A DNA stretch of 64,000 bases, taken from NCBI GenBank assembly GCA_001768195.1, contig MENI01000112.1, positions 16,261 through 80,260 on the forward strand, read 5' to 3'. The position numbers and the translations under genes were made by a program. Position 1 is the stretch's first letter; each line of letters starts with the position of its first letter. Source of the stretch: Bacteroidetes bacterium GWA2_40_15 (GTDB lineage Bacteria > Bacteroidota > Bacteroidia > Bacteroidales > VadinHA17). This document shows positions 1 through 64,000 of the stretch, one piece after another. The notes beneath the pieces were generated by a model that saw only the letters and a program-made list of their open reading frames with translations, had not been told where the DNA came from and did not search any database.

Positions 1-2690
1 GAAAGGCAGCAGGTGTAAACATTACGATGCCAAACGGAGTTCTGAATAACCCTCCGGTTATCAGGGTTCGTGGTTTCAACTCAATTTCATCGAGTTCAAG
101 CCCGCTCATCGTTGTTGATGGTGTTCCGATCTTTACGGGGAACCTTTCAGGTACCAACTCTTTCCTTAATTCACTGTCAGATATAAATCCTGCTGATATT
201 GAATCTATGGAGATCCTGAAGGATGCGTCTGCAACGGCAATTTACGGTTCACGAGCCGCCAGCGGAGTTATTCTTATAACAACCAAGCGTGGTGCGGCCG
301 GTAATACCAAAGTTACCTATGATGGATATGCCGGATGGACCCAGCCTTACAATCTATTCGATGTTATGAACGCTGATCAGTATATTGAACATAAGAATCT
401 TGCCCGTGCAAATAATCCTGCGTCAGGTCTTGGTTTTGATTTCTTTGTTCCTACTGATGCAAATGGAAACAGAATAGACACCAAATGGTCAGATTATGTT
501 TATCAGACCGGTTTCCAGCAGAATCATGCAATATCCATTTCAGGTGCTACTAAAAATACATCATATTACCTGTCAGTAGGTTATACTGATCAGGAAGGTA
601 TGGTACAGAAAAACAGTTATAACAGGAAGAATGCCAGGCTGAATATTGACCAGAAGGTCAATAAGTATATTTCAATCAGCGCCAATATATCCTATTCAAA
701 CGGATACAGCAAAGCTCCAAATACGGGTGCTTCTTTTGCCACAGCGGGTGCTGCCCGTCTTGCATTTGTTCTTGCTCCGAACCTCGGACCATACGCTCTT
801 GACGGATCGGGGAAATATAATATAAACGGTTCAGCTATCGGAAACATGGGTCAGCCCGTTGCCAACTACGGTTATTACAACCCTGTAGCGATATTTGACC
901 TTAACAAGTTTACCACTGAGAACGACAGGTTACTGGCTACCTTGAGCGCTACAATCGAGCCTTTCAAAGGACTTACTTTCAAAACAGTATATGGACTTGA
1001 TAATGTATCAATAGAAGATAATCTTTTCCAGACCGGAGTAACCGGTGATAGCTATGCCTCAAACGGGTTAGCTTGGAACCAGTTCAACAGGCCGAACAGG
1101 TGGACCTGGACAAATACTCTTAACTATAATGTTACCCTTTCCGAGAAGTTCAATTTAGGAGCACTTGCCGGCATTGAGGAACAGTTTACTTCAGGGAAAA
1201 GCTGGATTGGACAGAAAACGAATGTGAATGACGTTTTCTTTACAGAGTACCATGGAAGCTGGACTACCGCCGGAATGGGTACAGGAGGTTTTTATGAGAA
1301 CTATTTCCTCTCATACTTCGGACGTTTGAATTTCAACTTCGACAGGAAGTATTATTTTGAAGTAACTGGCCGTAGAGATGGATTCTCCGGATTATCCGAA
1401 GGAAATAAATTCGGAAATTTCGGAGGTGCTTCAGTTATGTGGAACATATCGAAAGAGAGTTTTGCAGAAAGCCTGAACTCAATTGTTTCAGATTTGCGTC
1501 TGAAAGCCAGCTACGGCAGGGTAGGTAATATGTCAGGTATTAATTCATATGCTTCATTATTCCTTTATAATTCGGGTGTTTATGGCGCAGTTCCTTCCTG
1601 GAACTTCAACCAGGCAGGGAATCCTGAACTTCAATGGGAAGCCAGCAGCAAGTTTGATTTAGGCTTAAGCTTTGCTCTCCTGAAGGACAGGATCCAGGCA
1701 GATATTAACTGGTATTATAATAATGTTGATGACCTTATCCTCAATGTTCCACAGTCACCTTCAAAAGGTATTCCAAACAACACTGTTCCTGCCAACATGG
1801 GAACTATGTATAATACAGGTTTTGAATTTACGGTAACTTCTTATAACATTACAGGTCCGAAACTCAACTGGACAACCAGCCTGAACCTGAGTACGCTGAA
1901 AAACGAAGTTACAGAACTTGCACCCGGTGTAACTGAAATCATAGGCACAACAGGAGGCCTCGAGCAGACAAACAGAACCCTTGTTGGCTTACCGATTGGT
2001 AACATCTGGGCTGTTGAAACAAGAGGGGTTGATCCTGCAACAGGAAGGAGAATATTTGTAAATGCTGCCGGGCAGGAAATCCTTTATAGTCATGAAGCCG
2101 CCAATAAATGGACGAATCGTTCAGACGGGAGCACTGCTTCTGCCATTACTCTTGCAAAAGACGGTAAGGCTTCAGGTTCTCCGCTGCCTACACTGTTCGG
2201 AGGAATTGACAACAATCTTACATACGGTAATTTTGATGCATCCCTCAACCTTACTTACTCAATGGGGTTCTATGTATATAATGGATCCAAAGCCGGTCTG
2301 AGAGACCAGAGATGGTGGAACAACTCGGTAGAGGTGTATGAGAATGCATGGAAAACAGCCGGACAGGTAACTAATATCCCAAAACCAGTTATGAATGATA
2401 ACGTATCGAACGGTTCTGCTTTCGCAATCTCAGAAAACGTTGAAAAAGGTAACTTCCTGAAAGTAAGAAGTTTCTCTGCCGGGTACTCATTCAGGAATTT
2501 CCCGGAAATCACCGGTATTGAAAGAATCAGGGTATACGGACAGCTCTTCAATGCCTTTGTTTTTACAAAGTACACAGGATCTGACCCTGAAGTTTCAACT
2601 AACGGTGATACCAACCTGACACCTGGTATTGACAGAAACTCTGCACCACAGGCAATAACATACACCCTTGGAATTAATGTTACTTTTTAA
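1..2690 (+). CDS. SusC/RagA-family TonB-dependent outer membrane receptor (5' truncated by window)
   Basis: The frame is open from the first bases, so the true start lies upstream; an internal ATG at 27 is not the start. About 895 residues are visible against 1000-1100 usual for the family, so the signal peptide, the carboxypeptidase-like N-domain and the first part of the plug are missing. Visible plug signatures near the start are IRVRGFNS, PLIVVDGVP, the SusC hallmark DIESMEILKDASATAIYGSR and GVILITTKRG. The remainder is a long beta-barrel with alternating aromatic strands, ending in LGINVTF with the C-terminal Phe typical of outer membrane barrels. Family knowledge: it imports oligosaccharides or peptides across the outer membrane, energised by TonB, with the SusD lipoprotein as a lid. 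The SusD partner follows after 10 bases. The substrate cannot be read from the sequence. Confidence 0.95.
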   Translation, partial: KAAGVNITMPNGVLNNPPVIRVRGFNSISSSSSPLIVVDGVPIFTGNLSGTNSFLNSLSDINPADIESMEILKDASATAIYGSRAASGVILITTKRGAAGNTKVTYDGYAGWTQPYNLFDVMNADQYIEHKNLARANNPASGLGFDFFVPTDANGNRIDTKWSDYVYQTGFQQNHAISISGATKNTSYYLSVGYTDQEGMVQKNSYNRKNARLNIDQKVNKYISISANISYSNGYSKAPNTGASFATAGAARLAFVLAPNLGPYALDGSGKYNINGSAIGNMGQPVANYGYYNPVAIFDLNKFTTENDRLLATLSATIEPFKGLTFKTVYGLDNVSIEDNLFQTGVTGDSYASNGLAWNQFNRPNRWTWTNTLNYNVTLSEKFNLGALAGIEEQFTSGKSWIGQKTNVNDVFFTEYHGSWTTAGMGTGGFYENYFLSYFGRLNFNFDRKYYFEVTGRRDGFSGLSEGNKFGNFGGASVMWNISKESFAESLNSIVSDLRLKASYGRVGNMSGINSYASLFLYNSGVYGAVPSWNFNQAGNPELQWEASSKFDLGLSFALLKDRIQADINWYYNNVDDLILNVPQSPSKGIPNNTVPANMGTMYNTGFEFTVTSYNITGPKLNWTTSLNLSTLKNEVTELAPGVTEIIGTTGGLEQTNRTLVGLPIGNIWAVETRGVDPATGRRIFVNAAGQEILYSHEAANKWTNRSDGSTASAITLAKDGKASGSPLPTLFGGIDNNLTYGNFDASLNLTYSMGFYVYNGSKAGLRDQRWWNNSVEVYENAWKTAGQVTNIPKPVMNDNVSNGSAFAISENVEKGNFLKVRSFSAGYSFRNFPEITGIERIRVYGQLFNAFVFTKYTGSDPEVSTNGDTNLTPGIDRNSAPQAITYTLGINVTF

Positions 2691-2700
2691 AGTTTAAAAT

Positions 2701-4179
2701 ATGATAAAGATGAAAAATACTTATAAGATATCTCTTATTTTATTCCTAACGCTGTTAGTGGGTGCATGCTCCAAGGATGACCTTACTCTTGCCCCTCAGA
2801 CTGCGCTTGGCGAACCTAACGCCTTCGATACTAAAGAACGTATCGTCGGGCAGGTTAACGGACTCTATGCCTCAGTGAAGAACGGAGGTTTCCTTGGTGG
2901 CAGGTATTATGTGTACAATGACATCAGGGAAGAGAACTTCATCCCTAAAAGTACAAACCTGGTTACCAACTATGCTACATGGAACCATACCGTTATCGGA
3001 TCTACGAACGAGGTACAGAATCTCTGGGGTTTTGTTTATGCAAGCGTTAACGCAATAAACCTTTTCCTTACAGGTCTCGATGCAAACTATGCCTCTGGAA
3101 AACTTGCAACAGTCGGTGTTTCAGATGCAGAGTATAACCAGTATAAAGGTGAAGCCCTGGCATTGAGAGGGATATGCTACTTTTCACTGCTTCAGCTTTA
3201 TGCACAGCCTTATAACAAGGATAATGGCGCAAGTCCCGGACTTCCTTTGAGGCTTCTCGCTGAAAAAACTGCTGCTAATAATGATCTCGCAAGAAGCAGT
3301 GTAGCTGAAACTTATGCTCAGATACTTTCTGACCTTAATGCTGCAGAACCTTTACTTGCAACAAATAATGGATCTGCGCTTTTGAACGTAACCAGACTTC
3401 ATAAGAATTCTGTTGCAGCATACAAAACACGTGTATATCTGCATATGAGTAACTGGGCATCAGTAAAGTCGGAAGCTGCCAAGATCGTTTCTGCAACTGC
3501 ACCCTTTACGGCACCATCAGGCGTAGCATTCAGGCTTAACACAACATTTGCCGGAATCTGGGCTACCCCTTATACTTCAACAGAATCAGTATTCTCGATG
3601 CCTTTTACATCTACGAACCTTCCAGGTACTCAGAATGGACTTGCTCACTATCATCACCCAAGTTCAAGTGAATCTTATTTTCTGAATAAGGAACCAGGCA
3701 CAGCATATGCAATGCTCGTTGCAGCTGATGCAAGAAAAGTGTTGTTCCAGACTGGTACTGTATCAGGAAATACAGAATATTTTGTGGGAAAATGGCAGAA
3801 CTATACTGTTCAGGCTGACTATGCTCCTGTAATTCGCTATGCAGAAGTTCTTCTCAATTATGCTGAAGCTATTGCCAAATCTGATGGTCTTACCCAGCAG
3901 GCAGTTGATCTTCTTAATGCAGTCAGAACTCGTTCATTCCCTGCCGGAACATACACACTTGCAAGTTTTGCGGATGTTAGTGCGTTCTTGACTGCAGTTA
4001 TGAATGAGAGGAGTATGGAGTTCCTTGGTGAAGGTATCCGTAATATGGATATTCTGAGAACATATCAGACTATCCCCGGTAAGCAGAGTATTCCTGCTGT
4101 TCCAACTACAAGCAAGTCATATATATGGCCAATTCCTGATAGTGAGATCAGTACAAACAAGCTTATGACAGTTAATTAA
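2701..4179 (+). CDS. SusD/RagB-family nutrient-binding lipoprotein
   Basis: 492 residues with a lipoprotein signal: hydrophobic stretch SLILFLTLLVGAC with the acylated Cys at about residue 23, followed by SKDD, an acidic sorting context typical of surface lipoproteins in Bacteroidota. SusD features include the TPR-like N-half (ALRGICYFSLLQLYAQPY) and the C-terminal RYAEVLLNYAEAIAKSDG and NERSMEFLGEGIRNMDILR segments. It sits on the cell surface and caps the SusC barrel encoded just upstream. The ATG at 2701 is used; an in-frame ATG at 2710 (MKNTYKIS) would give an equally good signal peptide. It is cotranscribed with the SusC gene and ends at a clear terminator at about 4201. Ligand unknown; no glycosidase is adjacent. 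Confidence 0.95.
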   Translation: MIKMKNTYKISLILFLTLLVGACSKDDLTLAPQTALGEPNAFDTKERIVGQVNGLYASVKNGGFLGGRYYVYNDIREENFIPKSTNLVTNYATWNHTVIGSTNEVQNLWGFVYASVNAINLFLTGLDANYASGKLATVGVSDAEYNQYKGEALALRGICYFSLLQLYAQPYNKDNGASPGLPLRLLAEKTAANNDLARSSVAETYAQILSDLNAAEPLLATNNGSALLNVTRLHKNSVAAYKTRVYLHMSNWASVKSEAAKIVSATAPFTAPSGVAFRLNTTFAGIWATPYTSTESVFSMPFTSTNLPGTQNGLAHYHHPSSSESYFLNKEPGTAYAMLVAADARKVLFQTGTVSGNTEYFVGKWQNYTVQADYAPVIRYAEVLLNYAEAIAKSDGLTQQAVDLLNAVRTRSFPAGTYTLASFADVSAFLTAVMNERSMEFLGEGIRNMDILRTYQTIPGKQSIPAVPTTSKSYIWPIPDSEISTNKLMTVN

Positions 4180-4200
4180 TAATTACTGACTGAATATAGA

Positions 4201-4236
4201 AAAGGCTGTTCCTTAAGGGCAGCCTTTTTATTTTTT
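4201..4236 (+). terminator. Rho-independent terminator of the SusC/SusD unit
   Basis: AAAAGGCTG (4201-4209) pairs perfectly with CAGCCTTTT (4221-4229) around an 11-nt loop and is followed by a T-rich run (TATTTTTT). It lies 21 bases after the SusD stop. Confidence 0.85.
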
Positions 4237-4277
4237 GCTGGTTGTTAATTGCTCGTTACTTGTTGCTTGTTGAACTT
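4236..4277. repeat. Degenerate 7-bp tandem array, TTGCTTG type
   Basis: Six consecutive 7-mers read TTGCTGG, TTGTTAA, TTGCTCG, TTACTTG, TTGCTTG, TTGAACT. The period is exactly 7 throughout. It lies in the convergent gap between SusD and the NlpC/P60 gene, directly after the terminator. Confidence 0.6.
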
Positions 4278-4323
4278 TAAACCTTAACCCTGGAACTTTG
4301 AATTCTAATACCCATCCCAGGCC

Positions 4324-4355
4324 CCCCGCCTAAGCGGGGCAGGCTCTCCCGGGAG
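4324..4355. repeat. GC-rich hairpin and adjoining palindrome
   Basis: CCCCGC-CTAA-GCGGGG (4324-4339) is a perfect 6-bp stem, followed by the palindrome CTCCCGGGAG (4346-4355). It is much more GC-rich than its surroundings and could act as a bidirectional terminator or be a fragment of a dispersed repeat. Confidence 0.5.
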
Positions 4356-4370
4356 GGGATCTATCGAGCA

Positions 4371-4400
4371 CCCTGCTCCCTGCTCCCTGAGCCCTGAGCC
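4371..4400. repeat. 7-bp tandem array, CCCTGCT/CCCTGAG type
   Basis: Units are CCCTGCT, CCCTGCT, CCCTGAG, CCCTGAG and a partial CC. The array ends 5 bases from the stop codon of the minus-strand NlpC/P60 gene. Confidence 0.75.
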
Positions 4401-4405
4401 TTTTT

Positions 4406-5170
4406 CTAATCCAGTATCCTTCTTATCATCCTCAGCCTATGCGAGTAACCATTGATCTCCTTCTTGAATATCCCCTGGTGGTCAATGGAATCAATTCTTA
4501 CCCTGCCTGAAGCATGTATTACCAGACCTTGTGACAGGATCATCCCAACATGTGATATCTTCCCACGCTCATTATCAAAAAAGACCAGATCACCCGGCCC
4601 CGCGTCATTTATAAAATCTATCTGTTTGCCGGCTTCTGCCTGCTGCCAGCTGTTACGTTGTATTGCAGTGCCATGTATCTTATATAACATCTGGGTAAAT
4701 CCCGAGCAGTCAAGTCCCGAGGGGACTCTGCCTCCCCATATATAAGGACTGTTTATGAATCTCATTGCAGTATCTGTAATTGACTCTTTTGTTGATACAT
4801 AGCTACTGCTGAAATCAGGTGAGGCTGTGTAAATATTACTGCCTGCAGTGAAGCGGCCGGTTTTAAAATCAGGATTGAAGATTTCACAACCAGCCTCCAG
4901 TACAATCTTTGTCTTATCGTTCTTATAGCAGAGCAAAGAGCGGTTAAGAACATTGCCTTTTGCATCGGAGTCATCAGCGGAATGTTGCAGATGATCGATA
5001 TCTATCCATCCGGAATATTTATCAAATTCCGTTTCAATTTTCATCCAGTCTCCGGAGATGTCAGTTACAGTATATCTTTCTCCGAACAGTACCTGGCTCA
5101 ACATCTCGTTTCTGTGTGAAGGCCCCGATCGCAGGGGTACAAAAACGTTCTCACATATATATCTTTCCAT
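4406..5170 (-). CDS. NlpC/P60 (C40) cysteine peptidase with SH3-like N-domain
   Basis: 254 residues. The N-terminal half (about 1-115) contains SH3-like segments, with a recognisable W-x-K...GWI pattern at 42-56. The C-terminal half (about 130-250) is an NlpC/P60 domain: SGLDCSGF places the nucleophile at Cys155, ISHVGM gives His207 and VIHASG gives the third residue His219. Family members cut gamma-D-glutamyl-diamino-acid bonds in peptidoglycan stem peptides. No signal peptide is visible (MERYICENVFVPLRSG), which fits a cytoplasmic muropeptide-recycling enzyme like dipeptidyl-peptidase VI rather than a secreted hydrolase; this is inference. It converges with SusD across a repeat-filled gap. 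Confidence 0.88.
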   Translation of the reverse strand: MERYICENVFVPLRSGPSHRNEMLSQVLFGERYTVTDISGDWMKIETEFDKYSGWIDIDHLQHSADDSDAKGNVLNRSLLCYKNDKTKIVLEAGCEIFNPDFKTGRFTAGSNIYTASPDFSSSYVSTKESITDTAMRFINSPYIWGGRVPSGLDCSGFTQMLYKIHGTAIQRNSWQQAEAGKQIDFINDAGPGDLVFFDNERGKISHVGMILSQGLVIHASGRVRIDSIDHQGIFKKEINGYSHRLRMIRRILD

Positions 5171-5246
5171 TATTCAGTAGTTTATTCAAAATTAGTAAAT
5201 ATTGCGGAAACTCCCGGCGGAACAAAGTCGTCATCCATTTGATATT

Positions 5247-5347
5247 AACCGCAAATCGCAAAGACATTGCGCAAAGATCACAAAGGATTACATATTAAAC
5301 CATAAACTTTGCGGTCTTCGCGAAGACTTTGTGTCCTTTGCGGTTAA
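5247..5347. repeat. Inverted intergenic repeat built from GCAAAG units
   Basis: TTAACCGCAAA at about 5247, followed by GCAAAG and CACAAAGGA, is mirrored by CTTTGTGTCCTTTGCGGTTAA ending near 5347. The arms enclose short GCAAAG/CTTTGCG copies and TTCGCGAA. It occupies most of the divergent gap between the NlpC/P60 and HD-domain genes. No gene was seen here. Confidence 0.55.
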
Positions 5348-5403
5348 TGGATTTAAATTTTAAGACAAACCTTTGTAATAAATAGAGGATCGAAAAAAAT
5401 ACC

Positions 5404-5411
5404 TAATTTTG
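5404..5411 (+). promoter_or_regulatory. Candidate -7 box for the HD-domain gene
   Basis: TAATTTTG matches the Bacteroidota -7 consensus TANNTTTG and lies 34 bases before the ATG. The nearest upstream TTTG (5372-5375) is about 28 bases away, longer than the usual 18-20, so the -33 element is uncertain. Confidence 0.45.
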
Positions 5412-5444
5412 CAGCTGAAAATCAGCTACTAAACACCTGGTGCG

Positions 5445-6824
5445 ATGTCTTTAACTGAAAAGGCCGGTAAGCCGACAAAGAAAGATTTCCTGAATATCAT
5501 TCTGTTCGTCACCAGTATTTTGGCTGTTGTAGCTGCAGGCAGGAGCATTACTGATTTTTTTAGCATTGATATAACAGGAGACATAATTATTGTCTCCACA
5601 TGCTATCTGCTTCTTTATATATTCTTTTCCCATTTCCGTCATGAGATACTATATGTATCAAGGAAAATATTTTTTATCCTGATTGTTATACTGGCATTCG
5701 TCCTTTTTACAGGGATCGTAACGGCTCTTCCTGATGAAAACATGATTTATCTTATCCCCTTCACACTTATCCCTGTCGTTATAAGGATCTTCTATGATGC
5801 CAGGCTTGCATTGTTTGTACTGCTGATAACGTTAATGCTTGCTGGATTTATGGTAACTGATCCGTTTGAATTCATTTTTATGAGCCTGATAACCGGAGTG
5901 GTGGCCATCTTATCTCTTTCTGACATAAACCGAAAGTATAAGCTGCTCTTTTCGTCATTCATTGTTACAGTAACATACATTGTGATTTATCTCGCCTTAA
6001 CAATCCGTAATACCGGTAGTATAAACAATCTGAGCCTGCATGATATTAAATGGTTCTTCGGAAACGGATTATTGATTTTATCGGGATTTCAGCTTATTTC
6101 TCTGTTTGAGAAAAGGTTCTATTTCTTATCTGATTCAACAATGCAGGAATTATCTGATTCAGATCACCCTCTTCTTCGCAGGCTTTCCGAAGAGGCTCCC
6201 GGTTCATATCAGCATTCGCTGCAGGTAGCCAACCTTGCCGAAGCTGCCTCCAGAGCAATTGGAGCAAATGTTTTGCTTGCGCGAACAGGTTCGCTTTATC
6301 ATGATATTGGAAAAATTTCCGATCCATCATATTTTATTGAAAACCTGCTCCCGGAAAACAGTCCTCATCTGGATATGAATCCGGCAGAAAGCTCCCGAAT
6401 CATTTTAAACCATGTGGATGAAGGAGTGCTTCTCGCACGGGAATACAAACTTCCTGTTCAGCTGATCGATTTCATCAGAACACATCACGGAACAACAAAA
6501 GCCTATTTTTTTTATAAGAAGTATCTGGAAATGGGGAATGATGGGAAGGGTATGGAGAAGTATTTCACATACAATGGTCCCAAACCATTTTCACGTGAAA
6601 TGGCCATAGTAATGATGGCTGATGCGGTAGAGGCAGCCTCACGTACTCTTGAGAATTATACTGATGAGAGTATAAGTGAACTTGTTGAAAGGATAATCAT
6701 TATTCAGGAACAGGAAGAACAGTTCTCGGATGCTCCGCTTACCTTCAGGGATATTTCTGAAATAAAAGCTGTGTTCAAGAAGAGACTTTCAAATATATAT
6801 CACTCCCGTATCGCCTATCCCTGA
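5445..6824 (+). CDS. Polytopic membrane HD-domain phosphohydrolase (7TMR-HD/PgpH-like, short form)
   Basis: 459 residues. Residues about 15-225 form six or seven hydrophobic helices. The rest is a cytosolic HD domain: SYQHSLQVANLAEAA, LYHDIGK (the HD pair) and RTHHGTTKAYFFYKKY, with a downstream MMADAVEAASRTL. Known relatives such as PgpH hydrolyse c-di-AMP and carry a large extracellular 7TMR-HDED domain before the membrane helices; this protein starts directly at the helices, so it is about 200 residues shorter than common Bacteroidota relatives. The upstream gap is repeat-filled and noncoding, so I see no lost N-terminus. c-di-AMP hydrolysis is inference from the family. Confidence 0.82.
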   Translation: MSLTEKAGKPTKKDFLNIILFVTSILAVVAAGRSITDFFSIDITGDIIIVSTCYLLLYIFFSHFRHEILYVSRKIFFILIVILAFVLFTGIVTALPDENMIYLIPFTLIPVVIRIFYDARLALFVLLITLMLAGFMVTDPFEFIFMSLITGVVAILSLSDINRKYKLLFSSFIVTVTYIVIYLALTIRNTGSINNLSLHDIKWFFGNGLLILSGFQLISLFEKRFYFLSDSTMQELSDSDHPLLRRLSEEAPGSYQHSLQVANLAEAASRAIGANVLLARTGSLYHDIGKISDPSYFIENLLPENSPHLDMNPAESSRIILNHVDEGVLLAREYKLPVQLIDFIRTHHGTTKAYFFYKKYLEMGNDGKGMEKYFTYNGPKPFSREMAIVMMADAVEAASRTLENYTDESISELVERIIIIQEQEEQFSDAPLTFRDISEIKAVFKKRLSNIYHSRIAYP

Positions 6825-6825
6825 G

Positions 6826-6883
6826 CCTTACTCCTTACGCCTTACGCCTTGCGCCTTGCGCCTTGCGCCTTGTGCCTTGTGCC
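6826..6883. repeat. 7-bp tandem array, CCTTACG/CCTTGCG type
   Basis: Eight exact-period units: CCTTACT, CCTTACG x2, CCTTGCG x3, CCTTGTG x2, then CC. Adjacent copies tend to be identical, suggesting stepwise duplication. The array fills the whole convergent gap, starting 2 bases after the HD-gene stop and ending 2 bases before the LolA stop. Confidence 0.9.
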
Positions 6884-6884
6884 C

Positions 6885-7523
6885 TCATCTCATATCGATA
6901 ATCTCCACACCCTTATACTTTTCAGGATTGAAGATGAAAGTCTCCTGTTCCGGTTTGAACTTCAGATTATATTCTTTAACAAGTATGGTTAATACCACTC
7001 CGTCATTCCTTTTGTATTCCATCCTCTTAAGATCTGTAAGTGTTTTTCCTATTGTCAGTCTCACCCTTGTCAGATCACTATCAGGTTCTTCCGGATATAG
7101 GTCGATTAACCAGGAATCAGGCTTTTCTTCGATCAGCCTGGTCTTAAACCCTTTTTTGTACATAGTGAAGATCTCTGAAGGCTTATTCTGGAAAGAGTCA
7201 TCCTTATTGTCGGGCCTGGTAATTGTAACCTCTTTTTCAGCGACGAGATAGCTCCACGAAATATCTCCGTTAAACCAGGCTATGTTATCTTTAAGGTCGA
7301 GTTTGTATCTGTCTTTACTGATTATTACTGATCCGTTCGTGGTGTCGTGCCTGTTTTCAGCGAGATCATCAGTTACCAGGATGAATTTCATTGATACGGA
7401 TGGAGCTCCGAGAGCATTTGAGGAGAATTTATCAAGTACCTTAACTGCCGCAGGATCTGTCTGTCCTGAAGCAATAAATGTAATAAACAAGACTGGTAAA
7501 AGTAGAATTATCCTGATTTTCAT
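6885..7523 (-). CDS. LolA-like outer membrane lipoprotein carrier protein
   Basis: 212 residues from the ATG at 7523; an in-frame ATG at 7532 adds MEI but MKIRIILLLPVLFITFIASG is the better signal peptide. The mature protein has the LolA pattern: VLDKFSSNALGAPSVSMKF, GSVIISKDRYKLDLKDN, DISWSYLVAEKEVTITRPD and a C-terminal FIFNPEKYKGVEIIDMR. Family knowledge: a periplasmic chaperone that ferries lipoproteins from the LolCDE exporter to the outer membrane. It starts just downstream of ftsK on the same strand, which recurs in Bacteroidota and suggests cotranscription. Confidence 0.88.
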   Translation of the reverse strand: MKIRIILLLPVLFITFIASGQTDPAAVKVLDKFSSNALGAPSVSMKFILVTDDLAENRHDTTNGSVIISKDRYKLDLKDNIAWFNGDISWSYLVAEKEVTITRPDNKDDSFQNKPSEIFTMYKKGFKTRLIEEKPDSWLIDLYPEEPDSDLTRVRLTIGKTLTDLKRMEYKRNDGVVLTILVKEYNLKFKPEQETFIFNPEKYKGVEIIDMR

Positions 7524-7532
7524 AATTTCCAT

Positions 7533-9983
7533 TTATTCAAGACTCTTCAAAATCTGTTCCAAAGCTATAAAATCGGAGCAGAGAACGTCGCGGGCCTTGC
7601 TTCCTTCAAATGAACCAACAACACCTGCGGCCTCGAGCTGATCAATTATTCTGCCGGCACGGTTGTAACCGATTGACAGTTTTCGCTGAATAAGGGAGGT
7701 TGAACCCTGCTGATGCTGGACAACAAGCCTGGCAGCATCTTCGAACATCGGGTCTCTCTTGCGAAGGTCCACCTCTATGGCTCCTGAATCGCTGTCGTCA
7801 ACATATTCAGGCAGGTGCATGGCATCGGGATAGCCTTGCTGTGATCCTATAAAATCTGTAAGCTCTTCTATTTCAGGAGTGTCGATAAATGCACACTGCA
7901 CCCTTACCGGTTCGTTGCCTGAAGAAATAAGCATGTCGCCCCGGCCTACGAGCCTGTCGGCTCCTGTTGCATCGAGTATGGTTCGTGAATCGACTGATGA
8001 AAATACCCTGAATGCAATACGTGTGGGGAAGTTTGCTTTGATAAAGCCTGTTATTATGTTAGCTGAAGGACGCTGGGTGGAGATTATAAGGTGTATTCCT
8101 ATAGCCCTTGCCAGCTGGGCAAGCCTTCCGATAGGGCCTTCAATTTCGCGGCCGGCAGTCATTATAAGATCTGCAAATTCATCTATTATGAGAACAATAT
8201 AGGGCAGATATTTATGTCCTTTCTCCGGATTAAGCTTTCTCGATATGAATTTTTCATTGTACTCCTTGATATTTCTCGATTGTGCCGCTTTAAGCAGTTC
8301 AAGCCTGTTATCCATCTCAATACACAATGAATTAAGGGTATTTATGACTTTCTGGGTATCTGTGATAATGGCATCCTCATCTCCCGGCAGCTTGGCCAGG
8401 AAATGTCTTTCAATTTTCATATAAAGAGGAAGTTCGACCCTTTTGGGATCGATCAGCACAAATTTGACTTCTGAAGGATGCTTCTTATATAGAATAGACG
8501 TTATAATTGCATTTATACCTACAGATTTTCCCTGTCCGGTTGCACCTGCAACCAGCAGGTGAGGCATTTTTGTCAGATCTACGATAAAGGGTTCATTGGT
8601 TATTGTTCTGCCCAGAGCCAGGGCAATATCAAACTTGGTTTCCTGAAAAGCCTTTGAGGTGATTAGCGACCGCATTGAGACCATTTCAGGTTTTTTGTTG
8701 GGGACTTCTATCCCGACTGTGCCTCTTCCGGGAATAGGTGCTATAATCCTTATTCCCAATGCTGAAAGGTTCAAAGCAATATCATCTTCAAGCGACTTGA
8801 TACGGGCTATTTTTACTCCGCGCTCAGGAACAATTTCATAAAGTGTTACAGTAGGACCGATTGTTGCCGATATGCTCCTGATACTTATCTTATGGTCGCC
8901 CAGTGTCTTTATAATATTCTCCTTATTTTGAAATACTTCGCTGTTATCAAATGATGACTCTGATTTATGTTCCTTTAAAATGGTAACAGGCGGAAATTTG
9001 TATTTCGATAAATCCAGCCTCGGGTCGTAGTTTTCCATTATCTTCTCTACCTCCTGGGCAGTAAGAATATCTTCTGCTTCCGGTCTGGATATATTAATCG
9101 GGACCACATCCTCCAAAGGCAGGTTTCGAATGTCATTATCAAGATCGTGTACTATCGGGCCTTTGGTAAGCTGTTCATCGCTCCTGTCCATGGCATCATC
9201 CTCTTCAACCCTCTCATTCAGGTTCCTGACCACAAACTCAACAAACTCATTTTCTTCCTGTTCATCAATGGAAATATCATTCTCCGGCTCAGGATGAAGG
9301 GGATCAGGGACTATTTCTTCCTCAGCTATTTTAACATCATCAGGTTTATGCTTAAAAAGAATCAGGAATGGTTTTAGAAATAGTCTGAAGGACTCAGGTT
9401 TAAAACTCAATGCGAAAATGAGGTAAGTAATGGTAATAATTATTACCATTACCCCGGTTCCGGGTGATCCCAGAAAAGACTTAAGCCATTCCGTAATAAA
9501 ATATCCCTGGGCGCCACCTGGTCCGCTTTTAAGGTAACCATCTGCCACTCCGAAAATATAACTCAGGATGAGAGACAATATTATTGCAGCGAATGTGAAC
9601 TTTGTAATAAGGTTTACAGGCTTTATTTTAGGAAATTTCAGAAGATATAGTCCGAGTGAGCCAAAGATCATGGGGATAAAAAATGCACCATATCCGAACC
9701 CAAAAGCCATTAAATACCTCGCCAGGAACAGTCCGCTTTTCCCTGACCAGTTTTTAACTTTAATCTCAGCACCTGATAATACTTCTGAATTTGGCAGGCT
9801 GTCATCGAACTTCCACCAGACCAGATATGAAATACAGGCAAGCAGGAGATACAGTGCAAAACCTGTAATAAGGATTCCGGCAATGAATTTGATCCTCTCG
9901 TCAGTAAAGAAGGATTTTGAGTTTGCAGAACCTTTAGCTGATTTCGTATTCTTCTTGGGAGACTCTTCCTTCTCTTTGGTCAT
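7533..9983 (-). CDS. ftsK: FtsK/SpoIIIE-type DNA translocase
   Basis: 816 residues. About four membrane helices lie within residues 30-195, followed by an acidic linker (about 215-320), the alpha/beta translocase core and a winged-helix gamma domain. Walker A is GATGQGKS at 480-487, Walker B is IVLIIDEFADL near 596-606, and the intervening FVLIDPKRVEL is characteristic of FtsK. The C-terminal QRKLSIGYNRAGRIIDQLE (about 760-790) is the DNA-reading gamma module. It pumps chromosome ends across the division septum and guides XerCD dimer resolution. Length and architecture are normal. The lolA-like gene follows with almost no gap. Confidence 0.96.
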   Translation of the reverse strand: MTKEKEESPKKNTKSAKGSANSKSFFTDERIKFIAGILITGFALYLLLACISYLVWWKFDDSLPNSEVLSGAEIKVKNWSGKSGLFLARYLMAFGFGYGAFFIPMIFGSLGLYLLKFPKIKPVNLITKFTFAAIILSLILSYIFGVADGYLKSGPGGAQGYFITEWLKSFLGSPGTGVMVIIITITYLIFALSFKPESFRLFLKPFLILFKHKPDDVKIAEEEIVPDPLHPEPENDISIDEQEENEFVEFVVRNLNERVEEDDAMDRSDEQLTKGPIVHDLDNDIRNLPLEDVVPINISRPEAEDILTAQEVEKIMENYDPRLDLSKYKFPPVTILKEHKSESSFDNSEVFQNKENIIKTLGDHKISIRSISATIGPTVTLYEIVPERGVKIARIKSLEDDIALNLSALGIRIIAPIPGRGTVGIEVPNKKPEMVSMRSLITSKAFQETKFDIALALGRTITNEPFIVDLTKMPHLLVAGATGQGKSVGINAIITSILYKKHPSEVKFVLIDPKRVELPLYMKIERHFLAKLPGDEDAIITDTQKVINTLNSLCIEMDNRLELLKAAQSRNIKEYNEKFISRKLNPEKGHKYLPYIVLIIDEFADLIMTAGREIEGPIGRLAQLARAIGIHLIISTQRPSANIITGFIKANFPTRIAFRVFSSVDSRTILDATGADRLVGRGDMLISSGNEPVRVQCAFIDTPEIEELTDFIGSQQGYPDAMHLPEYVDDSDSGAIEVDLRKRDPMFEDAARLVVQHQQGSTSLIQRKLSIGYNRAGRIIDQLEAAGVVGSFEGSKARDVLCSDFIALEQILKSLE

Positions 9984-10026
9984 TGCTGAATTAAGTTTTC
10001 CTTTGGGTTAGTTTAAAAACGCAATC

Positions 10027-10052
10027 CAAAGGTAATAATTTTGCTCCTTCAA
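10027..10052 (-). promoter_or_regulatory. Candidate promoter of ftsK
   Basis: On the minus strand, TACCTTTG (10027-10034) matches TANNTTTG, preceded by TTTTTG with a 15-base spacer, slightly short. It lies 44 bases upstream of the ftsK ATG. Confidence 0.5.
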
Positions 10053-10123
10053 AAATATGTGTCAAAGTGATTTTGTTTCAATCCTTACAGACTGATTCCT
10101 GTTGCCTTCAGCCATCAGCCTTA

Positions 10124-10810
10124 CTACAGACTTGTCATTGAATTGATAAACTTATTTATCTCTTCCCTTGAGACTCTTTTAAAATCATTTCTTCTTGTGA
10201 ATGTTTGATCGTTAATTTCCTTACTGTAGACATTTTCGGCACTGAAATGAACTTCAGTTGTGCCAAGGTAGAAGAAGAAATCCATCAGGACACCGTCAAT
10301 ATCTTTGAAAGGAGTTGAAACATTTGAGTTTTTTACATCGATCTCATCCGTATACCAGATGCTCATAACTTTGCTCCTGTCGGACGGGAATGTCACCTCG
10401 GCATTCTGACAGTTAAATCCGCATATCTGAGCTGTCTGAGAAGTTTTCTTCAGTTCCATACCTTCCATGCCTTCAAATCCCGGAAAGAGTTCTCCCTCTT
10501 CAGCCGCATAATAATATTTAATAGTGAAAAGACTGAAGTAGGTATCGAAAATTCCATCTTCCGGATTTGTAAGGTTTAAAATACCCGAATTTCCAAAGTT
10601 AGAAACCATTTCAAATAACAGTTTGTCCTTTTTGAAATACACAACAAGGGTTTGGGGCAGTACCTCCTTTGGCACTCCACCCAGACTGGCAGAATATTCA
10701 ATTGCGTAATGAATCTCCCCCTGGTTGATGTCTCTGCCCCCCTTTTCTCTGCAGGAGTAGCTCAAAAAGACAATGAGAAATATAAAAACAGAAATAATGC
10801 CGGATCTCAC
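10124..10810 (-). CDS. Unknown secreted lipoprotein (DUF4412-like)
   Basis: 228 residues with a lipoprotein signal, IISVFIFLIVFLSYSC, giving acylated Cys20. The mature part is beta-rich, beginning GEIHYAIEYSASLGG, with KTSQTAQICGFNCQNAEVTFP in the middle; the two Cys there may form a disulfide. The order of an early intact-protein strand, a KDKLLFEM segment and a C-terminal region resembles DUF4412/GLPGLI-type periplasmic proteins, but I do not firmly recognise it. It lies upstream of ftsK on the same strand with a 140-base gap containing ftsK's own promoter-like box. Function unknown. Confidence 0.75.
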   Translation of the reverse strand: MRSGIISVFIFLIVFLSYSCREKGGRDINQGEIHYAIEYSASLGGVPKEVLPQTLVVYFKKDKLLFEMVSNFGNSGILNLTNPEDGIFDTYFSLFTIKYYYAAEEGELFPGFEGMEGMELKKTSQTAQICGFNCQNAEVTFPSDRSKVMSIWYTDEIDVKNSNVSTPFKDIDGVLMDFFFYLGTTEVHFSAENVYSKEINDQTFTRRNDFKRVSREEINKFINSMTSL

Positions 10811-11111
10811 TTATGTGCTTTTATTATGAATCATGTAAAAATAGCAAATTTTTTTAACTTCAGTTCTCAGGTGTGATAATTATGAATCTGATATACAAAA
10901 ACATGTTGTTTAACATATTTGGGATGATGTCATTTTTAGCAGTTGCCGCTCTCTGATAACGTTCAATTTGATAGTTTTGCTTTCTTAAGATTCAAGGTTT
11001 AATGAAGATGTTAATTCCAGTAAATGGATGAATTGATTTTCGAGCGATATAAAACTTTTAGCATCACATAATGAGATTTTATTTTCGATTTACCAATGAA
11101 TATTCAATTTT
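10811..11111. other. 301-base gap between lipoprotein and carbamate kinase remnant
   Basis: AT-rich. It holds a 24-codon reading frame at 10882-10956 (MNLIYKNM... ending in a hydrophobic stretch) with no support as a gene, and a TAGTTTTG box at 10972-10979 that could be a relic promoter for the broken carbamate kinase. Nothing else was recognised. Confidence 0.5.
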
Positions 11112-11388
11112 ATGAAAAAGAAACTTGCCGTTGTCGCACTTGGCGGAAATGCTCTTCTCAGGGGCGATCAGACTGGCACCATTGATGAGCAGGAGCAGAA
11201 TACCACAGAGACTCTTGAAAATCTTGTTTTTCTCATAAATGAAGGTTATGATCTGGTGATCACGCATGGAAACGGACCGCAGGTAGGCAATATCCTGATG
11301 CGAAATGATGCTCACTGAGGCATTTAAGCTTGCCGATACAAAATTCGGTTCAAAGATAACTATGGAGTATGAGGATGAGAAGCGGTAG
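11112..11388 (+). pseudogene. arcC: Carbamate kinase, internally deleted
   Basis: The first 66 codons are an excellent carbamate kinase N-terminus: KKLAVVALGGNALLRGD (the phosphate-binding GGNA motif) and VITHGNGPQVGNILMRND. The frame then stops at 11316-11318. In another frame, 11314-11388 encodes TEAFKLADTKFGSKITMEY..., which I recognise as the carboxyl end of the same enzyme (usual ending ITEA.KLADKxxGxKIT). About 220 central residues, including the catalytic core, are gone, and the two ends are joined out of frame. Intact enzymes have about 310 residues. Its usual arginine-deiminase partner, ornithine carbamoyltransferase, follows intact. Assembly error is an alternative explanation. Confidence 0.85.
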
Positions 11389-11410
11389 ACCTATTTCATG
11401 AACTCACCCC

Positions 11411-11440
11411 CGGCCCCTCTCTGCTTCGCAAAGAGGGGTG
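11411..11440. repeat. GC-rich intergenic hairpin
   Basis: CCCCTCT (11414-11420) pairs with AGAGGGG (11432-11438); the loop contains a nested TGC-TTC-GCA stem. It is of the same style as the CCCCTCC hairpins at 46.7 and 47.0 kb and stands out from the AT-rich surroundings. Confidence 0.6.
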
Positions 11441-11487
11441 TCAATTGGTAGAAGAATGCCAGGATTGATATGTTAATACTTTTCCAC

Positions 11488-11550
11488 CCTTACGCCTTTT
11501 GCCTTACGCCTTTTGCCTTACGCCTTTTGCCTTACGCCTTACGCCTTATT
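11488..11550. repeat. 7-bp tandem array alternating CCTTACG and CCTTTTG
   Basis: Nine units of exact period 7: CCTTACG and CCTTTTG alternate three times, then CCTTACG x2 and CCTTATT. The alternation means a 14-bp higher-order unit was duplicated. The unit CCTTACG is the same as in the array at 6826. It lies upstream of the ornithine carbamoyltransferase gene. Confidence 0.9.
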
Positions 11551-11573
11551 ATAAATATTTCTTATTTTTACCC

Positions 11574-11597
11574 TCAAATTTTCAAATTTTCAAATTA
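11574..11597. repeat. 8-bp tandem repeat directly before a start codon
   Basis: TCAAATTT, TCAAATTT, TCAAATTA, then TC and the ATG of the ornithine carbamoyltransferase gene at 11600. The repeat forms the whole ribosome-landing region; no purine-rich Shine-Dalgarno sequence is present. Confidence 0.6.
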
Positions 11598-11599
11598 TC

Positions 11600-12601
11600 A
11601 TGGCATATAACCTTGGCAACAGAAGTTTCCTTAAACTTCTCGATTTCAGGCCAGAAGAGATTAAATTCCTTCTTGATCTGGCAGCTGACCTTAAAAAAGC
11701 AAAACAGAGCGGTACCGAACAACACAGGTTGAAGGGAAAGAATATTGCACTTATATTTGAAAAGGCATCAACAAGGACAAGGTGCGCTTTCGAGGTCGCT
11801 GCTCTTGATCAGGGAGCGCATGTAACATATATCGGTCCTGGCGGATCGCAGATAGGTCAGAAGGAATCTATAAAAGATACTGCAAGAGTGCTTGGCCGTA
11901 TGTATGATGGCATTGAGTACAGAGGCTATGGTCAGGATATTGTAGAGGTACTTGCAGAATATGCAGGGGTCCCGGTCTGGAACGGATTAACAAATGAATT
12001 CCACCCTACACAGATCCTTGCCGATTTCATGACAATGCTGGAACATTCTGAGAAACCACTGAACAGGATATCATTCTGCTACCTTGGTGATGCCCGTAAT
12101 AACATGGGCAATTCCCTCATGGTAGGGGCAGCCAAAATGGGAATGGACTTCAGGGCTGCTGCTCCAAAACAGTGCCAGCCAGCTGATGAACTGGTTAAAA
12201 AATGCCGCGAGATAGCCAAATCCACCGGGGCTGTGATCACTATTACCGACAAGGTAACCAAAGCCGTAAAGGGTGTTGATTTCCTTTATACCGATGTATG
12301 GGTATCAATGGGAGAACCTGATTCTGTGTGGGCGGAACGCGTAAGACTGTTAAAACCATATCAGGTCAACATGGATGTTATAAAGAAAACTGGCAACCCG
12401 GCTGTTAAATTCCTTCATTGCCTGCCTGCTTTTCATAACCGCGATACAAAAGTGGGAGAGGAGATTTTCCGGAAATATGGTCTCGATGGGATGGAAGTGA
12501 CAGAAGATGTATTCGAATCAGACTATTCAATAGTATTTGATGAGGCTGAAAACAGGCTTCATACTATAAAGGCGGTGATGGTTGCAACGCTGGGTAGCTG
12601 A
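11600..12601 (+). CDS. argF: Ornithine carbamoyltransferase
   Basis: 333 residues. The carbamoyl-phosphate site STRTRCAFE is at about residues 56-64, the second-domain ornithine site is DVWVSMGE, and HCLPAFH carries the catalytic Cys. [20 protein letters not shown] is also typical. It makes citrulline from ornithine and carbamoyl phosphate in arginine synthesis, or runs in reverse in arginine fermentation. Length and sequence fit the long form used by both ArgF and ArcB. The neighbouring dead carbamate kinase suggests an ancestral arginine-deiminase cluster whose ATP-yielding step was lost, leaving this enzyme for biosynthesis; that is inference. It ends only 16 bases from the convergent DUF456 gene. 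Confidence 0.95.
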
Positions 12602-12617
12602 AAGGCAAAGGGCGTCT

Positions 12618-13097
12618 TTATGCAATCCACTCTTTCACGAAATAGAATGTCATAACGAATGAAGCTGCGAGCTTTAATCCTACTCCGGTAAGAAATCCGA
12701 GGAGGCTGCCAAAGCCAGCCCGGAGTGCATAGTTTATATCATCCCTGAATATCAGTTCTCCTACAAAAGCACCTATCAGCGGGCCTGTTATAAGTCCAAG
12801 CGGGCCTAGGAACAAACCTATTATCAACCCAATGGCAGCTCCCCTGGTACCGTATTTGGAACCGCCGAATTTTTTTGTACCCCATACAGGCACGAAAAAA
12901 TCGAGTATTGTTACTGTGAGTGCTATAGCTCCAAGAGTTATTAATGCAAGCTCAGTGAATTGGCCGAATCGTGTAAGATGAAGTAATATGATTCCAAGAA
13001 AACTAAACGGAGGACCTGGCAAAACGGGTACCAGGCAACCTATTACTCCCATTGCCATCAGGAATATGCCTGTTATCAGGAGAATATAATCTGACAT
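12618..13097 (-). CDS. DUF456 small membrane protein
   Basis: 159 residues, almost entirely membrane-embedded, with about four helices. A Gly/Pro-rich hairpin near the N-terminus (GCLVPVLPGPPFSFLG) and a glycine-zipper segment near residues 85-120 (GAAIGLIIGLFLGPLGLITG) are the DUF456 signature. The function of this family is not established. It converges with the ornithine carbamoyltransferase gene and lies downstream of the DUF3276 gene with a short gap, so it may be cotranscribed with that gene. Confidence 0.85.
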   Translation of the reverse strand: MSDYILLITGIFLMAMGVIGCLVPVLPGPPFSFLGIILLHLTRFGQFTELALITLGAIALTVTILDFFVPVWGTKKFGGSKYGTRGAAIGLIIGLFLGPLGLITGPLIGAFVGELIFRDDINYALRAGFGSLLGFLTGVGLKLAASFVMTFYFVKEWIA

Positions 13098-13135
13098 CCG
13101 GAAGTTTGCTAATAAATGATTATGAATATGAAAAC

Positions 13136-13543
13136 CTATTTCTCTCCCAGGTCATCAAATTCAATACTGGTGAATTCAACTGAAGCAAGAGCAGGTTTTT
13201 CGGTTCCGTTATCATTTTCAGCCGATTGGACAGAACCCGTCGTATCATTTTTCTCATTACCAATATACTCAACTGCATCCTTAAGACCATCAGCAAATTT
13301 TTCAAAATCTTCCTTATAAAGAAAGATCTTGTGTTTCTCATAATAAACCTTTCCCTCTTTGCCTAATCTTTTCTTGCTTTCTGTGATCGTGAGGTAATAA
13401 TCATCTTTTCGTGTAGCTTTTACATCAAAAAAATAGGTTCTTTTTCCAGCCCTTACAACTTTAGTAAAGATCTCTTCCTTAACGACCTTTTCTTCATGAC
13501 CGCCAATTACTTCCTTAATTCCTGCTGCTTCTTCCATTTCCAA
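13136..13543 (-). CDS. DUF3276/PUR-domain nucleic-acid-binding protein
   Basis: 135 residues. Residues about 20-95 form a single PUR-type repeat: EIFTKVVRAGKRTYFFDVK, DYYLTITESKKR and KHKIFLYKEDFEKFADGLK. The C-terminal 40 residues are acidic and disordered. DUF3276 is widespread in Bacteroidota and related to the eukaryotic PUR-alpha and Borrelia BpuR nucleic-acid-binding proteins; DNA or RNA binding here is inferred from that. A well-formed promoter precedes it. Confidence 0.88.
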   Translation of the reverse strand: MEMEEAAGIKEVIGGHEEKVVKEEIFTKVVRAGKRTYFFDVKATRKDDYYLTITESKKRLGKEGKVYYEKHKIFLYKEDFEKFADGLKDAVEYIGNEKNDTTGSVQSAENDNGTEKPALASVEFTSIEFDDLGEK

Positions 13544-13576
13544 GTCAGTTATTTATAAGGTTTTCCTTAATACTGT

Positions 13577-13605
13577 CAAATGTAACAATTATTTTTTCAA
13601 ATCAA
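13577..13605 (-). promoter_or_regulatory. Promoter of the DUF3276 gene
   Basis: On the minus strand a -33 TTTTG (TTG at 13603-13605) and -7 TACATTTG (13577-13584) are separated by 18 bases, matching the Bacteroidota housekeeping promoter. The ATG is 34 bases downstream of the -7 box. Confidence 0.7.
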
Positions 13606-13698
13606 AATGTATGAGGTTAATTGAATTGATTTTGAAAATGGATCTGTTTAAAGCTAACTACCAGTCTTCATTTTGACTTAAATATTGGTATTGACGTA

Positions 13699-13727
13699 TT
13701 GAAGGTATGGGAAAAAGACTATTTTTG
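13699..13727 (+). promoter_or_regulatory. Promoter of the nusB operon
   Basis: -33 TTG (13699-13701), an 18-base spacer and -7 TATTTTTG (13720-13727) match the Bacteroidota consensus. Transcription should start about 20 bases before the nusB ATG. Confidence 0.75.
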
Positions 13728-13753
13728 CAGCGGAAATTCGATGTTCTTTATAA

Positions 13754-14713
13754 ATGATAAGCAGAAGATTATTACGCATTAAAGCCCTGATGGCTCTTTA
13801 TGCCTTTAACCGGAGAGAGGATGACACCCTGCCACAGGCTGAATCAGAACTAATGTTCAGTATCGGAAAGTCGTATGAACTTTATCATTATCTGCTGCTG
13901 CTTGTCATTGATATTGCAGATATTGCGGGTGAAAAAATCGACCAGGCACTTCAGAAAAGAATGCCAACCCGTGAAGATCTTAATCCCAGGAGGCGTTTTG
14001 TTGATAATGCGGTAATTGATCAGATCAGGAAAAACAAATCCCTGATAGAATATATATCCTCAAAGAAACTTTCATGGGTCAATAATTCACATATTCCCAG
14101 ATTGTTGTACAACAGGATGATTGCCTGGGAGGTATATGATGAATACATGAAATCGGAAACCAACAGTTACCAGACTGATAAGAAGTTCATAATCAGGATG
14201 GTAACTGAACTTTTTGCCGCCTCTGAAGATTTGTCATCAAATCTGGAAGAACAAAGTATTTACTGGAATGACGATATGGAGTATATTGCTGCGATGCTTG
14301 AAAAAACTCTTAAAAAATTCAAAGCTGATTCCGGGGAAAATACAAGCCTGATGCCATTGTATAAAAATGAAGAGGATGCTGATTTTGTAAAAATACTCTT
14401 CAGAAAAGCAATACTTCATTCTGAAAAGTGCTCGGAGCTGATAGATAAAAACACTACAAACTGGGAGGTTGAGAGAATAGCCCTAATGGATATTCTTGTT
14501 ATGCAACTTGCTATAACAGAAATACTTGAATTTCCTGAAATACCCGTTAAGGTAACTCTTAATGAATATATTGAAATCGCTAAATACTATTGTACCTCCA
14601 AAAGCAGTACCTTTGTCAACGGCATTCTTGACAATATTGTAAAAGAGTTCCGTGAAGCGGGACTTTTTAATAAATCTGGCAGGGGACTGGTAGGCGAAAA
14701 GTACCCGGATTAG
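13754..14713 (+). CDS. nusB: Transcription antitermination factor NusB, long Bacteroidota form
   Basis: 319 residues, more than twice the E. coli protein. The N-terminal half begins ISRRLLRIKALMALYAFNR, and the conserved NusB helices are at the C-terminus, about residues 205-310: KNTTNWEVERIALMDILVMQLAITE, EFPEIPVKVTLNEYIEIAKYY, SSTFVNGILDNIVKEF. The long N-terminal extension is usual in this phylum. It binds boxA RNA with NusE/S10 to promote ribosomal RNA antitermination. It is the first gene of a plus-strand run (DUF1573, YajC, YbbR-like, CoaE) and has its own promoter. Confidence 0.93.
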   Translation: MISRRLLRIKALMALYAFNRREDDTLPQAESELMFSIGKSYELYHYLLLLVIDIADIAGEKIDQALQKRMPTREDLNPRRRFVDNAVIDQIRKNKSLIEYISSKKLSWVNNSHIPRLLYNRMIAWEVYDEYMKSETNSYQTDKKFIIRMVTELFAASEDLSSNLEEQSIYWNDDMEYIAAMLEKTLKKFKADSGENTSLMPLYKNEEDADFVKILFRKAILHSEKCSELIDKNTTNWEVERIALMDILVMQLAITEILEFPEIPVKVTLNEYIEIAKYYCTSKSSTFVNGILDNIVKEFREAGLFNKSGRGLVGEKYPD

Positions 14714-14728
14714 AATTTTATATAAGGC

Positions 14729-15154
14729 ATGAAGAGGTTATTGACCATATTATCGATTATTGTTGTTCTGATTTCAGGTTGTGGAGGAGGTTCACAAAAG
14801 AGCCCTGATAAGAGCGATGCTCTGAATCAGGATACAGGCAAAGCTGTTCTGGTTTTTATGGAGTATGAGCACAATTTCGGAAAAGTTTCAGAGGGGGAGA
14901 AAGTTGCATATATCTTTAACTTTGAAAACAAGGGAACATCAGATCTTGTAATTTTATCAGCCATAACTACATGCGGCTGTACTGTTCCAAAATATGACAG
15001 AAAGCCGATACCTCCCGGAAAAGATGGAAAACTCGAATTGGTTTTTGACACTGAAGGACGAACAGGAATCCAGGTCAAAACAATAACTGTAAGATCCAAT
15101 GCTTCCGAGCCGGTTATTACTCTGAGAATAACTGCAGTGGTGGAATCAGATTAA
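14729..15154 (+). CDS. DUF1573 lipoprotein
   Basis: 141 residues. The lipoprotein signal is LLTILSIIVVLISGC, giving acylated Cys18, followed by GGG. The mature domain is an immunoglobulin-like DUF1573 module: EHNFGKVSEGEKVAYIFNFENKG, with the invariant TTCGCTVPKYDRKPIPPG. These proteins are very common in Bacteroidota, are expected in the periplasm or outer membrane, and have no settled function. It starts 15 bases after nusB. Confidence 0.9.
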   Translation: MKRLLTILSIIVVLISGCGGGSQKSPDKSDALNQDTGKAVLVFMEYEHNFGKVSEGEKVAYIFNFENKGTSDLVILSAITTCGCTVPKYDRKPIPPGKDGKLELVFDTEGRTGIQVKTITVRSNASEPVITLRITAVVESD

Positions 15155-15193
15155 AAACAGACATTTTTGTTTAATAATTAATATTTGTAAACG

Positions 15194-15517
15194 ATGACTA
15201 ATTTTGCATTTTTGTATCTTACAGGACAGCCTGCCGGTGGTGCCGGACAGGCAAATCCTCTGGTGACCTTCCTTCCACTGATCCTTGTATTCGTGGTATT
15301 CTATTTCTTTATGATCAGGCCACAGATGAAGAAGCAGAAAGAGATGAGCAACTACAGAAGTTCGCTTAAAAGAGGTGATAAGGTTATAACAACCGGTGGA
15401 CTTTACGGAAGGGTATATGAAGTAAAGGACAACTACGTCCTGATGGATGTCGGAGGTGATATTAAACTTAAGGTTGATAAGAACGCCCTTCTTAAAGATC
15501 CTTCAGCTGACGAGTAG
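15194..15517 (+). CDS. yajC: Sec translocon accessory subunit YajC
   Basis: 107 residues. One membrane helix, PLVTFLPLILVFVVFYFFMI, is followed by RPQMKKQKEMSNYRSSLKRGDKVITTGGLYGRV, the YajC hallmark, and a small beta domain. It associates with SecDF at the inner membrane. It is in the conserved order nusB-DUF1573-yajC-YbbR-coaE. Confidence 0.95.
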   Translation: MTNFAFLYLTGQPAGGAGQANPLVTFLPLILVFVVFYFFMIRPQMKKQKEMSNYRSSLKRGDKVITTGGLYGRVYEVKDNYVLMDVGGDIKLKVDKNALLKDPSADE

Positions 15518-15569
15518 TCACTTATGACTTTTCATTTACACTGTTTTGGCAGAAAATGAACAAAGTTAC

Positions 15570-16034
15570 ATGGAAAAAAATGAGAAGAAGAAAATAGGTG
15601 GCATCAACAGCGATGTTATTGTATTTGCCTTTTTTCTTCTTCTTGCTTTCTCTCTCTGGTATCTTAATGATCTGGGAAAAGAGACTGAAGCTGACATCAG
15701 GTATCCCGTCAGATTTGTTAATATCCCGAAAGGCCGGGTTCTTTCTGATGATGTGCCTCTCCGGATCAATCTTTACCTGAAGGGCCCGGGTTTTTCAATC
15801 CTGAAATTGAAATATACCGGAAAGAAGACACCGGTAACCATCGATTTATCCAAAGTAACATACCGAAGAGTACCGGAGAGCAAAGGTCCGGATTATTACA
15901 TTCTGACTTCAGTCCTGTCTAAAAGTATTACAGTTCAGTTAAGAACAGATTGCGATGTTACTTCAATAAAACCTGATACTCTTTTTATCACACTCGGAAA
16001 GGGAGATATCAACTCCGGCGGGTCCCGGAAATAG
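15570..16034 (+). CDS. YbbR-like membrane-anchored protein
   Basis: 154 residues from the ATG at 15570; an in-frame TTG at 15546 is possible but less likely. One N-terminal membrane helix (VIVFAFFLLLAFSLWYL) is followed by a periplasmic beta domain with the YbbR-type features RYPVRFVNIPKGRVLSDDVP and LKGPGFSILKLKY. The YajC/YbbR/CoaE order supports the call. Other YbbR proteins accompany c-di-AMP cyclase, but there is no cyclase here. Function unknown. Confidence 0.75.
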   Translation: MEKNEKKKIGGINSDVIVFAFFLLLAFSLWYLNDLGKETEADIRYPVRFVNIPKGRVLSDDVPLRINLYLKGPGFSILKLKYTGKKTPVTIDLSKVTYRRVPESKGPDYYILTSVLSKSITVQLRTDCDVTSIKPDTLFITLGKGDINSGGSRK

Positions 16035-16083
16035 GAGATATCATTATTAAAAAGATGCAAAAGTATTTATTTTTACATTCATT

Positions 16084-16701
16084 ATGAAAACCGGAAAAGG
16101 TTCAGCAATTAAGCTCGGTGTAACCGGAGGAATTGGCAGCGGAAAGACATCTGTCTGCAGGGTGTTCAGCGTCCTCGGAATCCCGGTCTTCTCAGCCGAC
16201 ACAGTAGCCAGGGAGGTGATGGATATCGACACAGGTATTATTCTCAGAATTAATACGATAGTTGGAAAAAATCTGTATTCTGATGGCTCTCTTGACAGGA
16301 ATGAACTTGCAAAACTGATATTCAATAACAAAAAGCTTCTGGAAAAGGTTAATTCACTTGTTCATCCGGTTGTTTTCAGCCGTTTCCGCGAGTGGGAGAA
16401 GAAGCAACTTACACCGTATGTGATAATGGAGGCAGCAATACTTTTTGAAAGCGGTGGCTCGGAAGTAGTCGATCGTATAATAACTGTTGTGGCCCCCATT
16501 GAGGAAAGGGTTGGCAGAGTTATTCACAGGAGCGATCTTACCCGTGAGCAGGTGATGGAAAGAATGAGAAACCAGATGTCTGACAGCGACAGGATAAAAC
16601 ACTCAGATTATGTTATTCAGAATTCTGAAAATGATATGATCATACCTTCTGTTCTGAGGATTCATGAAGATATTTTGAAAATGGTTAATAGCAGGGTTTA
16701 A
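16084..16701 (+). CDS. coaE: Dephospho-CoA kinase
   Basis: 205 residues. The P-loop GGIGSGKT is at residues 15-22, followed by [20 protein letters not shown], with the substrate-binding region [18 protein letters not shown] and the lid region around [18 protein letters not shown]. It catalyses the last step of coenzyme A synthesis in the cytoplasm. Length is normal. It ends 5 bases before the TerB/DnaJ gene, so the two are probably cotranscribed. Confidence 0.95.
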
Positions 16702-16706
16702 TAAAT

Positions 16707-17435
16707 ATGGGAATGTTTGGAAAATGGCTGGGAGGAGGCCTGGGGTTTGTTATGGGAGGGCCGATAGGAGGCCTTCTGGGTTTTATCGTTGGCTCGGTAA
16801 TTGACAGCACCACTGTTAATATATCTGATTCTCCTGTGCGTTCTGACAGAACTGCGAGGGGTGATTTTGGAATGAGCCTGCTGGTTCTGGTGGCGGCTGT
16901 TATGAAAGCTGATGGCGCAGTTGTTAAATCAGAACTCGATTATGTCAAACAGTTTTTTGTCAGGCAGTTTGGCCGGGAATCAGCCGGAGAAGCAATTCTC
17001 CTTCTTAAGGATATACTGAAACAGGATATTAAAGTGAGGGATATCTGTCTCCAGATAAGCAGGAATATGGATTACTCCTCGCGTCTGCAGCTCCTGCACC
17101 TTCTCTTCAATGTTTCCCTTGCTGACGGGCAGATCAACCAGCCTGAAACCCAACTGATTGAAAAGATCTCCGGAGCCCTTGGGATAAGTTCAGCCGATTT
17201 TATTTCTATCAGAAATATGTTCATCCCTGAAACCAATTCATCCTATAAGATACTTGAAGCGGAACCATCAGCTTCAAATGACGATGTTAAGAAAGCTTAC
17301 CGTAAAATGGCTATGAAATATCATCCTGACAAGGTAAGTCATCTTGGTGATGATTTCAGAAAAACAGCCGATGAGAAATTCAAAAAGGTTAATGAAGCAT
17401 ATGAAAAAATAAAAAAGGAAAGAAACCTGATTTAA
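16707..17435 (+). CDS. TerB-DnaJ co-chaperone (DjlA-like)
   Basis: 242 residues. The N-terminal glycine-zipper ([21 protein letters not shown]) probably inserts in the membrane. A TerB-like helical domain (about 50-165, [38 protein letters not shown]) follows, and a C-terminal J domain (about 175-240) has the invariant HPD in YHPDKVSH. This is the DjlA architecture: a membrane-anchored partner that stimulates the DnaK ATPase. Confidence 0.9.
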
Positions 17436-17488
17436 CACTGTTAAATGAAAAAACTTCAATAAAGGAGACGACTTTTAAATACAAGGAT

Positions 17489-17496
17489 TAAATTTG
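17489..17496 (+). promoter_or_regulatory. Candidate -7 box before the DUF5606 gene
   Basis: TAAATTTG matches TANNTTTG and covers a TTG at 17494 that could be taken for a start codon. Its presence argues for the ATG at 17509 as the real start. No good -33 element was seen. Confidence 0.4.
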
Positions 17497-17508
17497 CAAA
17501 AAAAAGAG

Positions 17509-18003
17509 ATGATATTAAAAGACATTTTAGCGATTTCAGGTGAACCGGGTCTTTTCAGGTTCATCGCCCAGGGAAAAAATTCACTTATTGTGGAGCACCT
17601 CGAAACAAAAAAAAGAAGCAGTGCATTCGGATCTGCCAAAGTAAGTTCTCTGGAAGATATTGCGATTTTTACCGATAAGGAAGATATACCTCTGGCTAAA
17701 GTTTTTGATCTGATATATGATAAGGAAAACGGGAACCTTGCAATTGACGGCAAAACTGATGGCAGTAAGCTGAAAGCATGGTTTGAAGAAATCCTCCCGG
17801 ATTATGATAAGGACAAGGTTTATACAAGCGATATTAAAAAGATAGCTGTATGGTATAATACTCTTCATAAGCTTAATCTTCTTTTAAAAGAGGAAGCAGA
17901 ACCAGCATCTGAAGCTGCTGAAACAGAGGTGAGTAAGCCTGTAAAAAAGGGAAAGGCTGCAACTAAGAAGAAAAAACCGGCAGCTCCTAAGTCTAAAGAA
18001 TAA
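17509..18003 (+). CDS. DUF5606-family protein with basic tail
   Basis: 164 residues from the ATG at 17509. The conserved core is LKDILAISGEPGLFRFIAQGKNSLIVEHLE, SALIDIAIFTD-like segments, VFDLIYDKENGNLAIDGKTD and KIAVWYNTLHKLNLL. The last 30 residues are a Lys/Ala/Pro-rich tail (KKGKAATKKKKPAAPKSKE) resembling histone H1 tails. The family is common in Bacteroidota and of unknown function. The basic tail suggests nucleic-acid or ribosome contact, which is inference. Confidence 0.82.
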   Translation: MILKDILAISGEPGLFRFIAQGKNSLIVEHLETKKRSSAFGSAKVSSLEDIAIFTDKEDIPLAKVFDLIYDKENGNLAIDGKTDGSKLKAWFEEILPDYDKDKVYTSDIKKIAVWYNTLHKLNLLLKEEAEPASEAAETEVSKPVKKGKAATKKKKPAAPKSKE

Positions 18004-18042
18004 TTATCTTCTTTCAATAAAATACCAAGTAATCCAATACAA

Positions 18043-18882
18043 ATGAACTTCGGAGGGAATGAGGTCGTTTATGATTATAACGAGTCTGAGATAATCATCC
18101 TTCCTGTTCCGTATGATGAGACCAGTACCTGGATGAGGGGTGCTGATAAGGGGCCTGCTGCTATACTTGAAGCCTCTGTCAATCTGGAGTTCTATGATAT
18201 TGAAACATCATCGGAAGCCCACCTGAAGGGGATACATACCGTTGATCCCGTACTTGAAAAGGAGACTCCTTTGAAACTTGTAAATGCAGTATACAACCGT
18301 ACTTTATCACTTCTGAATGATAAAAAATTCCCGGTCATTATAGGAGGAAACCATACCGTTCCCATTGGTGCAATCAGGGCTTTTTCCGGGCACTTCGACA
18401 ATCTGACAATTCTTCAGCTTGATGCACATGCCGACCTCAGGCAGGAATATGAAGGATCGGAATTTAATCATGCCTGCGTTATGGCCCGTGCCAGAGAATG
18501 CGCTCCAATCGTCCAGGTTGGCATCAGAAGCATGTCGGCAGAGGAGCTTCCCTTTGCAGATAAAGAGAGGATGTTCTTTTCCTATCAGCTATATTCCGAT
18601 AAAAAACTTTATTCCAGGGCTCTGGAGATGCTTACTGAGAATGTATACATAACCATTGATCTGGATGTGTTTGATCCGTCAGTTATGCCATCTACAGGAA
18701 CACCTGAACCCGGAGGCCCGGATTATTTTGAGCTTATGCACTTTCTGAATGATGTGGTTAAAAACAGGAATGTGGTAGGTTTTGATGTGGTTGAACTTTG
18801 CCCGTCGGACTCCAATAAATCTCCCGATTTCATTGCTGCAAAAATAATTTATCAACTACTCAGTTACAGGTTTGGAATGTAG
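18043..18882 (+). CDS. speB: Agmatinase / ureohydrolase family enzyme
   Basis: 279 residues. The binuclear manganese site of ureohydrolases is present: GGNHTVPIGA, LDAHADLRQEY (D-A-H-x-D) and ITIDLDVFDPSVMPSTGTPEPGG (D-x-D). The family splits agmatine to putrescine and urea, the final step of polyamine synthesis from arginine. No arginine decarboxylase is adjacent. Assignment to agmatinase over arginase or formimidoylglutamase rests on overall similarity. Its TAG stop lies inside a repeated 28-bp palindrome. Confidence 0.88.
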   Translation: MNFGGNEVVYDYNESEIIILPVPYDETSTWMRGADKGPAAILEASVNLEFYDIETSSEAHLKGIHTVDPVLEKETPLKLVNAVYNRTLSLLNDKKFPVIIGGNHTVPIGAIRAFSGHFDNLTILQLDAHADLRQEYEGSEFNHACVMARARECAPIVQVGIRSMSAEELPFADKERMFFSYQLYSDKKLYSRALEMLTENVYITIDLDVFDPSVMPSTGTPEPGGPDYFELMHFLNDVVKNRNVVGFDVVELCPSDSNKSPDFIAAKIIYQLLSYRFGM

Positions 18883-18906
18883 GGACATGCCATGGCATGT
18901 CCCTAC
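18879..18906. repeat. 28-bp perfect palindrome, copy 1
   Basis: The half-site GTAGGGACATGCCA is followed directly by its reverse complement TGGCATGTCCCTAC. The same 28 bases occur at 30866-30893. Here it overlaps the speB stop codon (18880-18882) and lies 6 bases from the convergent mazG stop, so it may serve as a two-way terminator. Confidence 0.9.
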
Positions 18907-18912
18907 GGAAAA

Positions 18913-19695
18913 TTAATCCTCCTTTTTCGCCTCCTCCCAGATAACATTCATCTCATCGAGTGTCATATCGTGAAGTGATTTACCCTTCGCAATAGTCTCT
19001 TTTTCAAGATAATTAAACCTTTTGATGAACTTCCTGTTGGTTTTTTCCAGCGCAGCTTCAGGATCAATTCCATACAGTCGCGAAGCATTTATTATCGAGA
19101 ACATTACATCTCCAAGTTCCGATTCAATACTATCTGTATCATTCCTGTTTACCTCAGCTTTAAGCTCGGCAATCTCTTCAATTAATTTATCCCATATCTG
19201 TTCAGGCATTTCCCAGTCAAAACCAACTCCTCTGACCTTTTCCTGAATCCTGTTGGCTTTTACAATTGCCGGCAGGGAGGATGGCACTCCGGAAAGCACG
19301 GGTTTATTGCCATTATTCTCCTTTATCTTAAGCTTTTCCCAGTTATCCTCCACCTGTCTGGCTCCTGTAACTTTAACATCTCCAAAGACATGAGGATGCC
19401 TGTAAATAAGTTTACTGTTGATGCTTTCGAGTACCTCTGTCATGGTAAAAGTTCCTCTTTCGGACCCTATCTTTGCATAGAAGACCAGATGAAGCATGAG
19501 ATCACCAAGTTCATCCCTTATGCCTTCATCATTGCCTGAAGAGATGGCATCGGCCAGCTCGTATGTCTCTTCAATAGTCAGTTTGCGTAACGTCTCAAAG
19601 GTTTGTTTCATATCCCACGGGCACTTAATCCTTAATTCATCAATAATATCCAATAGCCTGCTGAACTCCTCAAGGCTTTTACTTTTATCATTCAT
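18913..19695 (-). CDS. mazG: Nucleoside triphosphate pyrophosphohydrolase MazG
   Basis: 260 residues with two MazG helical repeats. The first has LRIKCPWDMKQTFETLRK and IEETYELADAISSGNDEGIRDELGDLMLHLVFYA, giving the ExxE...DxxD metal-binding pattern. The second has ELIEEIAELKAEV and IESELGDVMFSIINASRLY. It hydrolyses nucleoside triphosphates to monophosphates and pyrophosphate and cleans the nucleotide pool. It starts 12 bases downstream of the SAM adenosyltransferase gene on the same strand. Confidence 0.95.
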   Translation of the reverse strand: MNDKSKSLEEFSRLLDIIDELRIKCPWDMKQTFETLRKLTIEETYELADAISSGNDEGIRDELGDLMLHLVFYAKIGSERGTFTMTEVLESINSKLIYRHPHVFGDVKVTGARQVEDNWEKLKIKENNGNKPVLSGVPSSLPAIVKANRIQEKVRGVGFDWEMPEQIWDKLIEEIAELKAEVNRNDTDSIESELGDVMFSIINASRLYGIDPEAALEKTNRKFIKRFNYLEKETIAKGKSLHDMTLDEMNVIWEEAKKED

Positions 19696-19707
19696 TTTTA
19701 TTGATTT

Positions 19708-20502
19708 TTAAAACAATCTATCAGGTGATACTGCCTTTTTTGATGCATCTACACGTACAACTGACCCTACTTCAATACTGAGTAATTCTGAAACATCGGC
19801 TCCGTTGATAGCTATCTCAAGAAGGTCGAGCTGATTGAATTTTGCCAGTAATTCGCCTACAGGTACATCACTGTATCTGGCTGATATATTGTCAGTAAAA
19901 TTCTTATTGCTCTGTATAAGTATCCGGTAGCTTTTATTCTCAAAAACCCTGTAAAAGACTTCCCTGGTAATATTGGAAATAGCATTTCCGTATGAGTCGA
20001 CAAATATTATGCTGCCAATGATCACATCTTTGTCGATTGTTGCCCTCAATGGGATCATTTCGCTTATACTGCCAACGGGTTCTCCTAGTTCAGCAGGCAT
20101 TTTACCTGAAAGTAATTCAGCAGCTGTTCTGGCAAATATTTCAAGTTCATTATGCGATCCTTTGTTGTCAATCCTGACAGCTTCTTCAGGTTCAGAGTTA
20201 AGAATCAGGTTAAATATCCCGTTATCGGTACCAATAAAGTAGTGATTTTTTGCCTTGACAATAAGATATTCCTGATCTTTAAGAGCTTCAGAATGTACAC
20301 ATATAAGATGAACTGATCCTTCAGGATAGTTTTCGAAAGTATTTCTGATGATAAATGCAGCCCTGGAAAGGTTGAATACCGGTATGTTGCCGGCATTTTC
20401 AACAATCACTGTTCCGGGGGATAAACTGTTTAGTTTTCCTTTAATGATTCCATTGTAGATATCATCTGGCTTCCATTCAGTTGTTAATGTAACTACCGGC
20501 AT
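19708..20502 (-). CDS. SAM hydroxide adenosyltransferase (DUF62 family)
   Basis: 264 residues from the ATG at 20502 (MPVVTLTTEWKPDDIYNG), the usual family start; an in-frame codon at 20559 is excluded because a -7 box lies between. The N-domain carries the substrate pocket, and the C-domain contains IIFVDSYGNAISNI with the conserved D..GN motif and a final VRVDASKKA. Family members hydrolyse S-adenosylmethionine to adenosine and methionine; fluorinases are relatives. Confidence 0.85.
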   Translation of the reverse strand: MPVVTLTTEWKPDDIYNGIIKGKLNSLSPGTVIVENAGNIPVFNLSRAAFIIRNTFENYPEGSVHLICVHSEALKDQEYLIVKAKNHYFIGTDNGIFNLILNSEPEEAVRIDNKGSHNELEIFARTAAELLSGKMPAELGEPVGSISEMIPLRATIDKDVIIGSIIFVDSYGNAISNITREVFYRVFENKSYRILIQSNKNFTDNISARYSDVPVGELLAKFNQLDLLEIAINGADVSELLSIEVGSVVRVDASKKAVSPDRLF

Positions 20503-20518
20503 ATTAAAAAACTTGTAA

Positions 20519-20526
20519 CAAAGATA
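20519..20526 (-). promoter_or_regulatory. -7 box for the SAM adenosyltransferase/mazG unit
   Basis: TATCTTTG on the minus strand matches TANNTTTG and lies 16 bases before the ATG at 20502. It decides the start codon, because the longer reading frame would begin upstream of the promoter. No clear -33 TTG was seen at the usual distance. Confidence 0.5.
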
Positions 20527-20650
20527 ATCTTCTAAGGAAAAAATAACCTTACTTTGCAATCTTCATGATGTTTTTTTTTGAACTCATCAGGATGTACTGA
20601 TGCAGTGATTAATATGTGAAGATTGAGTACGTTGTTTTTTATCTAATTTA

Positions 20651-21628
20651 ATGACGGAGATAACAATATTTCTTGAAGATGTAGATCCGATGGTCTTTTT
20701 CGGGACAAATAACTCTCAGCTTGATAAGATTCAGGGTTTCTTTCCAAAAATCAGGATACTTGCAAGGGGTAATGAGATAAAATGTATGGGAGAGGAGTCA
20801 GAGATCGCTGTTTTTGCTGAGAAATTCAATGAACTCGTTGAGTATTACAAGAAGTATCACCGTATCGACGAACAGGATATTGAAAAATATTTCCTCGATG
20901 CAGAACATATGAAATCTGCATCAAATGGTCATTTTGAAAATGTAATAGTTTTCGGTACGAGCGGAAAGCCAATAAGAGCCCGTACTGTGAACCAGGTTCA
21001 GCTTGTAGAAGACTACCGGACGCACGATCTGATAATTACTGAAGGTCCCGCCGGAACAGGCAAGACATATACTTCCATTGCCCTGGCTGTGAGGGCACTT
21101 AAGGAGAGGGAAGTAAAAAAGATCATACTTACACGTCCGGCAGTTGAAGCCGGAGAGAGACTTGGTTTTCTGCCGGGGGATATGAAGGAAAAGCTTGATC
21201 CGTACCTTCAGCCTTTGTATGATGCTCTTCACGATATGCTGCCTTTCAAAAAGCTTGAGACATGGCTTGAGGATGGAACAGTTCAGATAGCTCCGCTGGC
21301 TTTTATGAGAGGCAGAACCCTCGAAAATGCCTTTGTCATACTTGATGAGGCACAGAATGCCACCATGGGCCAGTTGAAGATGTTCCTTACAAGAATGGGA
21401 ATGAGCTCCAAATTCATAATGACCGGTGATTCAACCCAGATTGACCTTCCCAGGAGAAGCGATTCAGGATTGATCCAGGCAATCCGGATCTTGTCGGGAA
21501 TAGAAGGGATCTCGATAATCAGATTTGATGAAGGTGATATTGTTCGTCATAAGCTTGTTAAGAGGATAGTCAGAGCTTACGAAAATGAGGAAAATGAAAG
21601 CGATAAACCTAAAAATTCGGAGAAATAA
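20651..21628 (+). CDS. PhoH-family ATPase
   Basis: 325 residues. An N-terminal KH-like segment (about 25-70) is followed by the PhoH ATPase: Walker A GPAGTGKT at 132-139, LTRPAVEAGERLGFLPGDM, Walker B FVILDEAQNAT and a sensor region FIMTGDSTQIDLPRR. The family is linked to RNA metabolism and is usually near ybeY. It lies immediately upstream of purC on the same strand, separated by 9 bases. Confidence 0.93.
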   Translation: MTEITIFLEDVDPMVFFGTNNSQLDKIQGFFPKIRILARGNEIKCMGEESEIAVFAEKFNELVEYYKKYHRIDEQDIEKYFLDAEHMKSASNGHFENVIVFGTSGKPIRARTVNQVQLVEDYRTHDLIITEGPAGTGKTYTSIALAVRALKEREVKKIILTRPAVEAGERLGFLPGDMKEKLDPYLQPLYDALHDMLPFKKLETWLEDGTVQIAPLAFMRGRTLENAFVILDEAQNATMGQLKMFLTRMGMSSKFIMTGDSTQIDLPRRSDSGLIQAIRILSGIEGISIIRFDEGDIVRHKLVKRIVRAYENEENESDKPKNSEK

Positions 21629-21637
21629 GATAAAAAT

Positions 21638-22594
21638 ATGACTAAGACAATTTTGAGTTCCAGTTACAATTTCCCGGGACAGAAGAGTATTTATAAGGGA
21701 AAGGTAAGAGATGTTTATAATATTAATGATAAATACCTTCTGATGATTGTTTCAGACCGTATTTCAGCTTTTGATGTTGTACTGCCAAAAGGTATTCCTT
21801 ATAAAGGGCAGGTATTAAACCAGATAGCTGCCAAATTCCTTGATGCCACCGGCGATATTGTTCCTAACTGGAAAATTGCCACCCCCGATCCTACAGTGAC
21901 ATTCGGACATAAATGTGAACCCTATCCCGTCGAAATGATAGTTCGGGCTTATCTTACAGGGAGTTCATGGAGGACATATAAATCAGGAGCAAGGGAGATA
22001 TGTGGCGTAAAGATACCTGATGGAATGAAAGAGCATCAGAAATTCGAAACTCCTGTCATTACACCCACTACCAAGGCAGAACAGGGTAAGCATGATGAGG
22101 ATATTTCCCGCTCTGATTTAATAAAAAGAGGACTTGTTCCGGAAGATGAGTACAGCCTTCTTGAGAAGTATACAATGGAAGTCTTCCTGAGAGGATCGGA
22201 AATTGCTGCCGGTCATGGCCTGATTCTTGTTGATACCAAATACGAATTTGGCAGAAAGGACGGCATGATATACCTTATTGACGAAATCAATACTCCTGAT
22301 TCATCCCGTTATTTCTATGCGGATGAATACCAGGAGAGGTTTGACAAGGGTCTGCCGCAAAAGCAGTTGTCAAAGGAGTTTGTGAGGGAGTGGCTTATGG
22401 CAAATGGCTTCCAGGGTCAGCCGGGTCAGCAGGTTCCTGAAATGAGTGATAATTTCGTAAATGAAGTTTCCGGACGATATATTGAGCTCTTTGAAAAAAT
22501 CACCGGAGAGAAATTCGAAAAAGCAGATATTTCAGATGTTCCCGGACGGATTGAAACAAACTGCAGAAACTTCCTCAATTCGTTCAGAATTTAA
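21638..22594 (+). CDS. purC: Phosphoribosylaminoimidazole-succinocarboxamide synthase
   Basis: 318 residues. SAICAR synthetase motifs include [59 protein letters not shown] and [13 protein letters not shown]. It catalyses step 8 of purine synthesis, joining aspartate to CAIR with ATP. Length fits the long bacterial/eukaryotic-style form. It follows phoH closely. Confidence 0.96.
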
Positions 22595-22613
22595 TAAAAG
22601 AACACCACATCAT

Positions 22614-24587
22614 ATGAGAATCATCAAGCAGGTCAGTCTATTTTTCATTGCATTACTTTTACCACTCAGCATAGTATCTTATTCCCAGGTTGTTGTTGAG
22701 CGGTCAGACAATAAGGTGGTCATTTCAGGTGTTGCTTACTATATTCACCTTGTTAAGAAGGGAGAAACCGCATACTCTGTGTCAAGAGCCTATGGAATTA
22801 AGGTTGAGGATCTTGTCAGGGAGAATCCTCCTGCCTTATATGGCCTTACAGAAGGACAAACGCTCAGAATTCCAATAACCTCAGTCTCCGAAGCTAAACC
22901 GGAACAGGTTCCTCAGGTTGCGAAAAAGCAGCGCGATGAGGTTAATTTCATCTACCATACTCTTAATCCTGGCGAGACAATTTACTTCCTGTCAAAGCTT
23001 TATGGAGTTTCTGAAAATGAAATAATCCAGAGTAATACTGGTATCGATATTAATAAACTTCCGGTTGGAGCTGAAATAGCCATCCCCAGGAGAAAATTTA
23101 TGAGTGACCGCCAGAAATTCGAGATCCCCGATAAGAGATACATTTATCATAAAGTCCAGAAAGGCGAATCGCTTTCTTCGATTGCGCAGTTTTACGGACT
23201 GAGTGTAAGGGAATTAAGGAAGGAAAACCGCGACCTTCGGTTTCCACAGACCGGTGATTATCTTAGAATCCCGGGTGATAAAGCAATTGAAACACCAGAC
23301 CTGGTTACGGTAAAGACTGATTCTCTTGCTGCTCCGGTTACAGATGTTGTAATAGCCCCGGTGCGGCCTGCGGGCTTTACCACTTTCAGGAAATTATCAG
23401 GCTCAATGAATGTTGCAGTCCTCCTTCCTTTTTACTTCAGGGAAAATGCTGTAAGGGTCGAAATTGACTCTTCGCGAATGGTCAGAGGTAAGAGAGTTTA
23501 TAAGGAGACCAGAAGACCTGACGACTGGATATATCCGGGAAGTTTCGACTTCGTGGAAATGTATGAAGGGATATTGCTTGCTGCCGATACACTGAGATCG
23601 CTGGGGTTAAACATTAACATTAATACTTATGATATAAAAAGTGACACTTTCGAATTATCGAGGCTGATCAGAAGCGGGAAACTTGATGATATGGATCTTA
23701 TTATAGGACCGGTTTATTCGCATAACCTTGCAAGAGTTGCCGCTTATGCGAGAGAGACCGGAATACCTGTGGTTTCACCTGTCCCTTTATATGATAATTC
23801 TGTATTGACCGACAGTCCCAATCTGTTTATGACAAACTCTTCCCTCGAAGTTACTCAACGTGCTCTGGCGAAGAAGATAAGCGAATATGCAGATAATAAT
23901 TTTGTATTTATACATACTGACTCACTTGGAACGGACAAGGATGTCGTAAGATTTAAAAGTCTTATTATAAATGAGTTAACTAATTGGGTGCCTTATGATG
24001 ATATAAAATTCAAGGAGATCCTGTTTTTCAGCAGATCGAAGTTCGATAATGACTCAATAAACAGACTTGGACATGCTATGTCGGGTCAGTCGGGCAATGT
24101 GGTCATAATCGCATCAGAGGATGCTTCTGTGATCAGCGAAACTATTATGGATGTCCATGGACTCTCAAGAAAGCATAATATAAAAGTATTTGGCTATCCC
24201 ATCCTGCGTGACCTCGAGAATCTTGATCCCCGGTATTATTTCGATCTCGATATTCAGGTCTATACTCCTTTCTGGATCGACTATACAAATGAGGATGTCA
24301 GACAATTCAATTCAGATTTCAGAATGAAGTTCATGACACAACCATCTGAAACAAGCTTCGCATGGCAGGGATATGATATTACCTATTTTTTCCTTAGCGG
24401 ACTGGCTCTTCACGGAAAGGAATTCATCAGGACTCCATGTATCCATCGTCCCGATCTGCTGCATACAGAATATGACTTTGTTAGTAAAACCAGTCAGGAT
24501 GGATTTGAAAACCATAAGCTTTACCTGATACACTTTAAAAGGGATTTTGAAGTTATAATTATGGAGGAGAATAAGTCGCTGCAGTGA
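22614..24587 (+). CDS. LysM-repeat protein fused to a periplasmic-binding-protein-like domain
   Basis: 657 residues from the ATG at 22614; a longer frame reaching back into purC lacks a signal peptide. The signal peptide is IKQVSLFFIALLLPLSIVSYSQ. Three LysM modules follow: YYIHLVKKGETAYSVSRAYGI (about 45-90), YHTLNPGETIYFLSKLYGV (about 115-160) and YHKVQKGESLSSIAQFYGL (about 180-225). From about residue 265 the protein has a type-I periplasmic-binding fold (MNVAVLLPFYFREN, DLIIGPVYSHNLARVAAYARETGIPVVSP). LysM anchors to peptidoglycan; the second domain may sense a small ligand or act like LpoA-type regulators of wall synthesis, which is inference. Confidence 0.85.
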   Translation: MRIIKQVSLFFIALLLPLSIVSYSQVVVERSDNKVVISGVAYYIHLVKKGETAYSVSRAYGIKVEDLVRENPPALYGLTEGQTLRIPITSVSEAKPEQVPQVAKKQRDEVNFIYHTLNPGETIYFLSKLYGVSENEIIQSNTGIDINKLPVGAEIAIPRRKFMSDRQKFEIPDKRYIYHKVQKGESLSSIAQFYGLSVRELRKENRDLRFPQTGDYLRIPGDKAIETPDLVTVKTDSLAAPVTDVVIAPVRPAGFTTFRKLSGSMNVAVLLPFYFRENAVRVEIDSSRMVRGKRVYKETRRPDDWIYPGSFDFVEMYEGILLAADTLRSLGLNININTYDIKSDTFELSRLIRSGKLDDMDLIIGPVYSHNLARVAAYARETGIPVVSPVPLYDNSVLTDSPNLFMTNSSLEVTQRALAKKISEYADNNFVFIHTDSLGTDKDVVRFKSLIINELTNWVPYDDIKFKEILFFSRSKFDNDSINRLGHAMSGQSGNVVIIASEDASVISETIMDVHGLSRKHNIKVFGYPILRDLENLDPRYYFDLDIQVYTPFWIDYTNEDVRQFNSDFRMKFMTQPSETSFAWQGYDITYFFLSGLALHGKEFIRTPCIHRPDLLHTEYDFVSKTSQDGFENHKLYLIHFKRDFEVIIMEENKSLQ

Positions 24588-24659
24588 TTATATCTCTTCA
24601 GAGTCAGTTCAATTCAGGTCAAACCTTGAATTTTTTGCCGTGAAAAATGAATACCGGAG

Positions 24660-24690
24660 AATTCGGGAATAATTTCCCGTTTCTTTTTGT
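24660..24690 (+). terminator. Terminator after the LysM gene
   Basis: CGGGAA (24664-24669) pairs with TTCCCG (24674-24679) around TAAT and is followed by TTTCTTTTT. Confidence 0.65.
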
Positions 24691-24703
24691 CTAATATAAA
24701 AGT

Positions 24704-25264
24704 ATGATTAAAGAGTCGTACAGAGAGGTGGAAGATGATATTCTGGTAAAGGCGGCTCTGAACGGAGATAAAGATGCGTTCGGAGAAATTGTGAGCCGTT
24801 ACCGGAAGATGGTCGCACGTACTGTTAAAGGAATGCTTGGCGATTCTGCTTTTGCCGATGATATCGGACAGGAAGTGTTTATAAAACTCTATAAATCATT
24901 ACCTGAGTTCAGGGGTGAGGCTAAACTGTCAACCTATATTCAGAAAATAGCTGTAAACCTGACACTTAATGAGATAAAAAGGAGAAAGAGGTTTTTTTCA
25001 ATGTTTTTGCAAAAAGGAAATAATGAACTGCATGAATTTGATATACCTGATAATGGTGATGAAAAGAGAAATGATGCCAGAGAAACTGTAAACATGGCTT
25101 TAATGGCTCTCGATCCCAGGTTCAGGATTATTGTTACAATGAGAATGTTGCAGGGGTATTCTACGAAAGAAACCGCTGAGATACTTGATCTTCCGCTGGG
25201 AACGGTACTTTCAAGATTATCAAGGGCACAGGAACAGTTAAAAGAAATTCTGAAAAAATTATGA
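24704..25264 (+). CDS. ECF-type RNA polymerase sigma factor
   Basis: 186 residues. Region 2 contains FGEIVSRYRKMVARTVKGML, ADDIGQEVFIKLYKSLPEFRGEAKLSTYIQKIAVN; region 4 contains MALMALDPRFRIIVTMRMLQGYSTKETAEILDLPLGTVLSRLSRAQEQL. A typical extracytoplasmic-function sigma factor. Its TGA overlaps the ATG of the next gene (ATGA), indicating translational coupling to a likely regulator. The signal is unknown. Confidence 0.93.
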   Translation: MIKESYREVEDDILVKAALNGDKDAFGEIVSRYRKMVARTVKGMLGDSAFADDIGQEVFIKLYKSLPEFRGEAKLSTYIQKIAVNLTLNEIKRRKRFFSMFLQKGNNELHEFDIPDNGDEKRNDARETVNMALMALDPRFRIIVTMRMLQGYSTKETAEILDLPLGTVLSRLSRAQEQLKEILKKL

Positions 25265-25620
25265 AAAAAATGAATTCTTCAGAAATCAGGAAATTAATAA
25301 TCAGTTCACTTGAAAATGAAACTGATAACAGCATTGTTACATCTGAACTGCAGGAGTCATTATCGTACGACTTCAGTGAAGGCTTTGAGGAGACAGTGCT
25401 TGAAAGGATTTTTGCTTTGGAACCCGTGGTGAAAAGACAGTTTGAATTTGACAGGAGTTTCAACCTTGCCTTTTACAGGATTGCATTTACGGGTGCTGCA
25501 GCAATAGTGATACTGTTGATCTCACTTTTTCTTAAGGAGGGATCTCTCTCATTTGATTCTCTTTTAGGAGTTAGCGATAGCTACAGTGAGAGCATTATTT
25601 GTTTATTAACAGGAAAATGA
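25261..25620 (+). CDS. Small single-pass membrane protein, probable anti-sigma partner
   Basis: 119 residues. The cytoplasmic N-half has no zinc-binding HxxxCxxC motif. One membrane helix is at about residues 76-95 (IAFTGAAAIVILLISLFL), with a short outside tail. The translational overlap with the ECF sigma gene and the topology suggest an anti-sigma role, but no recognised domain supports it directly. Confidence 0.6.
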   Translation: MKKMNSSEIRKLIISSLENETDNSIVTSELQESLSYDFSEGFEETVLERIFALEPVVKRQFEFDRSFNLAFYRIAFTGAAAIVILLISLFLKEGSLSFDSLLGVSDSYSESIICLLTGK

Positions 25621-25633
25621 ATCGAATGATAAT

Positions 25634-26089
25634 ATGAAAACACGACCGGTAATTTTGGTAGTAGTAACTCTTATAATTGGATTTTTCCTCGGAATGCTTA
25701 CTTCTGCACAGATCAGGAACTACCGACTGAAGCCTGTACGGGTTTTCTATTCCGAAGAGAAATTCAGGCAGGGAATGTATCAGGCCATACAACCTGATGA
25801 GGGGCAGAAAGTTAAGATCGATGCAATACTTGATAAGTACTCAAAAATGAACAGTGAGGCAACTGCAGCATTCAGAAAAGAATTTGAAACCAGGATGGAT
25901 AAGTTCAGAAACGAGTTGGATTCAAATCTTACTCCGGAACAGATCGTAAGATTAAAGGAGCTGGATGAGCAACGCCGGAAAATGATGAAGTCACACAGGA
26001 ATGGCCGTAGAAATGATTACGATGAGCATAAAAGGGGAGAAAGGCAAAGACCAGGAAGTGATACTGCCGGCTTACGCAATACTGAATAA
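25634..26089 (+). CDS. Spy/CpxP-like periplasmic protein
   Basis: 151 residues. A membrane anchor or signal (PVILVVVTLIIGFFLGMLTSAQI) is followed by an all-helical charged domain with FRQGMYQAIQPDEGQKVKIDAILDKYSK and LDSNLTPEQIVRLKELDEQRRK. The LTPEQ-containing helix pattern is seen in Spy, CpxP and ZraP periplasmic chaperones or metal sensors. It is third in the sigma operon, and its end overlaps the convergent TPR gene by 18 bases. Confidence 0.65.
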   Translation: MKTRPVILVVVTLIIGFFLGMLTSAQIRNYRLKPVRVFYSEEKFRQGMYQAIQPDEGQKVKIDAILDKYSKMNSEATAAFRKEFETRMDKFRNELDSNLTPEQIVRLKELDEQRRKMMKSHRNGRRNDYDEHKRGERQRPGSDTAGLRNTE

Positions 26090-28300
26090 AAGATAATCCA
26101 GCAGAATTGGGAGATCATCAGGATTAACTCCCAGCGATGTTAGCAGCTCCTGATCTCCGGCAAAAATAGTTATGAATTGCTCCTTTGTAATTTCATCAGA
26201 GCTGATACTCTGCCTGTAAAGATCCACAGCTACTCTTTTTTCCCCGTTGCACAGTGCAAGGTGCCCTTTATTTATGAGATCATGTGCAGTAAGTTTGCCG
26301 GCCGACAGCCGGTCATAATATTTTTCTGAATCCTCAAACCTGCCAAGGGCAAAATAGCAATATGCTATTGGCCTGAGTATCTTTAAGTTCTCAGGTTCCC
26401 TGTACTCAACCCTGAAGTAATTTTTAAGCGCCTGGTCATAATCTTTAAGGTCGAGATAACAATGGGCCGTCATTATTACTGTATGTATATTCTCCGGTTC
26501 CATATTACCTGCCTGAAGATAATACTCAAGAGCCTCTTCGGTCCTGCCAAGTCTCCTGAGGCAGAGACCTATTTTTTTCAGAGTCCATGCTTTTCTGTCG
26601 ATAAGTTCGGCTCTCCTGTAATAAATCAGGGCATCTTCATAGTCAGCATTCTCCTGGTAGCAGTAAGCTATTTTTTCATATAGCTGTGCGTTATCAGGTT
26701 TGGAAATGACATGTTTCAGATAAAGGATCAGTGCATCATCATAAAAATTCTTGCTGAAGAAATAGTCAGCAAGTCCGGCTTCTGCATCTTCAGTATTACC
26801 TGTCATACGGAAAAACTCTGAATTATAGATATCCATTCTGCCGGAGAAAATATCTTCAAATTCTTTCTTGTAAGGTGATAATTTGAAAAATCTGTAAAAA
26901 TCCTGCAGATACTGCGTTACATTTATCCTGAAATTCCTGTAAGAATCTATCGATTCTTCATCATTTAATTGCTGTAGTCCTTCCAGTTCCATTCGGAATA
27001 CCTTCAGCATCATGCTTTTCTGAGATGAGGGAAGGTACTTCAGATTCAGAAGAAGTGAATATTTATCGGAATTACATATGAACGGTGTTTTATAGAGTGC
27101 TTCCGAAAGTTCATTGGTGCCGGGGCCAAGTATCTCGTCCCTGTATATCTCATTCACTGTTTCATGATCGGGATAGAATGGAACGAACCAGTTCTGGAAA
27201 TCCTTGAAGAAGTCGAAATGTTTCATATTTGCAAATGCCGACATGTATACATCTGCTCCCTCCATCTGCAGCCTGGTAAGGTCTTCCATAGTCTTGAATA
27301 TCTCCTCGGAATCATTGAACATGGCTGCCCAGTCTGGATTTTTACCTTCGGTTTTTTCCCTGGGCAGAATATTGTCGAGATCAAGCTTTTCTTCTATCTG
27401 CGGTTTTAGTTTTGCAACCTGTGGCAATATTTCATCATGAAGTTTTCTGGCAAGCATTTCGGTCTCTCTCGACCTGATAGTCTGAAGTACAATTATTCTG
27501 CAATGTTCCCTGAATTTTGAGTTCCGGCTCATTTTTTTGATCCTTTTGCCAATCTCCGGATATAATAAAATCCTGTCATTGTAGTAATGCAGGTTCAGTA
27601 TCAGCCCTGAAAGCGCCCTTTCCATAACCTGCTCCTGCGATGCTTCATATATGTCAAGCAGATACATTATCTTTTCTGTCTGCCAGGTTCTTAATGAACT
27701 GAGAGTGAGAGCTGAGGTGAAAAGACTTGCTTCATGCCACCTGAATTTTCCTGATGTAAGAATAATGCTGATCAGACTCTCTTCTGCTTCGCCGTAATAA
27801 TCGGTAAGCCATAAGTGGTTGAAAATATTACTGATAAGACGCTTATGTTTGTTTGATATCTCAGAATCAGGATCGGGATTTATCTCATTGCTAAGCTTTA
27901 GCCATTCATCAAGTTCTGATTTAAACATAAGGTCATCGACTGTCTCAACTATCGACTTTCCGGTTAGTCTCAGTTCTTTTTCCGTCTGTTGTTTAACCCA
28001 GTATGTATGCCATCCTGAAAAATGTGACAATATGTCCTGTCTGACTCGGTCCGATAATCTGAGTATTGACTGTATAAGTTTCAGATATATCTTATTCCGC
28101 TCCGGGTCGTTTATGCCATCAATGGTATAGGAAAGCATGTTCCTGTAAGTCATAACAATATTCTCATAGTCATCGTGCAGATCGCCCGATGAAGTGAAGA
28201 CTATCATCTTTGAGAGGATATCAAGGCTTTGCTTGATTTTCTTTTCAGAAACCAATTGGCAAATCCTCCTGTGAAGCTGTATAACTTTTACTATTTCCAT
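26072..28300 (-). CDS. Large tetratricopeptide-repeat protein
   Basis: 742 residues, soluble, with no signal peptide. The first 450 residues are helical, with charged solvent faces and no recognised domain. From about residue 500 there are at least five TPR units: LYEKIAYCYQENADYEDALIYYRRAELID, KKIGLCLRRLGRTEEALEYYLQA, VIMTAHCYLDLKDYDQALKNYFRV, LRPIAYCYFALGRFEDSEKYYDRL. TPRs mediate protein contacts. No partner is evident from the neighbours. Confidence 0.85.
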   Translation of the reverse strand: MEIVKVIQLHRRICQLVSEKKIKQSLDILSKMIVFTSSGDLHDDYENIVMTYRNMLSYTIDGINDPERNKIYLKLIQSILRLSDRVRQDILSHFSGWHTYWVKQQTEKELRLTGKSIVETVDDLMFKSELDEWLKLSNEINPDPDSEISNKHKRLISNIFNHLWLTDYYGEAEESLISIILTSGKFRWHEASLFTSALTLSSLRTWQTEKIMYLLDIYEASQEQVMERALSGLILNLHYYNDRILLYPEIGKRIKKMSRNSKFREHCRIIVLQTIRSRETEMLARKLHDEILPQVAKLKPQIEEKLDLDNILPREKTEGKNPDWAAMFNDSEEIFKTMEDLTRLQMEGADVYMSAFANMKHFDFFKDFQNWFVPFYPDHETVNEIYRDEILGPGTNELSEALYKTPFICNSDKYSLLLNLKYLPSSQKSMMLKVFRMELEGLQQLNDEESIDSYRNFRINVTQYLQDFYRFFKLSPYKKEFEDIFSGRMDIYNSEFFRMTGNTEDAEAGLADYFFSKNFYDDALILYLKHVISKPDNAQLYEKIAYCYQENADYEDALIYYRRAELIDRKAWTLKKIGLCLRRLGRTEEALEYYLQAGNMEPENIHTVIMTAHCYLDLKDYDQALKNYFRVEYREPENLKILRPIAYCYFALGRFEDSEKYYDRLSAGKLTAHDLINKGHLALCNGEKRVAVDLYRQSISSDEITKEQFITIFAGDQELLTSLGVNPDDLPILLDYLLFSIA

Positions 28301-28350
28301 ATTGAAAGAGAGACTGCAACAATCAGACCAATCATAATCATGTCATTTTA

Positions 28351-28976
28351 TCAGAAATTGTAGCCAAGACTTATAAAGGCTTTTAAACTGCTGAAATGTT
28401 GCTCATCGGGATGAAATCCTGTCATGGTTATCTGATCATCTGAATATACACTGTTGCCATTTATTTCAATCTTATCAAAGGTTAAAGAACTTTTGTCAAG
28501 AATGTAAGGAGTTGGTTGCCTTTCCCCCAGGCTGTTCAGTGAATCGGCAAGCTTTCTGAATCTGTCTTTAAACGGGAGTGCTGCGATATACCCAGAAGTG
28601 ATAAGTGAATCAACATTATTGAAGTCAGTTACGGAAAACCGCTCCACATCCGCTTTTCAACTCCACTTTACGGTATGTTATGATGTCAGTTGCGTTGCAC
28701 ATGAACGGGATCGGAAGGGAATACAACCTTCTTTGCAGTCATAGGCAGTGACACTATACTGTTATAAGAATGAGCTTTCTCCATCACCTTTATAACGCCG
28801 AGATGAGCTATCCCATGCGCTCCTCCTCCGCTCAGAACCAACCCGATGGAAGGACGTTTTGATGCATCCTGGGAATATCCCGACTCGAACGGCTGTAATA
28901 ACAAGGTTGCTACTAAACAAAAACAAGTTGTAATCTTTCGGAATGTAAAAGGGTTATAAAAGGGAATTGTTTTCAT
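28351..28976 (-). pseudogene. Patatin-like phospholipase with outer membrane barrel, multiply deleted
   Basis: The N-terminus is convincing: a signal peptide, then RPSIGLVLSGGGAHGIAHLGVIKVMEKA, the patatin oxyanion-hole loop. The nucleophile segment (GxSxG) is missing; the frame jumps to YNSIVSLPMTAKKVVFPS, which belongs about 60-70 residues further on in relatives, then shifts. A second piece in another frame, ADVERFSVTDFNNVDSLI...GYIAALPFKDRFRKLADSLN, corresponds to the end of the patatin domain and the start of the POTRA region. The final ISLGYNF is a barrel C-terminus. A gene normally over 2.2 kb is reduced to about 0.6 kb by at least three deletions. Confidence 0.8.
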
Positions 28977-29036
28977 AGATATTAAAGTAACTCTTTCAGG
29001 ATATTGTTATTGTGTGCGCAAGTTAGTTCTTTTAAG

Positions 29037-29044
29037 TATTTTTG
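29037..29044 (+). promoter_or_regulatory. -7 box of the ygiQ-like gene, close to its start codon
   Basis: TATTTTTG matches TANNTTTG and ends 4 bases before the GTG at 29049. Initiation about 6 bases downstream would make the transcript essentially leaderless. No -33 TTG at 18-20 bases. Confidence 0.4.
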
Positions 29045-29048
29045 TAGC

Positions 29049-30863
29049 GTGAATAATGAACTGATTTTTGGCAAGGAGTGGCTTCCAACAACGAAAAAGG
29101 AGGTTGAATCACTGGGATGGGATGAGCTGGATGTTATCCTTTTCAGCGGAGATGCCTATGTTGACCATCCCTCATTCGGTCCAGCTGTAATCGCAAGAGT
29201 GATTGAAAATGCAGGTTTCAGGGTTGCAGTTGTCCCACAGCCAAACTGGAAGGATGACCTCAGGGATTTCAGGAAGCTGGGCAGACCAAAGTACTTCTTC
29301 GGAGTAACTGCCGGGAACATGGATTCAATGGTCAACCACTACACAGCTGCAATCAGGCTGCGATCAGATGATGCCTATACTCCGGGAGGAAAAGCTGGCT
29401 TCAGACCTGATTATCCTTCTGTTGTTTACACTAAAATATTAAAAGAGCTTTTCCCTGATGTTCCGGTTGTTATCGGAGGTATTGAAGCCTCTATGCGGCG
29501 CCTCACACACTATGATTACTGGAAAAACAGGGTAGAACCATCAATACTCAACAGCAGCGGTGCAGACTTGCTTATATATGGTATGGGTGAACAACCAATC
29601 AGGGAGGTGCTCCGGCTTCTTTCAAAAGGAGTCCCGTTCACTTCACTGAGGACAATCCCGCAAACTTCATTATTGATAAAACGTGAAGATTCATTACCTG
29701 CTCAGAATATGTGGAAGGATATAAACCTTCACTCATTTGAGCAGTGCCGTGATGATAAAAAGCTGTTTTCAGAAAACTTTGTAAAGTTTGAGAAAGAATC
29801 CAACAAGATAGAATCATCCAGGCTTATCGAAGCTGCCGGTGACCTTAAGGTTATAGTAAATCCGCCTTTTCCTCCCATGACTGAAGAGGAAGCCGGTATG
29901 ACGTATGAACTTCCTTTTATGTACAGACCTCATCCAAAGTATAATAAAAAAGGAGACATCCCTGCTTATGAGATGATCAGATTCTCTGTCAACTTACACA
30001 GGGGGTGCTTTGGAGGATGCAGTTTTTGTGCAATTGCCGCACATCAGGGAAAACAGATAGTAAGCCGTTCCGAAGAATCCATTCTCAAAGAGGTGAAGAT
30101 GCTGGCAAGTATGCCTGATTTCAAGGGTTATCTGTCTGACCTTGGCGGCCCTTCTGCAAACATGTACAGGATGAAAGGCAGGGATATGGATCTTTGCAAA
30201 ACCTGTTCAAGGCCATCATGCATTTGGCCTGCTGTTTGTAAGAATCTGAATACCAGCCATAAGCAGTTAACTGATCTTTACAGAAAAGTGGACAAAACAA
30301 ATGGTATAAAGAAATCATTTGTTGGCAGCGGTGTCAGGTACGATCTGCTTTTTCCTGAGTGGAACAAAGGTGCCGGCAGGGATGAAGGCGAGTATCTTGA
30401 AGAGCTTATCACAAAACATGTATCAGGAAGACTGAAGGTAGCACCGGAACACACCTCTCCGGGTGTTTTGTATGAAATGAGAAAAGCGCCGTTTGAGCTT
30501 TACCGGAAACTTAAGAACAGGTTCGACAGCATAAAGAAGAGACATGGACTTAAGTATGAGCTTATTCCATATTTCATCTCTTCGCATCCCGGTTGTACTG
30601 ATGCAGATATGAAAGAACTTGTTTCAGAGGTAAAAAGTCTTGGTATAAAACCGGAACAGGTACAGGATTTTACTCCAACCCCCATGACCCTGGCTACCAC
30701 AATTTATTACACAGGTATTAACCCTTACACCGGCAAAAAGGTTTATGTGGCCAGGAGTATTGATGATAAAAGAAAGCAGAAGGAGTATTTCTTTTGGTAT
30801 AAGAAAGGGCACAACGGCGCAAAGGTTCTGGTTCCCCTCCGCGGGGATAGGGGTGGGTTTTAA
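29049..30863 (+). CDS. YgiQ-family radical SAM protein
   Basis: 604 residues from GTG at 29049, giving NNELIFGKEWLPTTKKE, the expected family N-terminus; a TTG at 29004 would add 15 residues but lies upstream of the likely promoter. An N-terminal B12-like fold (ELDVILFSGDAYVDHPSFG) is followed by the radical SAM cluster motif RGCFGGCSFCAI, Cys320, Cys324 and Cys327. The C-terminal PTPMTLATTIYYTGINPYTG is a YgiQ signature. Substrate unknown. The gene ends at a perfect palindrome shared with the convergent hydrogenase operon. Confidence 0.9.
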   Translation: MNNELIFGKEWLPTTKKEVESLGWDELDVILFSGDAYVDHPSFGPAVIARVIENAGFRVAVVPQPNWKDDLRDFRKLGRPKYFFGVTAGNMDSMVNHYTAAIRLRSDDAYTPGGKAGFRPDYPSVVYTKILKELFPDVPVVIGGIEASMRRLTHYDYWKNRVEPSILNSSGADLLIYGMGEQPIREVLRLLSKGVPFTSLRTIPQTSLLIKREDSLPAQNMWKDINLHSFEQCRDDKKLFSENFVKFEKESNKIESSRLIEAAGDLKVIVNPPFPPMTEEEAGMTYELPFMYRPHPKYNKKGDIPAYEMIRFSVNLHRGCFGGCSFCAIAAHQGKQIVSRSEESILKEVKMLASMPDFKGYLSDLGGPSANMYRMKGRDMDLCKTCSRPSCIWPAVCKNLNTSHKQLTDLYRKVDKTNGIKKSFVGSGVRYDLLFPEWNKGAGRDEGEYLEELITKHVSGRLKVAPEHTSPGVLYEMRKAPFELYRKLKNRFDSIKKRHGLKYELIPYFISSHPGCTDADMKELVSEVKSLGIKPEQVQDFTPTPMTLATTIYYTGINPYTGKKVYVARSIDDKRKQKEYFFWYKKGHNGAKVLVPLRGDRGGF

Positions 30864-30897
30864 AAGTAGGGACATGCCATGGCATGTCCCTACTTTT
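30862..30897. repeat. 36-bp perfect palindrome containing copy 2 of the 28-bp repeat
   Basis: AAAAGTAGGGACATGCCA followed by its exact reverse complement. The inner 28 bases (30866-30893) equal the palindrome at 18879-18906. It overlaps the ygiQ stop (30861-30863) and the stop of the convergent hydrogenase subunit (30890-30892). The flanking A and T runs make it a good bidirectional terminator. Confidence 0.92.
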
Positions 30898-31375
30898 CAT
30901 ATTCCTTCAGGATGCCCTTAATATCATCAGGTGCAACCCTGCCATAGGTTTTATCACCGACAAGTACAACAGGGGCAAGGCCGCAGGCGCCAACACACCT
31001 CAGACTTGACAGTGAGAATTTGTTGTCACTGGTGGTCCCTCCAACCTGTATCTTAAGCTCTTTCCTGAATTCTTCAAGGACTTTCTCCGCACCTCTGACA
31101 TAACATGCCGTTCCCATGCAAATGCTTATAGGATGTTTACCTTTCGGTGTCATTGTAAAGAAGGAGTAGAATGTTACTACTCCATACACCTTCGCCACAG
31201 GTACGTTAAGATGCCCGGACACGACCTCCTGAACCTCCGCGGGCAGATATCCGAAATGTTCCTGACATGAGTGCAAAACATTAATCAGTTCCTGCGGGTC
31301 ACTATTAAACTTTGAACATGTCGCTTTGATAAAGTCCACATCTTCATTCCTTAATTCTATTTTTATGCTTGACAT
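30890..31375 (-). CDS. hydC: NADH-dependent [FeFe] hydrogenase, NuoE-like [2Fe-2S] subunit
   Basis: 161 residues. A thioredoxin-like [2Fe-2S] domain has Cys86, Cys91 (CMGTACYVRGA), Cys127 and Cys131 (RCVGACGLAP); the N-terminal helical part has SCQEHFGYLPAEV, as in NuoE. It passes electrons between the flavin subunit and the hydrogenase. It is the last gene of the operon hndB-like, NuoF-like, HydA, NuoE-like, which places NuoE last rather than first as in many relatives. Its stop codon lies in the terminating palindrome. Confidence 0.92.
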   Translation of the reverse strand: MSSIKIELRNEDVDFIKATCSKFNSDPQELINVLHSCQEHFGYLPAEVQEVVSGHLNVPVAKVYGVVTFYSFFTMTPKGKHPISICMGTACYVRGAEKVLEEFRKELKIQVGGTTSDNKFSLSSLRCVGACGLAPVVLVGDKTYGRVAPDDIKGILKEYEK

Positions 31376-31410
31376 AACCGTGAATTTTATATTGACCTTT
31401 TATTTTATAT

Positions 31411-33189
31411 CTATTTTTTGACGATGATCTTTTTCTTTTTGTCAAAGTAGTGAGTATGAAGCAAATGATGAGCTTTTTCGCTTCCCGGTTTTCCGAGGAA
31501 CTCATCATAAAGCTTTATTATGAAAGGATTTTCATGAGACTTTCTTAAAGGCTTTTTCCTGTCTTCAGCGTATATCGCAGCAGCTCTCGCCTTAATTATC
31601 TCAGAGTTTCCGTGGTGCAATGGTTGTCCGCCTCCGCCGATGCATCCTCCGGGGCAAGCCATAACTTCGATAGCATGGAATTGAGATTTTCCTGATCTTA
31701 CCTCGTCAAGTAGTTTTCTTGCATTACCAAGTCCGTGGGCAATTCCGATATTAACAGGAAGCCCGTTAAAATCTATGGTTGCTGAGCGAACACCTTCCAT
31801 TCCCCGTAGTTCAGTAAAATCAATTCTTTCGAGTTTTTTTCCGGTGTAAACTTCATAAGCTGTTCTACATGCTGCTTCTATTACACCACCGGTTGCACCA
31901 AAAATAACACCTGCACCGGTAGATTCCCCGAGTGGTGCATCAAACTCCTCATCATGAAGATTTTTAATATCGATATTTGCCTGTTTTATGAAATTGGCAA
32001 GCTCCCTGGTTGAAATAGAATAGTCAACATCAGGATTGCCATCAACAGAGAATTCATCTCTCTGACATTCATATTTTTTGGCCAGACATGGCATGATTGA
32101 AACAACCACCATATCTTTACGGTTTATTCCGATCTTATCGGCAAAATATGACTTGGCAATAGCGCCGAACATCTGTTGCGGGGATTTTGCAGTAGAGGGT
32201 ACATCCTTAAGGTCAGGAAAATAATGTTCGAAAAAGTTAACCCAGCCGGGGCAGCATGAGGTAAGTATAGGGATCCTGGCAGTTTTGTCGCCTTTGAGAT
32301 GCCTGGTAAGCCTGTCCAGAAGCTCAGTACCCTCTTCCATAATGGTAAGATCAGCTGCAAAGTCAGTATCAAACACATAGTCGAAACCAAGTGCCCTGAG
32401 GGCTGCTGTCATTTTACCTGTAACAATACTTCCCGGTGCCAGTCCGAATTCTTCACCAAGTGCAACACGAACTGCAGGAGCAGTCTGTACAACAACAGTT
32501 TTGGTTGGATCATTCAGAGCCCTCAGAACCTGGGGAACATGATTAACCTCAGTAAGTGCCCCGGTAGGGCATACTGAAACGCACTGACCACAATATGTGC
32601 ATGTCGAGTATTCAAGATTTTGCTCGAATGCAGGCGCCACAGTTGCCATGAAGCCCCTGTTTACAGCCGACAGAGCCCCGACAGTCTGTACTTCATTACA
32701 CATCATTTCGCAACGACGGCACATGATGCATTTATCAAGATCCCTGATGATTGAGGGTGAAGTATCTTTTCTGTAAGTTGATGTTGCCGCAAATTCCTGT
32801 CCCGGAATCTCCCGTATACCCAACCGGTGCGACATATCCTGTAATTCACAATTACCTGATTTGGAGCAGACCAGACAATCTTTGGGATGGTCGGAGAGGA
32901 TGAATTCCATTACGGTCCTGCGTGCATTAAGTACTCTTGTAGAATGTGTTTTTACTTTCATCCCGGGCTCACATTTTGTTGAGCATGTGGGAGCAAGGTT
33001 TCTGCGTCCTTCAACTTCAGCCACGCATATACGGCAACCCGCAGGGTTATTTTCAATACCCATGTCATGCAGTTCCATATAACAGAGTGTCGGGATATCA
33101 ATCCCCAGCTCCCTTGCGGCTTTATATATTGTAGTACCCCTGTGTACATCAATCTCCTTATTATCAATAGTAAGCTTTATTGTTTCCAT
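31411..33189 (-). CDS. hydA: Catalytic [FeFe] hydrogenase subunit
   Basis: 592 residues. An N-terminal [2Fe-2S] domain has Cys36, 51, 54 and 69; a His-Cys [4Fe-4S] site has His101, Cys105, 108 and 114; two [4Fe-4S] clusters have Cys154/157/160/164 and Cys197/200/203/207. The H-cluster motifs are all intact: TSCCPGW (Cys312 for proton transfer, Cys313 ligand), MPCLAKKYE (Cys368) and ACPGGCIGGGGQP (Cys512, Cys516). A C-terminal small-subunit-like tail follows. With the NuoE- and NuoF-like partners this fits the NAD-linked, possibly electron-bifurcating group that couples H2 evolution to NADH and reduced ferredoxin. No maturases (HydE/F/G) are in the window. Confidence 0.96.
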   Translation of the reverse strand: METIKLTIDNKEIDVHRGTTIYKAARELGIDIPTLCYMELHDMGIENNPAGCRICVAEVEGRRNLAPTCSTKCEPGMKVKTHSTRVLNARRTVMEFILSDHPKDCLVCSKSGNCELQDMSHRLGIREIPGQEFAATSTYRKDTSPSIIRDLDKCIMCRRCEMMCNEVQTVGALSAVNRGFMATVAPAFEQNLEYSTCTYCGQCVSVCPTGALTEVNHVPQVLRALNDPTKTVVVQTAPAVRVALGEEFGLAPGSIVTGKMTAALRALGFDYVFDTDFAADLTIMEEGTELLDRLTRHLKGDKTARIPILTSCCPGWVNFFEHYFPDLKDVPSTAKSPQQMFGAIAKSYFADKIGINRKDMVVVSIMPCLAKKYECQRDEFSVDGNPDVDYSISTRELANFIKQANIDIKNLHDEEFDAPLGESTGAGVIFGATGGVIEAACRTAYEVYTGKKLERIDFTELRGMEGVRSATIDFNGLPVNIGIAHGLGNARKLLDEVRSGKSQFHAIEVMACPGGCIGGGGQPLHHGNSEIIKARAAAIYAEDRKKPLRKSHENPFIIKLYDEFLGKPGSEKAHHLLHTHYFDKKKKIIVKK

Positions 33190-33200
33190 TATTTTCTTGA

Positions 33201-34994
33201 TTAACTGATATATATTGCATCAAACTTACATTTCTCCATACATGCACCGCACTTTATACAGGTAGCAGAATTGATCAGATGGACCTCTTTCCTTTCTCCG
33301 GTAATGGCATTAACCGGGCAAACCCTTGCGCATGCTGTACATCCGACACAATTATCGAGATTAATAATATATTCCATCAGGCTCTTGCACTGACCTGCAG
33401 GACACTTCTTGTGTGTAACATGAGCAACATACTCTTCCCTGAAATTATCCATCATCGACAGTACCGGGTTGGGGGATGTCTGACCAAGACCGCAAAGAGA
33501 AGTGTCTTTTATAACAAGGCTCATATTTTTCAGCCTGTCGAGGTCGGCCAGAGATCCTTTTCCCTCACATATCTGTCCGAGCAGCTCATGAAGTCTTTTA
33601 TTGCCAATCCGGCACGGAGCACACTTTCCGCACGATTCTTCAACTGTGAATTCAAGGAAGAATTTAGCCATAGAAACCATGCAGTCATCCTCATCAAGGA
33701 CAATCATTGCTCCTGAACCCATCATTGAACCTGCTGCTATCAGGTTATCAAAATCGATAGGTGTATCAAGGTGCTTTTCAGTAAGGCATCCTCCCGAAGG
33801 ACCGCCTGTTTGAACTCCCTTGAATTTTTTAACGTTCCTGATGCCTCCTCCGATCTCGAATATCACCTCTCTGAGTGTTGTACCCATAGGCACTTCGATC
33901 AGTCCGACATTATTTATCTTACCGGCAAGGGCAAATACCTTGGTGCCTTTTGATTTTTCTGTCCCTATGCTGCTGTACCATCTGGCTCCTTTCAGTATTA
34001 TGGCTGGAATAGATGCAAAAGTCTCAACATTATTTACGTTGGTTGGCTTATTCCGGTAGCCTGATTCTGCAGGGAAGGGAGGTTTAACTGTAGGTTCTCC
34101 GCGAAGCCCTTCCATGGAGTGAATCAGAGCCGTTTCTTCACCGCATACGAATGCGCCTGCTCCGTATCTGAGGGTAATATCAAAGCTGAATCCTGTTCCA
34201 AAAATATTATCGCCAAGCAGACCGTACTCCCTGGCCTGTCCGATAGCGATCTTTAGTCTCTCTATTGCAAGAGGATATTCAGCACGTATGTAAATCAGAC
34301 CGTCAGAGGCACCAATGCTATAACCGCATATTGCCATCGCTTCAAGTACTGAATGTGGATCGCCTTCCAGAACAGACCTGTCCATGAAAGCTCCGGGGTC
34401 ACCTTCATCAGCATTACATACAACATACTTTTCATCGGATACGTTCTTCCTTGCGAGCTCCCATTTGAGGCCTGTTGAAAAGCCACCTCCTCCGCGGCCT
34501 CTCTGACCTGAATCCTTGACCAGTTTAATTGTCTCTTCCGGACTCATTTCCGTAAGAACTTTACCAAGAGCCTGATATCCATCGCGGGCTATATACTCAT
34601 CGATATTCTCAGGATTAATAAAACCGCAATTCCTGAGAGCTATTCTCATCTGTTTCTTGTAAAAGACCATGTGTTTGGAATCAGAAACAGCCTCTTTTGT
34701 CAGTGGATCTTTGTAAAGGAGCCTGTTAACTTTTCTTCCCTTGATAACATGTTCTTCAACAATTGTCTGCGCATCCTCAGGTTTGACCTGAACGTAAAAT
34801 GTATTATCAGGCATCACTTTAACAATCGGCCCTTTTTCGCAAAAACCAAAACAGCCGGTGAGGATAACCTGTACGGAATCAAGCAATCCCTTTGCTTCAA
34901 GTTCATCCCGTAAATTGCAGACAATAGCATCGCTTTCTGCAGCATGGCAGCCTGTGCCGCCACATACAAGAAGATGCATACTGTATTTCGACAT
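33201..34994 (-). CDS. hydB: NuoF-like flavin subunit of the NAD-linked hydrogenase
   Basis: 597 residues. An N-terminal thioredoxin-like [2Fe-2S] domain has Cys11, Cys16, Cys48 and Cys52. The NuoF core follows, with the FMN/NADH loops RGRGGGGFSTGLKWE and NADEGDPGAFMDR and the [4Fe-4S] motif ESCGKCAPCRIGNKRL. The C-terminus carries two ferredoxin clusters, CVGCTACARVCP and CIKCGACMEKCKF. It oxidises or forms NADH and splits electrons. A strong Shine-Dalgarno (GGAGGA, minus strand, 35001-35006) fills the 12-base gap after the previous gene, which is unusual in this window. Confidence 0.95.
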   Translation of the reverse strand: MSKYSMHLLVCGGTGCHAAESDAIVCNLRDELEAKGLLDSVQVILTGCFGFCEKGPIVKVMPDNTFYVQVKPEDAQTIVEEHVIKGRKVNRLLYKDPLTKEAVSDSKHMVFYKKQMRIALRNCGFINPENIDEYIARDGYQALGKVLTEMSPEETIKLVKDSGQRGRGGGGFSTGLKWELARKNVSDEKYVVCNADEGDPGAFMDRSVLEGDPHSVLEAMAICGYSIGASDGLIYIRAEYPLAIERLKIAIGQAREYGLLGDNIFGTGFSFDITLRYGAGAFVCGEETALIHSMEGLRGEPTVKPPFPAESGYRNKPTNVNNVETFASIPAIILKGARWYSSIGTEKSKGTKVFALAGKINNVGLIEVPMGTTLREVIFEIGGGIRNVKKFKGVQTGGPSGGCLTEKHLDTPIDFDNLIAAGSMMGSGAMIVLDEDDCMVSMAKFFLEFTVEESCGKCAPCRIGNKRLHELLGQICEGKGSLADLDRLKNMSLVIKDTSLCGLGQTSPNPVLSMMDNFREEYVAHVTHKKCPAGQCKSLMEYIINLDNCVGCTACARVCPVNAITGERKEVHLINSATCIKCGACMEKCKFDAIYIS

Positions 34995-35006
34995 AATCTC
35001 TCCTCC

Positions 35007-35408
35007 TTATTCTTTTAAGTCAATAGTTTGATAATTCACAGGGATGATACCGTCAACAAGTTCACCTGTTTTAATATATTTTTCGATAATCTGGTCAGCT
35101 CTCTTGAGGTCGACAAAACCAAATACAACGGGTTCCTGACCCGGGAGTTTGACTTCAATTGTTGGCTCAGCATAGCAATAACCCATGCAGCCTGTCTGGG
35201 TTACTACTGCGACAACATTCCTCCTGTCGAGTTGTTCCATGAAAAACTCCATGACTGTTTTTGCTCCGGAAGCAATACCACATGTTGCCATTGATACTTT
35301 TACCTGAATGGCACTGTCAGGTTCTGTAGCATTGATCAGCGTTTCCGATGCTGACCTCAGCTTGTCGCGTCTCATTTTAAGGTCCGCTACTGATTTGATT
35401 TTTGACAT
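35007..35408 (-). CDS. Small [2Fe-2S] thioredoxin-like subunit (HndB-like)
   Basis: 133 residues. A thioredoxin-like ferredoxin fold has KVSMATCGIASGAKTVMEFF and TQTGCMGYCYAEPTIEV, giving Cys-containing loops that bind [2Fe-2S]. It matches HndB of the NADP-reducing hydrogenase of Desulfovibrio and homologues that open such operons in anaerobes. It is the first gene of the operon. Confidence 0.85.
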   Translation of the reverse strand: MSKIKSVADLKMRRDKLRSASETLINATEPDSAIQVKVSMATCGIASGAKTVMEFFMEQLDRRNVVAVVTQTGCMGYCYAEPTIEVKLPGQEPVVFGFVDLKRADQIIEKYIKTGELVDGIIPVNYQTIDLKE

Positions 35409-35540
35409 GCTTATATCTGTTATGATTATTGTAAGTCTTTTAATTACAGGAATAATATTCTTTTAAATTTAAACATTTTAGTCTTTATCCTTAAAGGGGA
35501 TCCGCATCTTAATCAGGCATTACAAAAACTAAAGCCGATG

Positions 35541-35548
35541 CAAAAGTA
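35541..35548 (-). promoter_or_regulatory. Candidate -7 box of the hydrogenase operon
   Basis: TACTTTTG on the minus strand matches TANNTTTG. It would give a leader of about 125 bases before the first gene. The -33 region is overlapped by the inverted repeat at 35558-35573. Confidence 0.5.
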
Positions 35549-35556
35549 ATCATTTA

Positions 35557-35591
35557 TTGTTAATATAATAACACTGTTAATAAAATAACAG
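35557..35591. promoter_or_regulatory. Twin inverted-repeat operators upstream of the hydrogenase operon
   Basis: TGTTAATATAATAACA (35558-35573) and TGTTAATAAAATAACA (35575-35590) are near-identical dyads of the form TGTTA-N6-TAACA, 17 bases apart; the second extends to CTGTTA...TAACAG. The first overlaps the expected -33 region, as for a repressor. The shape approaches the Rex redox-repressor consensus TTGTTAA-N4-TTAACAA with a few mismatches, and also the CRP/FNR TGTNA-N6-TNACA form. The regulator cannot be decided by eye. Confidence 0.65.
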
Positions 35592-35670
35592 ATATTTATA
35601 ATTGTTCTAAATAATTGTGGTATATGACCGATATACTTGTTCGTGTTCATGCCTGGCTACAGGCAACACG

Positions 35671-37308
35671 TTACTGGCGGTTAAACTCCGATCCCGGCTT
35701 CCACGACGGAAAATAGTCTGTATTTGCTAACCTGTATCCAACGTAAAACGACAGTTTTGCATCTTCCACAATGCCTTCAAGGTTCCACGTTTCAGGTTCA
35801 AAATTATCAGAGGGTCTGTGGTAATAGTTTTCAATATAATCCTTTTCCATCTTTGCAGTCCATTCTTTTCCATGCTCCCTGCTTTCGATATTTCCCCTCA
35901 CAAATGCTGATGGTACTCCTTTCCTGGCAAATGAAAAATGATCAGACCGAAAGTACATTCCCGTATGGGAGTTTGGATCAGCTGCTGCATAGCGGTCCTG
36001 TAGTGCAGCTGCCTCGGTAATCATTTCATCCAGCGTTGATTGGCCGTAACCGGTTATCATTACATCCCTCATTCTGCCTATGGGAAGCATAAGGTCATTA
36101 TTAAAGCAGGCAACTGTTTTAGACATCGGTAAAGGAGGATTCTCAGTAAAGTAAGTTGAACCGAGCAGTCCCTGCTCTTCAGCAGTAGGAAAGAAAAGCA
36201 TAACTGACCGCTCAGGTTTATTCTTAAGCCTGGCAAAGGCTTCCCCAATCTCAAAAACCCAGGCCATTGAGGTACCATTATCCACTGCTCCGTTATATAT
36301 CGAATCTCCATTCTCTTTCTCTCCAATTCCGAAATGATCCCAGTGTGCTGTGTATATAATACATTCATCTGCCCTGGATTTTCCTCTGAGTACCCCTGCA
36401 ATATTGGTCGATGAATTGAAGACTATCTTATTCTTTATCAGGAGGGATATTTTGGTTTTCAGATTAAAGCTTTTGAAACCTTTACTGCATGCAGCTGTTC
36501 TGAGATCAGAAATTTTGTATCCTTCCATTTCAAAGAGTGAATCGGCAGCTGCAACTGATAACCATCCTGTGAATGCGCAGTGAGAGTTATTGCTGTCGGC
36601 AGTCTGCATATATAGTTTGGGACTTATAGAGCTTTTCCTTTGAATAGTGTACTGGTAACCGGCTCCTTCTGTTTCATGAATGATCAGTATGCCCTCTGCT
36701 CCCTGGCGTGCTGCTTCCTCAAATTTATATGTCCATCTCCCGTAATAGGTCATTTCCCTGCCTTTGAACAACGATGCATCACCAGTATAAAGACCAGGAT
36801 CATTTATCAGAACGATAACAGTTTTCCCTTTTACATCCAGATTCTCATAGTCATTCCATCCAAGCCCGGGGGCATTAATTCCGAATCCTGCAAAAACCAT
36901 TTCCGATCCTTTGATATTTATCTCTTCTGCAAAACGGGGAGATGTAACTGCAATGTCGTCAGGGGCTTTCAGTGACAGAACCTTGTTCATGTAAACTGCT
37001 TTCACCTGACCATTTACTTCTGAGCTTATCTCTGCCATCGGGACTTTCTGGTAATAGCTCTCTCCGAACGCAGGTTCAAATCCGATTCTTTCAAGCTGTT
37101 CAGCAAGATATTCAACCGTGATCTTTTCCCCGGGAGTGAATGGTTTCCTTCCCATGAATTCATCAGAAGCCAATCTGGAGATATAGTTTTCCATATCTCC
37201 GGCATTGATGCTGTTTTCGCCTCTTTTCAGATCTCTTTCTATGCAGGAACTCGTAGAAAAAATAAGTATCAAGACAATTACAGCTGAATATGATATGCAA
37301 ATTTTCAT
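35671..37308 (-). CDS. M28-family zinc aminopeptidase lipoprotein with PA domain
   Basis: 545 residues. The lipoprotein signal ends at Cys22 (VLILIFSTSSC). A protease-associated domain (about 95-260) precedes the M28 domain with the two-zinc ligands: YTAHWDHFGIG, NGAVDNGTSM, PTAEEQGLLGS (catalytic Glu pair) and a distal FRSDHFSF His. It is expected to release N-terminal residues from peptides at the cell surface or periplasm. It is divergent from the hydrogenase promoter region and lies upstream of the M14 gene on the same strand. Confidence 0.9.
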   Translation of the reverse strand: MKICISYSAVIVLILIFSTSSCIERDLKRGENSINAGDMENYISRLASDEFMGRKPFTPGEKITVEYLAEQLERIGFEPAFGESYYQKVPMAEISSEVNGQVKAVYMNKVLSLKAPDDIAVTSPRFAEEINIKGSEMVFAGFGINAPGLGWNDYENLDVKGKTVIVLINDPGLYTGDASLFKGREMTYYGRWTYKFEEAARQGAEGILIIHETEGAGYQYTIQRKSSISPKLYMQTADSNNSHCAFTGWLSVAAADSLFEMEGYKISDLRTAACSKGFKSFNLKTKISLLIKNKIVFNSSTNIAGVLRGKSRADECIIYTAHWDHFGIGEKENGDSIYNGAVDNGTSMAWVFEIGEAFARLKNKPERSVMLFFPTAEEQGLLGSTYFTENPPLPMSKTVACFNNDLMLPIGRMRDVMITGYGQSTLDEMITEAAALQDRYAAADPNSHTGMYFRSDHFSFARKGVPSAFVRGNIESREHGKEWTAKMEKDYIENYYHRPSDNFEPETWNLEGIVEDAKLSFYVGYRLANTDYFPSWKPGSEFNRQ

Positions 37309-37350
37309 TAATTAATATATGAGTTTATATACTTTTAAAGTCTTTTTAAC

Positions 37351-37390
37351 CACGGAGTTACACGGAGTATGCACGGAGTTTCACGGAGTT
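37351..37390. repeat. Phased CACGGAG repeat
   Basis: CACGGAG occurs at 37351, 37361, 37372 and 37382, i.e. every 10, 11 and 10 bases, close to one DNA helical turn. It precedes the heptamer array in the M28/M14 gap. Confidence 0.75.
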
Positions 37391-37406
37391 AGAACCAGCT
37401 TCCTTG

Positions 37407-37483
37407 CCCCACGCCTCACACCCCACGCCCCACGCCCCACGCCTCACGCCTCACGCCTCACGCCTCACGCCTCACGCCTCATA
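37407..37483. repeat. 7-bp tandem array, CCTCACG/CCCCACG type
   Basis: Eleven exact-period units: CCCCACG, CCTCACA, CCCCACG x3, CCTCACG x5, CCTCATA. It is the longest array in the window and ends one base from the stop codon of the minus-strand M14 gene (37485-37487). Confidence 0.92.
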
Positions 37484-37484
37484 C

Positions 37485-40013
37485 CTATCTCAGCACCACA
37501 TTCCCCACCAACGCCCTGCCGCTCTTCCAGAAAGCCCTGAAGTAGGGATTATCTGTTATGTAGATAACTTCACCCTTGCCGATATTTTCCGATCCTATTA
37601 CAAGTGTGTTCTTAATCTTGTCTTTGTATTTAAATCCTGCAAAGCCCGATACAGGTTCCTTTTCGAGGATGTAGCCGATATTGTTCCCGGCAGGCAGGAA
37701 AGGATAACCTGCAGTTCTCTTCATTATGAACCATTCTTTTCCCAGACCGAAAGCATAAGGATGAGTATCATCTATCCTAACCCTGTATATGCTACCTGCT
37801 GAACGGGCTGAAATTGCATACCTGCTTTCAATTGTATACTCATATCTCTTCAGATGGGATGTATCATCGCTTCTCACTTTCTTTTCTGCTGCTTTATCTT
37901 CAGCGCCCTTTGTCTCCATGGCTTTTGCAAGAGCGGTAGCCTTTGAACTGCTGAACACTGATATGGAGTTTTCAAGAGCCAGCACTCTGCCTCCTCTTTT
38001 TACATAATCGATTATTGTGTCCTTCAGACTCAGGTAGCTGCCTGACGGTAGTATCAGCAGATCGTAACCGGTAAGGTTAACCTGGGGCACATCCTTTATG
38101 TTAATGAGTGAAACCGGATAATTGAGTTCCCTCTCAAAAAAATACCAGAGTTCGCCGGATGATGAGGAAGAGGTTCCTTCACCACAAAGCAATGCAACAC
38201 TTCTTTTCTTTTTAAGAGGAGAATAGGCTGAGCCAAAATCCTTGCCACTTTCAACCAGCCCTGTCACTTCAGGAACAAGACTCACCCGGCATTCATCAGC
38301 TGCCTTCATAACAATAGCGTCAAACTTTTCCCCGATAGATTTATTGTCTCCCCTTGCAACTATAATGCTTCCTCTGTTGAAGCTTTTGCCATTTATTTTA
38401 AAAGGTTTGACTGAATACCTGAGTTTAATGTCTTTCATGTAGAGGGCCGCCATAAATTTTATTTCATCAAATCCATGATAATCAACTATGTATACATATG
38501 GAAGTGAAGTGTTTTCAGGATTAACGATCTTGTTTGCAGCTACTTTCCCGGTATCTGCAGGGATTCTTTCACTGATCGCAAAGGCTTTAAGATTATACAC
38601 ATAAGGCAGGGCCCATGCTGAAAGATCGTAGGTTATCGAATCGCTCGCTTTACTGTCAGGTTCAAAAAGCACCTGTACAAAGCGCGACTGTGGCTGATAT
38701 GCGCTGACAAGGATATCTCCCTTTTCAATTGTCACCTCACCCTCCTTATTTGTCGGGTATTCAAATCCTTTGAACTTTTTACCGGTGTTTCCTGCAAAAC
38801 TGTATCTGATCTGATGACGGTCAAACAGCTCCAGCATGTCATTTATGTTTGACTTTTCATTCGAACCTTTAATGATGACCGACTTATACTGGAAGGAAGG
38901 ATTTTTTGCATTATCGTCAAAATACCTGTTAAATTCTGAAACCAGCTTTTCCCTGTTCGCATAAGAAACCTTAATGGTTGCCATAGAAGCTGTAAAGTGG
39001 CCGTCAATCCTCTCTTTAAGTGTCAATGTATCACCTGATTCCAGCTTATAAGCGAGTCCTGATACTCCTCCTCCTGATTGTTCAAATGTAAAGCCCATAG
39101 CCCCATTGAAGAGGGGCCAGGTATCTCCATAACTGGGATAGAAAAGGTCGAAGCTCTCCTTTGTAAAGTAGAGTTTATATTTCTCATCAAAAAGCTCGGC
39201 ATTTGCTTTCCCCATTAACTTATGAAATTCATTTTGCCAGGGTGTGATGACGATATGCCTTGGCTCTGCTCCGGGTGCAAAAAAGTAAGTTGATTCGGGT
39301 CCCATCTCATGAAAATCGGCATGGATATGAGGCATGAACCGGTTATAAAGAGCCAGCCGATGTCGTGTTTCTGTCTGTGTCTGCCAGGTCCAGTCGCGGT
39401 TCAGATCAAACATATAATGATTTGCCCTTGAACCAGGCCATCCCTGCTTATGTTCCCATGTATTATTATCCGGATTCATTAAAAGGTTCTGGGAGTTTCT
39501 GTATCGGCTTGTGTAAAGCTCATGGCCATCGGGATTCTGGCACGGATCAATAATTATAATGCATTCCTTAAGATATTCAGTTATATCCTGTCTGTTGCCG
39601 GCAACAAGAGTATATAATGTTTTTATTGCTGCCTCCATGCCAACTGCTTCATTGCCATGAACATTATAAGCCAGCCATACAAAAGGGATCTGCTTTCCTG
39701 TAAACTCTCCTGCTGTCAAACCGGTTTTAATCAGATTATTCTTTCTGTATTCTTCAAGCCTGGCCATGTTTTCTTCGGATGATATTATGCATACACCCAA
39801 AGGTCTTCCTTCATAACTCATTCCATATGAAAGGTATTCGGCAAGCGGTGAATTTTCAGCAATATACCTGAAATACTCAACTGCCTTATGATGATATGTG
39901 AACTGTGTACCAGGCTCATATCCCAAAAATTCATCAGGTGACTTAAGTGCCTGTGATTTAATACTATATACAGCTGAAAAAAAGATGATTACAAAAAGGA
40001 GGAGTTTTTTCAT
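37485..40013 (-). CDS. M14-family zinc carboxypeptidase
   Basis: 842 residues with signal peptide KKLLLFVIIFFSAVYSIKSQA. The M14 catalytic domain occupies about 35-350: zinc ligands His119 and Glu122 (VHGNEAVG), His231 (HIHADFHEMG), and catalytic Glu311 in FTFEQSGGG. The C-terminal 450 residues include a glutamine-amidotransferase-like segment (VALLCGEGTSSSSSGELWYFFE, YDLLILPSGSYLSL). Secreted; removes C-terminal residues from peptides. Divergent from the S9 peptidase gene, suggesting joint roles in peptide feeding. Confidence 0.9.
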   Translation of the reverse strand: MKKLLLFVIIFFSAVYSIKSQALKSPDEFLGYEPGTQFTYHHKAVEYFRYIAENSPLAEYLSYGMSYEGRPLGVCIISSEENMARLEEYRKNNLIKTGLTAGEFTGKQIPFVWLAYNVHGNEAVGMEAAIKTLYTLVAGNRQDITEYLKECIIIIDPCQNPDGHELYTSRYRNSQNLLMNPDNNTWEHKQGWPGSRANHYMFDLNRDWTWQTQTETRHRLALYNRFMPHIHADFHEMGPESTYFFAPGAEPRHIVITPWQNEFHKLMGKANAELFDEKYKLYFTKESFDLFYPSYGDTWPLFNGAMGFTFEQSGGGVSGLAYKLESGDTLTLKERIDGHFTASMATIKVSYANREKLVSEFNRYFDDNAKNPSFQYKSVIIKGSNEKSNINDMLELFDRHQIRYSFAGNTGKKFKGFEYPTNKEGEVTIEKGDILVSAYQPQSRFVQVLFEPDSKASDSITYDLSAWALPYVYNLKAFAISERIPADTGKVAANKIVNPENTSLPYVYIVDYHGFDEIKFMAALYMKDIKLRYSVKPFKINGKSFNRGSIIVARGDNKSIGEKFDAIVMKAADECRVSLVPEVTGLVESGKDFGSAYSPLKKKRSVALLCGEGTSSSSSGELWYFFERELNYPVSLINIKDVPQVNLTGYDLLILPSGSYLSLKDTIIDYVKRGGRVLALENSISVFSSSKATALAKAMETKGAEDKAAEKKVRSDDTSHLKRYEYTIESRYAISARSAGSIYRVRIDDTHPYAFGLGKEWFIMKRTAGYPFLPAGNNIGYILEKEPVSGFAGFKYKDKIKNTLVIGSENIGKGEVIYITDNPYFRAFWKSGRALVGNVVLR

Positions 40014-40156
40014 TTTATCCGTTTTAACAGGGAGATAAATATAATATTTTTAGAGTAAGGTAGTTCATAAATGGTGTTAGATTTAATTCCTCTGTGTCCA
40101 TTACTGGTAAAGAGTTCGTTTGTACCAATATTCTTAGTTCATTTGATAAATTTCTA

Positions 40157-40164
40157 TATTTTTG
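40157..40164 (+). promoter_or_regulatory. -7 box of the S9 peptidase gene
   Basis: TATTTTTG matches TANNTTTG, about 41 bases before the ATG at 40205. It argues against the longer frame starting at 40094. Confidence 0.5.
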
Positions 40165-40204
40165 CTTTTCTGTTCTAAACCTGCAAATTTTACTTTTCAG
40201 AATT

Positions 40205-42367
40205 ATGAAACATTCGCATACTCTTAAGTCAGTCTTTTTACTGGCATTATTCACGATTATTATTTCGGTTACATCCGTTTCACAGATGCCGATGCGTGGC
40301 GGGAACCAGGTAGCTGTTACAGGCTGGCTCGATGATACACACTATCTCTTCAGGACATTCGATTCGGAAAAAAGGCCTGTTATTCAGAGTGTTGATATTA
40401 AAACAGGTAAATCTGTTGCTGCTACTGAGAAAACGCCACGGGAACTTATATCGCAGTCGTTACCATCAGGAATAATTCTGGGTATGAACGATGTTGTCAG
40501 CACGGATTCCAGAAGTGCTATAATAATTAAGGATAATGACCTGTTCTATTTCAAAACAGGCGATAAGGAACTTCGGCGACTTACAAACGATAAAACTCCG
40601 GAAGTCAACTCAAGGTTCTCTCCTGATGGTAACAAAATTGCTTACACAAAGAATAAAGATCTTTATGTTTATGATCTTGTCAATAATAAGGAGATCAGGC
40701 TGACTACCGATGCTACTGATAAGGTGTACAATGGCTATGCATCATGGGTTTACTACGAGGAAATACTTGGCCGGCCCAGCAGATATGCTGCATTCTGGTG
40801 GTCACCCGACGGCAATAAGATAGCTTACCTGAGAAGCGATGATACCGATGTGCCGGTTTTCACTCTTAACAGGCTCGATGAGGCTGATGGAGTTCACGGA
40901 CTGATAGAGGCTGTACCATATCCGAAAGCCGGAGATCCCAATCCAAAAGTAAAAATGGGTGTTGCAGATGTTGCCACTACAAAAACCACCTGGATTAAAA
41001 CTGACTACAATGTTGATCAGTATATTGCCTGGCCTTTCTGGACGCCTGGCAGCAAAAAGCTTGCTGTTCAGATAGTTAACAGGGATCAGAATGAGCTTAA
41101 GATAATCCTTGCTGATCCTGCAACAGGCGATTATACAGATATTTACAATGAAACACGAAAAACCTGGGTTGAATTCCGTGAGGATATATATGTTATGAAT
41201 AATGGTTCAGGTTTTATTCTCAGAAGCTATAAGAATGACTGGGAGAACCTGTACTATTTTGGATGGGATGGAAAACTTATCAGCCAGCTTACAAACTTCA
41301 GCTTCAGGGTTAACAGTATCGACAGGGTGGATGAAGATATGAAGGTTGTATATTTTTCTGCAACCGGCGCTGAGTCCACTGATATGCATGGATTCAGGGT
41401 AGGCCTTGATGGAAAGAATCTCCTTCAGATAACAAAGGGAGAAGGAACCCACAATCTCAGCATATCACCAAAGGGAACTTATTTTATTGATACATGGAAC
41501 AGTATTTCAAATGCAGGCTCGATAGTTGCCTATGATAAGAAGGGCAGGCAGCTGAAAGAGATACATAAATTCGATGAGCCGGAATTTGATCCGGCGAAAC
41601 ATGCAAAGGCCGAATTTGTCAGGATCATGACTTCCGATGGATTATTTAACATGCCAGCCATTATTACATATCCTCTGGATTTTGATCCTTCAAAAAAGTA
41701 TCCGGTAATTTTCACGATCTACGGAGGCCCTGACTCAAAGAATGTTTACAACAGGTGGCAGGGGAGTACGCCTTCATGGTATGCACAGAACGGGATCATC
41801 ACTTTTACCGTTGACCATCGTGCATCGGGTCAGTTTGGTAAAAAGGGACTTGACTATATGTACCGCTGCCTTGGAAAATGGGAGATACTTGATTATGCCG
41901 ATGCAGTCAAATGGCTTCGGCAAAAGTCTTTTGTGGATGATACCAGGATGGGGATGACCGGAGGCTCTTACGGTGGATATATGACCTGTCTGGCACTTAC
42001 CAAGGGTGCAGATTACTGGACTCATGGTATTGCCAATCATTCAGTTACAGACTACAGGTTGTATGATAATATCTATACAGAACGTTTTATGGATACTCCT
42101 CAGGATAATCCTGACGGATATAAAGACGGATCTGCACTTACTTTTGCAAAAAACTATAAGGGTAAACTCTATATTACACATGGAGATATGGATGATAATG
42201 TGCATATGCAGAACTCTATATACCTGATATCAAAATTGCAGGATGAGGGCAAGTCATTTGAATTCATGATTTATCCGGGTGGCCGTCACGGATGGGGAGG
42301 AGCCAAGGCAATGCATATGAGGAATGAAGCAAATAAATTCTGGATGAAGAATTTCTTTGGTAAATGA
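40205..42367 (+). CDS. Secreted S9 prolyl oligopeptidase / dipeptidyl-peptidase IV
   Basis: 720 residues from the ATG at 40205, giving the signal peptide KSVFLLALFTIIISVTSVSQ. An N-terminal beta-propeller (about 40-460) has DPP IV landmarks: SPDGNKIAYTKNKDLYV and YASWVYYEEILGR with the double-Glu motif that binds the substrate amino terminus. The alpha/beta hydrolase domain has the triad Ser588 (GGSYGGYM), Asp663 (HGDMDDNVH) and His695 (GGRHGWGG). It releases dipeptides, usually X-Pro, in the periplasm. Divergent from the M14 gene. Confidence 0.93.
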   Translation: MKHSHTLKSVFLLALFTIIISVTSVSQMPMRGGNQVAVTGWLDDTHYLFRTFDSEKRPVIQSVDIKTGKSVAATEKTPRELISQSLPSGIILGMNDVVSTDSRSAIIIKDNDLFYFKTGDKELRRLTNDKTPEVNSRFSPDGNKIAYTKNKDLYVYDLVNNKEIRLTTDATDKVYNGYASWVYYEEILGRPSRYAAFWWSPDGNKIAYLRSDDTDVPVFTLNRLDEADGVHGLIEAVPYPKAGDPNPKVKMGVADVATTKTTWIKTDYNVDQYIAWPFWTPGSKKLAVQIVNRDQNELKIILADPATGDYTDIYNETRKTWVEFREDIYVMNNGSGFILRSYKNDWENLYYFGWDGKLISQLTNFSFRVNSIDRVDEDMKVVYFSATGAESTDMHGFRVGLDGKNLLQITKGEGTHNLSISPKGTYFIDTWNSISNAGSIVAYDKKGRQLKEIHKFDEPEFDPAKHAKAEFVRIMTSDGLFNMPAIITYPLDFDPSKKYPVIFTIYGGPDSKNVYNRWQGSTPSWYAQNGIITFTVDHRASGQFGKKGLDYMYRCLGKWEILDYADAVKWLRQKSFVDDTRMGMTGGSYGGYMTCLALTKGADYWTHGIANHSVTDYRLYDNIYTERFMDTPQDNPDGYKDGSALTFAKNYKGKLYITHGDMDDNVHMQNSIYLISKLQDEGKSFEFMIYPGGRHGWGGAKAMHMRNEANKFWMKNFFGK

Positions 42368-42467
42368 GTTCTGAATGATTTTTAATACTCCGAATACTTG
42401 AGGCAGGTTATCCTTCAAGGGCTAATGGAAATGTGAGACTTACTTTCAAAATAGAACCAGATGGAAT

Positions 42468-43604
42468 ATGAAAAAATTATTATGTTTTCTGATCATCCTC
42501 TTTGTGTTTTTTTATTTACCCGCTTTCAGTCAGGAGGATCAGGCAGATAGTACAGGGGCTGCTGTAGATACTTTGACTCTTGATTTCGGACTGTTCAACA
42601 GCGATGAAATTCTTAACCTTTCCCTCAGGTTTGACCTTACTGAATACATGAGAAAAAAACCGAAGGAGGAATATCTCCCGGCCATTCTTACATATCATAT
42701 AAGCGACAAGGATTCTATCAATAAAGAGATAAAATTAAGATCGCGGGGTATAGCACGTAACAACATATGCAACTTTCCTCCAATAAGCCTTAATTTTAAA
42801 AAGAGCGATATTAAGGCTCCGGGAATGAAAAAAGTTGATAAGATCAAAATGGTTACTCATTGTAATTCAGGGAATGAGGAATATCTTTTTAAAGAGTTTC
42901 TGATCTATAAATTGTATAATGTTCTCACTGAATACAGTTTCAGGGTCCGACTGGTAAAAGTTGATTATATAAGTACTGCTAAAAAAACCAGGACGATAAG
43001 GTCGTATGCTTTTCTGATCGAACCTCTTGACATGCTGGCCGACAGGACAAATTCAACTTCCATAGAGACTTTAACCCTTACTCAGCAAAACATCATTCCG
43101 GAGATAATGGACCGGATGAATATATTTAATTACATGATTGGAAATACCGACTGGTCAGTCACAGGCCAGCACAATTGTAAAATTCTGTCTGTTATTGATC
43201 CCGGGCATCCCGGTCTGGGAGGTATTGTCCCTTATGACTTTGACTATGCAGGCCTTGTTAATGCTCATTATGCTCTGCCGGCTGAAGGCCTTGGACTTGA
43301 ATCAGTTAGAGTGAGGCGGTATCTTGGTGATTGCAGAAGTGAAGAAGAGTTCAATACCAGACTTAAGGAGTTTTCTGAAAAAAAATCAGAATTTTACAGA
43401 ATCATTAATGAATTCACCAGCCTCGATGAAAAGGATAAAAAGTACATGACCGGATACCTCGATGGTTTTTTCAATAGCCTCGAGAAAGGTTACCTTATAA
43501 CATCCTTAAAAAGAGAATGCAGAAATCAGCAGGTTCAGAACAAGCAATTTCTCCACCAGGGATATGTCATATCTATCCGGTATGACACAAAGCTGAGGCA
43601 ATGA
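42468..43604 (+). CDS. Secreted protein with CotH/HipA-like kinase motifs
   Basis: 378 residues with a signal peptide ending AFSQ (about 22). Conserved-looking blocks are LRSRGIARNNICNFPPISLNF (91-110), YLFKEFLIYKLYNVLTEYSFRVRL (139-162), FLIEPLDMLADR, NYMIGNTDWSVTGQHN (221-236) and PYDFDYAG (255-262). The order R-x-R-G, E, N-x-D-W...HN, D-F-D resembles the atypical CotH spore-coat kinases and HipA-like kinases, where Asp228 and Asn236 would be catalytic and Asp257/259 would bind metal. This is inference from motif order. No partner gene is adjacent. Confidence 0.6.
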   Translation: MKKLLCFLIILFVFFYLPAFSQEDQADSTGAAVDTLTLDFGLFNSDEILNLSLRFDLTEYMRKKPKEEYLPAILTYHISDKDSINKEIKLRSRGIARNNICNFPPISLNFKKSDIKAPGMKKVDKIKMVTHCNSGNEEYLFKEFLIYKLYNVLTEYSFRVRLVKVDYISTAKKTRTIRSYAFLIEPLDMLADRTNSTSIETLTLTQQNIIPEIMDRMNIFNYMIGNTDWSVTGQHNCKILSVIDPGHPGLGGIVPYDFDYAGLVNAHYALPAEGLGLESVRVRRYLGDCRSEEEFNTRLKEFSEKKSEFYRIINEFTSLDEKDKKYMTGYLDGFFNSLEKGYLITSLKRECRNQQVQNKQFLHQGYVISIRYDTKLRQ

Positions 43605-43719
43605 TAATATGACCATTGTTAACTTCGCGCTATTCCTTTGTAAACTTTTTGGTTAATATTTATTATATTGGCCGCTTAATAAAGAGTGGCATTCTGATGA
43701 AAACCAAAATCAATAGCAT

Positions 43720-44844
43720 ATGGTAGTAGGCATCCTGAAGGAGACAGGCACTGAAAAAAGGGTGGCAATGCTTCCTGGTGAGGTGGCTTCCTTAAAGAAA
43801 TTGGGCCTTGAGGTGATCGTTGAAACCGGGGCAGGTGAAAAGGCTTTTGCCTCAGATGCTGCCTATTTGAAGACAGGTGCAAAAGTTGCTGAACGAAGTG
43901 ATGTAATATCCGGATCTGCCATGTTACTTTCTGTTGCTGCTCCGGTAGATGATATTAATCTGTTCCCTGAAGGTCAGATAATCTGTTCTGTTATAAATCC
44001 TGTTGAAAATAAAGTATGGCTTGAGAATGCACGTCTGAAAGGACTCTCAGTTCTTGCACTGGATCAGATACCGAGAACCACCAGGGCCCAGTCGATGGAT
44101 ATACTCTCATCAATGGCGACAGTATCGGGCTACAAAGCTGTGCTGGAAGCTGCTTCAATGTTACCCCGCTTCTTCCCCATGTTCATGTCATCTGCCGGAA
44201 CCATTAAACCTGCAAGAGTTCTGATCCTTGGGGCGGGAGTTGCCGGATTACAGGCTGTTGCCACCGCCAGAAAACTTGGCGCCATTGTCGAAGTTTTTGA
44301 TGTGAGGTCTGCTGTTAAAGAGGAGGTAAGGAGCCTTGGAGGAAAATTCATTGAGGTTGAAGGAGCAAAGGAAGATGCTGCCGCAGGAGGCTATGCTGTT
44401 GAACAGAGTGAGGAGTTTAAGAAAAAGCAGAAGGAACTTATTCAGCAGAGGGCAATGGCTGCTGATGTTATCATAGCCACTGCCCAGATTCCGGGTAGAA
44501 AAGCCCCTGTTCTCGTTCTTAAGGAAACAGTGGCTAATATGAATCCCGGATCAGTTATTATTGATCTCGCTGCCTCCAGCGGCGGTAACTGTGAACTGAC
44601 TGAAAACAACAAAACAGTTCTGGTTAATGGTGTTACTATTATCGGAAGATCAGATTACCCTTCAGATATGTCTTCAGATGCCAGCAAAATGTTTGGCAAC
44701 AATATCATAAACCTCATCAAAATAATGGCAGACAAGCAGGGGAATATAGTCCTTAACATGTCTGATGATATTATTAACGGAACAACTGCAGTGCATAGAG
44801 GGGAATATATCAGTCCCAGAGTCATACAGATTTTAAATCTCTAA
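43720..44844 (+). CDS. pntAA: NAD(P) transhydrogenase, NAD-binding alpha subunit
   Basis: 374 residues. The N-terminal GILKETGTEKRVAMLPGEV and the NAD-binding Rossmann motif VLILGAGVAGLQAVATARKLGA (about 167-190) match alanine dehydrogenase/PntA. It ends where the membrane helices begin, so this is the split three-subunit form found in Rhodospirillum and many Bacteroidota. It transfers hydride between NADH and NADP+, driven by the proton gradient through PntAB and PntB. Confidence 0.94.
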   Translation: MVVGILKETGTEKRVAMLPGEVASLKKLGLEVIVETGAGEKAFASDAAYLKTGAKVAERSDVISGSAMLLSVAAPVDDINLFPEGQIICSVINPVENKVWLENARLKGLSVLALDQIPRTTRAQSMDILSSMATVSGYKAVLEAASMLPRFFPMFMSSAGTIKPARVLILGAGVAGLQAVATARKLGAIVEVFDVRSAVKEEVRSLGGKFIEVEGAKEDAAAGGYAVEQSEEFKKKQKELIQQRAMAADVIIATAQIPGRKAPVLVLKETVANMNPGSVIIDLAASSGGNCELTENNKTVLVNGVTIIGRSDYPSDMSSDASKMFGNNIINLIKIMADKQGNIVLNMSDDIINGTTAVHRGEYISPRVIQILNL

Positions 44845-44857
44845 CAGTCAAAAAATA

Positions 44858-45163
44858 ATGGAAAATATTTCAGAATTTTTCTTAACGCACAGGGAGGCAA
44901 TTTTTATTGTAATCCTTTCTGTTTTTCTTGGAATTGAGGTAATTAGTCATGTACCTTCTATCCTTCACACACCTTTAATGTCGGGAGCAAACGCTATTAG
45001 CGGGGTAATTATTATAGGAGGAATTATTCTTGTCGGACATGCCAGCACAATATTTGAATGGATACTGGGTATAGTAGCACTTTTCATGGCTATGCTAAAC
45101 GTTGCAGGTGGCTTTGTAGTTACTGACCGTATGCTGGAAATGTTTAAAAAGAAGAAGAAATAA
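44858..45163 (+). CDS. pntAB: NAD(P) transhydrogenase, small membrane alpha subunit
   Basis: 101 residues with three membrane helices: AIFIVILSVFLGIEVIS, ISGVIIIGGIILVGHAS and ILGIVALFMAMLNVAGGFVVTDRMLEMF. The last is the conserved end of the PntA membrane part. It starts 13 bases after pntAA and its stop is 1 base from the pntB ATG. Confidence 0.93.
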   Translation: MENISEFFLTHREAIFIVILSVFLGIEVISHVPSILHTPLMSGANAISGVIIIGGIILVGHASTIFEWILGIVALFMAMLNVAGGFVVTDRMLEMFKKKKK

Positions 45164-45164
45164 G

Positions 45165-46577
45165 ATGGACACAATAAATACTATTTTACCTGCTAATGTG
45201 ATACTGGAATACAGTTATCTTTTATCGGCTATACTTTTTGTATATGGATTGAAGCTGCAAAGTCATCCTGACAATGCCCGCAGAGGGAATCAGTGGGCAG
45301 CAGCAGGAATGATTATCCCCATGATTACAACTCTTCTTCTTCACAAAAACCAGACAGGAGCAGGAATACCCCTGGTCAACGGAGTAGCGGTAGTTATTAC
45401 AACCATTGTCGGCGGAATAGTCGGGACGATTATGGCAAGGAAAATAAAGATGACTGCCATGCCGCAGATGGTTTCCTTTTTCAACGCAACAGGTGGTGCT
45501 GCATCAGCTGTTGTTGCCCTGATCGAGTTTAACAAGAATCCTGATCAGGCTGTCCTGGTAGGTCTGCTTGGCATTATAATAGGTAGCATTGCCTTTAGCG
45601 GAAGTATGATTGCATATGGAAAACTGGATGATAAAGTAGGGGATATCTTTTCTAAATCTATGACATATGTGAATCTGGTGTTTATGCTTACCATAATGGG
45701 TATCACCCTTTTTGTACTTCTGGGAGGGCTTAGTCTTGAGACAAGAACTTTCCTGGTATATTCATTGCTTACATTGAGTTTAATATATGGAGTTAGTTTT
45801 GTTATGCCTATTGGCGGTGCAGATATGCCTGTAGTCATCTCTCTCCTGAACTCTTTAAGCGGAATAGCTGCAACAATGGCCGGCTTTATTTATAAGAATG
45901 AGGCTATGATACTTGGGGGTATCCTGGTAGGTTCTGCAGGTACTATTCTGACAATACAAATGTGCAGAGCAATGAACCGTTCACTTCTGAATGTAATAAT
46001 TGGTTCATTTGGTGGAGGAGGAATGGCACATACCAGTGAGGCAGGCACAGTTAAGGAGATCTCCATGAGTGATGCAGCCATACTTCTTAGTTATTCGGCA
46101 AAGGTAGTTATAGTGCCGGGATATGGTCTTGCTGTTGCAAAAGCTCAGCATCTCTGCCACGACCTGGAAAAACTGCTTGAGGAAAAAGGGGCCGAAGTAA
46201 AATATGCGATTCATCCTGTTGCAGGAAGAATGCCGGGGCATATGAATGTCCTTCTGGCTGAAGCGGATGTACCGTATGGAAAGTTAATGGAAATGGATGA
46301 TATAAATCCGGAATTGCCTAATACTGATGTTGTTGTAATTATTGGAGCTAACGACGTGGTTAATCCTGCATCAGAAGACGACCCTTCAAGTCCGATATAT
46401 GGTATGCCAATAATTAAGGCTCGCGAAGCAAAAAACATTATTGTTATGAAACGAGGAATGGGCAAGGGTTATGCTGCTATAGAAAATCTGCTTTTCTTCA
46501 ATGACAAGACAAGGATGCTTTTCGGTGATGCAAAAGGGACACTGCAGAACCTTGTTAATGAGGTAAAAAGCTTATAG
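45165..46577 (+). CDS. pntB: NAD(P) transhydrogenase beta subunit
   Basis: 470 residues. Eight or nine membrane helices (to about 280) with the conserved MPQMVSFFNATGGAASA and GGADMPVVISLLNSLSG segments are followed by an NADP-binding dIII domain: VPGYGLAVAKAQH, HPVAGRMPGHMNVLLAEA and GANDVVNPA. It forms the proton channel and the NADPH site. With the hydrogenase operon it gives the cell control of its NADH/NADPH balance. Confidence 0.95.
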   Translation: MDTINTILPANVILEYSYLLSAILFVYGLKLQSHPDNARRGNQWAAAGMIIPMITTLLLHKNQTGAGIPLVNGVAVVITTIVGGIVGTIMARKIKMTAMPQMVSFFNATGGAASAVVALIEFNKNPDQAVLVGLLGIIIGSIAFSGSMIAYGKLDDKVGDIFSKSMTYVNLVFMLTIMGITLFVLLGGLSLETRTFLVYSLLTLSLIYGVSFVMPIGGADMPVVISLLNSLSGIAATMAGFIYKNEAMILGGILVGSAGTILTIQMCRAMNRSLLNVIIGSFGGGGMAHTSEAGTVKEISMSDAAILLSYSAKVVIVPGYGLAVAKAQHLCHDLEKLLEEKGAEVKYAIHPVAGRMPGHMNVLLAEADVPYGKLMEMDDINPELPNTDVVVIIGANDVVNPASEDDPSSPIYGMPIIKAREAKNIIVMKRGMGKGYAAIENLLFFNDKTRMLFGDAKGTLQNLVNEVKSL

Positions 46578-46600
46578 TAGTAAACCCCCAATTCCCCCCG

Positions 46601-47087
46601 GGCATAGGCGTAAACTTAAGGAATCTGAAAAAGGTTTAACATGGAGGATCAATATAGGCAAACGGATTTAAATATAGAAATTAAGTTCGGTCATAACATT
46701 TTCCCCTCCTTTTGAAGGAGGGGTGGCCGCAGTACATTGATAGTTAAAGTATTACAAAGGTTAATAGCGGCCGGGGTGGTTGATTGGTTTATCAGTTCGA
46801 TTCTTTTATTTTCTTGATTTTAACATCTCCCATAATACCGCCTCAGCTGAAGTGGACCATTTCCTGATATATCATCTGAAGGATTTAAGGCCTTTTCATT
46901 TGTTGAGGTTTTTGTTTATCAAAGCTATAATGGTAAAAAGAAACTTATGAATCAACCACCCCGGCCGGGAAATTAACCTTGTAAATATCAGATAATCAAT
47001 TATCCCGTCCACCCCTCCTTCAAAAGGAGGGGAAACTTTTTCTGAACTCTGTATTTACAATACTTTTCTTAAGTTGACGGCTATGCC
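46601..47087. mobile_element. Candidate nonautonomous element with three nested inverted repeats
   Basis: Outer arms GGCATAGGCGTAAACTTAAG (46601-46620) and 47068-47087 match inverted at 18 of 20 bases. Middle arms 46700-46726 and 47009-47035 are 27-base perfect inverted copies around the CCCCTCCTT/AAGGAGGGG hairpin. Inner arms 46768-46785 and 46950-46967 are 18-base perfect inverted copies (CGGCCGGGGTGGTTGATT). The sequence between middle and inner arms is also partly mirrored (TTACAAAGGTTAAT against AATTAACCTTGTAA). The 160-base centre has no coding capacity. A MITE-like fossil or a stack of dispersed repeats are both possible. This fills most of the 617-base gap between pntB and the barrel gene. 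Confidence 0.55.
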
Positions 47088-47089
47088 CC

Positions 47090-47160
47090 AAGGGGGGCTT
47101 TTTAAGTCATTGGCTTTTAATAAGTCCCCCCTGGGGGATTTAGGGGTGGGTTTAAAAAAG
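47090..47160. repeat. C/G-tract inverted repeat next to the nested element
   Basis: AGGGGGG (47091-47097) pairs with CCCCCCT (47126-47132), which is itself followed by GGGGG. The block ends in TTTAGGGGTGGGTTTAAAAAAGG. It resembles dispersed C-tract intergenic repeats and might act as a terminator for the convergent barrel gene. Confidence 0.5.
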
Positions 47161-47194
47161 GCTTTTGAGACAGACTCTTTATTTTATTGGCAGA

Positions 47195-47698
47195 TTAGAA
47201 TAATACAGTAATTCCGAATTTTCCACCTGAAAAGGCATTACCTCCTCCGACTTCAAGATTCAATCCAAAGTTGTCATTAATGAAGTATCTTCCTCCGACC
47301 TGCAGTCCCAGACCGAGTCCCGAAGATCCTTCTCCTGGATAATCGTTAGGTGAAGTCCAGGCATAAAACCCGATATTCAGTCCTGCATAAAAATCCCAGT
47401 TGCTGGGTATATCAAGAACTCTGTTAAAATGATAATTTGCATTACCGGAAATTCCCAATACCCTGCTCCTGTAGTGATTATCCCTGTATTTCTCATTATA
47501 GTTTCTAAATGAACCTTCAAAGCCCAAAGTAATGTCGTGGGAAACTCCAAAATCCAACCCGATATATACTGGTACACCCCAGCCGGAAAAACCAACTCCG
47601 GCGTTAAGCTGAACTCCACCCGTGCCAAGAGGGCTTTGGGCACTAACTGTAAAAATAGAAATTACAGATAACAAAAGGATTATTTTTAACTTTTTCAT
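47195..47698 (-). CDS. Small outer membrane beta-barrel protein
   Basis: 167 residues. A signal peptide (KIILLLSVISIFTVSAQ) precedes a Gly- and aromatic-rich mature domain with amphipathic strands (VQLNAGVGFSGWGVPVYIGLDFG, GLGLGLQVGGRYFINDNFGLNLEVGG), ending in FGITVLF with a terminal Phe. It fits the eight-stranded OmpA/OmpW-like or porin-family barrels; ligand or role unknown. Confidence 0.75.
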   Translation of the reverse strand: MKKLKIILLLSVISIFTVSAQSPLGTGGVQLNAGVGFSGWGVPVYIGLDFGVSHDITLGFEGSFRNYNEKYRDNHYRSRVLGISGNANYHFNRVLDIPSNWDFYAGLNIGFYAWTSPNDYPGEGSSGLGLGLQVGGRYFINDNFGLNLEVGGGNAFSGGKFGITVLF

Positions 47699-47740
47699 TT
47701 TATATAATATATTAATATGTGTGCATACTTAATTGATTTA

Positions 47741-47748
47741 CAAAGTTA
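47741..47748 (-). promoter_or_regulatory. -7 box of the small barrel gene
   Basis: TAACTTTG on the minus strand matches TANNTTTG, 42 bases before the ATG. No -33 TTG at the usual spacing. Confidence 0.45.
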
Positions 47749-47922
47749 AGTGGCTTTATATCAGTTATTCTTACACAACTCTGTATAAATGTTCCATAAT
47801 TCACACATATTTGGGTTACATTTTGAGTAAATCAGGTTTTGATAAAGAGGAGATAACTGCTCTTATGGATAGATGAAAATATTGCTAAATTTAGAGTTTG
47901 TAAGACTTTGGAATTAATCAAT

Positions 47923-49716
47923 ATGATAGATAGCGAACAGTATCAACTTACCCATTTGCGTTCATCAATGAAGGATTCCGGTATTGATACCTATATAATT
48001 CCATCTGCAGATCCCCATCTTGGCGAGTATATACCTGATCACTGGCGTATAATTTTATGGCTTACCGGTTTTACAGGGTCTTCATCAACAATTGTGATTA
48101 CGGATTCTTTTGCAGGTATATGGACCGATTCACGATATTTTATTCAGGCGGAAGAACAGCTCAAAGGTAGCGGCGTTACACTTATGAACCCTCTTCTGAC
48201 TGAAAATAAAGACTTTACGGTTTGGCTGAAAGAGAATATTAAGGAGGGAAGCACAATAGCATTTGACGGGCGTATTTTTTCAGTCAGCAGGTTGAGGAAA
48301 CTTGAGATTGAACTCCAGGGGAAGAATATATTAATTAAAATTGATCAGGATCTTATTTCAGCAATATGGAATGACCGTCCGGAATTACCTGATTCAATGG
48401 CATTTGATCATGATCTCTCTTTTTGTGGCATATCACGGTCTGATAAGATTGACAGAGTCAGGGAAAAGATGAAACAGATGGAAGTAAATTACCATCTTCT
48501 CTGTGCCCCTGATGATATAATGTGGATGCTTAATATACGTGGCAGTGATGTAAGGTTCAGCCCGCTGCTTTCATCATTTGCCATAATCGGTGAAGACCAG
48601 GTACTCCTGTTTGCAGATGAGAACAAGATTCCCTTAAAAATAGCTTCAGAATTTGATAAACTTAATATTGTAATCCTGCCATACGAAGAGACAGCCGCTA
48701 TTTTATCTTCACTTCCAGTGGATTCATCTGTTTTAATCACTCCTGCATATACTTCAGCAGTTTTATTCAATTCAATACCAGAGGGGATGACAATCATGGA
48801 AGATGTCAGCATTCCTGCCCGGTTGAAATCAGTAAAGAATAAAACAGAGATTTCAAATATTGAAAAGGCTATGATTAAGGATGGGATAGCACTGACAAAG
48901 TTCTTCTTCTGGCTCGAAACAACCGGGTATTCTTCTGATCTGACAGAAATTTCTATTTCGGAAAAGCTCAATGAGTTCAGATCAGGTCAGAATAACTATC
49001 TGAGTCCCAGTTTTCAGACAATATCTGCCTTTAATGAACATGGAGCACTTCCTCATTATACTGCAACACCCGCAACTGATTCAGGAATAAGCGGAACCGG
49101 AATCCTGTTGATTGATTCCGGCGGACAGTATCTGGATGGAACCACAGATATTACCAGGACTGTTGCTATCGGCAGACCTTCTGCCCAACAAAAAACAGAT
49201 TTTACCCTGGTGCTTAAAGGTATGATCAGCCTTGCCATGGCAAAATTCCCTTCAACAACCAGGGGATTTCAGCTTGATATTCTGGCACGAAAGGCATTAT
49301 GGGAACATGGACTTAATTATGGTCATGGAACGGGACATGGAGTAGGTTTTTGTCTCAATGTCCATGAAGGCCCTCTAAGTATTAGTCCGGGTACTAATCC
49401 TGATTCAAAAACAGTTATCAGGCCCGGAATGCTTATCTCTGATGAGCCTGCAATTTACAGGGAGGGAGAATATGGCATCAGGATCGAAAACCTGATACTC
49501 TGCTATGAAGATGAAGAGACTGAGTCCGGGCAATTCCTTAGGTTTGATACCGTTTCTCTCTGTTATATAGATAAAACTCTTATTGATAAATCATTACTTG
49601 AATCAAAAGAGATTGAATGGCTGAATAAGTATCATTCTGAAGTTTACGAAAAACTTAGCCCGCAGCTTACTCCGGAAGAAAAGGAATGGCTTAAGGGAAA
49701 AATCTCTTTTATTTAA
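47923..49716 (+). CDS. Xaa-Pro aminopeptidase (M24B)
   Basis: 597 residues from the ATG at 47923; a TTG at 47908 would add five. Two creatinase-like N-domains (about 1-300) precede the pita-bread domain with the five metal ligands: LLIDSGGQYLDGTTDITR (two Asp), GHGTGHGVGFCLNVHEGP (His), SDEPAIYREGEYGIRIENL (two Glu), plus a C-terminal extension of about 60 residues. This is the eukaryote-like three-domain aminopeptidase P, which removes N-terminal residues before proline. No signal peptide, so cytoplasmic; it would complete breakdown of Pro-containing peptides. It overlaps the convergent GH127-like gene by 8 bases. Confidence 0.93.
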   Translation: MIDSEQYQLTHLRSSMKDSGIDTYIIPSADPHLGEYIPDHWRIILWLTGFTGSSSTIVITDSFAGIWTDSRYFIQAEEQLKGSGVTLMNPLLTENKDFTVWLKENIKEGSTIAFDGRIFSVSRLRKLEIELQGKNILIKIDQDLISAIWNDRPELPDSMAFDHDLSFCGISRSDKIDRVREKMKQMEVNYHLLCAPDDIMWMLNIRGSDVRFSPLLSSFAIIGEDQVLLFADENKIPLKIASEFDKLNIVILPYEETAAILSSLPVDSSVLITPAYTSAVLFNSIPEGMTIMEDVSIPARLKSVKNKTEISNIEKAMIKDGIALTKFFFWLETTGYSSDLTEISISEKLNEFRSGQNNYLSPSFQTISAFNEHGALPHYTATPATDSGISGTGILLIDSGGQYLDGTTDITRTVAIGRPSAQQKTDFTLVLKGMISLAMAKFPSTTRGFQLDILARKALWEHGLNYGHGTGHGVGFCLNVHEGPLSISPGTNPDSKTVIRPGMLISDEPAIYREGEYGIRIENLILCYEDEETESGQFLRFDTVSLCYIDKTLIDKSLLESKEIEWLNKYHSEVYEKLSPQLTPEEKEWLKGKISFI

Positions 49717-51769
49717 TTACTTCCTCCATCAGAGTTATATCCATAACCGGAAACTCAGTTATCCTCAGCCTAGCACAGCCGTAAGGGACAAGTTCAATGG
49801 TCTCTGGATCACCTTCAGGAGCAACAGGGCTTAACGGAGGAACATCAGCCGAATAATTTTTCAAAGTCCATGCAGGGATCTTTATTCCTCTACTCCTGAT
49901 GATAATTGGTGCATTCTGTTGAGATACGATATACTTTCCTGAATCTGCTGACCATATCATATCTCCCTTATCTGAAAAGGGAAACTTCCCTATTTCGTTT
50001 TCTGTCACTCTGAACCCTCTCATTGTATTACCGGTATCAATCATCAGACCATAATTCCATGGTTTTTTCGGTGATATCTCCCAGTCAACACTTCCTTTAT
50101 AACCAAAATTGTCATAGTTGATCTTTACGCTCTTATATTCCTTGTCTATTCTAAGTGAGAAATATAAGGGCCCGCGAAGAACAGATACTGCATTGTTGTA
50201 TCTCTTCTCAAACCTTAATTTCATAGGGATCTGCATTGTAATCTGGTCGCCGCTTTTCCATTTTTCAGTAAGAGTTACAGAGGGTTTTCCCTTGACGGTA
50301 ATTGTCTTTTTGCCATATCTGATCTCAACAGAATCTGCCCATCCTGGTATTCTGAGCTCAATCGGAAATTTTACAGGATTTTCAGTACTGATCGTAAGGG
50401 TAATAAGATCATTAAATGGATAATCTGTTTCTTCAGTGATAGTAACCTCCCTGCCTTTGCCAACTTTTGCTTTAACAACCGATGGTCCGTATGATACTGC
50501 AGCAAGGCCATTTTCATTGGTAGCCATCCACATGGTTTCAATGAACTTTGGCCATCCCTGATGCATATTTGCAAGGCAGCAGGCAAAGTTTGGCATAAGA
50601 CCATATATATTTGAATAATCTCCATTTGTGCTCCAGTCTCTTTTTGCACCCGAAACCAGTACCTGGTTTGATTGCTGATCATACTGATGTGCCCACATGT
50701 CGGGAGTGGTTGTGCCAGGGAGAGCGTTGTAAGTCAGAAGTTCAAGTCTGTCGGCAAGAGAGTTCTCACCGAATATGGCATACAGTTCACCAAGGGAAAA
50801 CATATACTCCACAACCGAGCATAGTTCAGTACCCTGGGAAGGGCTTTTGCCCGAAAGGTGCTCATCGCCAGAAAACCTGCCTCCTGCCTGGCCATGGTGT
50901 GCATCATATTTTTCTATGCCTGCAAATACTGCATTCCTGTGCCTTTCATTAATTGACTGCTGGTAATAAAGTCCGGGATATTTTATTGCCATGGCATTGT
51001 TTACAACATGGGCTGTCAGACCTACAGGTCCCCAGTCAAGGGGAATTTTTCTGTCTGCAGAAGCAGCTGAATCCCATGGAAATTTCTCATAATAGGAAGT
51101 CCAGTCGGAACTGTTTTTATGTATAGATTCAATTGTTTCAAGTATCCATTTTTCTCCTGTCATCCGATAGAGCCAGTAGCCTGTTACTGCATTTTCCATC
51201 GCTCTTACACCTCGCCAGTCTTTGTTGGGCCAGTCGGGAGGTGATTCATGAAGGTAACGGAAGTAATTTATCAGAACATTGAACGCATTGGTGTCACCGG
51301 TAGCTTCAAAGTATTGCGTCAATACCTTATTGGCAACAGCAATCGGCCAACGGTCTTTATTCTTAACAGGTCCATACCATCCTGAATCACTGCTGCTTGC
51401 AATTATTGGTTGTATCCACCTGTTTGCTTTTTCTTTTAACTGATAATCATCAAGCAGGTATGCCAGTGGTACAAGGCCATCAAGAAAATAAGGGCCCCGT
51501 TCCCATGCTTCACCGTCACCTCCGCGCCATGATGAATTAACAAGGTCAGGCCAGAAATCATCGATATTACCTGAAAGACCTGATGCCTGCGCTTCAAGTT
51601 GTGATTTAAGCCATCCGGAGGGTTTTACAGTACCAAGAGGCAACTTGATATAGGCATTGGACCTTAACGGTTCCGGATTGTTCCTGTAGTTTGTGTTGCC
51701 CTTGTGCTTGCTGCAGGAAGAAAAGAGAAGCAGAGATATTATGGTTATCAGAAAAACAGATTTCTTCAT
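49709..51769 (-). CDS. GH127-like beta-L-arabinofuranosidase-family lipoprotein
   Basis: 686 residues. The lipoprotein signal ends at Cys19 (TIISLLLFSSC). The central (alpha/alpha)6 barrel is of the DUF1680/GH127 type. The zinc-thiolate active site is preserved: Glu315 and Cys317 in GTELCSVVEY, and Cys397-Cys398 in NFACCLANMHQGWPKF. In characterised GH127 one of these Cys is the nucleophile. C-terminal beta domains follow (about 430-670). Substrate probably an arabinofuranoside or related pentose unit, by family. It is downstream of a putative glycosidase on the same strand. Confidence 0.88.
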   Translation of the reverse strand: MKKSVFLITIISLLLFSSCSKHKGNTNYRNNPEPLRSNAYIKLPLGTVKPSGWLKSQLEAQASGLSGNIDDFWPDLVNSSWRGGDGEAWERGPYFLDGLVPLAYLLDDYQLKEKANRWIQPIIASSSDSGWYGPVKNKDRWPIAVANKVLTQYFEATGDTNAFNVLINYFRYLHESPPDWPNKDWRGVRAMENAVTGYWLYRMTGEKWILETIESIHKNSSDWTSYYEKFPWDSAASADRKIPLDWGPVGLTAHVVNNAMAIKYPGLYYQQSINERHRNAVFAGIEKYDAHHGQAGGRFSGDEHLSGKSPSQGTELCSVVEYMFSLGELYAIFGENSLADRLELLTYNALPGTTTPDMWAHQYDQQSNQVLVSGAKRDWSTNGDYSNIYGLMPNFACCLANMHQGWPKFIETMWMATNENGLAAVSYGPSVVKAKVGKGREVTITEETDYPFNDLITLTISTENPVKFPIELRIPGWADSVEIRYGKKTITVKGKPSVTLTEKWKSGDQITMQIPMKLRFEKRYNNAVSVLRGPLYFSLRIDKEYKSVKINYDNFGYKGSVDWEISPKKPWNYGLMIDTGNTMRGFRVTENEIGKFPFSDKGDMIWSADSGKYIVSQQNAPIIIRSRGIKIPAWTLKNYSADVPPLSPVAPEGDPETIELVPYGCARLRITEFPVMDITLMEEVIK

Positions 51770-51831
51770 TTCTAATAATATTTAGGTTATTTTAAAAATA
51801 TCAAGTTCATAAAAATAAACTATTGTTATGA

Positions 51832-51859
51832 CCTCACTCCTCACTCCTCACTCCTCACT
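51832..51859. repeat. 7-bp tandem array, CCTCACT type, overlapping a stop codon
   Basis: Four perfect CCTCACT units. The minus-strand gene ending at 51855 takes its last Glu codon and TGA stop from this repeat, so the array is partly coding. Confidence 0.9.
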
Positions 51860-53885
51860 CTTCCATTACCTTTATCTGGTCGAACCATCCCACCCCCTGT
51901 CCGGGCATGCTGAGGATAAGGTTGGTCCTGACAGTGGGAGTTGTATCAGCAGGAATTGTAACAAATGTTACAAATCGCTTCCACTCTTCAGTTGGTTTGA
52001 ATCTGGCCTTTCCGAATTCTCCGAATTGAATCTCTGCATATTGAGGTATTGGATCATTTTCAAAATGAGGTTCATCTTTCCAAAATGTTGCACCGTTGAA
52101 ACGTTGTTCAGGATCAGATTTTGCCCAGAGTGATATCATATAGGACGAGCCTGCCTTGACCTGGCACGGGAAGAACCGTACAGCAATACTCTTATCCTCT
52201 TTTGGTGTGACAAGCCTCAGGGAATGATTCCCGTCGAAGTATTCCCTTGAATCGGTGAAATATGTGGCACCCATGTCACCTCCCGGCCGGACATAGCACG
52301 CTGATGGTATGCCCGGAGAATATATATTTTCAAATCCGGGATCTTTAATAAGGTTATTCCCATTCGTTATTTTTTTTCTTTCAGATGGTTCCAGGTCGAT
52401 CATATAAACCTGTGAACCGAAAGGGGCAATCTGGTCATTTATCACTCCTCCGGAGAATGACAATGTGCGGTTTTCGAAAAGCACTCTGGCTTTGCCGGTG
52501 TATAATCCTCTGATACTGATTGATGAATTGGCCGGTATATTCTTTTTGTTCACTGCCAAAACTGCGAGTTTCCCTTTGTAAAGCTTTGAAGTGACAATAA
52601 TATCGGGCGATCCTGACGCAACAGGAAATGGTTCTTCATCAGAGAGTAACCAGGGGGTTAATTCAGCTATCTCCAGGGAAATCCTGCCGCATTCAGCCCA
52701 TGTAGCCGCAGATTTAGGAAAGTAGTTGAAGCCCCAGCGTATAAAATATTGTATACCGGTGGCTCCGTTGATTACCGATTGCCATGTCATCGATCTTATC
52801 TCCTGGATAGTGGGTTCCCTTTCCCACCATTCTCCGCCGCCAAATGCCTGTATTACCATCCATTGAGGCTGTTTTCCTCTGAATTCGGAATTGAGCTGAT
52901 GAGCCAGATCATTAACCATACTGATTGGAAGAGTCGGAACCGGGTAAGGATCGGCCATTACTATGTCAAAGGCAGCAGAATATTTTCTTGATGCCATAAA
53001 AGGAGCCATAAATACCATCGTAACAGGGTGCCATGGATCAATTTCCTTTACAGTATTATATATCTTTTCAAGAACTTCAGGAGGGATTTTGAATCCATTG
53101 GGCTCATCGGAGATATACCATGCCAGAAGGGCAGGATGGTTCATAAAAGATTTGATCTCTGCAACAAGTCGTTTGTTTTTCTCCTCTTCAGGAATTGTAT
53201 CTGCTTTCGGACCTGTGGATGCTGAAACTGATAACAAATTATAGTGGACCTTCATACCAATTTCTGCACAGCGGTCCATATATACTTTTCTTTCAGTAAT
53301 TGTGCCGGGGTGGATCTTCTGGTAGGGTGACATCATATTAAACCCCTTTACTATTTCTTCTTCAGCAAGGGTAGGGCTGACAGGTGAGTAACAATAGAAT
53401 CCGAACGGTAAGAACGGTTTTTTGCTGACAACCAGTCCGCCAGTGAGCCTGTCTGTCTTTACCTCATTGGGTTTATATGGAAGGATTGTAAGAAGTGTAT
53501 TTGCTGAATATTTTATTCCTGGCCTCGATGTGTTTGTAATAATAGCTTTAACATTATTCACAGATGGCTTCATTTTCATGCTAAACGGGATCCTCAAAAT
53601 TTTTTTCAACGGTGTGCCTTTCCATGATGAGATTGAATCCTGATCAGATTGGATAGTTATTACCAATTGAGCATATTGAAGTGCCGGAGGCACATGCAGC
53701 AGGAATTCCCCGTTTTTTTCATGAGAATAGAAGCTGAATCTTGTGTAGAGTTTAAATGATGTTGAATCGACCGGTTGTGATAATCCATTTTGAAAAAAAA
53801 GCATAGTCGCAAGCACTAAAATAATGGGAGATAACATTCGTTTGTTTCTCAGTCCCTTTATTCTGTAATTATAAGTATCAAACAT
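51855..53885 (-). CDS. Putative secreted glycoside hydrolase, TIM barrel plus C-terminal carbohydrate-binding domain
   Basis: 676 residues. A signal peptide follows a 16-residue charged start (MLSPIILVLATMLFFQNGLSQ); the internal ATG at 53837 could be the true start. Residues about 150-430 look like a clan-A TIM barrel: KPFLPFGFYCYSP, LLAWYISDEPNGF with Glu261 as probable acid/base, DIVMADPYPVP and GIQYFIRWGFNYFP. Residues about 515-676 form a jelly roll of the CBM4/9 kind (LIKDPGFENIY, SLRLVTPKEDKSIAVRFFP). I cannot place it in a numbered GH family. Likely acts with the GH127-like enzyme that follows. Confidence 0.7.
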   Translation of the reverse strand: MFDTYNYRIKGLRNKRMLSPIILVLATMLFFQNGLSQPVDSTSFKLYTRFSFYSHEKNGEFLLHVPPALQYAQLVITIQSDQDSISSWKGTPLKKILRIPFSMKMKPSVNNVKAIITNTSRPGIKYSANTLLTILPYKPNEVKTDRLTGGLVVSKKPFLPFGFYCYSPVSPTLAEEEIVKGFNMMSPYQKIHPGTITERKVYMDRCAEIGMKVHYNLLSVSASTGPKADTIPEEEKNKRLVAEIKSFMNHPALLAWYISDEPNGFKIPPEVLEKIYNTVKEIDPWHPVTMVFMAPFMASRKYSAAFDIVMADPYPVPTLPISMVNDLAHQLNSEFRGKQPQWMVIQAFGGGEWWEREPTIQEIRSMTWQSVINGATGIQYFIRWGFNYFPKSAATWAECGRISLEIAELTPWLLSDEEPFPVASGSPDIIVTSKLYKGKLAVLAVNKKNIPANSSISIRGLYTGKARVLFENRTLSFSGGVINDQIAPFGSQVYMIDLEPSERKKITNGNNLIKDPGFENIYSPGIPSACYVRPGGDMGATYFTDSREYFDGNHSLRLVTPKEDKSIAVRFFPCQVKAGSSYMISLWAKSDPEQRFNGATFWKDEPHFENDPIPQYAEIQFGEFGKARFKPTEEWKRFVTFVTIPADTTPTVRTNLILSMPGQGVGWFDQIKVMEE

Positions 53886-53901
53886 TTTATAAAATACTTT
53901 A

Positions 53902-53989
53902 GGGCTAAAGCCCGGTTTAACTCCTCTGCAATAACCCCGGGCTTAAGCCTGGGGTTATTGATAATTAGATATATATGGACTTTAGTCCA
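53902..53989. repeat. Cluster of three palindromes
   Basis: GGGCT-AA-AGCCC (53902-53913); a 32-base near-perfect palindrome with arms CAATAACCCC and GGGGTTATTG around GGCTTAAGCC (53929-53960, one mismatched pair); and TGGACT-TT-AGTCCA (53976-53989). All share a xGGxCTnnAGxCC-like core. They lie in the divergent gap between the glycosidase and the M64-like remnant. Confidence 0.8.
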
Positions 53990-54098
53990 AAATTTTTATA
54001 TCTCAGTTTTGTTATTTTCAGATATGCTGAGGTAAATGGTTAAATGTAACTAAATAAAAAAATATACCTTTAATGAGTTAATATTTATTACTCCAACC

Positions 54099-54473
54099 AT
54101 GAAAAAAAACATTCTCTTTTTATTTGTCATAATATTGATTGCTTCATGCAGAAATGTTAGCACCGAAAATACTGCACCTTTACCAGCTTCAAAAGATACC
54201 ATTATTGCAGTTAATTCTGGTAATATAGATTTTGCAAAGTATTTCATTGATAAGACAATGCGTCTCGACTATTTTCACTCGGGAACTGCCACAGAAGAAC
54301 ATTTTGCAAAAGAGGTACATCGCAATAAAGTTGGTGCATTTGAAGGGGCAGGTTACGTATCAAAAGGACTCTACAGATCGCAGATTGTTTGTATTATGTA
54401 CACAAGACACCTGGTATTCTGCAAGGTTTGCAGCAGGACTATCGAAGATGTGATCGGGCAGTATATAAAATAA
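54099..54473 (+). pseudogene. Truncated, frameshifted N-terminus of an M64 (IgA-peptidase-like) lipoprotein
   Basis: The open frame is 124 codons. It starts with a lipoprotein signal (ILFLFVIILIASC) and contains KYFIDKTMRLDYFHSGTATEEHF, matching the M64 N-domain pattern (D.TLRIDYYHTG). After codon about 85 the family resemblance moves to the next frame (TQDTWYSARFAAGLSKM, compare D.TWYSRGF), which then also stops. The zinc peptidase domain (HExxH) is absent. Normal length is over 400 residues. It could be an intact small protein by chance, but the frame change argues for decay. Confidence 0.5.
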
Positions 54474-54516
54474 CGGCGCAACGGCGCAACGGCACAACGG
54501 CACAAAGGCGCAACGG
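54474..54516. repeat. 8-bp tandem array, CGGCGCAA type
   Basis: Units CGGCGCAA x2, CGGCACAA x2, AGGCGCAA and a partial CGG. It begins at the first base after the stop codon of the M64-like remnant. Confidence 0.88.
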
Positions 54517-54554
54517 ACTATGAATCACCTATTAACATTGATAAATTATTGATT

Positions 54555-55298
54555 ATGACTACTGAGAAAACTTTTAAATATCCGATGATTGGTACACTTT
54601 TATCGATTAGTGCACCCCAGGTTGCAGAGATAATTGCAATGTCGCGATTTGACTGGGTATTTATCGACATGGAACATTCAGCCATGTCGCTTGAATCGGT
54701 TCAGAATGCTATCCAGATAATGGAAGGGAAGATACTCACTATTGTGAGAGTGCCATGGAACGATGAGGTGTGGATCAAAAGAATCCTTGATACCGGGTGT
54801 GACGGTATAATTGTCCCTATGGTAAACAGCGCTGATGAGGCCAGGAAAGTAGTTCAGGCCTCAAAATATCCTCCGGAAGGCCGTCGGAGTGTTGGACTTG
54901 CCCGGGCACACAAATACGGGGCTTCTTTCAAAGAATATGTTGAGAATGCCAACAGGGATCTTGTAATAATGATCCAGTGTGAACATAAAGATGCTGTTAA
55001 AAATATTGATGATATCCTTAAGGTTAAAGGAATTGATTCAGTCTTCATTGGTCCTTATGATCTCTCAGCAAGTATGAGCCTCACAGGTCAGATATCAAAT
55101 CCAGATGTACAGGCAGCCATCGGATCAGTGAAAGAAAAATGCCGGAAAGCAGGAATGCCCTATGGCATTTACAGCTCGGATACTGACGATATGATTTCAG
55201 AGATAAATACCGGTTGCACATTCTTGTTAACAGGAGTTGATGCAAATATGCTGCTGAATTCATATTCTGATCTTATAAGGAAACTGAAGAAGTCTTAA
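54555..55298 (+). CDS. HpcH/HpaI-family class II aldolase
   Basis: 247 residues from the ATG at 54555; an upstream TTG is less likely. Motifs: FDWVFIDMEHSAMSLESV (catalytic base and metal region), VRVPWNDEVWIKRILDTGCDGIIVPMV (substrate-binding Arg, glycine turn), MIQCEHKDAVKNIDDI (metal Glu) and VFIGPYDLSASM (metal Asp). The family cleaves 2-keto-3-deoxy acids to pyruvate and an aldehyde. It may act on sugar acids released by the upstream glycosidases; inference. Confidence 0.88.
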   Translation: MTTEKTFKYPMIGTLLSISAPQVAEIIAMSRFDWVFIDMEHSAMSLESVQNAIQIMEGKILTIVRVPWNDEVWIKRILDTGCDGIIVPMVNSADEARKVVQASKYPPEGRRSVGLARAHKYGASFKEYVENANRDLVIMIQCEHKDAVKNIDDILKVKGIDSVFIGPYDLSASMSLTGQISNPDVQAAIGSVKEKCRKAGMPYGIYSSDTDDMISEINTGCTFLLTGVDANMLLNSYSDLIRKLKKS

Positions 55299-55302
55299 GT
55301 AG

Positions 55303-56268
55303 TTATCGGAATCGTATCGTAATCCTGTACTCTTCTTCAAGCGGAGTTCTATCAATCATTGCAGGCTTCCATGCTGGTCCATCCTTTATTAGTCTTTTTG
55401 CCTCTTTGGAAAAAGGTGCTCCAGGGCTTGAAATTATCTTCAAATCAGTTAATGAGCTGTCTGTCATTACTTTGAAGCTAATAATGACTATCTCTTCATT
55501 GTTGTTGTCAAGTTCAGGATTCCTGATATTCTTTTCAAGATAGATATTAAAGCTGTCCATGCCTGTAACGGGCTGAGGAGGAATATGACCGGCAATAATA
55601 CTTTTTGCAGCCATGGGCGCCACAACACCTGCCATCCTCGACATTTCCATTTTCTTTTCAGCTTCAGAGGGCCGTAACAGATTATCATCCTCAGCGACCT
55701 GCATTACCTGTTCAATTTCCTCTTTACATGCATCAGCGTCCGGCTTATTATCAGAAGCGATTGCTAATTGCTGAATGTCAGGCAGAGTGGGTGAGGGGGT
55801 TAAGAGGCGATTTGGAGAAGGGGAGAGGGGGAGAACCGGAGATTGAACTATATCCCGGGCTTCAGCCTTTTCTGTTTTATCTTTAAATGGTTCTGATGCA
55901 GGTATTGTTAAAGGAGTTTTCAACTCTTCAGTAAAATTTTTACTGAGAGTAATTTCCTCAGTACTATCCTTTTTGCTGAAGTAAATAACTGATATGGTAA
56001 CCAATACTGCAATCGCAGCAGCTACACGGTAATATATGACAAGGGATCTTTTGTGGATCTTTCTTCCTGCCTTTTTCTTCAGAGCCAACAGATCATTTTC
56101 AGCCTCTTCCGTAGTGACATGTGAAAAACCTTCGACTGCTTCCTCTGCAAAAGGATCCTTTTGAAGTTCCCTCTCAAACGAGTTTCTCTCTTCACCGGAC
56201 ATTTCACCTTTATGGTACCGGAGAAAATCAGTCAGGTTTCTGCTTTTATTTTTATTTATTCTGTCCAT
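55303..56268 (-). CDS. Hybrid membrane protein: anti-sigma-like N-terminus, TonB-like C-terminus
   Basis: 321 residues from the ATG at 56268. The cytoplasmic N-part (about 1-65) resembles anti-sigma N-domains (LRYHKGEMSGEERNSFERELQKDPFAEEAV). One membrane helix is at about 79-95 (YYRVAAAIAVLVTISVIYF). A long Pro/Ser-rich periplasmic linker follows, then a TonB C-terminal fold (about 235-321: IYLEKNIRNPELDN, KIISSPGAPFSKEAKRLIKDGPAWKPA). Its start overlaps the ECF sigma gene by 17 bases. It may link sigma release to an outer membrane receptor; inference. Confidence 0.8.
   Translation of the reverse strand: MDRINKNKSRNLTDFLRYHKGEMSGEERNSFERELQKDPFAEEAVEGFSHVTTEEAENDLLALKKKAGRKIHKRSLVIYYRVAAAIAVLVTISVIYFSKKDSTEEITLSKNFTEELKTPLTIPASEPFKDKTEKAEARDIVQSPVLPLSPSPNRLLTPSPTLPDIQQLAIASDNKPDADACKEEIEQVMQVAEDDNLLRPSEAEKKMEMSRMAGVVAPMAAKSIIAGHIPPQPVTGMDSFNIYLEKNIRNPELDNNNEEIVIISFKVMTDSSLTDLKIISSPGAPFSKEAKRLIKDGPAWKPAMIDRTPLEEEYRITIRFR
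55783..55842. repeat. G-rich repeat-like insert inside the TonB-hybrid coding sequence
   Basis: A 60-base G-rich tract (GGGTGAGGGGGTTAAGAGG, then GGAGAAGGGGAGAGGGGGAG) encodes the low-complexity linker LPLSPSPNRLLTPSPTLP. Its composition matches GC-rich intergenic repeats rather than neighbouring codons. Confidence 0.45.
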
Positions 56269-56848
56269 TTTTATCATCAAGACAAATTTTCAGATTTCTT
56301 TTTGCATTCTGAAGATGACTCTTCACTTTATTTTCATCAAGACCCATTAATGTTGCGATATCTTTGTAGCATCTGTTTTCATAATAAAACTGCCGGATAC
56401 ACTCTTTCTGCTCAACCTTAAGATTTTCAATACATTCCTCCAGCTCTTTATCAAGGTCATATCCATCTTCATCTATAGGATGCAGACTTAAGCTGTTTTC
56501 CATAACGACAACAGTATCATTTATCCATTCCTCCATTTTCTCATTCTTCGATTTTTGAGATCTTAACTTCATAAGGCAATAGTTTTTTGTAACTACATGC
56601 AGCCAGCTGCGGAAGTTATCGATCTTCTGTTTCGGGATTTCTGAAATCAGTTTCTCAAAAATCTGCATTACCGCATCGGATGATTCTTCCCTGTCTTTCA
56701 GGTATTTAAGGCAAACACCATATACAAGGTGCATATATGCAGAATATAATTCTCCAAGCAGATCAAGATCACCTGTTAAAGTGAATTTTTTAAGGAGATC
56801 TTCGTCAGATTGTTTAGCTTTTTTCCTGTCTGATAGCTTTAATAGCAT
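56252..56848 (-). CDS. ECF-type RNA polymerase sigma factor
   Basis: 198 residues. Region 2: DLLGELYSAYMHLVYGVCLKYLKDREESSDAVMQIFEKLI, with WLHVVTKNYCLMKLR; region 4: LKVEQKECIRQFYYENRCYKDIATLMGLDENKVKSHLQNAKRNLKI. Overlap with the downstream anti-sigma/TonB hybrid gene indicates translational coupling. The VWA protein gene is divergent from it. Confidence 0.92.
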   Translation of the reverse strand: MLLKLSDRKKAKQSDEDLLKKFTLTGDLDLLGELYSAYMHLVYGVCLKYLKDREESSDAVMQIFEKLISEIPKQKIDNFRSWLHVVTKNYCLMKLRSQKSKNEKMEEWINDTVVVMENSLSLHPIDEDGYDLDKELEECIENLKVEQKECIRQFYYENRCYKDIATLMGLDENKVKSHLQNAKRNLKICLDDKNGQNK

Positions 56849-56885
56849 CTTTTATTAGAAACAATTCATGGATTTTGATTTCTCC

Positions 56886-56934
56886 CTCTTGTCTTTTCCC
56901 TTTTGTCTTTTGTCTTTTGTCTTTTGTCTTGTCT
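56886..56934. repeat. 7-bp tandem array, CTTTTGT type
   Basis: Units CTCTTGT, CTTTTCC, CTTTTGT x4, CTTGTCT, then CACGCC. It lies in the divergent promoter gap between the sigma gene and the VWA gene, about 40 bases upstream of the sigma ATG. Confidence 0.85.
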
Positions 56935-57047
56935 CACGCCTATATTCATCCCTAAAGATAATTTAAATATGAATTTTTTTTATACGTTTTATGGAATTTG
57001 GAAATTCCCTGCATCCTATGGTAAATGTTTAACCAAAAATTAGTGTC

Positions 57048-58922
57048 ATGAAAACAAGTTTATCAATTTTTTCAATAGTAGTTCTGGCAGCAATTATGAT
57101 TGCTTTTACAGAATCAAGGACCATAACAGGTACGGTTACAGACAGTACCGGGCAGCCTCTTTACGGTGTGACTGTTAAGTCGAAACAATCCTCTGCCATT
57201 ACAACTACAGATCAGAATGGCAATTACAAAATTGTTGTCGACAGACAGGCAGCAACTCTGGTCTTTTCAATCCCGGGTTATTCAACGGTTGTGAAAAAAA
57301 TCGGTGACAGTAATGTAATAAATGTACTGATGAATACAGACGTTTTACTAATTGATGATGCTGCACTGATGAAATTGGATAAAAACAGGGCAATGGAATC
57401 TAAATCGATGGCTGGTATATCAGCTCCCTACTCACCAATGTCGTATGGTTCGCAGAATTCATTTCATGGGTATAACAATGATTTTAACACTGAAGGTTAT
57501 GCTTCTGTAAATGAAAATGGTTTCAAAAATGTTTTGCATAATCCATTATCGACCTTCTCAATTGATGTTGACAATGCATCTTATTCCAACATCCGCAGAT
57601 TCATTAATATGGGTCAGTTACCTCCTGCTGATGCTGTCAGAATTGAAGAGATGATCAATTATTTCCGTTATGATTATCCCGAACCATCTGGTGAACATCC
57701 CTTTTCAGTTTATACTGAAATGGCTGTTTGTCCATGGAACAGGAATCATCAGTTGCTTCATGTAGGACTTAAGGGAAAGAGTATCAATAAATCATTACTT
57801 CCTCCTTCAAACCTGGTTTTCCTGATTGATGTATCGGGATCAATGAGTTCTCCGAATAAGCTTCCTTTGCTTAAATCTGCATTCGGTTTGCTTGTTAACG
57901 AACTAAGGCCTCAGGACAGGGTAGCCATTGTTGTTTATGCGGGAGCAGCCGGTATCGTTCTTGAATCAACGCCAGGGAACATGAAAAAAACAATAATGGC
58001 TGCATTGGATAATCTGGAGGCAGGCGGATCAACTGCCGGCGGTGCAGGACTTAAGCTGGCCTATTCGGAGGCTCAGAAGAATTTCATCAGGGGAGGCAAT
58101 AATCGCATTATTCTTGCAACTGATGGGGACTTCAATGTGGGAGAATCGAGCAATGGAGGAATGGAACGGCTTGTGGAAGAGAAGAGAGAACAGGGTGTTT
58201 TCATAACAGTTCTTGGTTTCGGAATGGGTAATGTTAAGGATGATAAGATGGAGATTATAGCCGATAAAGGAAATGGTAACTATTCGTATATTGATAATCT
58301 CCAGGAGGCAAGGAAGGTTTTGGTTCGCGAGTTTGGGGGCACACTTTTTACAATAGCCAAAGATGTCAAGTTCCAGATCGAATTCAATCCTTTTAAAGTC
58401 CAGTCATACCGACTAATAGGTTATGAAAACAGATTGCTTAATGATGAAGATTTCAACGATGATAAAAAAGATGCCGGAGAGATGGGGGCAGGGCATAATG
58501 TCACAGCTCTTTATGAGTTGATACCTGCCGGTTCAGATGAGACAATTCCTTCAATTGATCCGCTTAAATATCAGAGCAGTAAAGAAAAGACTATGAAAGA
58601 TAGTGATAAATCAGGTGAATATCTGACTATAAAACTTCGTTATAAGAAGCCTGATGGCAATACAAGTATCCTGCTCGATAAACCGGTGAGGGGCTTAATA
58701 AAGGATCTGGATGATGCATCTGATAATCTGAAGTTTGCAGCTGCAGTATCTGAATTCGGTATGATCCTGAGAAATTCTGAATTCAAGGGTAATTCAACAC
58801 TTGAGGGAGCCGCAGCGCTGGCAAGATCTGCAAGAGGAGACGATGAAGATGGATACCGGTCGGAACTTATCAGATTGATCAGTACAGTTAAAGACATGAA
58901 AGTTTTAGCGGATAAAGAATAG
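57048..58922 (+). CDS. Secreted VWA-domain protein with carboxypeptidase-like N-domain (YfbK-like)
   Basis: 624 residues. Signal peptide (IFSIVVLAAIMIAFTESR), then a carboxypeptidase-regulatory-like domain (about 24-97: TITGTVTDSTGQPLYGVTV). Residues about 155-245 contain the conserved FSIDVDNASYSNIRRFINMGQLPPADAVRIEEMINYF block. The VWA domain has an intact MIDAS DVSGS at 261-265 and ATDGDFNVGE. The C-terminal DUF3520 part follows (about 420-620). It binds metal and probably a protein partner in the envelope. The adjacent ECF sigma/TonB genes recur with such proteins in Bacteroidota. Role unknown. Confidence 0.88.
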   Translation: MKTSLSIFSIVVLAAIMIAFTESRTITGTVTDSTGQPLYGVTVKSKQSSAITTTDQNGNYKIVVDRQAATLVFSIPGYSTVVKKIGDSNVINVLMNTDVLLIDDAALMKLDKNRAMESKSMAGISAPYSPMSYGSQNSFHGYNNDFNTEGYASVNENGFKNVLHNPLSTFSIDVDNASYSNIRRFINMGQLPPADAVRIEEMINYFRYDYPEPSGEHPFSVYTEMAVCPWNRNHQLLHVGLKGKSINKSLLPPSNLVFLIDVSGSMSSPNKLPLLKSAFGLLVNELRPQDRVAIVVYAGAAGIVLESTPGNMKKTIMAALDNLEAGGSTAGGAGLKLAYSEAQKNFIRGGNNRIILATDGDFNVGESSNGGMERLVEEKREQGVFITVLGFGMGNVKDDKMEIIADKGNGNYSYIDNLQEARKVLVREFGGTLFTIAKDVKFQIEFNPFKVQSYRLIGYENRLLNDEDFNDDKKDAGEMGAGHNVTALYELIPAGSDETIPSIDPLKYQSSKEKTMKDSDKSGEYLTIKLRYKKPDGNTSILLDKPVRGLIKDLDDASDNLKFAAAVSEFGMILRNSEFKGNSTLEGAAALARSARGDDEDGYRSELIRLISTVKDMKVLADKE

Positions 58923-58928
58923 GAAAAT

Positions 58929-59004
58929 ATTTCCCGCAGATTCCGCAGATTGGCGCTGATAAAATAATTCATGTCGGCAAATATCAGCGTGATCTGCGGG
59001 AAAT
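58929..59004. repeat. Intergenic hairpin with nested arms
   Basis: ATTTCCCGCAGAT (58929-58941) pairs with ATCTGCGGGAAAT (58992-59004); CGCTGATA (58954-58961) pairs with TATCAGCG (58982-58989). It sits between the convergent VWA and gltD genes and could terminate both. The CCGCAGAT unit is also tandemly repeated (58934 and 58943). Confidence 0.8.
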
Positions 59005-59041
59005 TTATCTGAAACTGACCGGTTATATGCTGGTTGCCGGA

Positions 59042-60463
59042 TTAGATACTTTTCAGGTACATGTCAATTTCCAGGGCAACTTTCCTGCCTGAAGCAATAG
59101 CATTGACAACAAGGCTTGCTCCGCTTATTGAATCACCTGCTGCAAAAAATTTCTGACGGCTGGTCATGTGATTATTATCAACTTTTATATTCTTCCTTAT
59201 ATTCAGTTCAACTCCGGAGTCGGTTATAAGTCCTTCAAGTACAGGATGAACAAAGCCCATGGCAAGCAAAACGAGATCAGCTTCAATAATTCTTTTTGAA
59301 TTCGCCACATGTTCCATAACATATTGGCCATTGACTTTTTTCCAGTTTACATCTTCAACTTCAACTCCTGATACCTTAAAATCACTTCCCGTGAATCTTA
59401 GTGTTGAGGTATTCCATGACCTTTCACAACCCTCTTCATGGGAGGTTGAGGTTTTCAATACTTTCCCGAAATGAGGCCATGGATTATCTGCGGACCTCTC
59501 TTCCGGCGGTTTGGGAAGTATTTCAATCTGCATAACCTTTTCAGCCTTTTGTCTGATGGAGGTGCCAACACAGTCGGAACCAGTATCACCACCACCTATC
59601 ACAAGAACCTTTCTTCCCTCAGCATTAATCGGATTATCTGAAGCATTTATCTCCCCTGAGTTTACCCTGTTCTGAAGAGTCAGAAAATCCATTGCAAAAT
59701 GAATCCCTGAAAGATCTCTGCCGTCTATCATTAAATCGCGGGGATGACCCGCACCAATAGTTATGCAGACAGCATCGAACTGCTTTTCCAGCTCAGCTGC
59801 GGTAATGTCCCTGCCTATAGTTATCAGAGTTTTTACTATCACTCCCTCTTTTATCATAAGATCAATCCGGCGATCGATTGTTTCCTTTGACAGTTTGAAA
59901 TCGGGGATTCCGTATCGCAGCAAGCCTCCGGGTTTATTATCTTTCTCAAAAAGGGTAACTGCATGCCCTGCCTGATTCAGCAGGTCGGCAGCAGCCATTC
60001 CGGATGGGCCGCTTCCTATAACTGCAACTTTCTTCCCGGTTCTTATCTTTGGGATTACAGGTTTAATATAACCCTCTGCAAATGCCCGTTCAACAATTGC
60101 AACTTCATTCTCGCGAATTGTAACAGGTTCATTATTAATATTAAGTACACAGGCATGTTCACAACTTGCAGGGCATATTCTGCCTGTGAACTCAGGGAAA
60201 TTATTGGTTGATGCAAGTCTTGTGTATGCCCCTTTCCAGTCACCTTTGTAAAGGAGTTCATTCCATTCGGGAATCAGATTATCGACCGGACAGCTCCAGT
60301 GGCAGAATGGTATACCGCAGTCCATGCATCGTGCAGCCTGAAGCATGCGGTCCTCACTATTCAAAACCTGTTCAACTTCACTGTGATCGCGGATCCTTTC
60401 ACTTATCGGTCTGTTTCCCGCTTCCTTGCGCTTTATCTTTAAAAATCCGTTTATATCAGCCAT
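59042..60463 (-). CDS. gltD: Glutamate synthase small subunit
   Basis: 473 residues from the ATG at 60463; an upstream TTG is unlikely. N-terminal [4Fe-4S] cysteines: CMDCGIPFCHWSCPVDN and GRICPASCEHACV. FAD-binding VIGSGPSGMAAADLLNQAGH (about 148-170) and NADPH-binding VIGGGDTGSDCVGTSIR. It passes NADPH electrons to GltB for the reductive transfer of the glutamine amide nitrogen to 2-oxoglutarate. It is downstream of gltB, separated by a gap holding inverted heptamer arrays. Confidence 0.95.
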   Translation of the reverse strand: MADINGFLKIKRKEAGNRPISERIRDHSEVEQVLNSEDRMLQAARCMDCGIPFCHWSCPVDNLIPEWNELLYKGDWKGAYTRLASTNNFPEFTGRICPASCEHACVLNINNEPVTIRENEVAIVERAFAEGYIKPVIPKIRTGKKVAVIGSGPSGMAAADLLNQAGHAVTLFEKDNKPGGLLRYGIPDFKLSKETIDRRIDLMIKEGVIVKTLITIGRDITAAELEKQFDAVCITIGAGHPRDLMIDGRDLSGIHFAMDFLTLQNRVNSGEINASDNPINAEGRKVLVIGGGDTGSDCVGTSIRQKAEKVMQIEILPKPPEERSADNPWPHFGKVLKTSTSHEEGCERSWNTSTLRFTGSDFKVSGVEVEDVNWKKVNGQYVMEHVANSKRIIEADLVLLAMGFVHPVLEGLITDSGVELNIRKNIKVDNNHMTSRQKFFAAGDSISGASLVVNAIASGRKVALEIDMYLKSI

Positions 60464-60494
60464 ATTATTTTGATTCAATAATTCAACATTTTAA

Positions 60495-60585
60495 GTTCAA
60501 TGTTCAAAGTTCAAGGTTCAAAGTTCAAGGTTCAAGGTTCAAAGTTCAAAGTTCTGGAACCTTGAACCTTTAACCTGAAACCTTG
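60495..60585. repeat. Facing heptamer arrays between gltB and gltD
   Basis: Eight GTTCAAN units (60495-60550, last base T, A, G, A, G, G, A, A) face four AACCTTG/AACCTTT/AACCTGA units (60558-60585), which are close to the reverse complement. The two arms can pair into a long imperfect hairpin. It starts about 10 bases after the gltB stop and lies inside the likely gltBD transcript. Confidence 0.88.
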
Positions 60586-60595
60586 AACAATTTAT

Positions 60596-63500
60596 TCAGC
60601 TTGCACTTATCTCAAGATCAAGCTCAACTCCTGCTATTTTTTTCTTCAATTCCTCAAGTTTCTGTTCCTGCATGACTTTCTTGTAATCATAAGGTATTAC
60701 CTTTATGAACATTGGGATGTATTTGTTAATGTCATCAAGGATCATTTTTGCCTTATTGCTGTTTGTATACTTATAGTGGCGTGAGATGAGATCTGTTAGT
60801 TCATTCACATCAATATTTTCATCAACAAGCGACAACTCAACCATCCCCATGTTGCAGTAATAATCGAAATTTCCTTTTTCATTCAGAACATACGCTATTC
60901 CACCACTCATTCCTGCTGCAAAGTTGCTGCCTGTAGTACCCAGCACAACAACTCTCCCTCCTGTCATGTACTCACAGCAATGGTTTCCGACCCCTTCCAC
61001 AACTGCAATTGCTCCACTGTTTCTGACTGCGAATCTTTCACCTGCAACTCCATTGATATAAGCTTCACCCCGTGTTGCGCCATAGAGTGAAGTGTTGCCA
61101 ATTATTATGTTCCTGTCAGGCATAAAGGTGTGTCCTGCAGGCGGTACAACAATGATCCTTCCTCCTGAAAGACCCTTCCCCACATAATCATTTGAATCTC
61201 CTTCAAGATGCAGCTCGATACCGGGTGAAAGAAATGCTCCGAAACTCTGTCCGGCAGATCCTTTGAACCTGCATTTGATGGTACCTTCAGGCAAGCCATC
61301 CGGGCCATGCTTTTTAGTTACTATACCTGAGAGCATGGCTCCAGTGGTTCTGTCGGTATTATGAATGTCCCTCGTGATTTCAACAGGCTGCTTATCGATA
61401 ATAGCCTTCTCGCAGGCAGCAATAAGCTCGTTATCAATAATATTATTCAGTTTGCTGTCTTGTTTGTCAACACAATGCAATGCATTTTCGGAAGCTTCTG
61501 CCGGCATTGCCAGCAGACCGGAAAGATCCAGGTTCTTTATTTTCCAGTGATCAATATCAGGGTTTCTTTCAAGAAGATCTGCCCTGCCAATAATATCATC
61601 AAGTTTCCTGTAACCCATTTCAGCAAGATTTTCCCGTACCTCTTCAGCAAGGAAGTGGAAGTAAGTCACCAGGTAGTCGGCTTGTCCCCTGAATCTCTTT
61701 CGGAGTTCAGCATTTTGTGTGGCTACGCCTACGGGACATGTATTCAAATGGCACTTTCGCATCATCACACAGCCCAGAACGATAAGGGCACTGGTGGCAA
61801 ATCCGAATTCTTCAGCCCCGAGTAAAGCTGCCGTGATTATATCCTTTCCGCTCTTAAGCTGACCGTCGGCTTGTATAATTACCTTACGGCGGAGATTATT
61901 CATTACAAGAGTCTGCTGTGTTTCAGCAAGGCCCAGTTCGAGAGGCAGGCCGGCATGCTTTATTGATGATGAAGGGCTTGCACCTGTTCCTCCCTCATAT
62001 CCGCTGATTGTAATCAGATCAGCTCCTGCTTTTGTTACACCGGCAGCAATGGTTCCCACACCGCTTTCAGAAACCAGCTTTACACTGACTTTGGCTGAGG
62101 GATTAACATTCTTAAGATCGAAGATAAGTTGTGCCAGATCCTCAATAGAATATATATCGTGATGCGGCGGAGGAGAAATAAGTGTTATGCCAGGAATTGC
62201 ATACCGTGTTTTTGCTATGATCTTATCCACTTTATGTCCAGGAAGTTGTCCTCCCTCACCGGGTTTTGCACCCTGGGCAATTTTGATCTGGAGCTCATCG
62301 GCATTTACCAGATAATGAGTTGTTACTCCAAAGCGTCCGCTGGCAACCTGTTTAATGGCGCTTCTTTTACTGTCTCCGTTTTCCAATGGCTTAAACCTCT
62401 CCGGATCTTCTCCTCCCTCACCGGTATTACTCCGTCCTCCGATACGGTTCATGGCAATAGCCAGTGTCTCATGAGCTTCCCGGCTTATGGAGCCATACGA
62501 CATTGCTCCTGTAACAAACCTCTTCATGATTCCCTCAACAGGTTCAACCTCATCCAACGGGATTGGGTTTGATTTTATTTTAAGCAATCCCCTGATGAAC
62601 CCGGGTCTTGCATTGTCGGCATAAACCAGTTTTGTATATTCCTTAAACTTATTATAGTCTTCAGTACGGGTACTCCATTGAAGCAGGGAGATGGTTTCCG
62701 GATTCCATCCGTGATGTTCTCCATATTTCCGGTATGAATAGACGCCTTCAGTTAACATATCAGGTTGATTTTCCCCGCTGAAGGCTATCCTGTGAGGTAT
62801 GAGCACCTCCTCGGCAATCTCATCCATTCCTATTCCACCAATCCTTGATGTTGTTCCGGCAAAATACCTGTCAATAACATCCTGGTGGATGCCAATAGCT
62901 TCAAATATCTGGGCAGAGCGATAACTCCTAAGGGTACTTATCCCCATTTTTGAAATGATCTTCAGCAAACCTTTATTGATCGAATTGACATAGTTTTCTT
63001 CAGCTCTCTGGTAATCAAGTTGTATCTCTCTGTCCTTTACCAGTTTATCAATAACAGCAAAACTCATATATGGATTAATAATGCTTGCCCCGTAACCAAA
63101 AAGGAGGGCAAAATGCATTACTTCACGAGGTTCAGCTGACTCAACAACAATATCGATTTGCATCCGCTTTCTCTTTTTAATGAGGTGGTGATGTACTGCA
63201 GAAACAGCCATCAGTGACGGGATTGGAGCAAGTTTTTCACTTATTCCCCTGTCAGACAGGATGATGTAATTCTTTCCTTCATCCACGGCCTTTTCTGAGT
63301 CAATACATAACTGGTCGACAGCACTTTGTAATCCTTCAGATCCACGTGTAGCATCAAACAGCAGAGCCAGGTTTGCTGCAGAAAAGCCTTTGTACCTTAA
63401 GTTTTTGACTATCTGAAAATATGTGTTTGTAATTACCGGATTCTTGAAACGCACCATTTTTACATGATCAGGCGATACATCGAGGATATTTGTCTGCAGA

Positions 63501-64000
63501 GAACCCAGATATCCCGACAGAGTCATAACCAGTTCCTCCCTTATATGGTCAATGGGCGGGTTGGTTACCTGTGCAAATAGCTGTTTGAAATAGTTGAATA
63601 GCCTGTATGGCTTTTTTGACAGAACCGCAATCGGAACATCATTGCCCATTGATCCGATAGGTTCCTTTCCGGTGTCTGCCATCTCTTTTATGATCCGGTC
63701 TGTATCCTCGAGGGAATAGTTGAATGACGTAATATATTTATCATACTGATCACCCATGTCAGGTGCCTCATGATGGCCTGTTTCAATCTCTTCAAGACTA
63801 ACCATATTTTGCGTTATCCACTCTCCATATGGAAATTCTCCGGCAATTTTTGCCTTTAACTCCTCATCATGTAATATATTACCTTCAAGGGTGTCAACAA
63901 GCAGCATCTTACCCGGCTTAAGTCTCCCTTTTTCCCTGATCTCTTCGGGAGGAAAAGTCTGGACTCCTGTCTCTGAGCCCATTACAATAAGGTCGTTTGT
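60596..64000 (-). CDS. gltB: Glutamate synthase large subunit (5' end beyond the window)
   Basis: 1134 codons are visible; the frame stays open to the window edge, and the codons before the Met at 63982 read TNDLIV, so the N-terminal glutaminase domain (about 370 residues) lies outside. Visible parts: the central domain (NPPIDHIREELVMTLSGYLG), the FMN/2-oxoglutarate-binding barrel (ISGYEGGTGASPSSSIKHAGLP), the [3Fe-4S] motif CVMMRKCHLNTCPVGVATQ and the C-terminal GxxxG-rich beta-helix (GLSGGRIIVVPP). It makes glutamate from glutamine and 2-oxoglutarate. Confidence 0.96.
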   Translation of the reverse strand, partial: TNDLIVMGSETGVQTFPPEEIREKGRLKPGKMLLVDTLEGNILHDEELKAKIAGEFPYGEWITQNMVSLEEIETGHHEAPDMGDQYDKYITSFNYSLEDTDRIIKEMADTGKEPIGSMGNDVPIAVLSKKPYRLFNYFKQLFAQVTNPPIDHIREELVMTLSGYLGSLQTNILDVSPDHVKMVRFKNPVITNTYFQIVKNLRYKGFSAANLALLFDATRGSEGLQSAVDQLCIDSEKAVDEGKNYIILSDRGISEKLAPIPSLMAVSAVHHHLIKKRKRMQIDIVVESAEPREVMHFALLFGYGASIINPYMSFAVIDKLVKDREIQLDYQRAEENYVNSINKGLLKIISKMGISTLRSYRSAQIFEAIGIHQDVIDRYFAGTTSRIGGIGMDEIAEEVLIPHRIAFSGENQPDMLTEGVYSYRKYGEHHGWNPETISLLQWSTRTEDYNKFKEYTKLVYADNARPGFIRGLLKIKSNPIPLDEVEPVEGIMKRFVTGAMSYGSISREAHETLAIAMNRIGGRSNTGEGGEDPERFKPLENGDSKRSAIKQVASGRFGVTTHYLVNADELQIKIAQGAKPGEGGQLPGHKVDKIIAKTRYAIPGITLISPPPHHDIYSIEDLAQLIFDLKNVNPSAKVSVKLVSESGVGTIAAGVTKAGADLITISGYEGGTGASPSSSIKHAGLPLELGLAETQQTLVMNNLRRKVIIQADGQLKSGKDIITAALLGAEEFGFATSALIVLGCVMMRKCHLNTCPVGVATQNAELRKRFRGQADYLVTYFHFLAEEVRENLAEMGYRKLDDIIGRADLLERNPDIDHWKIKNLDLSGLLAMPAEASENALHCVDKQDSKLNNIIDNELIAACEKAIIDKQPVEITRDIHNTDRTTGAMLSGIVTKKHGPDGLPEGTIKCRFKGSAGQSFGAFLSPGIELHLEGDSNDYVGKGLSGGRIIVVPPAGHTFMPDRNIIIGNTSLYGATRGEAYINGVAGERFAVRNSGAIAVVEGVGNHCCEYMTGGRVVVLGTTGSNFAAGMSGGIAYVLNEKGNFDYYCNMGMVELSLVDENIDVNELTDLISRHYKYTNSNKAKMILDDINKYIPMFIKVIPYDYKKVMQEQKLEELKKKIAGVELDLEISAS

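Follow-up and report, generated by a model that had tools for sequence, protein, structure and literature searches.

The closest described relatives of the arrays analysed here are the long simple sequence repeats (SSRs) of bacteria. As presented in the passages of two later papers that cite Mrazek, Guo and Shah 2007 (PMC4679880, PMC4692102), these repeats have units of 5–11 nt, with heptanucleotides the most abundant in most repeat-rich genomes, and are attributed to slippage, 7 nt being proposed as the stretch held by DNA polymerase. Heptanucleotides prevail here as well; gene-edge polarity is not mentioned in those citing passages. Why 7 is favoured in long bacterial simple repeats is a question that has stood since 2007.

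Heptamers of the types GGGNATC and GGGGA(C/T)T in Xanthomonas and Nostoc were described by Rehm et al. 2015 (PMC4692102), with no regulatory role identified in the parts of that paper drawn on here. Their G-rich strand is the coding strand where it directly follows a stop codon and the non-coding strand where it directly precedes a start codon, and the arrays are nearer to the ORF on their 5′ side whatever its orientation. They are further described as favouring four units and as under-represented in divergent gaps. The arrays described here follow the same polarity rule, but unlike the Xanthomonas and Nostoc heptamers, as far as that text describes them, they comprise many words, several of which lack GGG (AAAAGAC), and the gaps that hold them are strongly changed. 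Neither GGGNATC nor GGGGAYT was found among the 47 listed arrays of the window's own genome (the longest viewed to 100 bases). They are also not G-quadruplex repeats as a class, since AAAAGAC and GGTTCAA hold no GGG; GGGCGCA-type words do.

TAACTGA arrays occur in Beggiatoaceae, Cyanobacteria and five Bacteroidetes, and some of these arrays have further heptamer repeats next to them (MacGregor 2015, PMC4679880). Both systems consist of intergenic heptamer arrays and both include some Bacteroidetes. However, in the portions of that paper used here, TAACTGA is a single word that lies mostly just upstream of starts in the main genome, whereas our arrays have many words and often follow a stop codon. 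No TAACTGA array was found among the 47 own arrays. The STRR repeats of cyanobacteria consist of a few fixed heptamer words per genome. Here, by contrast, 31 modal heptamer classes were found in 47 period-7 arrays, with rotations and reverse complements merged.

For Bacteroidetes, Table 2 of PMC4060949 gives over-representation of one simple-repeat class alone, heptanucleotide repeats of at least three copies, and this only weakly (median category 0.75). The earlier note on this DNA had known of no described Bacteroidota equivalent, which PMC4060949 and PMC4679880, as far as they were drawn on, contradict. The tandem repeats of Borgs (PMC9879509) are described there as A-rich arrays of perfect 18–21-nt units, about half of them inside ORFs, and differ from the G-rich arrays here in unit length, ORF location, base composition and perfection of the units.

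We found no survey of varied-word, polarised heptamer arrays in Bacteroidales within the open full-text literature, a body of text that most subscription papers lie outside. What is new here is the polarity across many unrelated words, in Bacteroidales; the sources covered report the strand rule for no heptamers other than those of Xanthomonas and Nostoc. The arrays are a real and unusually clear case of a known, poorly explained repeat class. A genus with a common period and polarity but varied sequence separates the period from the word: since period and polarity are common and sequence is not, neither selection of a single word nor G-quadruplex folding can be the source of the period.

Period-7 arrays in the window and its genome

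The window, meaning the whole 64,000-nt stretch of DNA analysed, was searched with Tandem Repeats Finder and by inspection of the raw letters (Table 1). At least eight gaps with exact period-7 arrays had been claimed for it. The arrays are there by both routes, but the sites at 4236 and 4371 share one gap, so the window has seven such gaps rather than eight. The first of these sites is merely a degenerate stretch, and an extra array was recognised at 60557. The arrays had also been called intergenic, which mostly stands; the exception at 51832 overlaps the end of a minus-strand ORF by 6 bases, including the stop codon. The period, described as strict, is dominant but not exclusive, as 8-base and 10-base arrays are also present.

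The minus-strand units quoted in the earlier note agree with the raw letters, and the identical units it described as neighbours were seen as runs of identical adjacent units. Its common xxxxAGG core applies to those quoted units and, with rotation, to the arrays at 4371 and 60557 (minus strand). At 60495 it fits on the plus strand only and in part of the units, at 56889 (AAGACAA) it fails entirely, and it does not extend genome-wide, where the frequent words AAAAGAC, AATCGGT and AGAGCAT lack it. Repeats of the phase-variation kind would be expected within or ahead of surface genes of variable expression; among the neighbours of the window arrays are the genes for LolA, glutamate synthase and ornithine carbamoyltransferase, and the arrays favour stops. 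Period-10 arrays of the CACGGAG/CACAGAG type were seen in the window and in two other stretches of the same genome (L004 13908–14002, as a facing inverted pair, and L200 7955–7984).

Table 1. Tandem arrays located in the 64,000-nt window
Position	Strand	Array	Context
4249–4272	.	degenerate TTGCTTG-like period-7 stretch	Tandem Repeats Finder score 34, 82% match; gap shared with the 4371 array
4371–4400	-	period 7, CCCTGCT/CCCTGAG on +	G-rich strand is the sense of minus gene 4406–5170; begins 5 nt past its stop
6826–6883	-	period 7	fills convergent gap between HD-domain gene and LolA-like gene; G-rich strand begins at lolA stop
11488–11548	-	alternating CCTTACG and CCTTTTG, period 14 made of two related heptamers	upstream of ornithine carbamoyltransferase gene
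37351–37391	.	period 10, CACGGAGTTA	contrast case; Tandem Repeats Finder
37406–37481	-	period 7, sense-strand TGAGGCG	begins 3 nt past TAG stop of 842-aa gene
51832–51860	-	perfect period 7, sense-strand GAGTGAG	contains TGA stop of gene 51855–53885
54472–54516	+	period 8, AACGGCGC	contrast case; period-8 class without polarity
56889–56930	-	period 7, TCTTTTG on +	divergent gap; breaks the 5′-neighbour rule
60495–60554	+	period 7, GTTCAAR	gap downstream of glutamate synthase large-subunit gene
60557–60588	-	period 7, GAACCTT on +; inverted companion of the 60495 array	adjoins glutamate synthase stop

We sampled the source genome, a 4.77-Mb draft in 127 contigs, as the window plus 60 further stretches, mostly contig starts (1,038,852 bases). 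Arrays with units of 2–30 nt were called with a mismatch-tolerant detector, and the null consisted of order-2 Markov replicates of pooled intergenic DNA. A custom codon-score script called 799 genes (86% coding), so start codons are uncertain. In this 1.039 Mb we found 97 tandem arrays, of which 47 have period 7 (45 intergenic, 2 coding). Period 8 accounts for 15, period 14 for 8 and period 6 for 9 (eight of them from the single contig L201), with 1–3 at each further period found. No period-7 array arose in ten replicates of the Markov null. The period distribution, proposed as a genome-wide check with the first observation of the arrays, thus has a clear excess at 7 in this sample. A count over 415 kb, based on runs of at least 10 matched bases, gave 23 intergenic and 3 coding runs at period 7; apart from period 8 (7 runs) and period 14 (6 runs), no other period exceeded 2, and three Markov replicates of that test contained no period-7 runs.

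Like the heptanucleotide long SSRs, the arrays are head-to-tail repeats beyond chance among which 7 is the most abundant of the 5–11-nt units, and, their unit not being a multiple of three, they lie outside coding sequence (45/47). By scaling, the genome would hold roughly 215 period-7 arrays, an estimate from a sample of mostly contig starts; of 42 arrays, two are found less than 250 bp from a contig start, where 0.65 would be expected. Contig L201 (G000:C9) has several CCTCAA period-6 arrays and facing TAAGGT arrays (759–2017 and 5483–5527), and its genes contain in-frame repeats.

Placement and strand polarity

Arrays not assignable to a single gap numbered 5 of the 47 own period-7 arrays (5/55 own and 2/27 genus arrays when period 14 is included). 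In the window's own genome, 22 of 42 stop distances are 15 nt or less, whereas placing the arrays at random within their gaps gives 13.9 (P 0.001); start distances this short number 5 of 42 against 6.9. A second set came from other genomes of the genus. It is non-random, with some stretches chosen round genes whose arrays had already been seen and five arrays known beforehand, and it omits one 563-base piece (L235) and the short contig L136. There, 12 of 23 stop distances are 15 nt or less against 6.2 expected (P 0.001). Without the five pre-seen arrays the figures are 6/17 against 2.7 (P 0.026), or 9/21 against 3.1 (P 0.0005) with period 14 added. In two further sets centred on gltB, which contain some species of the same genus, the preference for stops is not significant (P 0.06 and 0.20). 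Divergent gaps hold 8 of 42 own arrays, with 11.1 expected by gap length. At three sites (L216 17138–17182, L015 19015–19047 and L232 12135–12179) the array extends 13–16 bases into the preceding ORF, so that the repeat encodes its last residues and the stop codon.

Polarity was counted with periods 7 and 14 pooled, under a rule that had been formed on the own set. Where an array abuts a stop codon, its G-rich strand is the sense strand in 34 of 37 cases (20/23 own, 14/14 genus), compared with 229:237 in array-free gaps (Fisher 1.5e-7). Removal of the five pre-seen arrays leaves 29/32 (9/9 in the genus; Fisher 2e-6), and 25/27 remain once arrays overlapping an ORF by more than 3 bases are excluded. 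A general base skew near gene edges was considered and rejected, as array-free gaps have none after stops (132:144 and 97:93) or before starts (179:189 and 131:152). More broadly, 60 of 73 arrays are closer to the gene on the 5′ side of their G-rich strand than to their other neighbour (P 2e-8), a count that drops one own array without skew and one tie. This is the polarity described, in the text of PMC4692102 used here, for the Xanthomonas and Nostoc heptamers. The 5′-side rule is followed by 17 of 20 arrays of the genus set minus the five pre-seen ones and, across four sets, by 30 of 40 at start-codon edges and 12 of 15 in divergent gaps. The two gltB-centred sets alone give 7:2 and 11:4, a trend in the same direction that is significant in neither.

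Because the rule also holds at start-codon edges and in divergent gaps, polarity tracks the strand of the array rather more than it does transcription. This favours growth in one direction, either up against a coding edge or away from it. Two transcriptional causes were rejected on the same ground. Avoidance of C-rich Rho sites and transcription-driven R-loop growth both predict leaders with a G-rich sense strand, but the start-edge arrays that lie nearer that edge have a C-rich one. Within arrays, unit changes are fewer in the 5′ half in 33, fewer in the 3′ half in 23 and equal in 13 (P 0.23), and their mean position along the array is 0.53 (P 0.09).

The period-8 arrays, mostly of one GGCGCAAN family, have no polarity, with 5 sense-G and 6 sense-C at stops. 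Members of this separate family were seen in the window at 54472–54516 and in L010 (8623–8680), L223 (9946–10080) and L196 (16281–16362).

Words, spread and turnover among relatives

The arrays share a period and not a sequence. The gap after glutamate synthase carries GTTCAAR in the own genome, CTTTTTA in a relative of 87% identity, GGGAAAA in another and GCACAGA/GGGCACA in a group of relatives. The CTTTTTA and GGGAAAA arrays are G-rich on opposite strands. After the 842-aa gene, three species have TGAGGCG, GGTACTG and GGGCACA, respectively. Different words at the same gene ends indicate that the period recurs while the words are redrawn. Three copies of GGGCACA were found in 18 of 63 genomes of the genus, the own genome included, and in just one of 296 genomes of the phylum, namely that of the window; a single shared word was rejected accordingly. 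In one distant genome of the phylum (G304) the backwards control word was matched 6 and 7 times, so heptamer arrays with a different word exist in this genome.

Sampling of 18 other genomes of the genus (38 stretches, 714 kb) yielded 22 period-7 arrays, a figure biased upward because part of these stretches was chosen round array-bearing genes. At least one period-7 or period-14 array was present in 8 of these 18 genomes, with 7–80 kb sampled from each, and array density varies within the genus. A further 24 period-7 arrays were found in 1.35 Mb, made up of 80 neighbourhoods of the closest glutamate synthase relatives in named genomes. None was found in 20 stretches from across the phylum (320 kb), an absence that calls for something lineage-specific.

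Array length at orthologous gaps, a comparison between relatives also proposed at the outset, was followed in two sister species, G017 and G020, whose aligned contigs (48 kb) share about 96% identity. Five of their 29 comparable gaps hold a period-7 array in at least one species, and all five differ in length, by 22 to 728 bases; such variation between close relatives is also a trait of the heptanucleotide long SSRs. Median gap identity is 0.33 for the array-bearing gaps (n=5) and 0.94 for the array-free gaps (n=24; P 0.002). Identity was computed over the longer allele, so a change in length lowers it by construction; presence or absence of the array is independent of this. In two of the five gaps the sister has no array, and in a third (lolA) its version is short and falls below the array threshold. 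Part of the flank also differs, beyond a pure change in copy number. Three of the 24 array-free gaps are much altered as well (0.29, 0.36 and 0.57). In this one species pair, the arrays look like they turn over fast. The comparison suggests that arrays rewrite gaps within about 4% divergence, and such rewriting matters for the reading of intergenic DNA, for strain typing and for assembly breaks.

Origin of the arrays

The observations to be explained are a period of 7 whatever the word, a position nearly always outside genes, a preference for the stretch after stop codons, the polarity and, in one species pair, rapid change. Our preferred reading, to which we assign a probability of about 0.65, is that the arrays are heptanucleotide SSRs made by 7-nt slippage and tolerated beside stop codons, with no binding protein or function needed. 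Arrays would be born from short chance repeats, and slippage during DNA synthesis would lengthen, shorten and homogenise them in 7-base steps. Mismatch repair handles shorter loops, and 7-base loops would escape it. Such escape would allow 7-base steps to persist although the genome has MutS; there are two MutS-domain matches, on which loss of mismatch repair was rejected as a cause, and two Y-family polymerase matches. Changes of 7 bases would break reading frames and disturb leaders or promoters, which would make the post-stop stretch the main safe place. The choice of 7 rather than 6 or 8 may reflect the polymerase grip, the idea published by Mrazek et al.

Of the two processes raised in the earlier note, one that steps by 7 bp is supported by the constant period with diverse words, the runs of identical neighbours, the predominance of transitions among changes between neighbouring units (260/397) and the length changes between sister species. 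Slippage alone predicts neither the polarity nor its absence from the 8-base arrays; the most likely source of the polarity is growth in one direction along a strand, running either towards a coding edge or away from it. A wider possibility, which we regard as doubtful, is that one law independent of the word holds in phyla as distant as those of Bacteroidota, Xanthomonas and Nostoc, with the G-rich strand beginning at a coding edge, mainly a stop. A single directional process stepping by 7 could then be at work, for example reiterative 3′ extension from a nick or break at the site where transcription or translation stops. If so, it would continually rewrite the space between genes.

The arrays could instead be selected 3′-end elements, in which a repeated G- or purine-rich RNA past the stop helps termination, shields the messenger or acts on ribosomes after termination. 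This would account for the stop preference and the sense-G polarity, and arrays do lie within the gltB–gltD gap in several relatives, but we consider it unlikely. The same gene ends are mostly array-free in relatives: after the same three genes an array is present in 6 of 57, the rate over all stops of the genus set being 23 of 536, and this excess is too weak to mark these as hot gaps given that two of the six are sister species. Selection of an element also fits poorly with the exchange of words at one gap (GTTCAAA, CTTTTTA, GGGAAAA, GCACAGA) and with a polarity that also applies beside start codons, with a C-rich sense strand. An inverted partner of at least 10 bases is present in the gap for only 1 of 50 own arrays (swapped-flank control 2%) and 3 of 25 genus arrays (control 0%), against a general hairpin or terminator role, and the window has no match to Rfam families at gathering thresholds. 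A few real inverted pairs exist, such as 60495/60557 in the window. By eye, imperfect GCAAAG-type repeats also form facing arms between genes at window positions 5241–5360.

Alternatively, arrays could form as a block. Reiterative copying would extend a break or nick at the edge of a gene in the 3′ direction, and the extended end would be joined across, so that the G strand starts at the edge. The fixed 5′ edge, a polarity largely independent of gene direction, and the two sister gaps where a whole array is present or absent with nearby flank replaced all point this way. However, many arrays have graded unit-to-unit changes, as in stepwise growth, and arrays of the same word but differing length persist at one gap in related species. 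Block formation, a candidate mechanism, appears improbable. The second process of the earlier note, a DNA- or RNA-binding protein that reads a 7-base spacing, would explain a period that is constant across words. Yet word, copy number and presence all change between sister species, no core is common to all words and the arrays are sporadic across orthologous gaps, all of which makes such a protein very hard to credit. That the arrays are artefacts of a short-read draft can practically be dismissed: the genome is in 127 contigs and some relatives' arrays lie at contig ends, but many separate assemblies contain short arrays bordered on either side by unique sequence, and a gene-edge strand rule is not expected from an assembler.

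Two gene remnants may lie in the window. The ORF at 54099–54473 (124 aa) has only pieces of an M64 peptidase, ends in the 8-base array and is probably a remnant. Upstream of the ornithine carbamoyltransferase gene, positions 11112–11318 hold a short stretch similar to the beginning of an amino-acid kinase (PF00696, 23.0 bits, slightly below the cut-off), which is possibly a decayed carbamate kinase.
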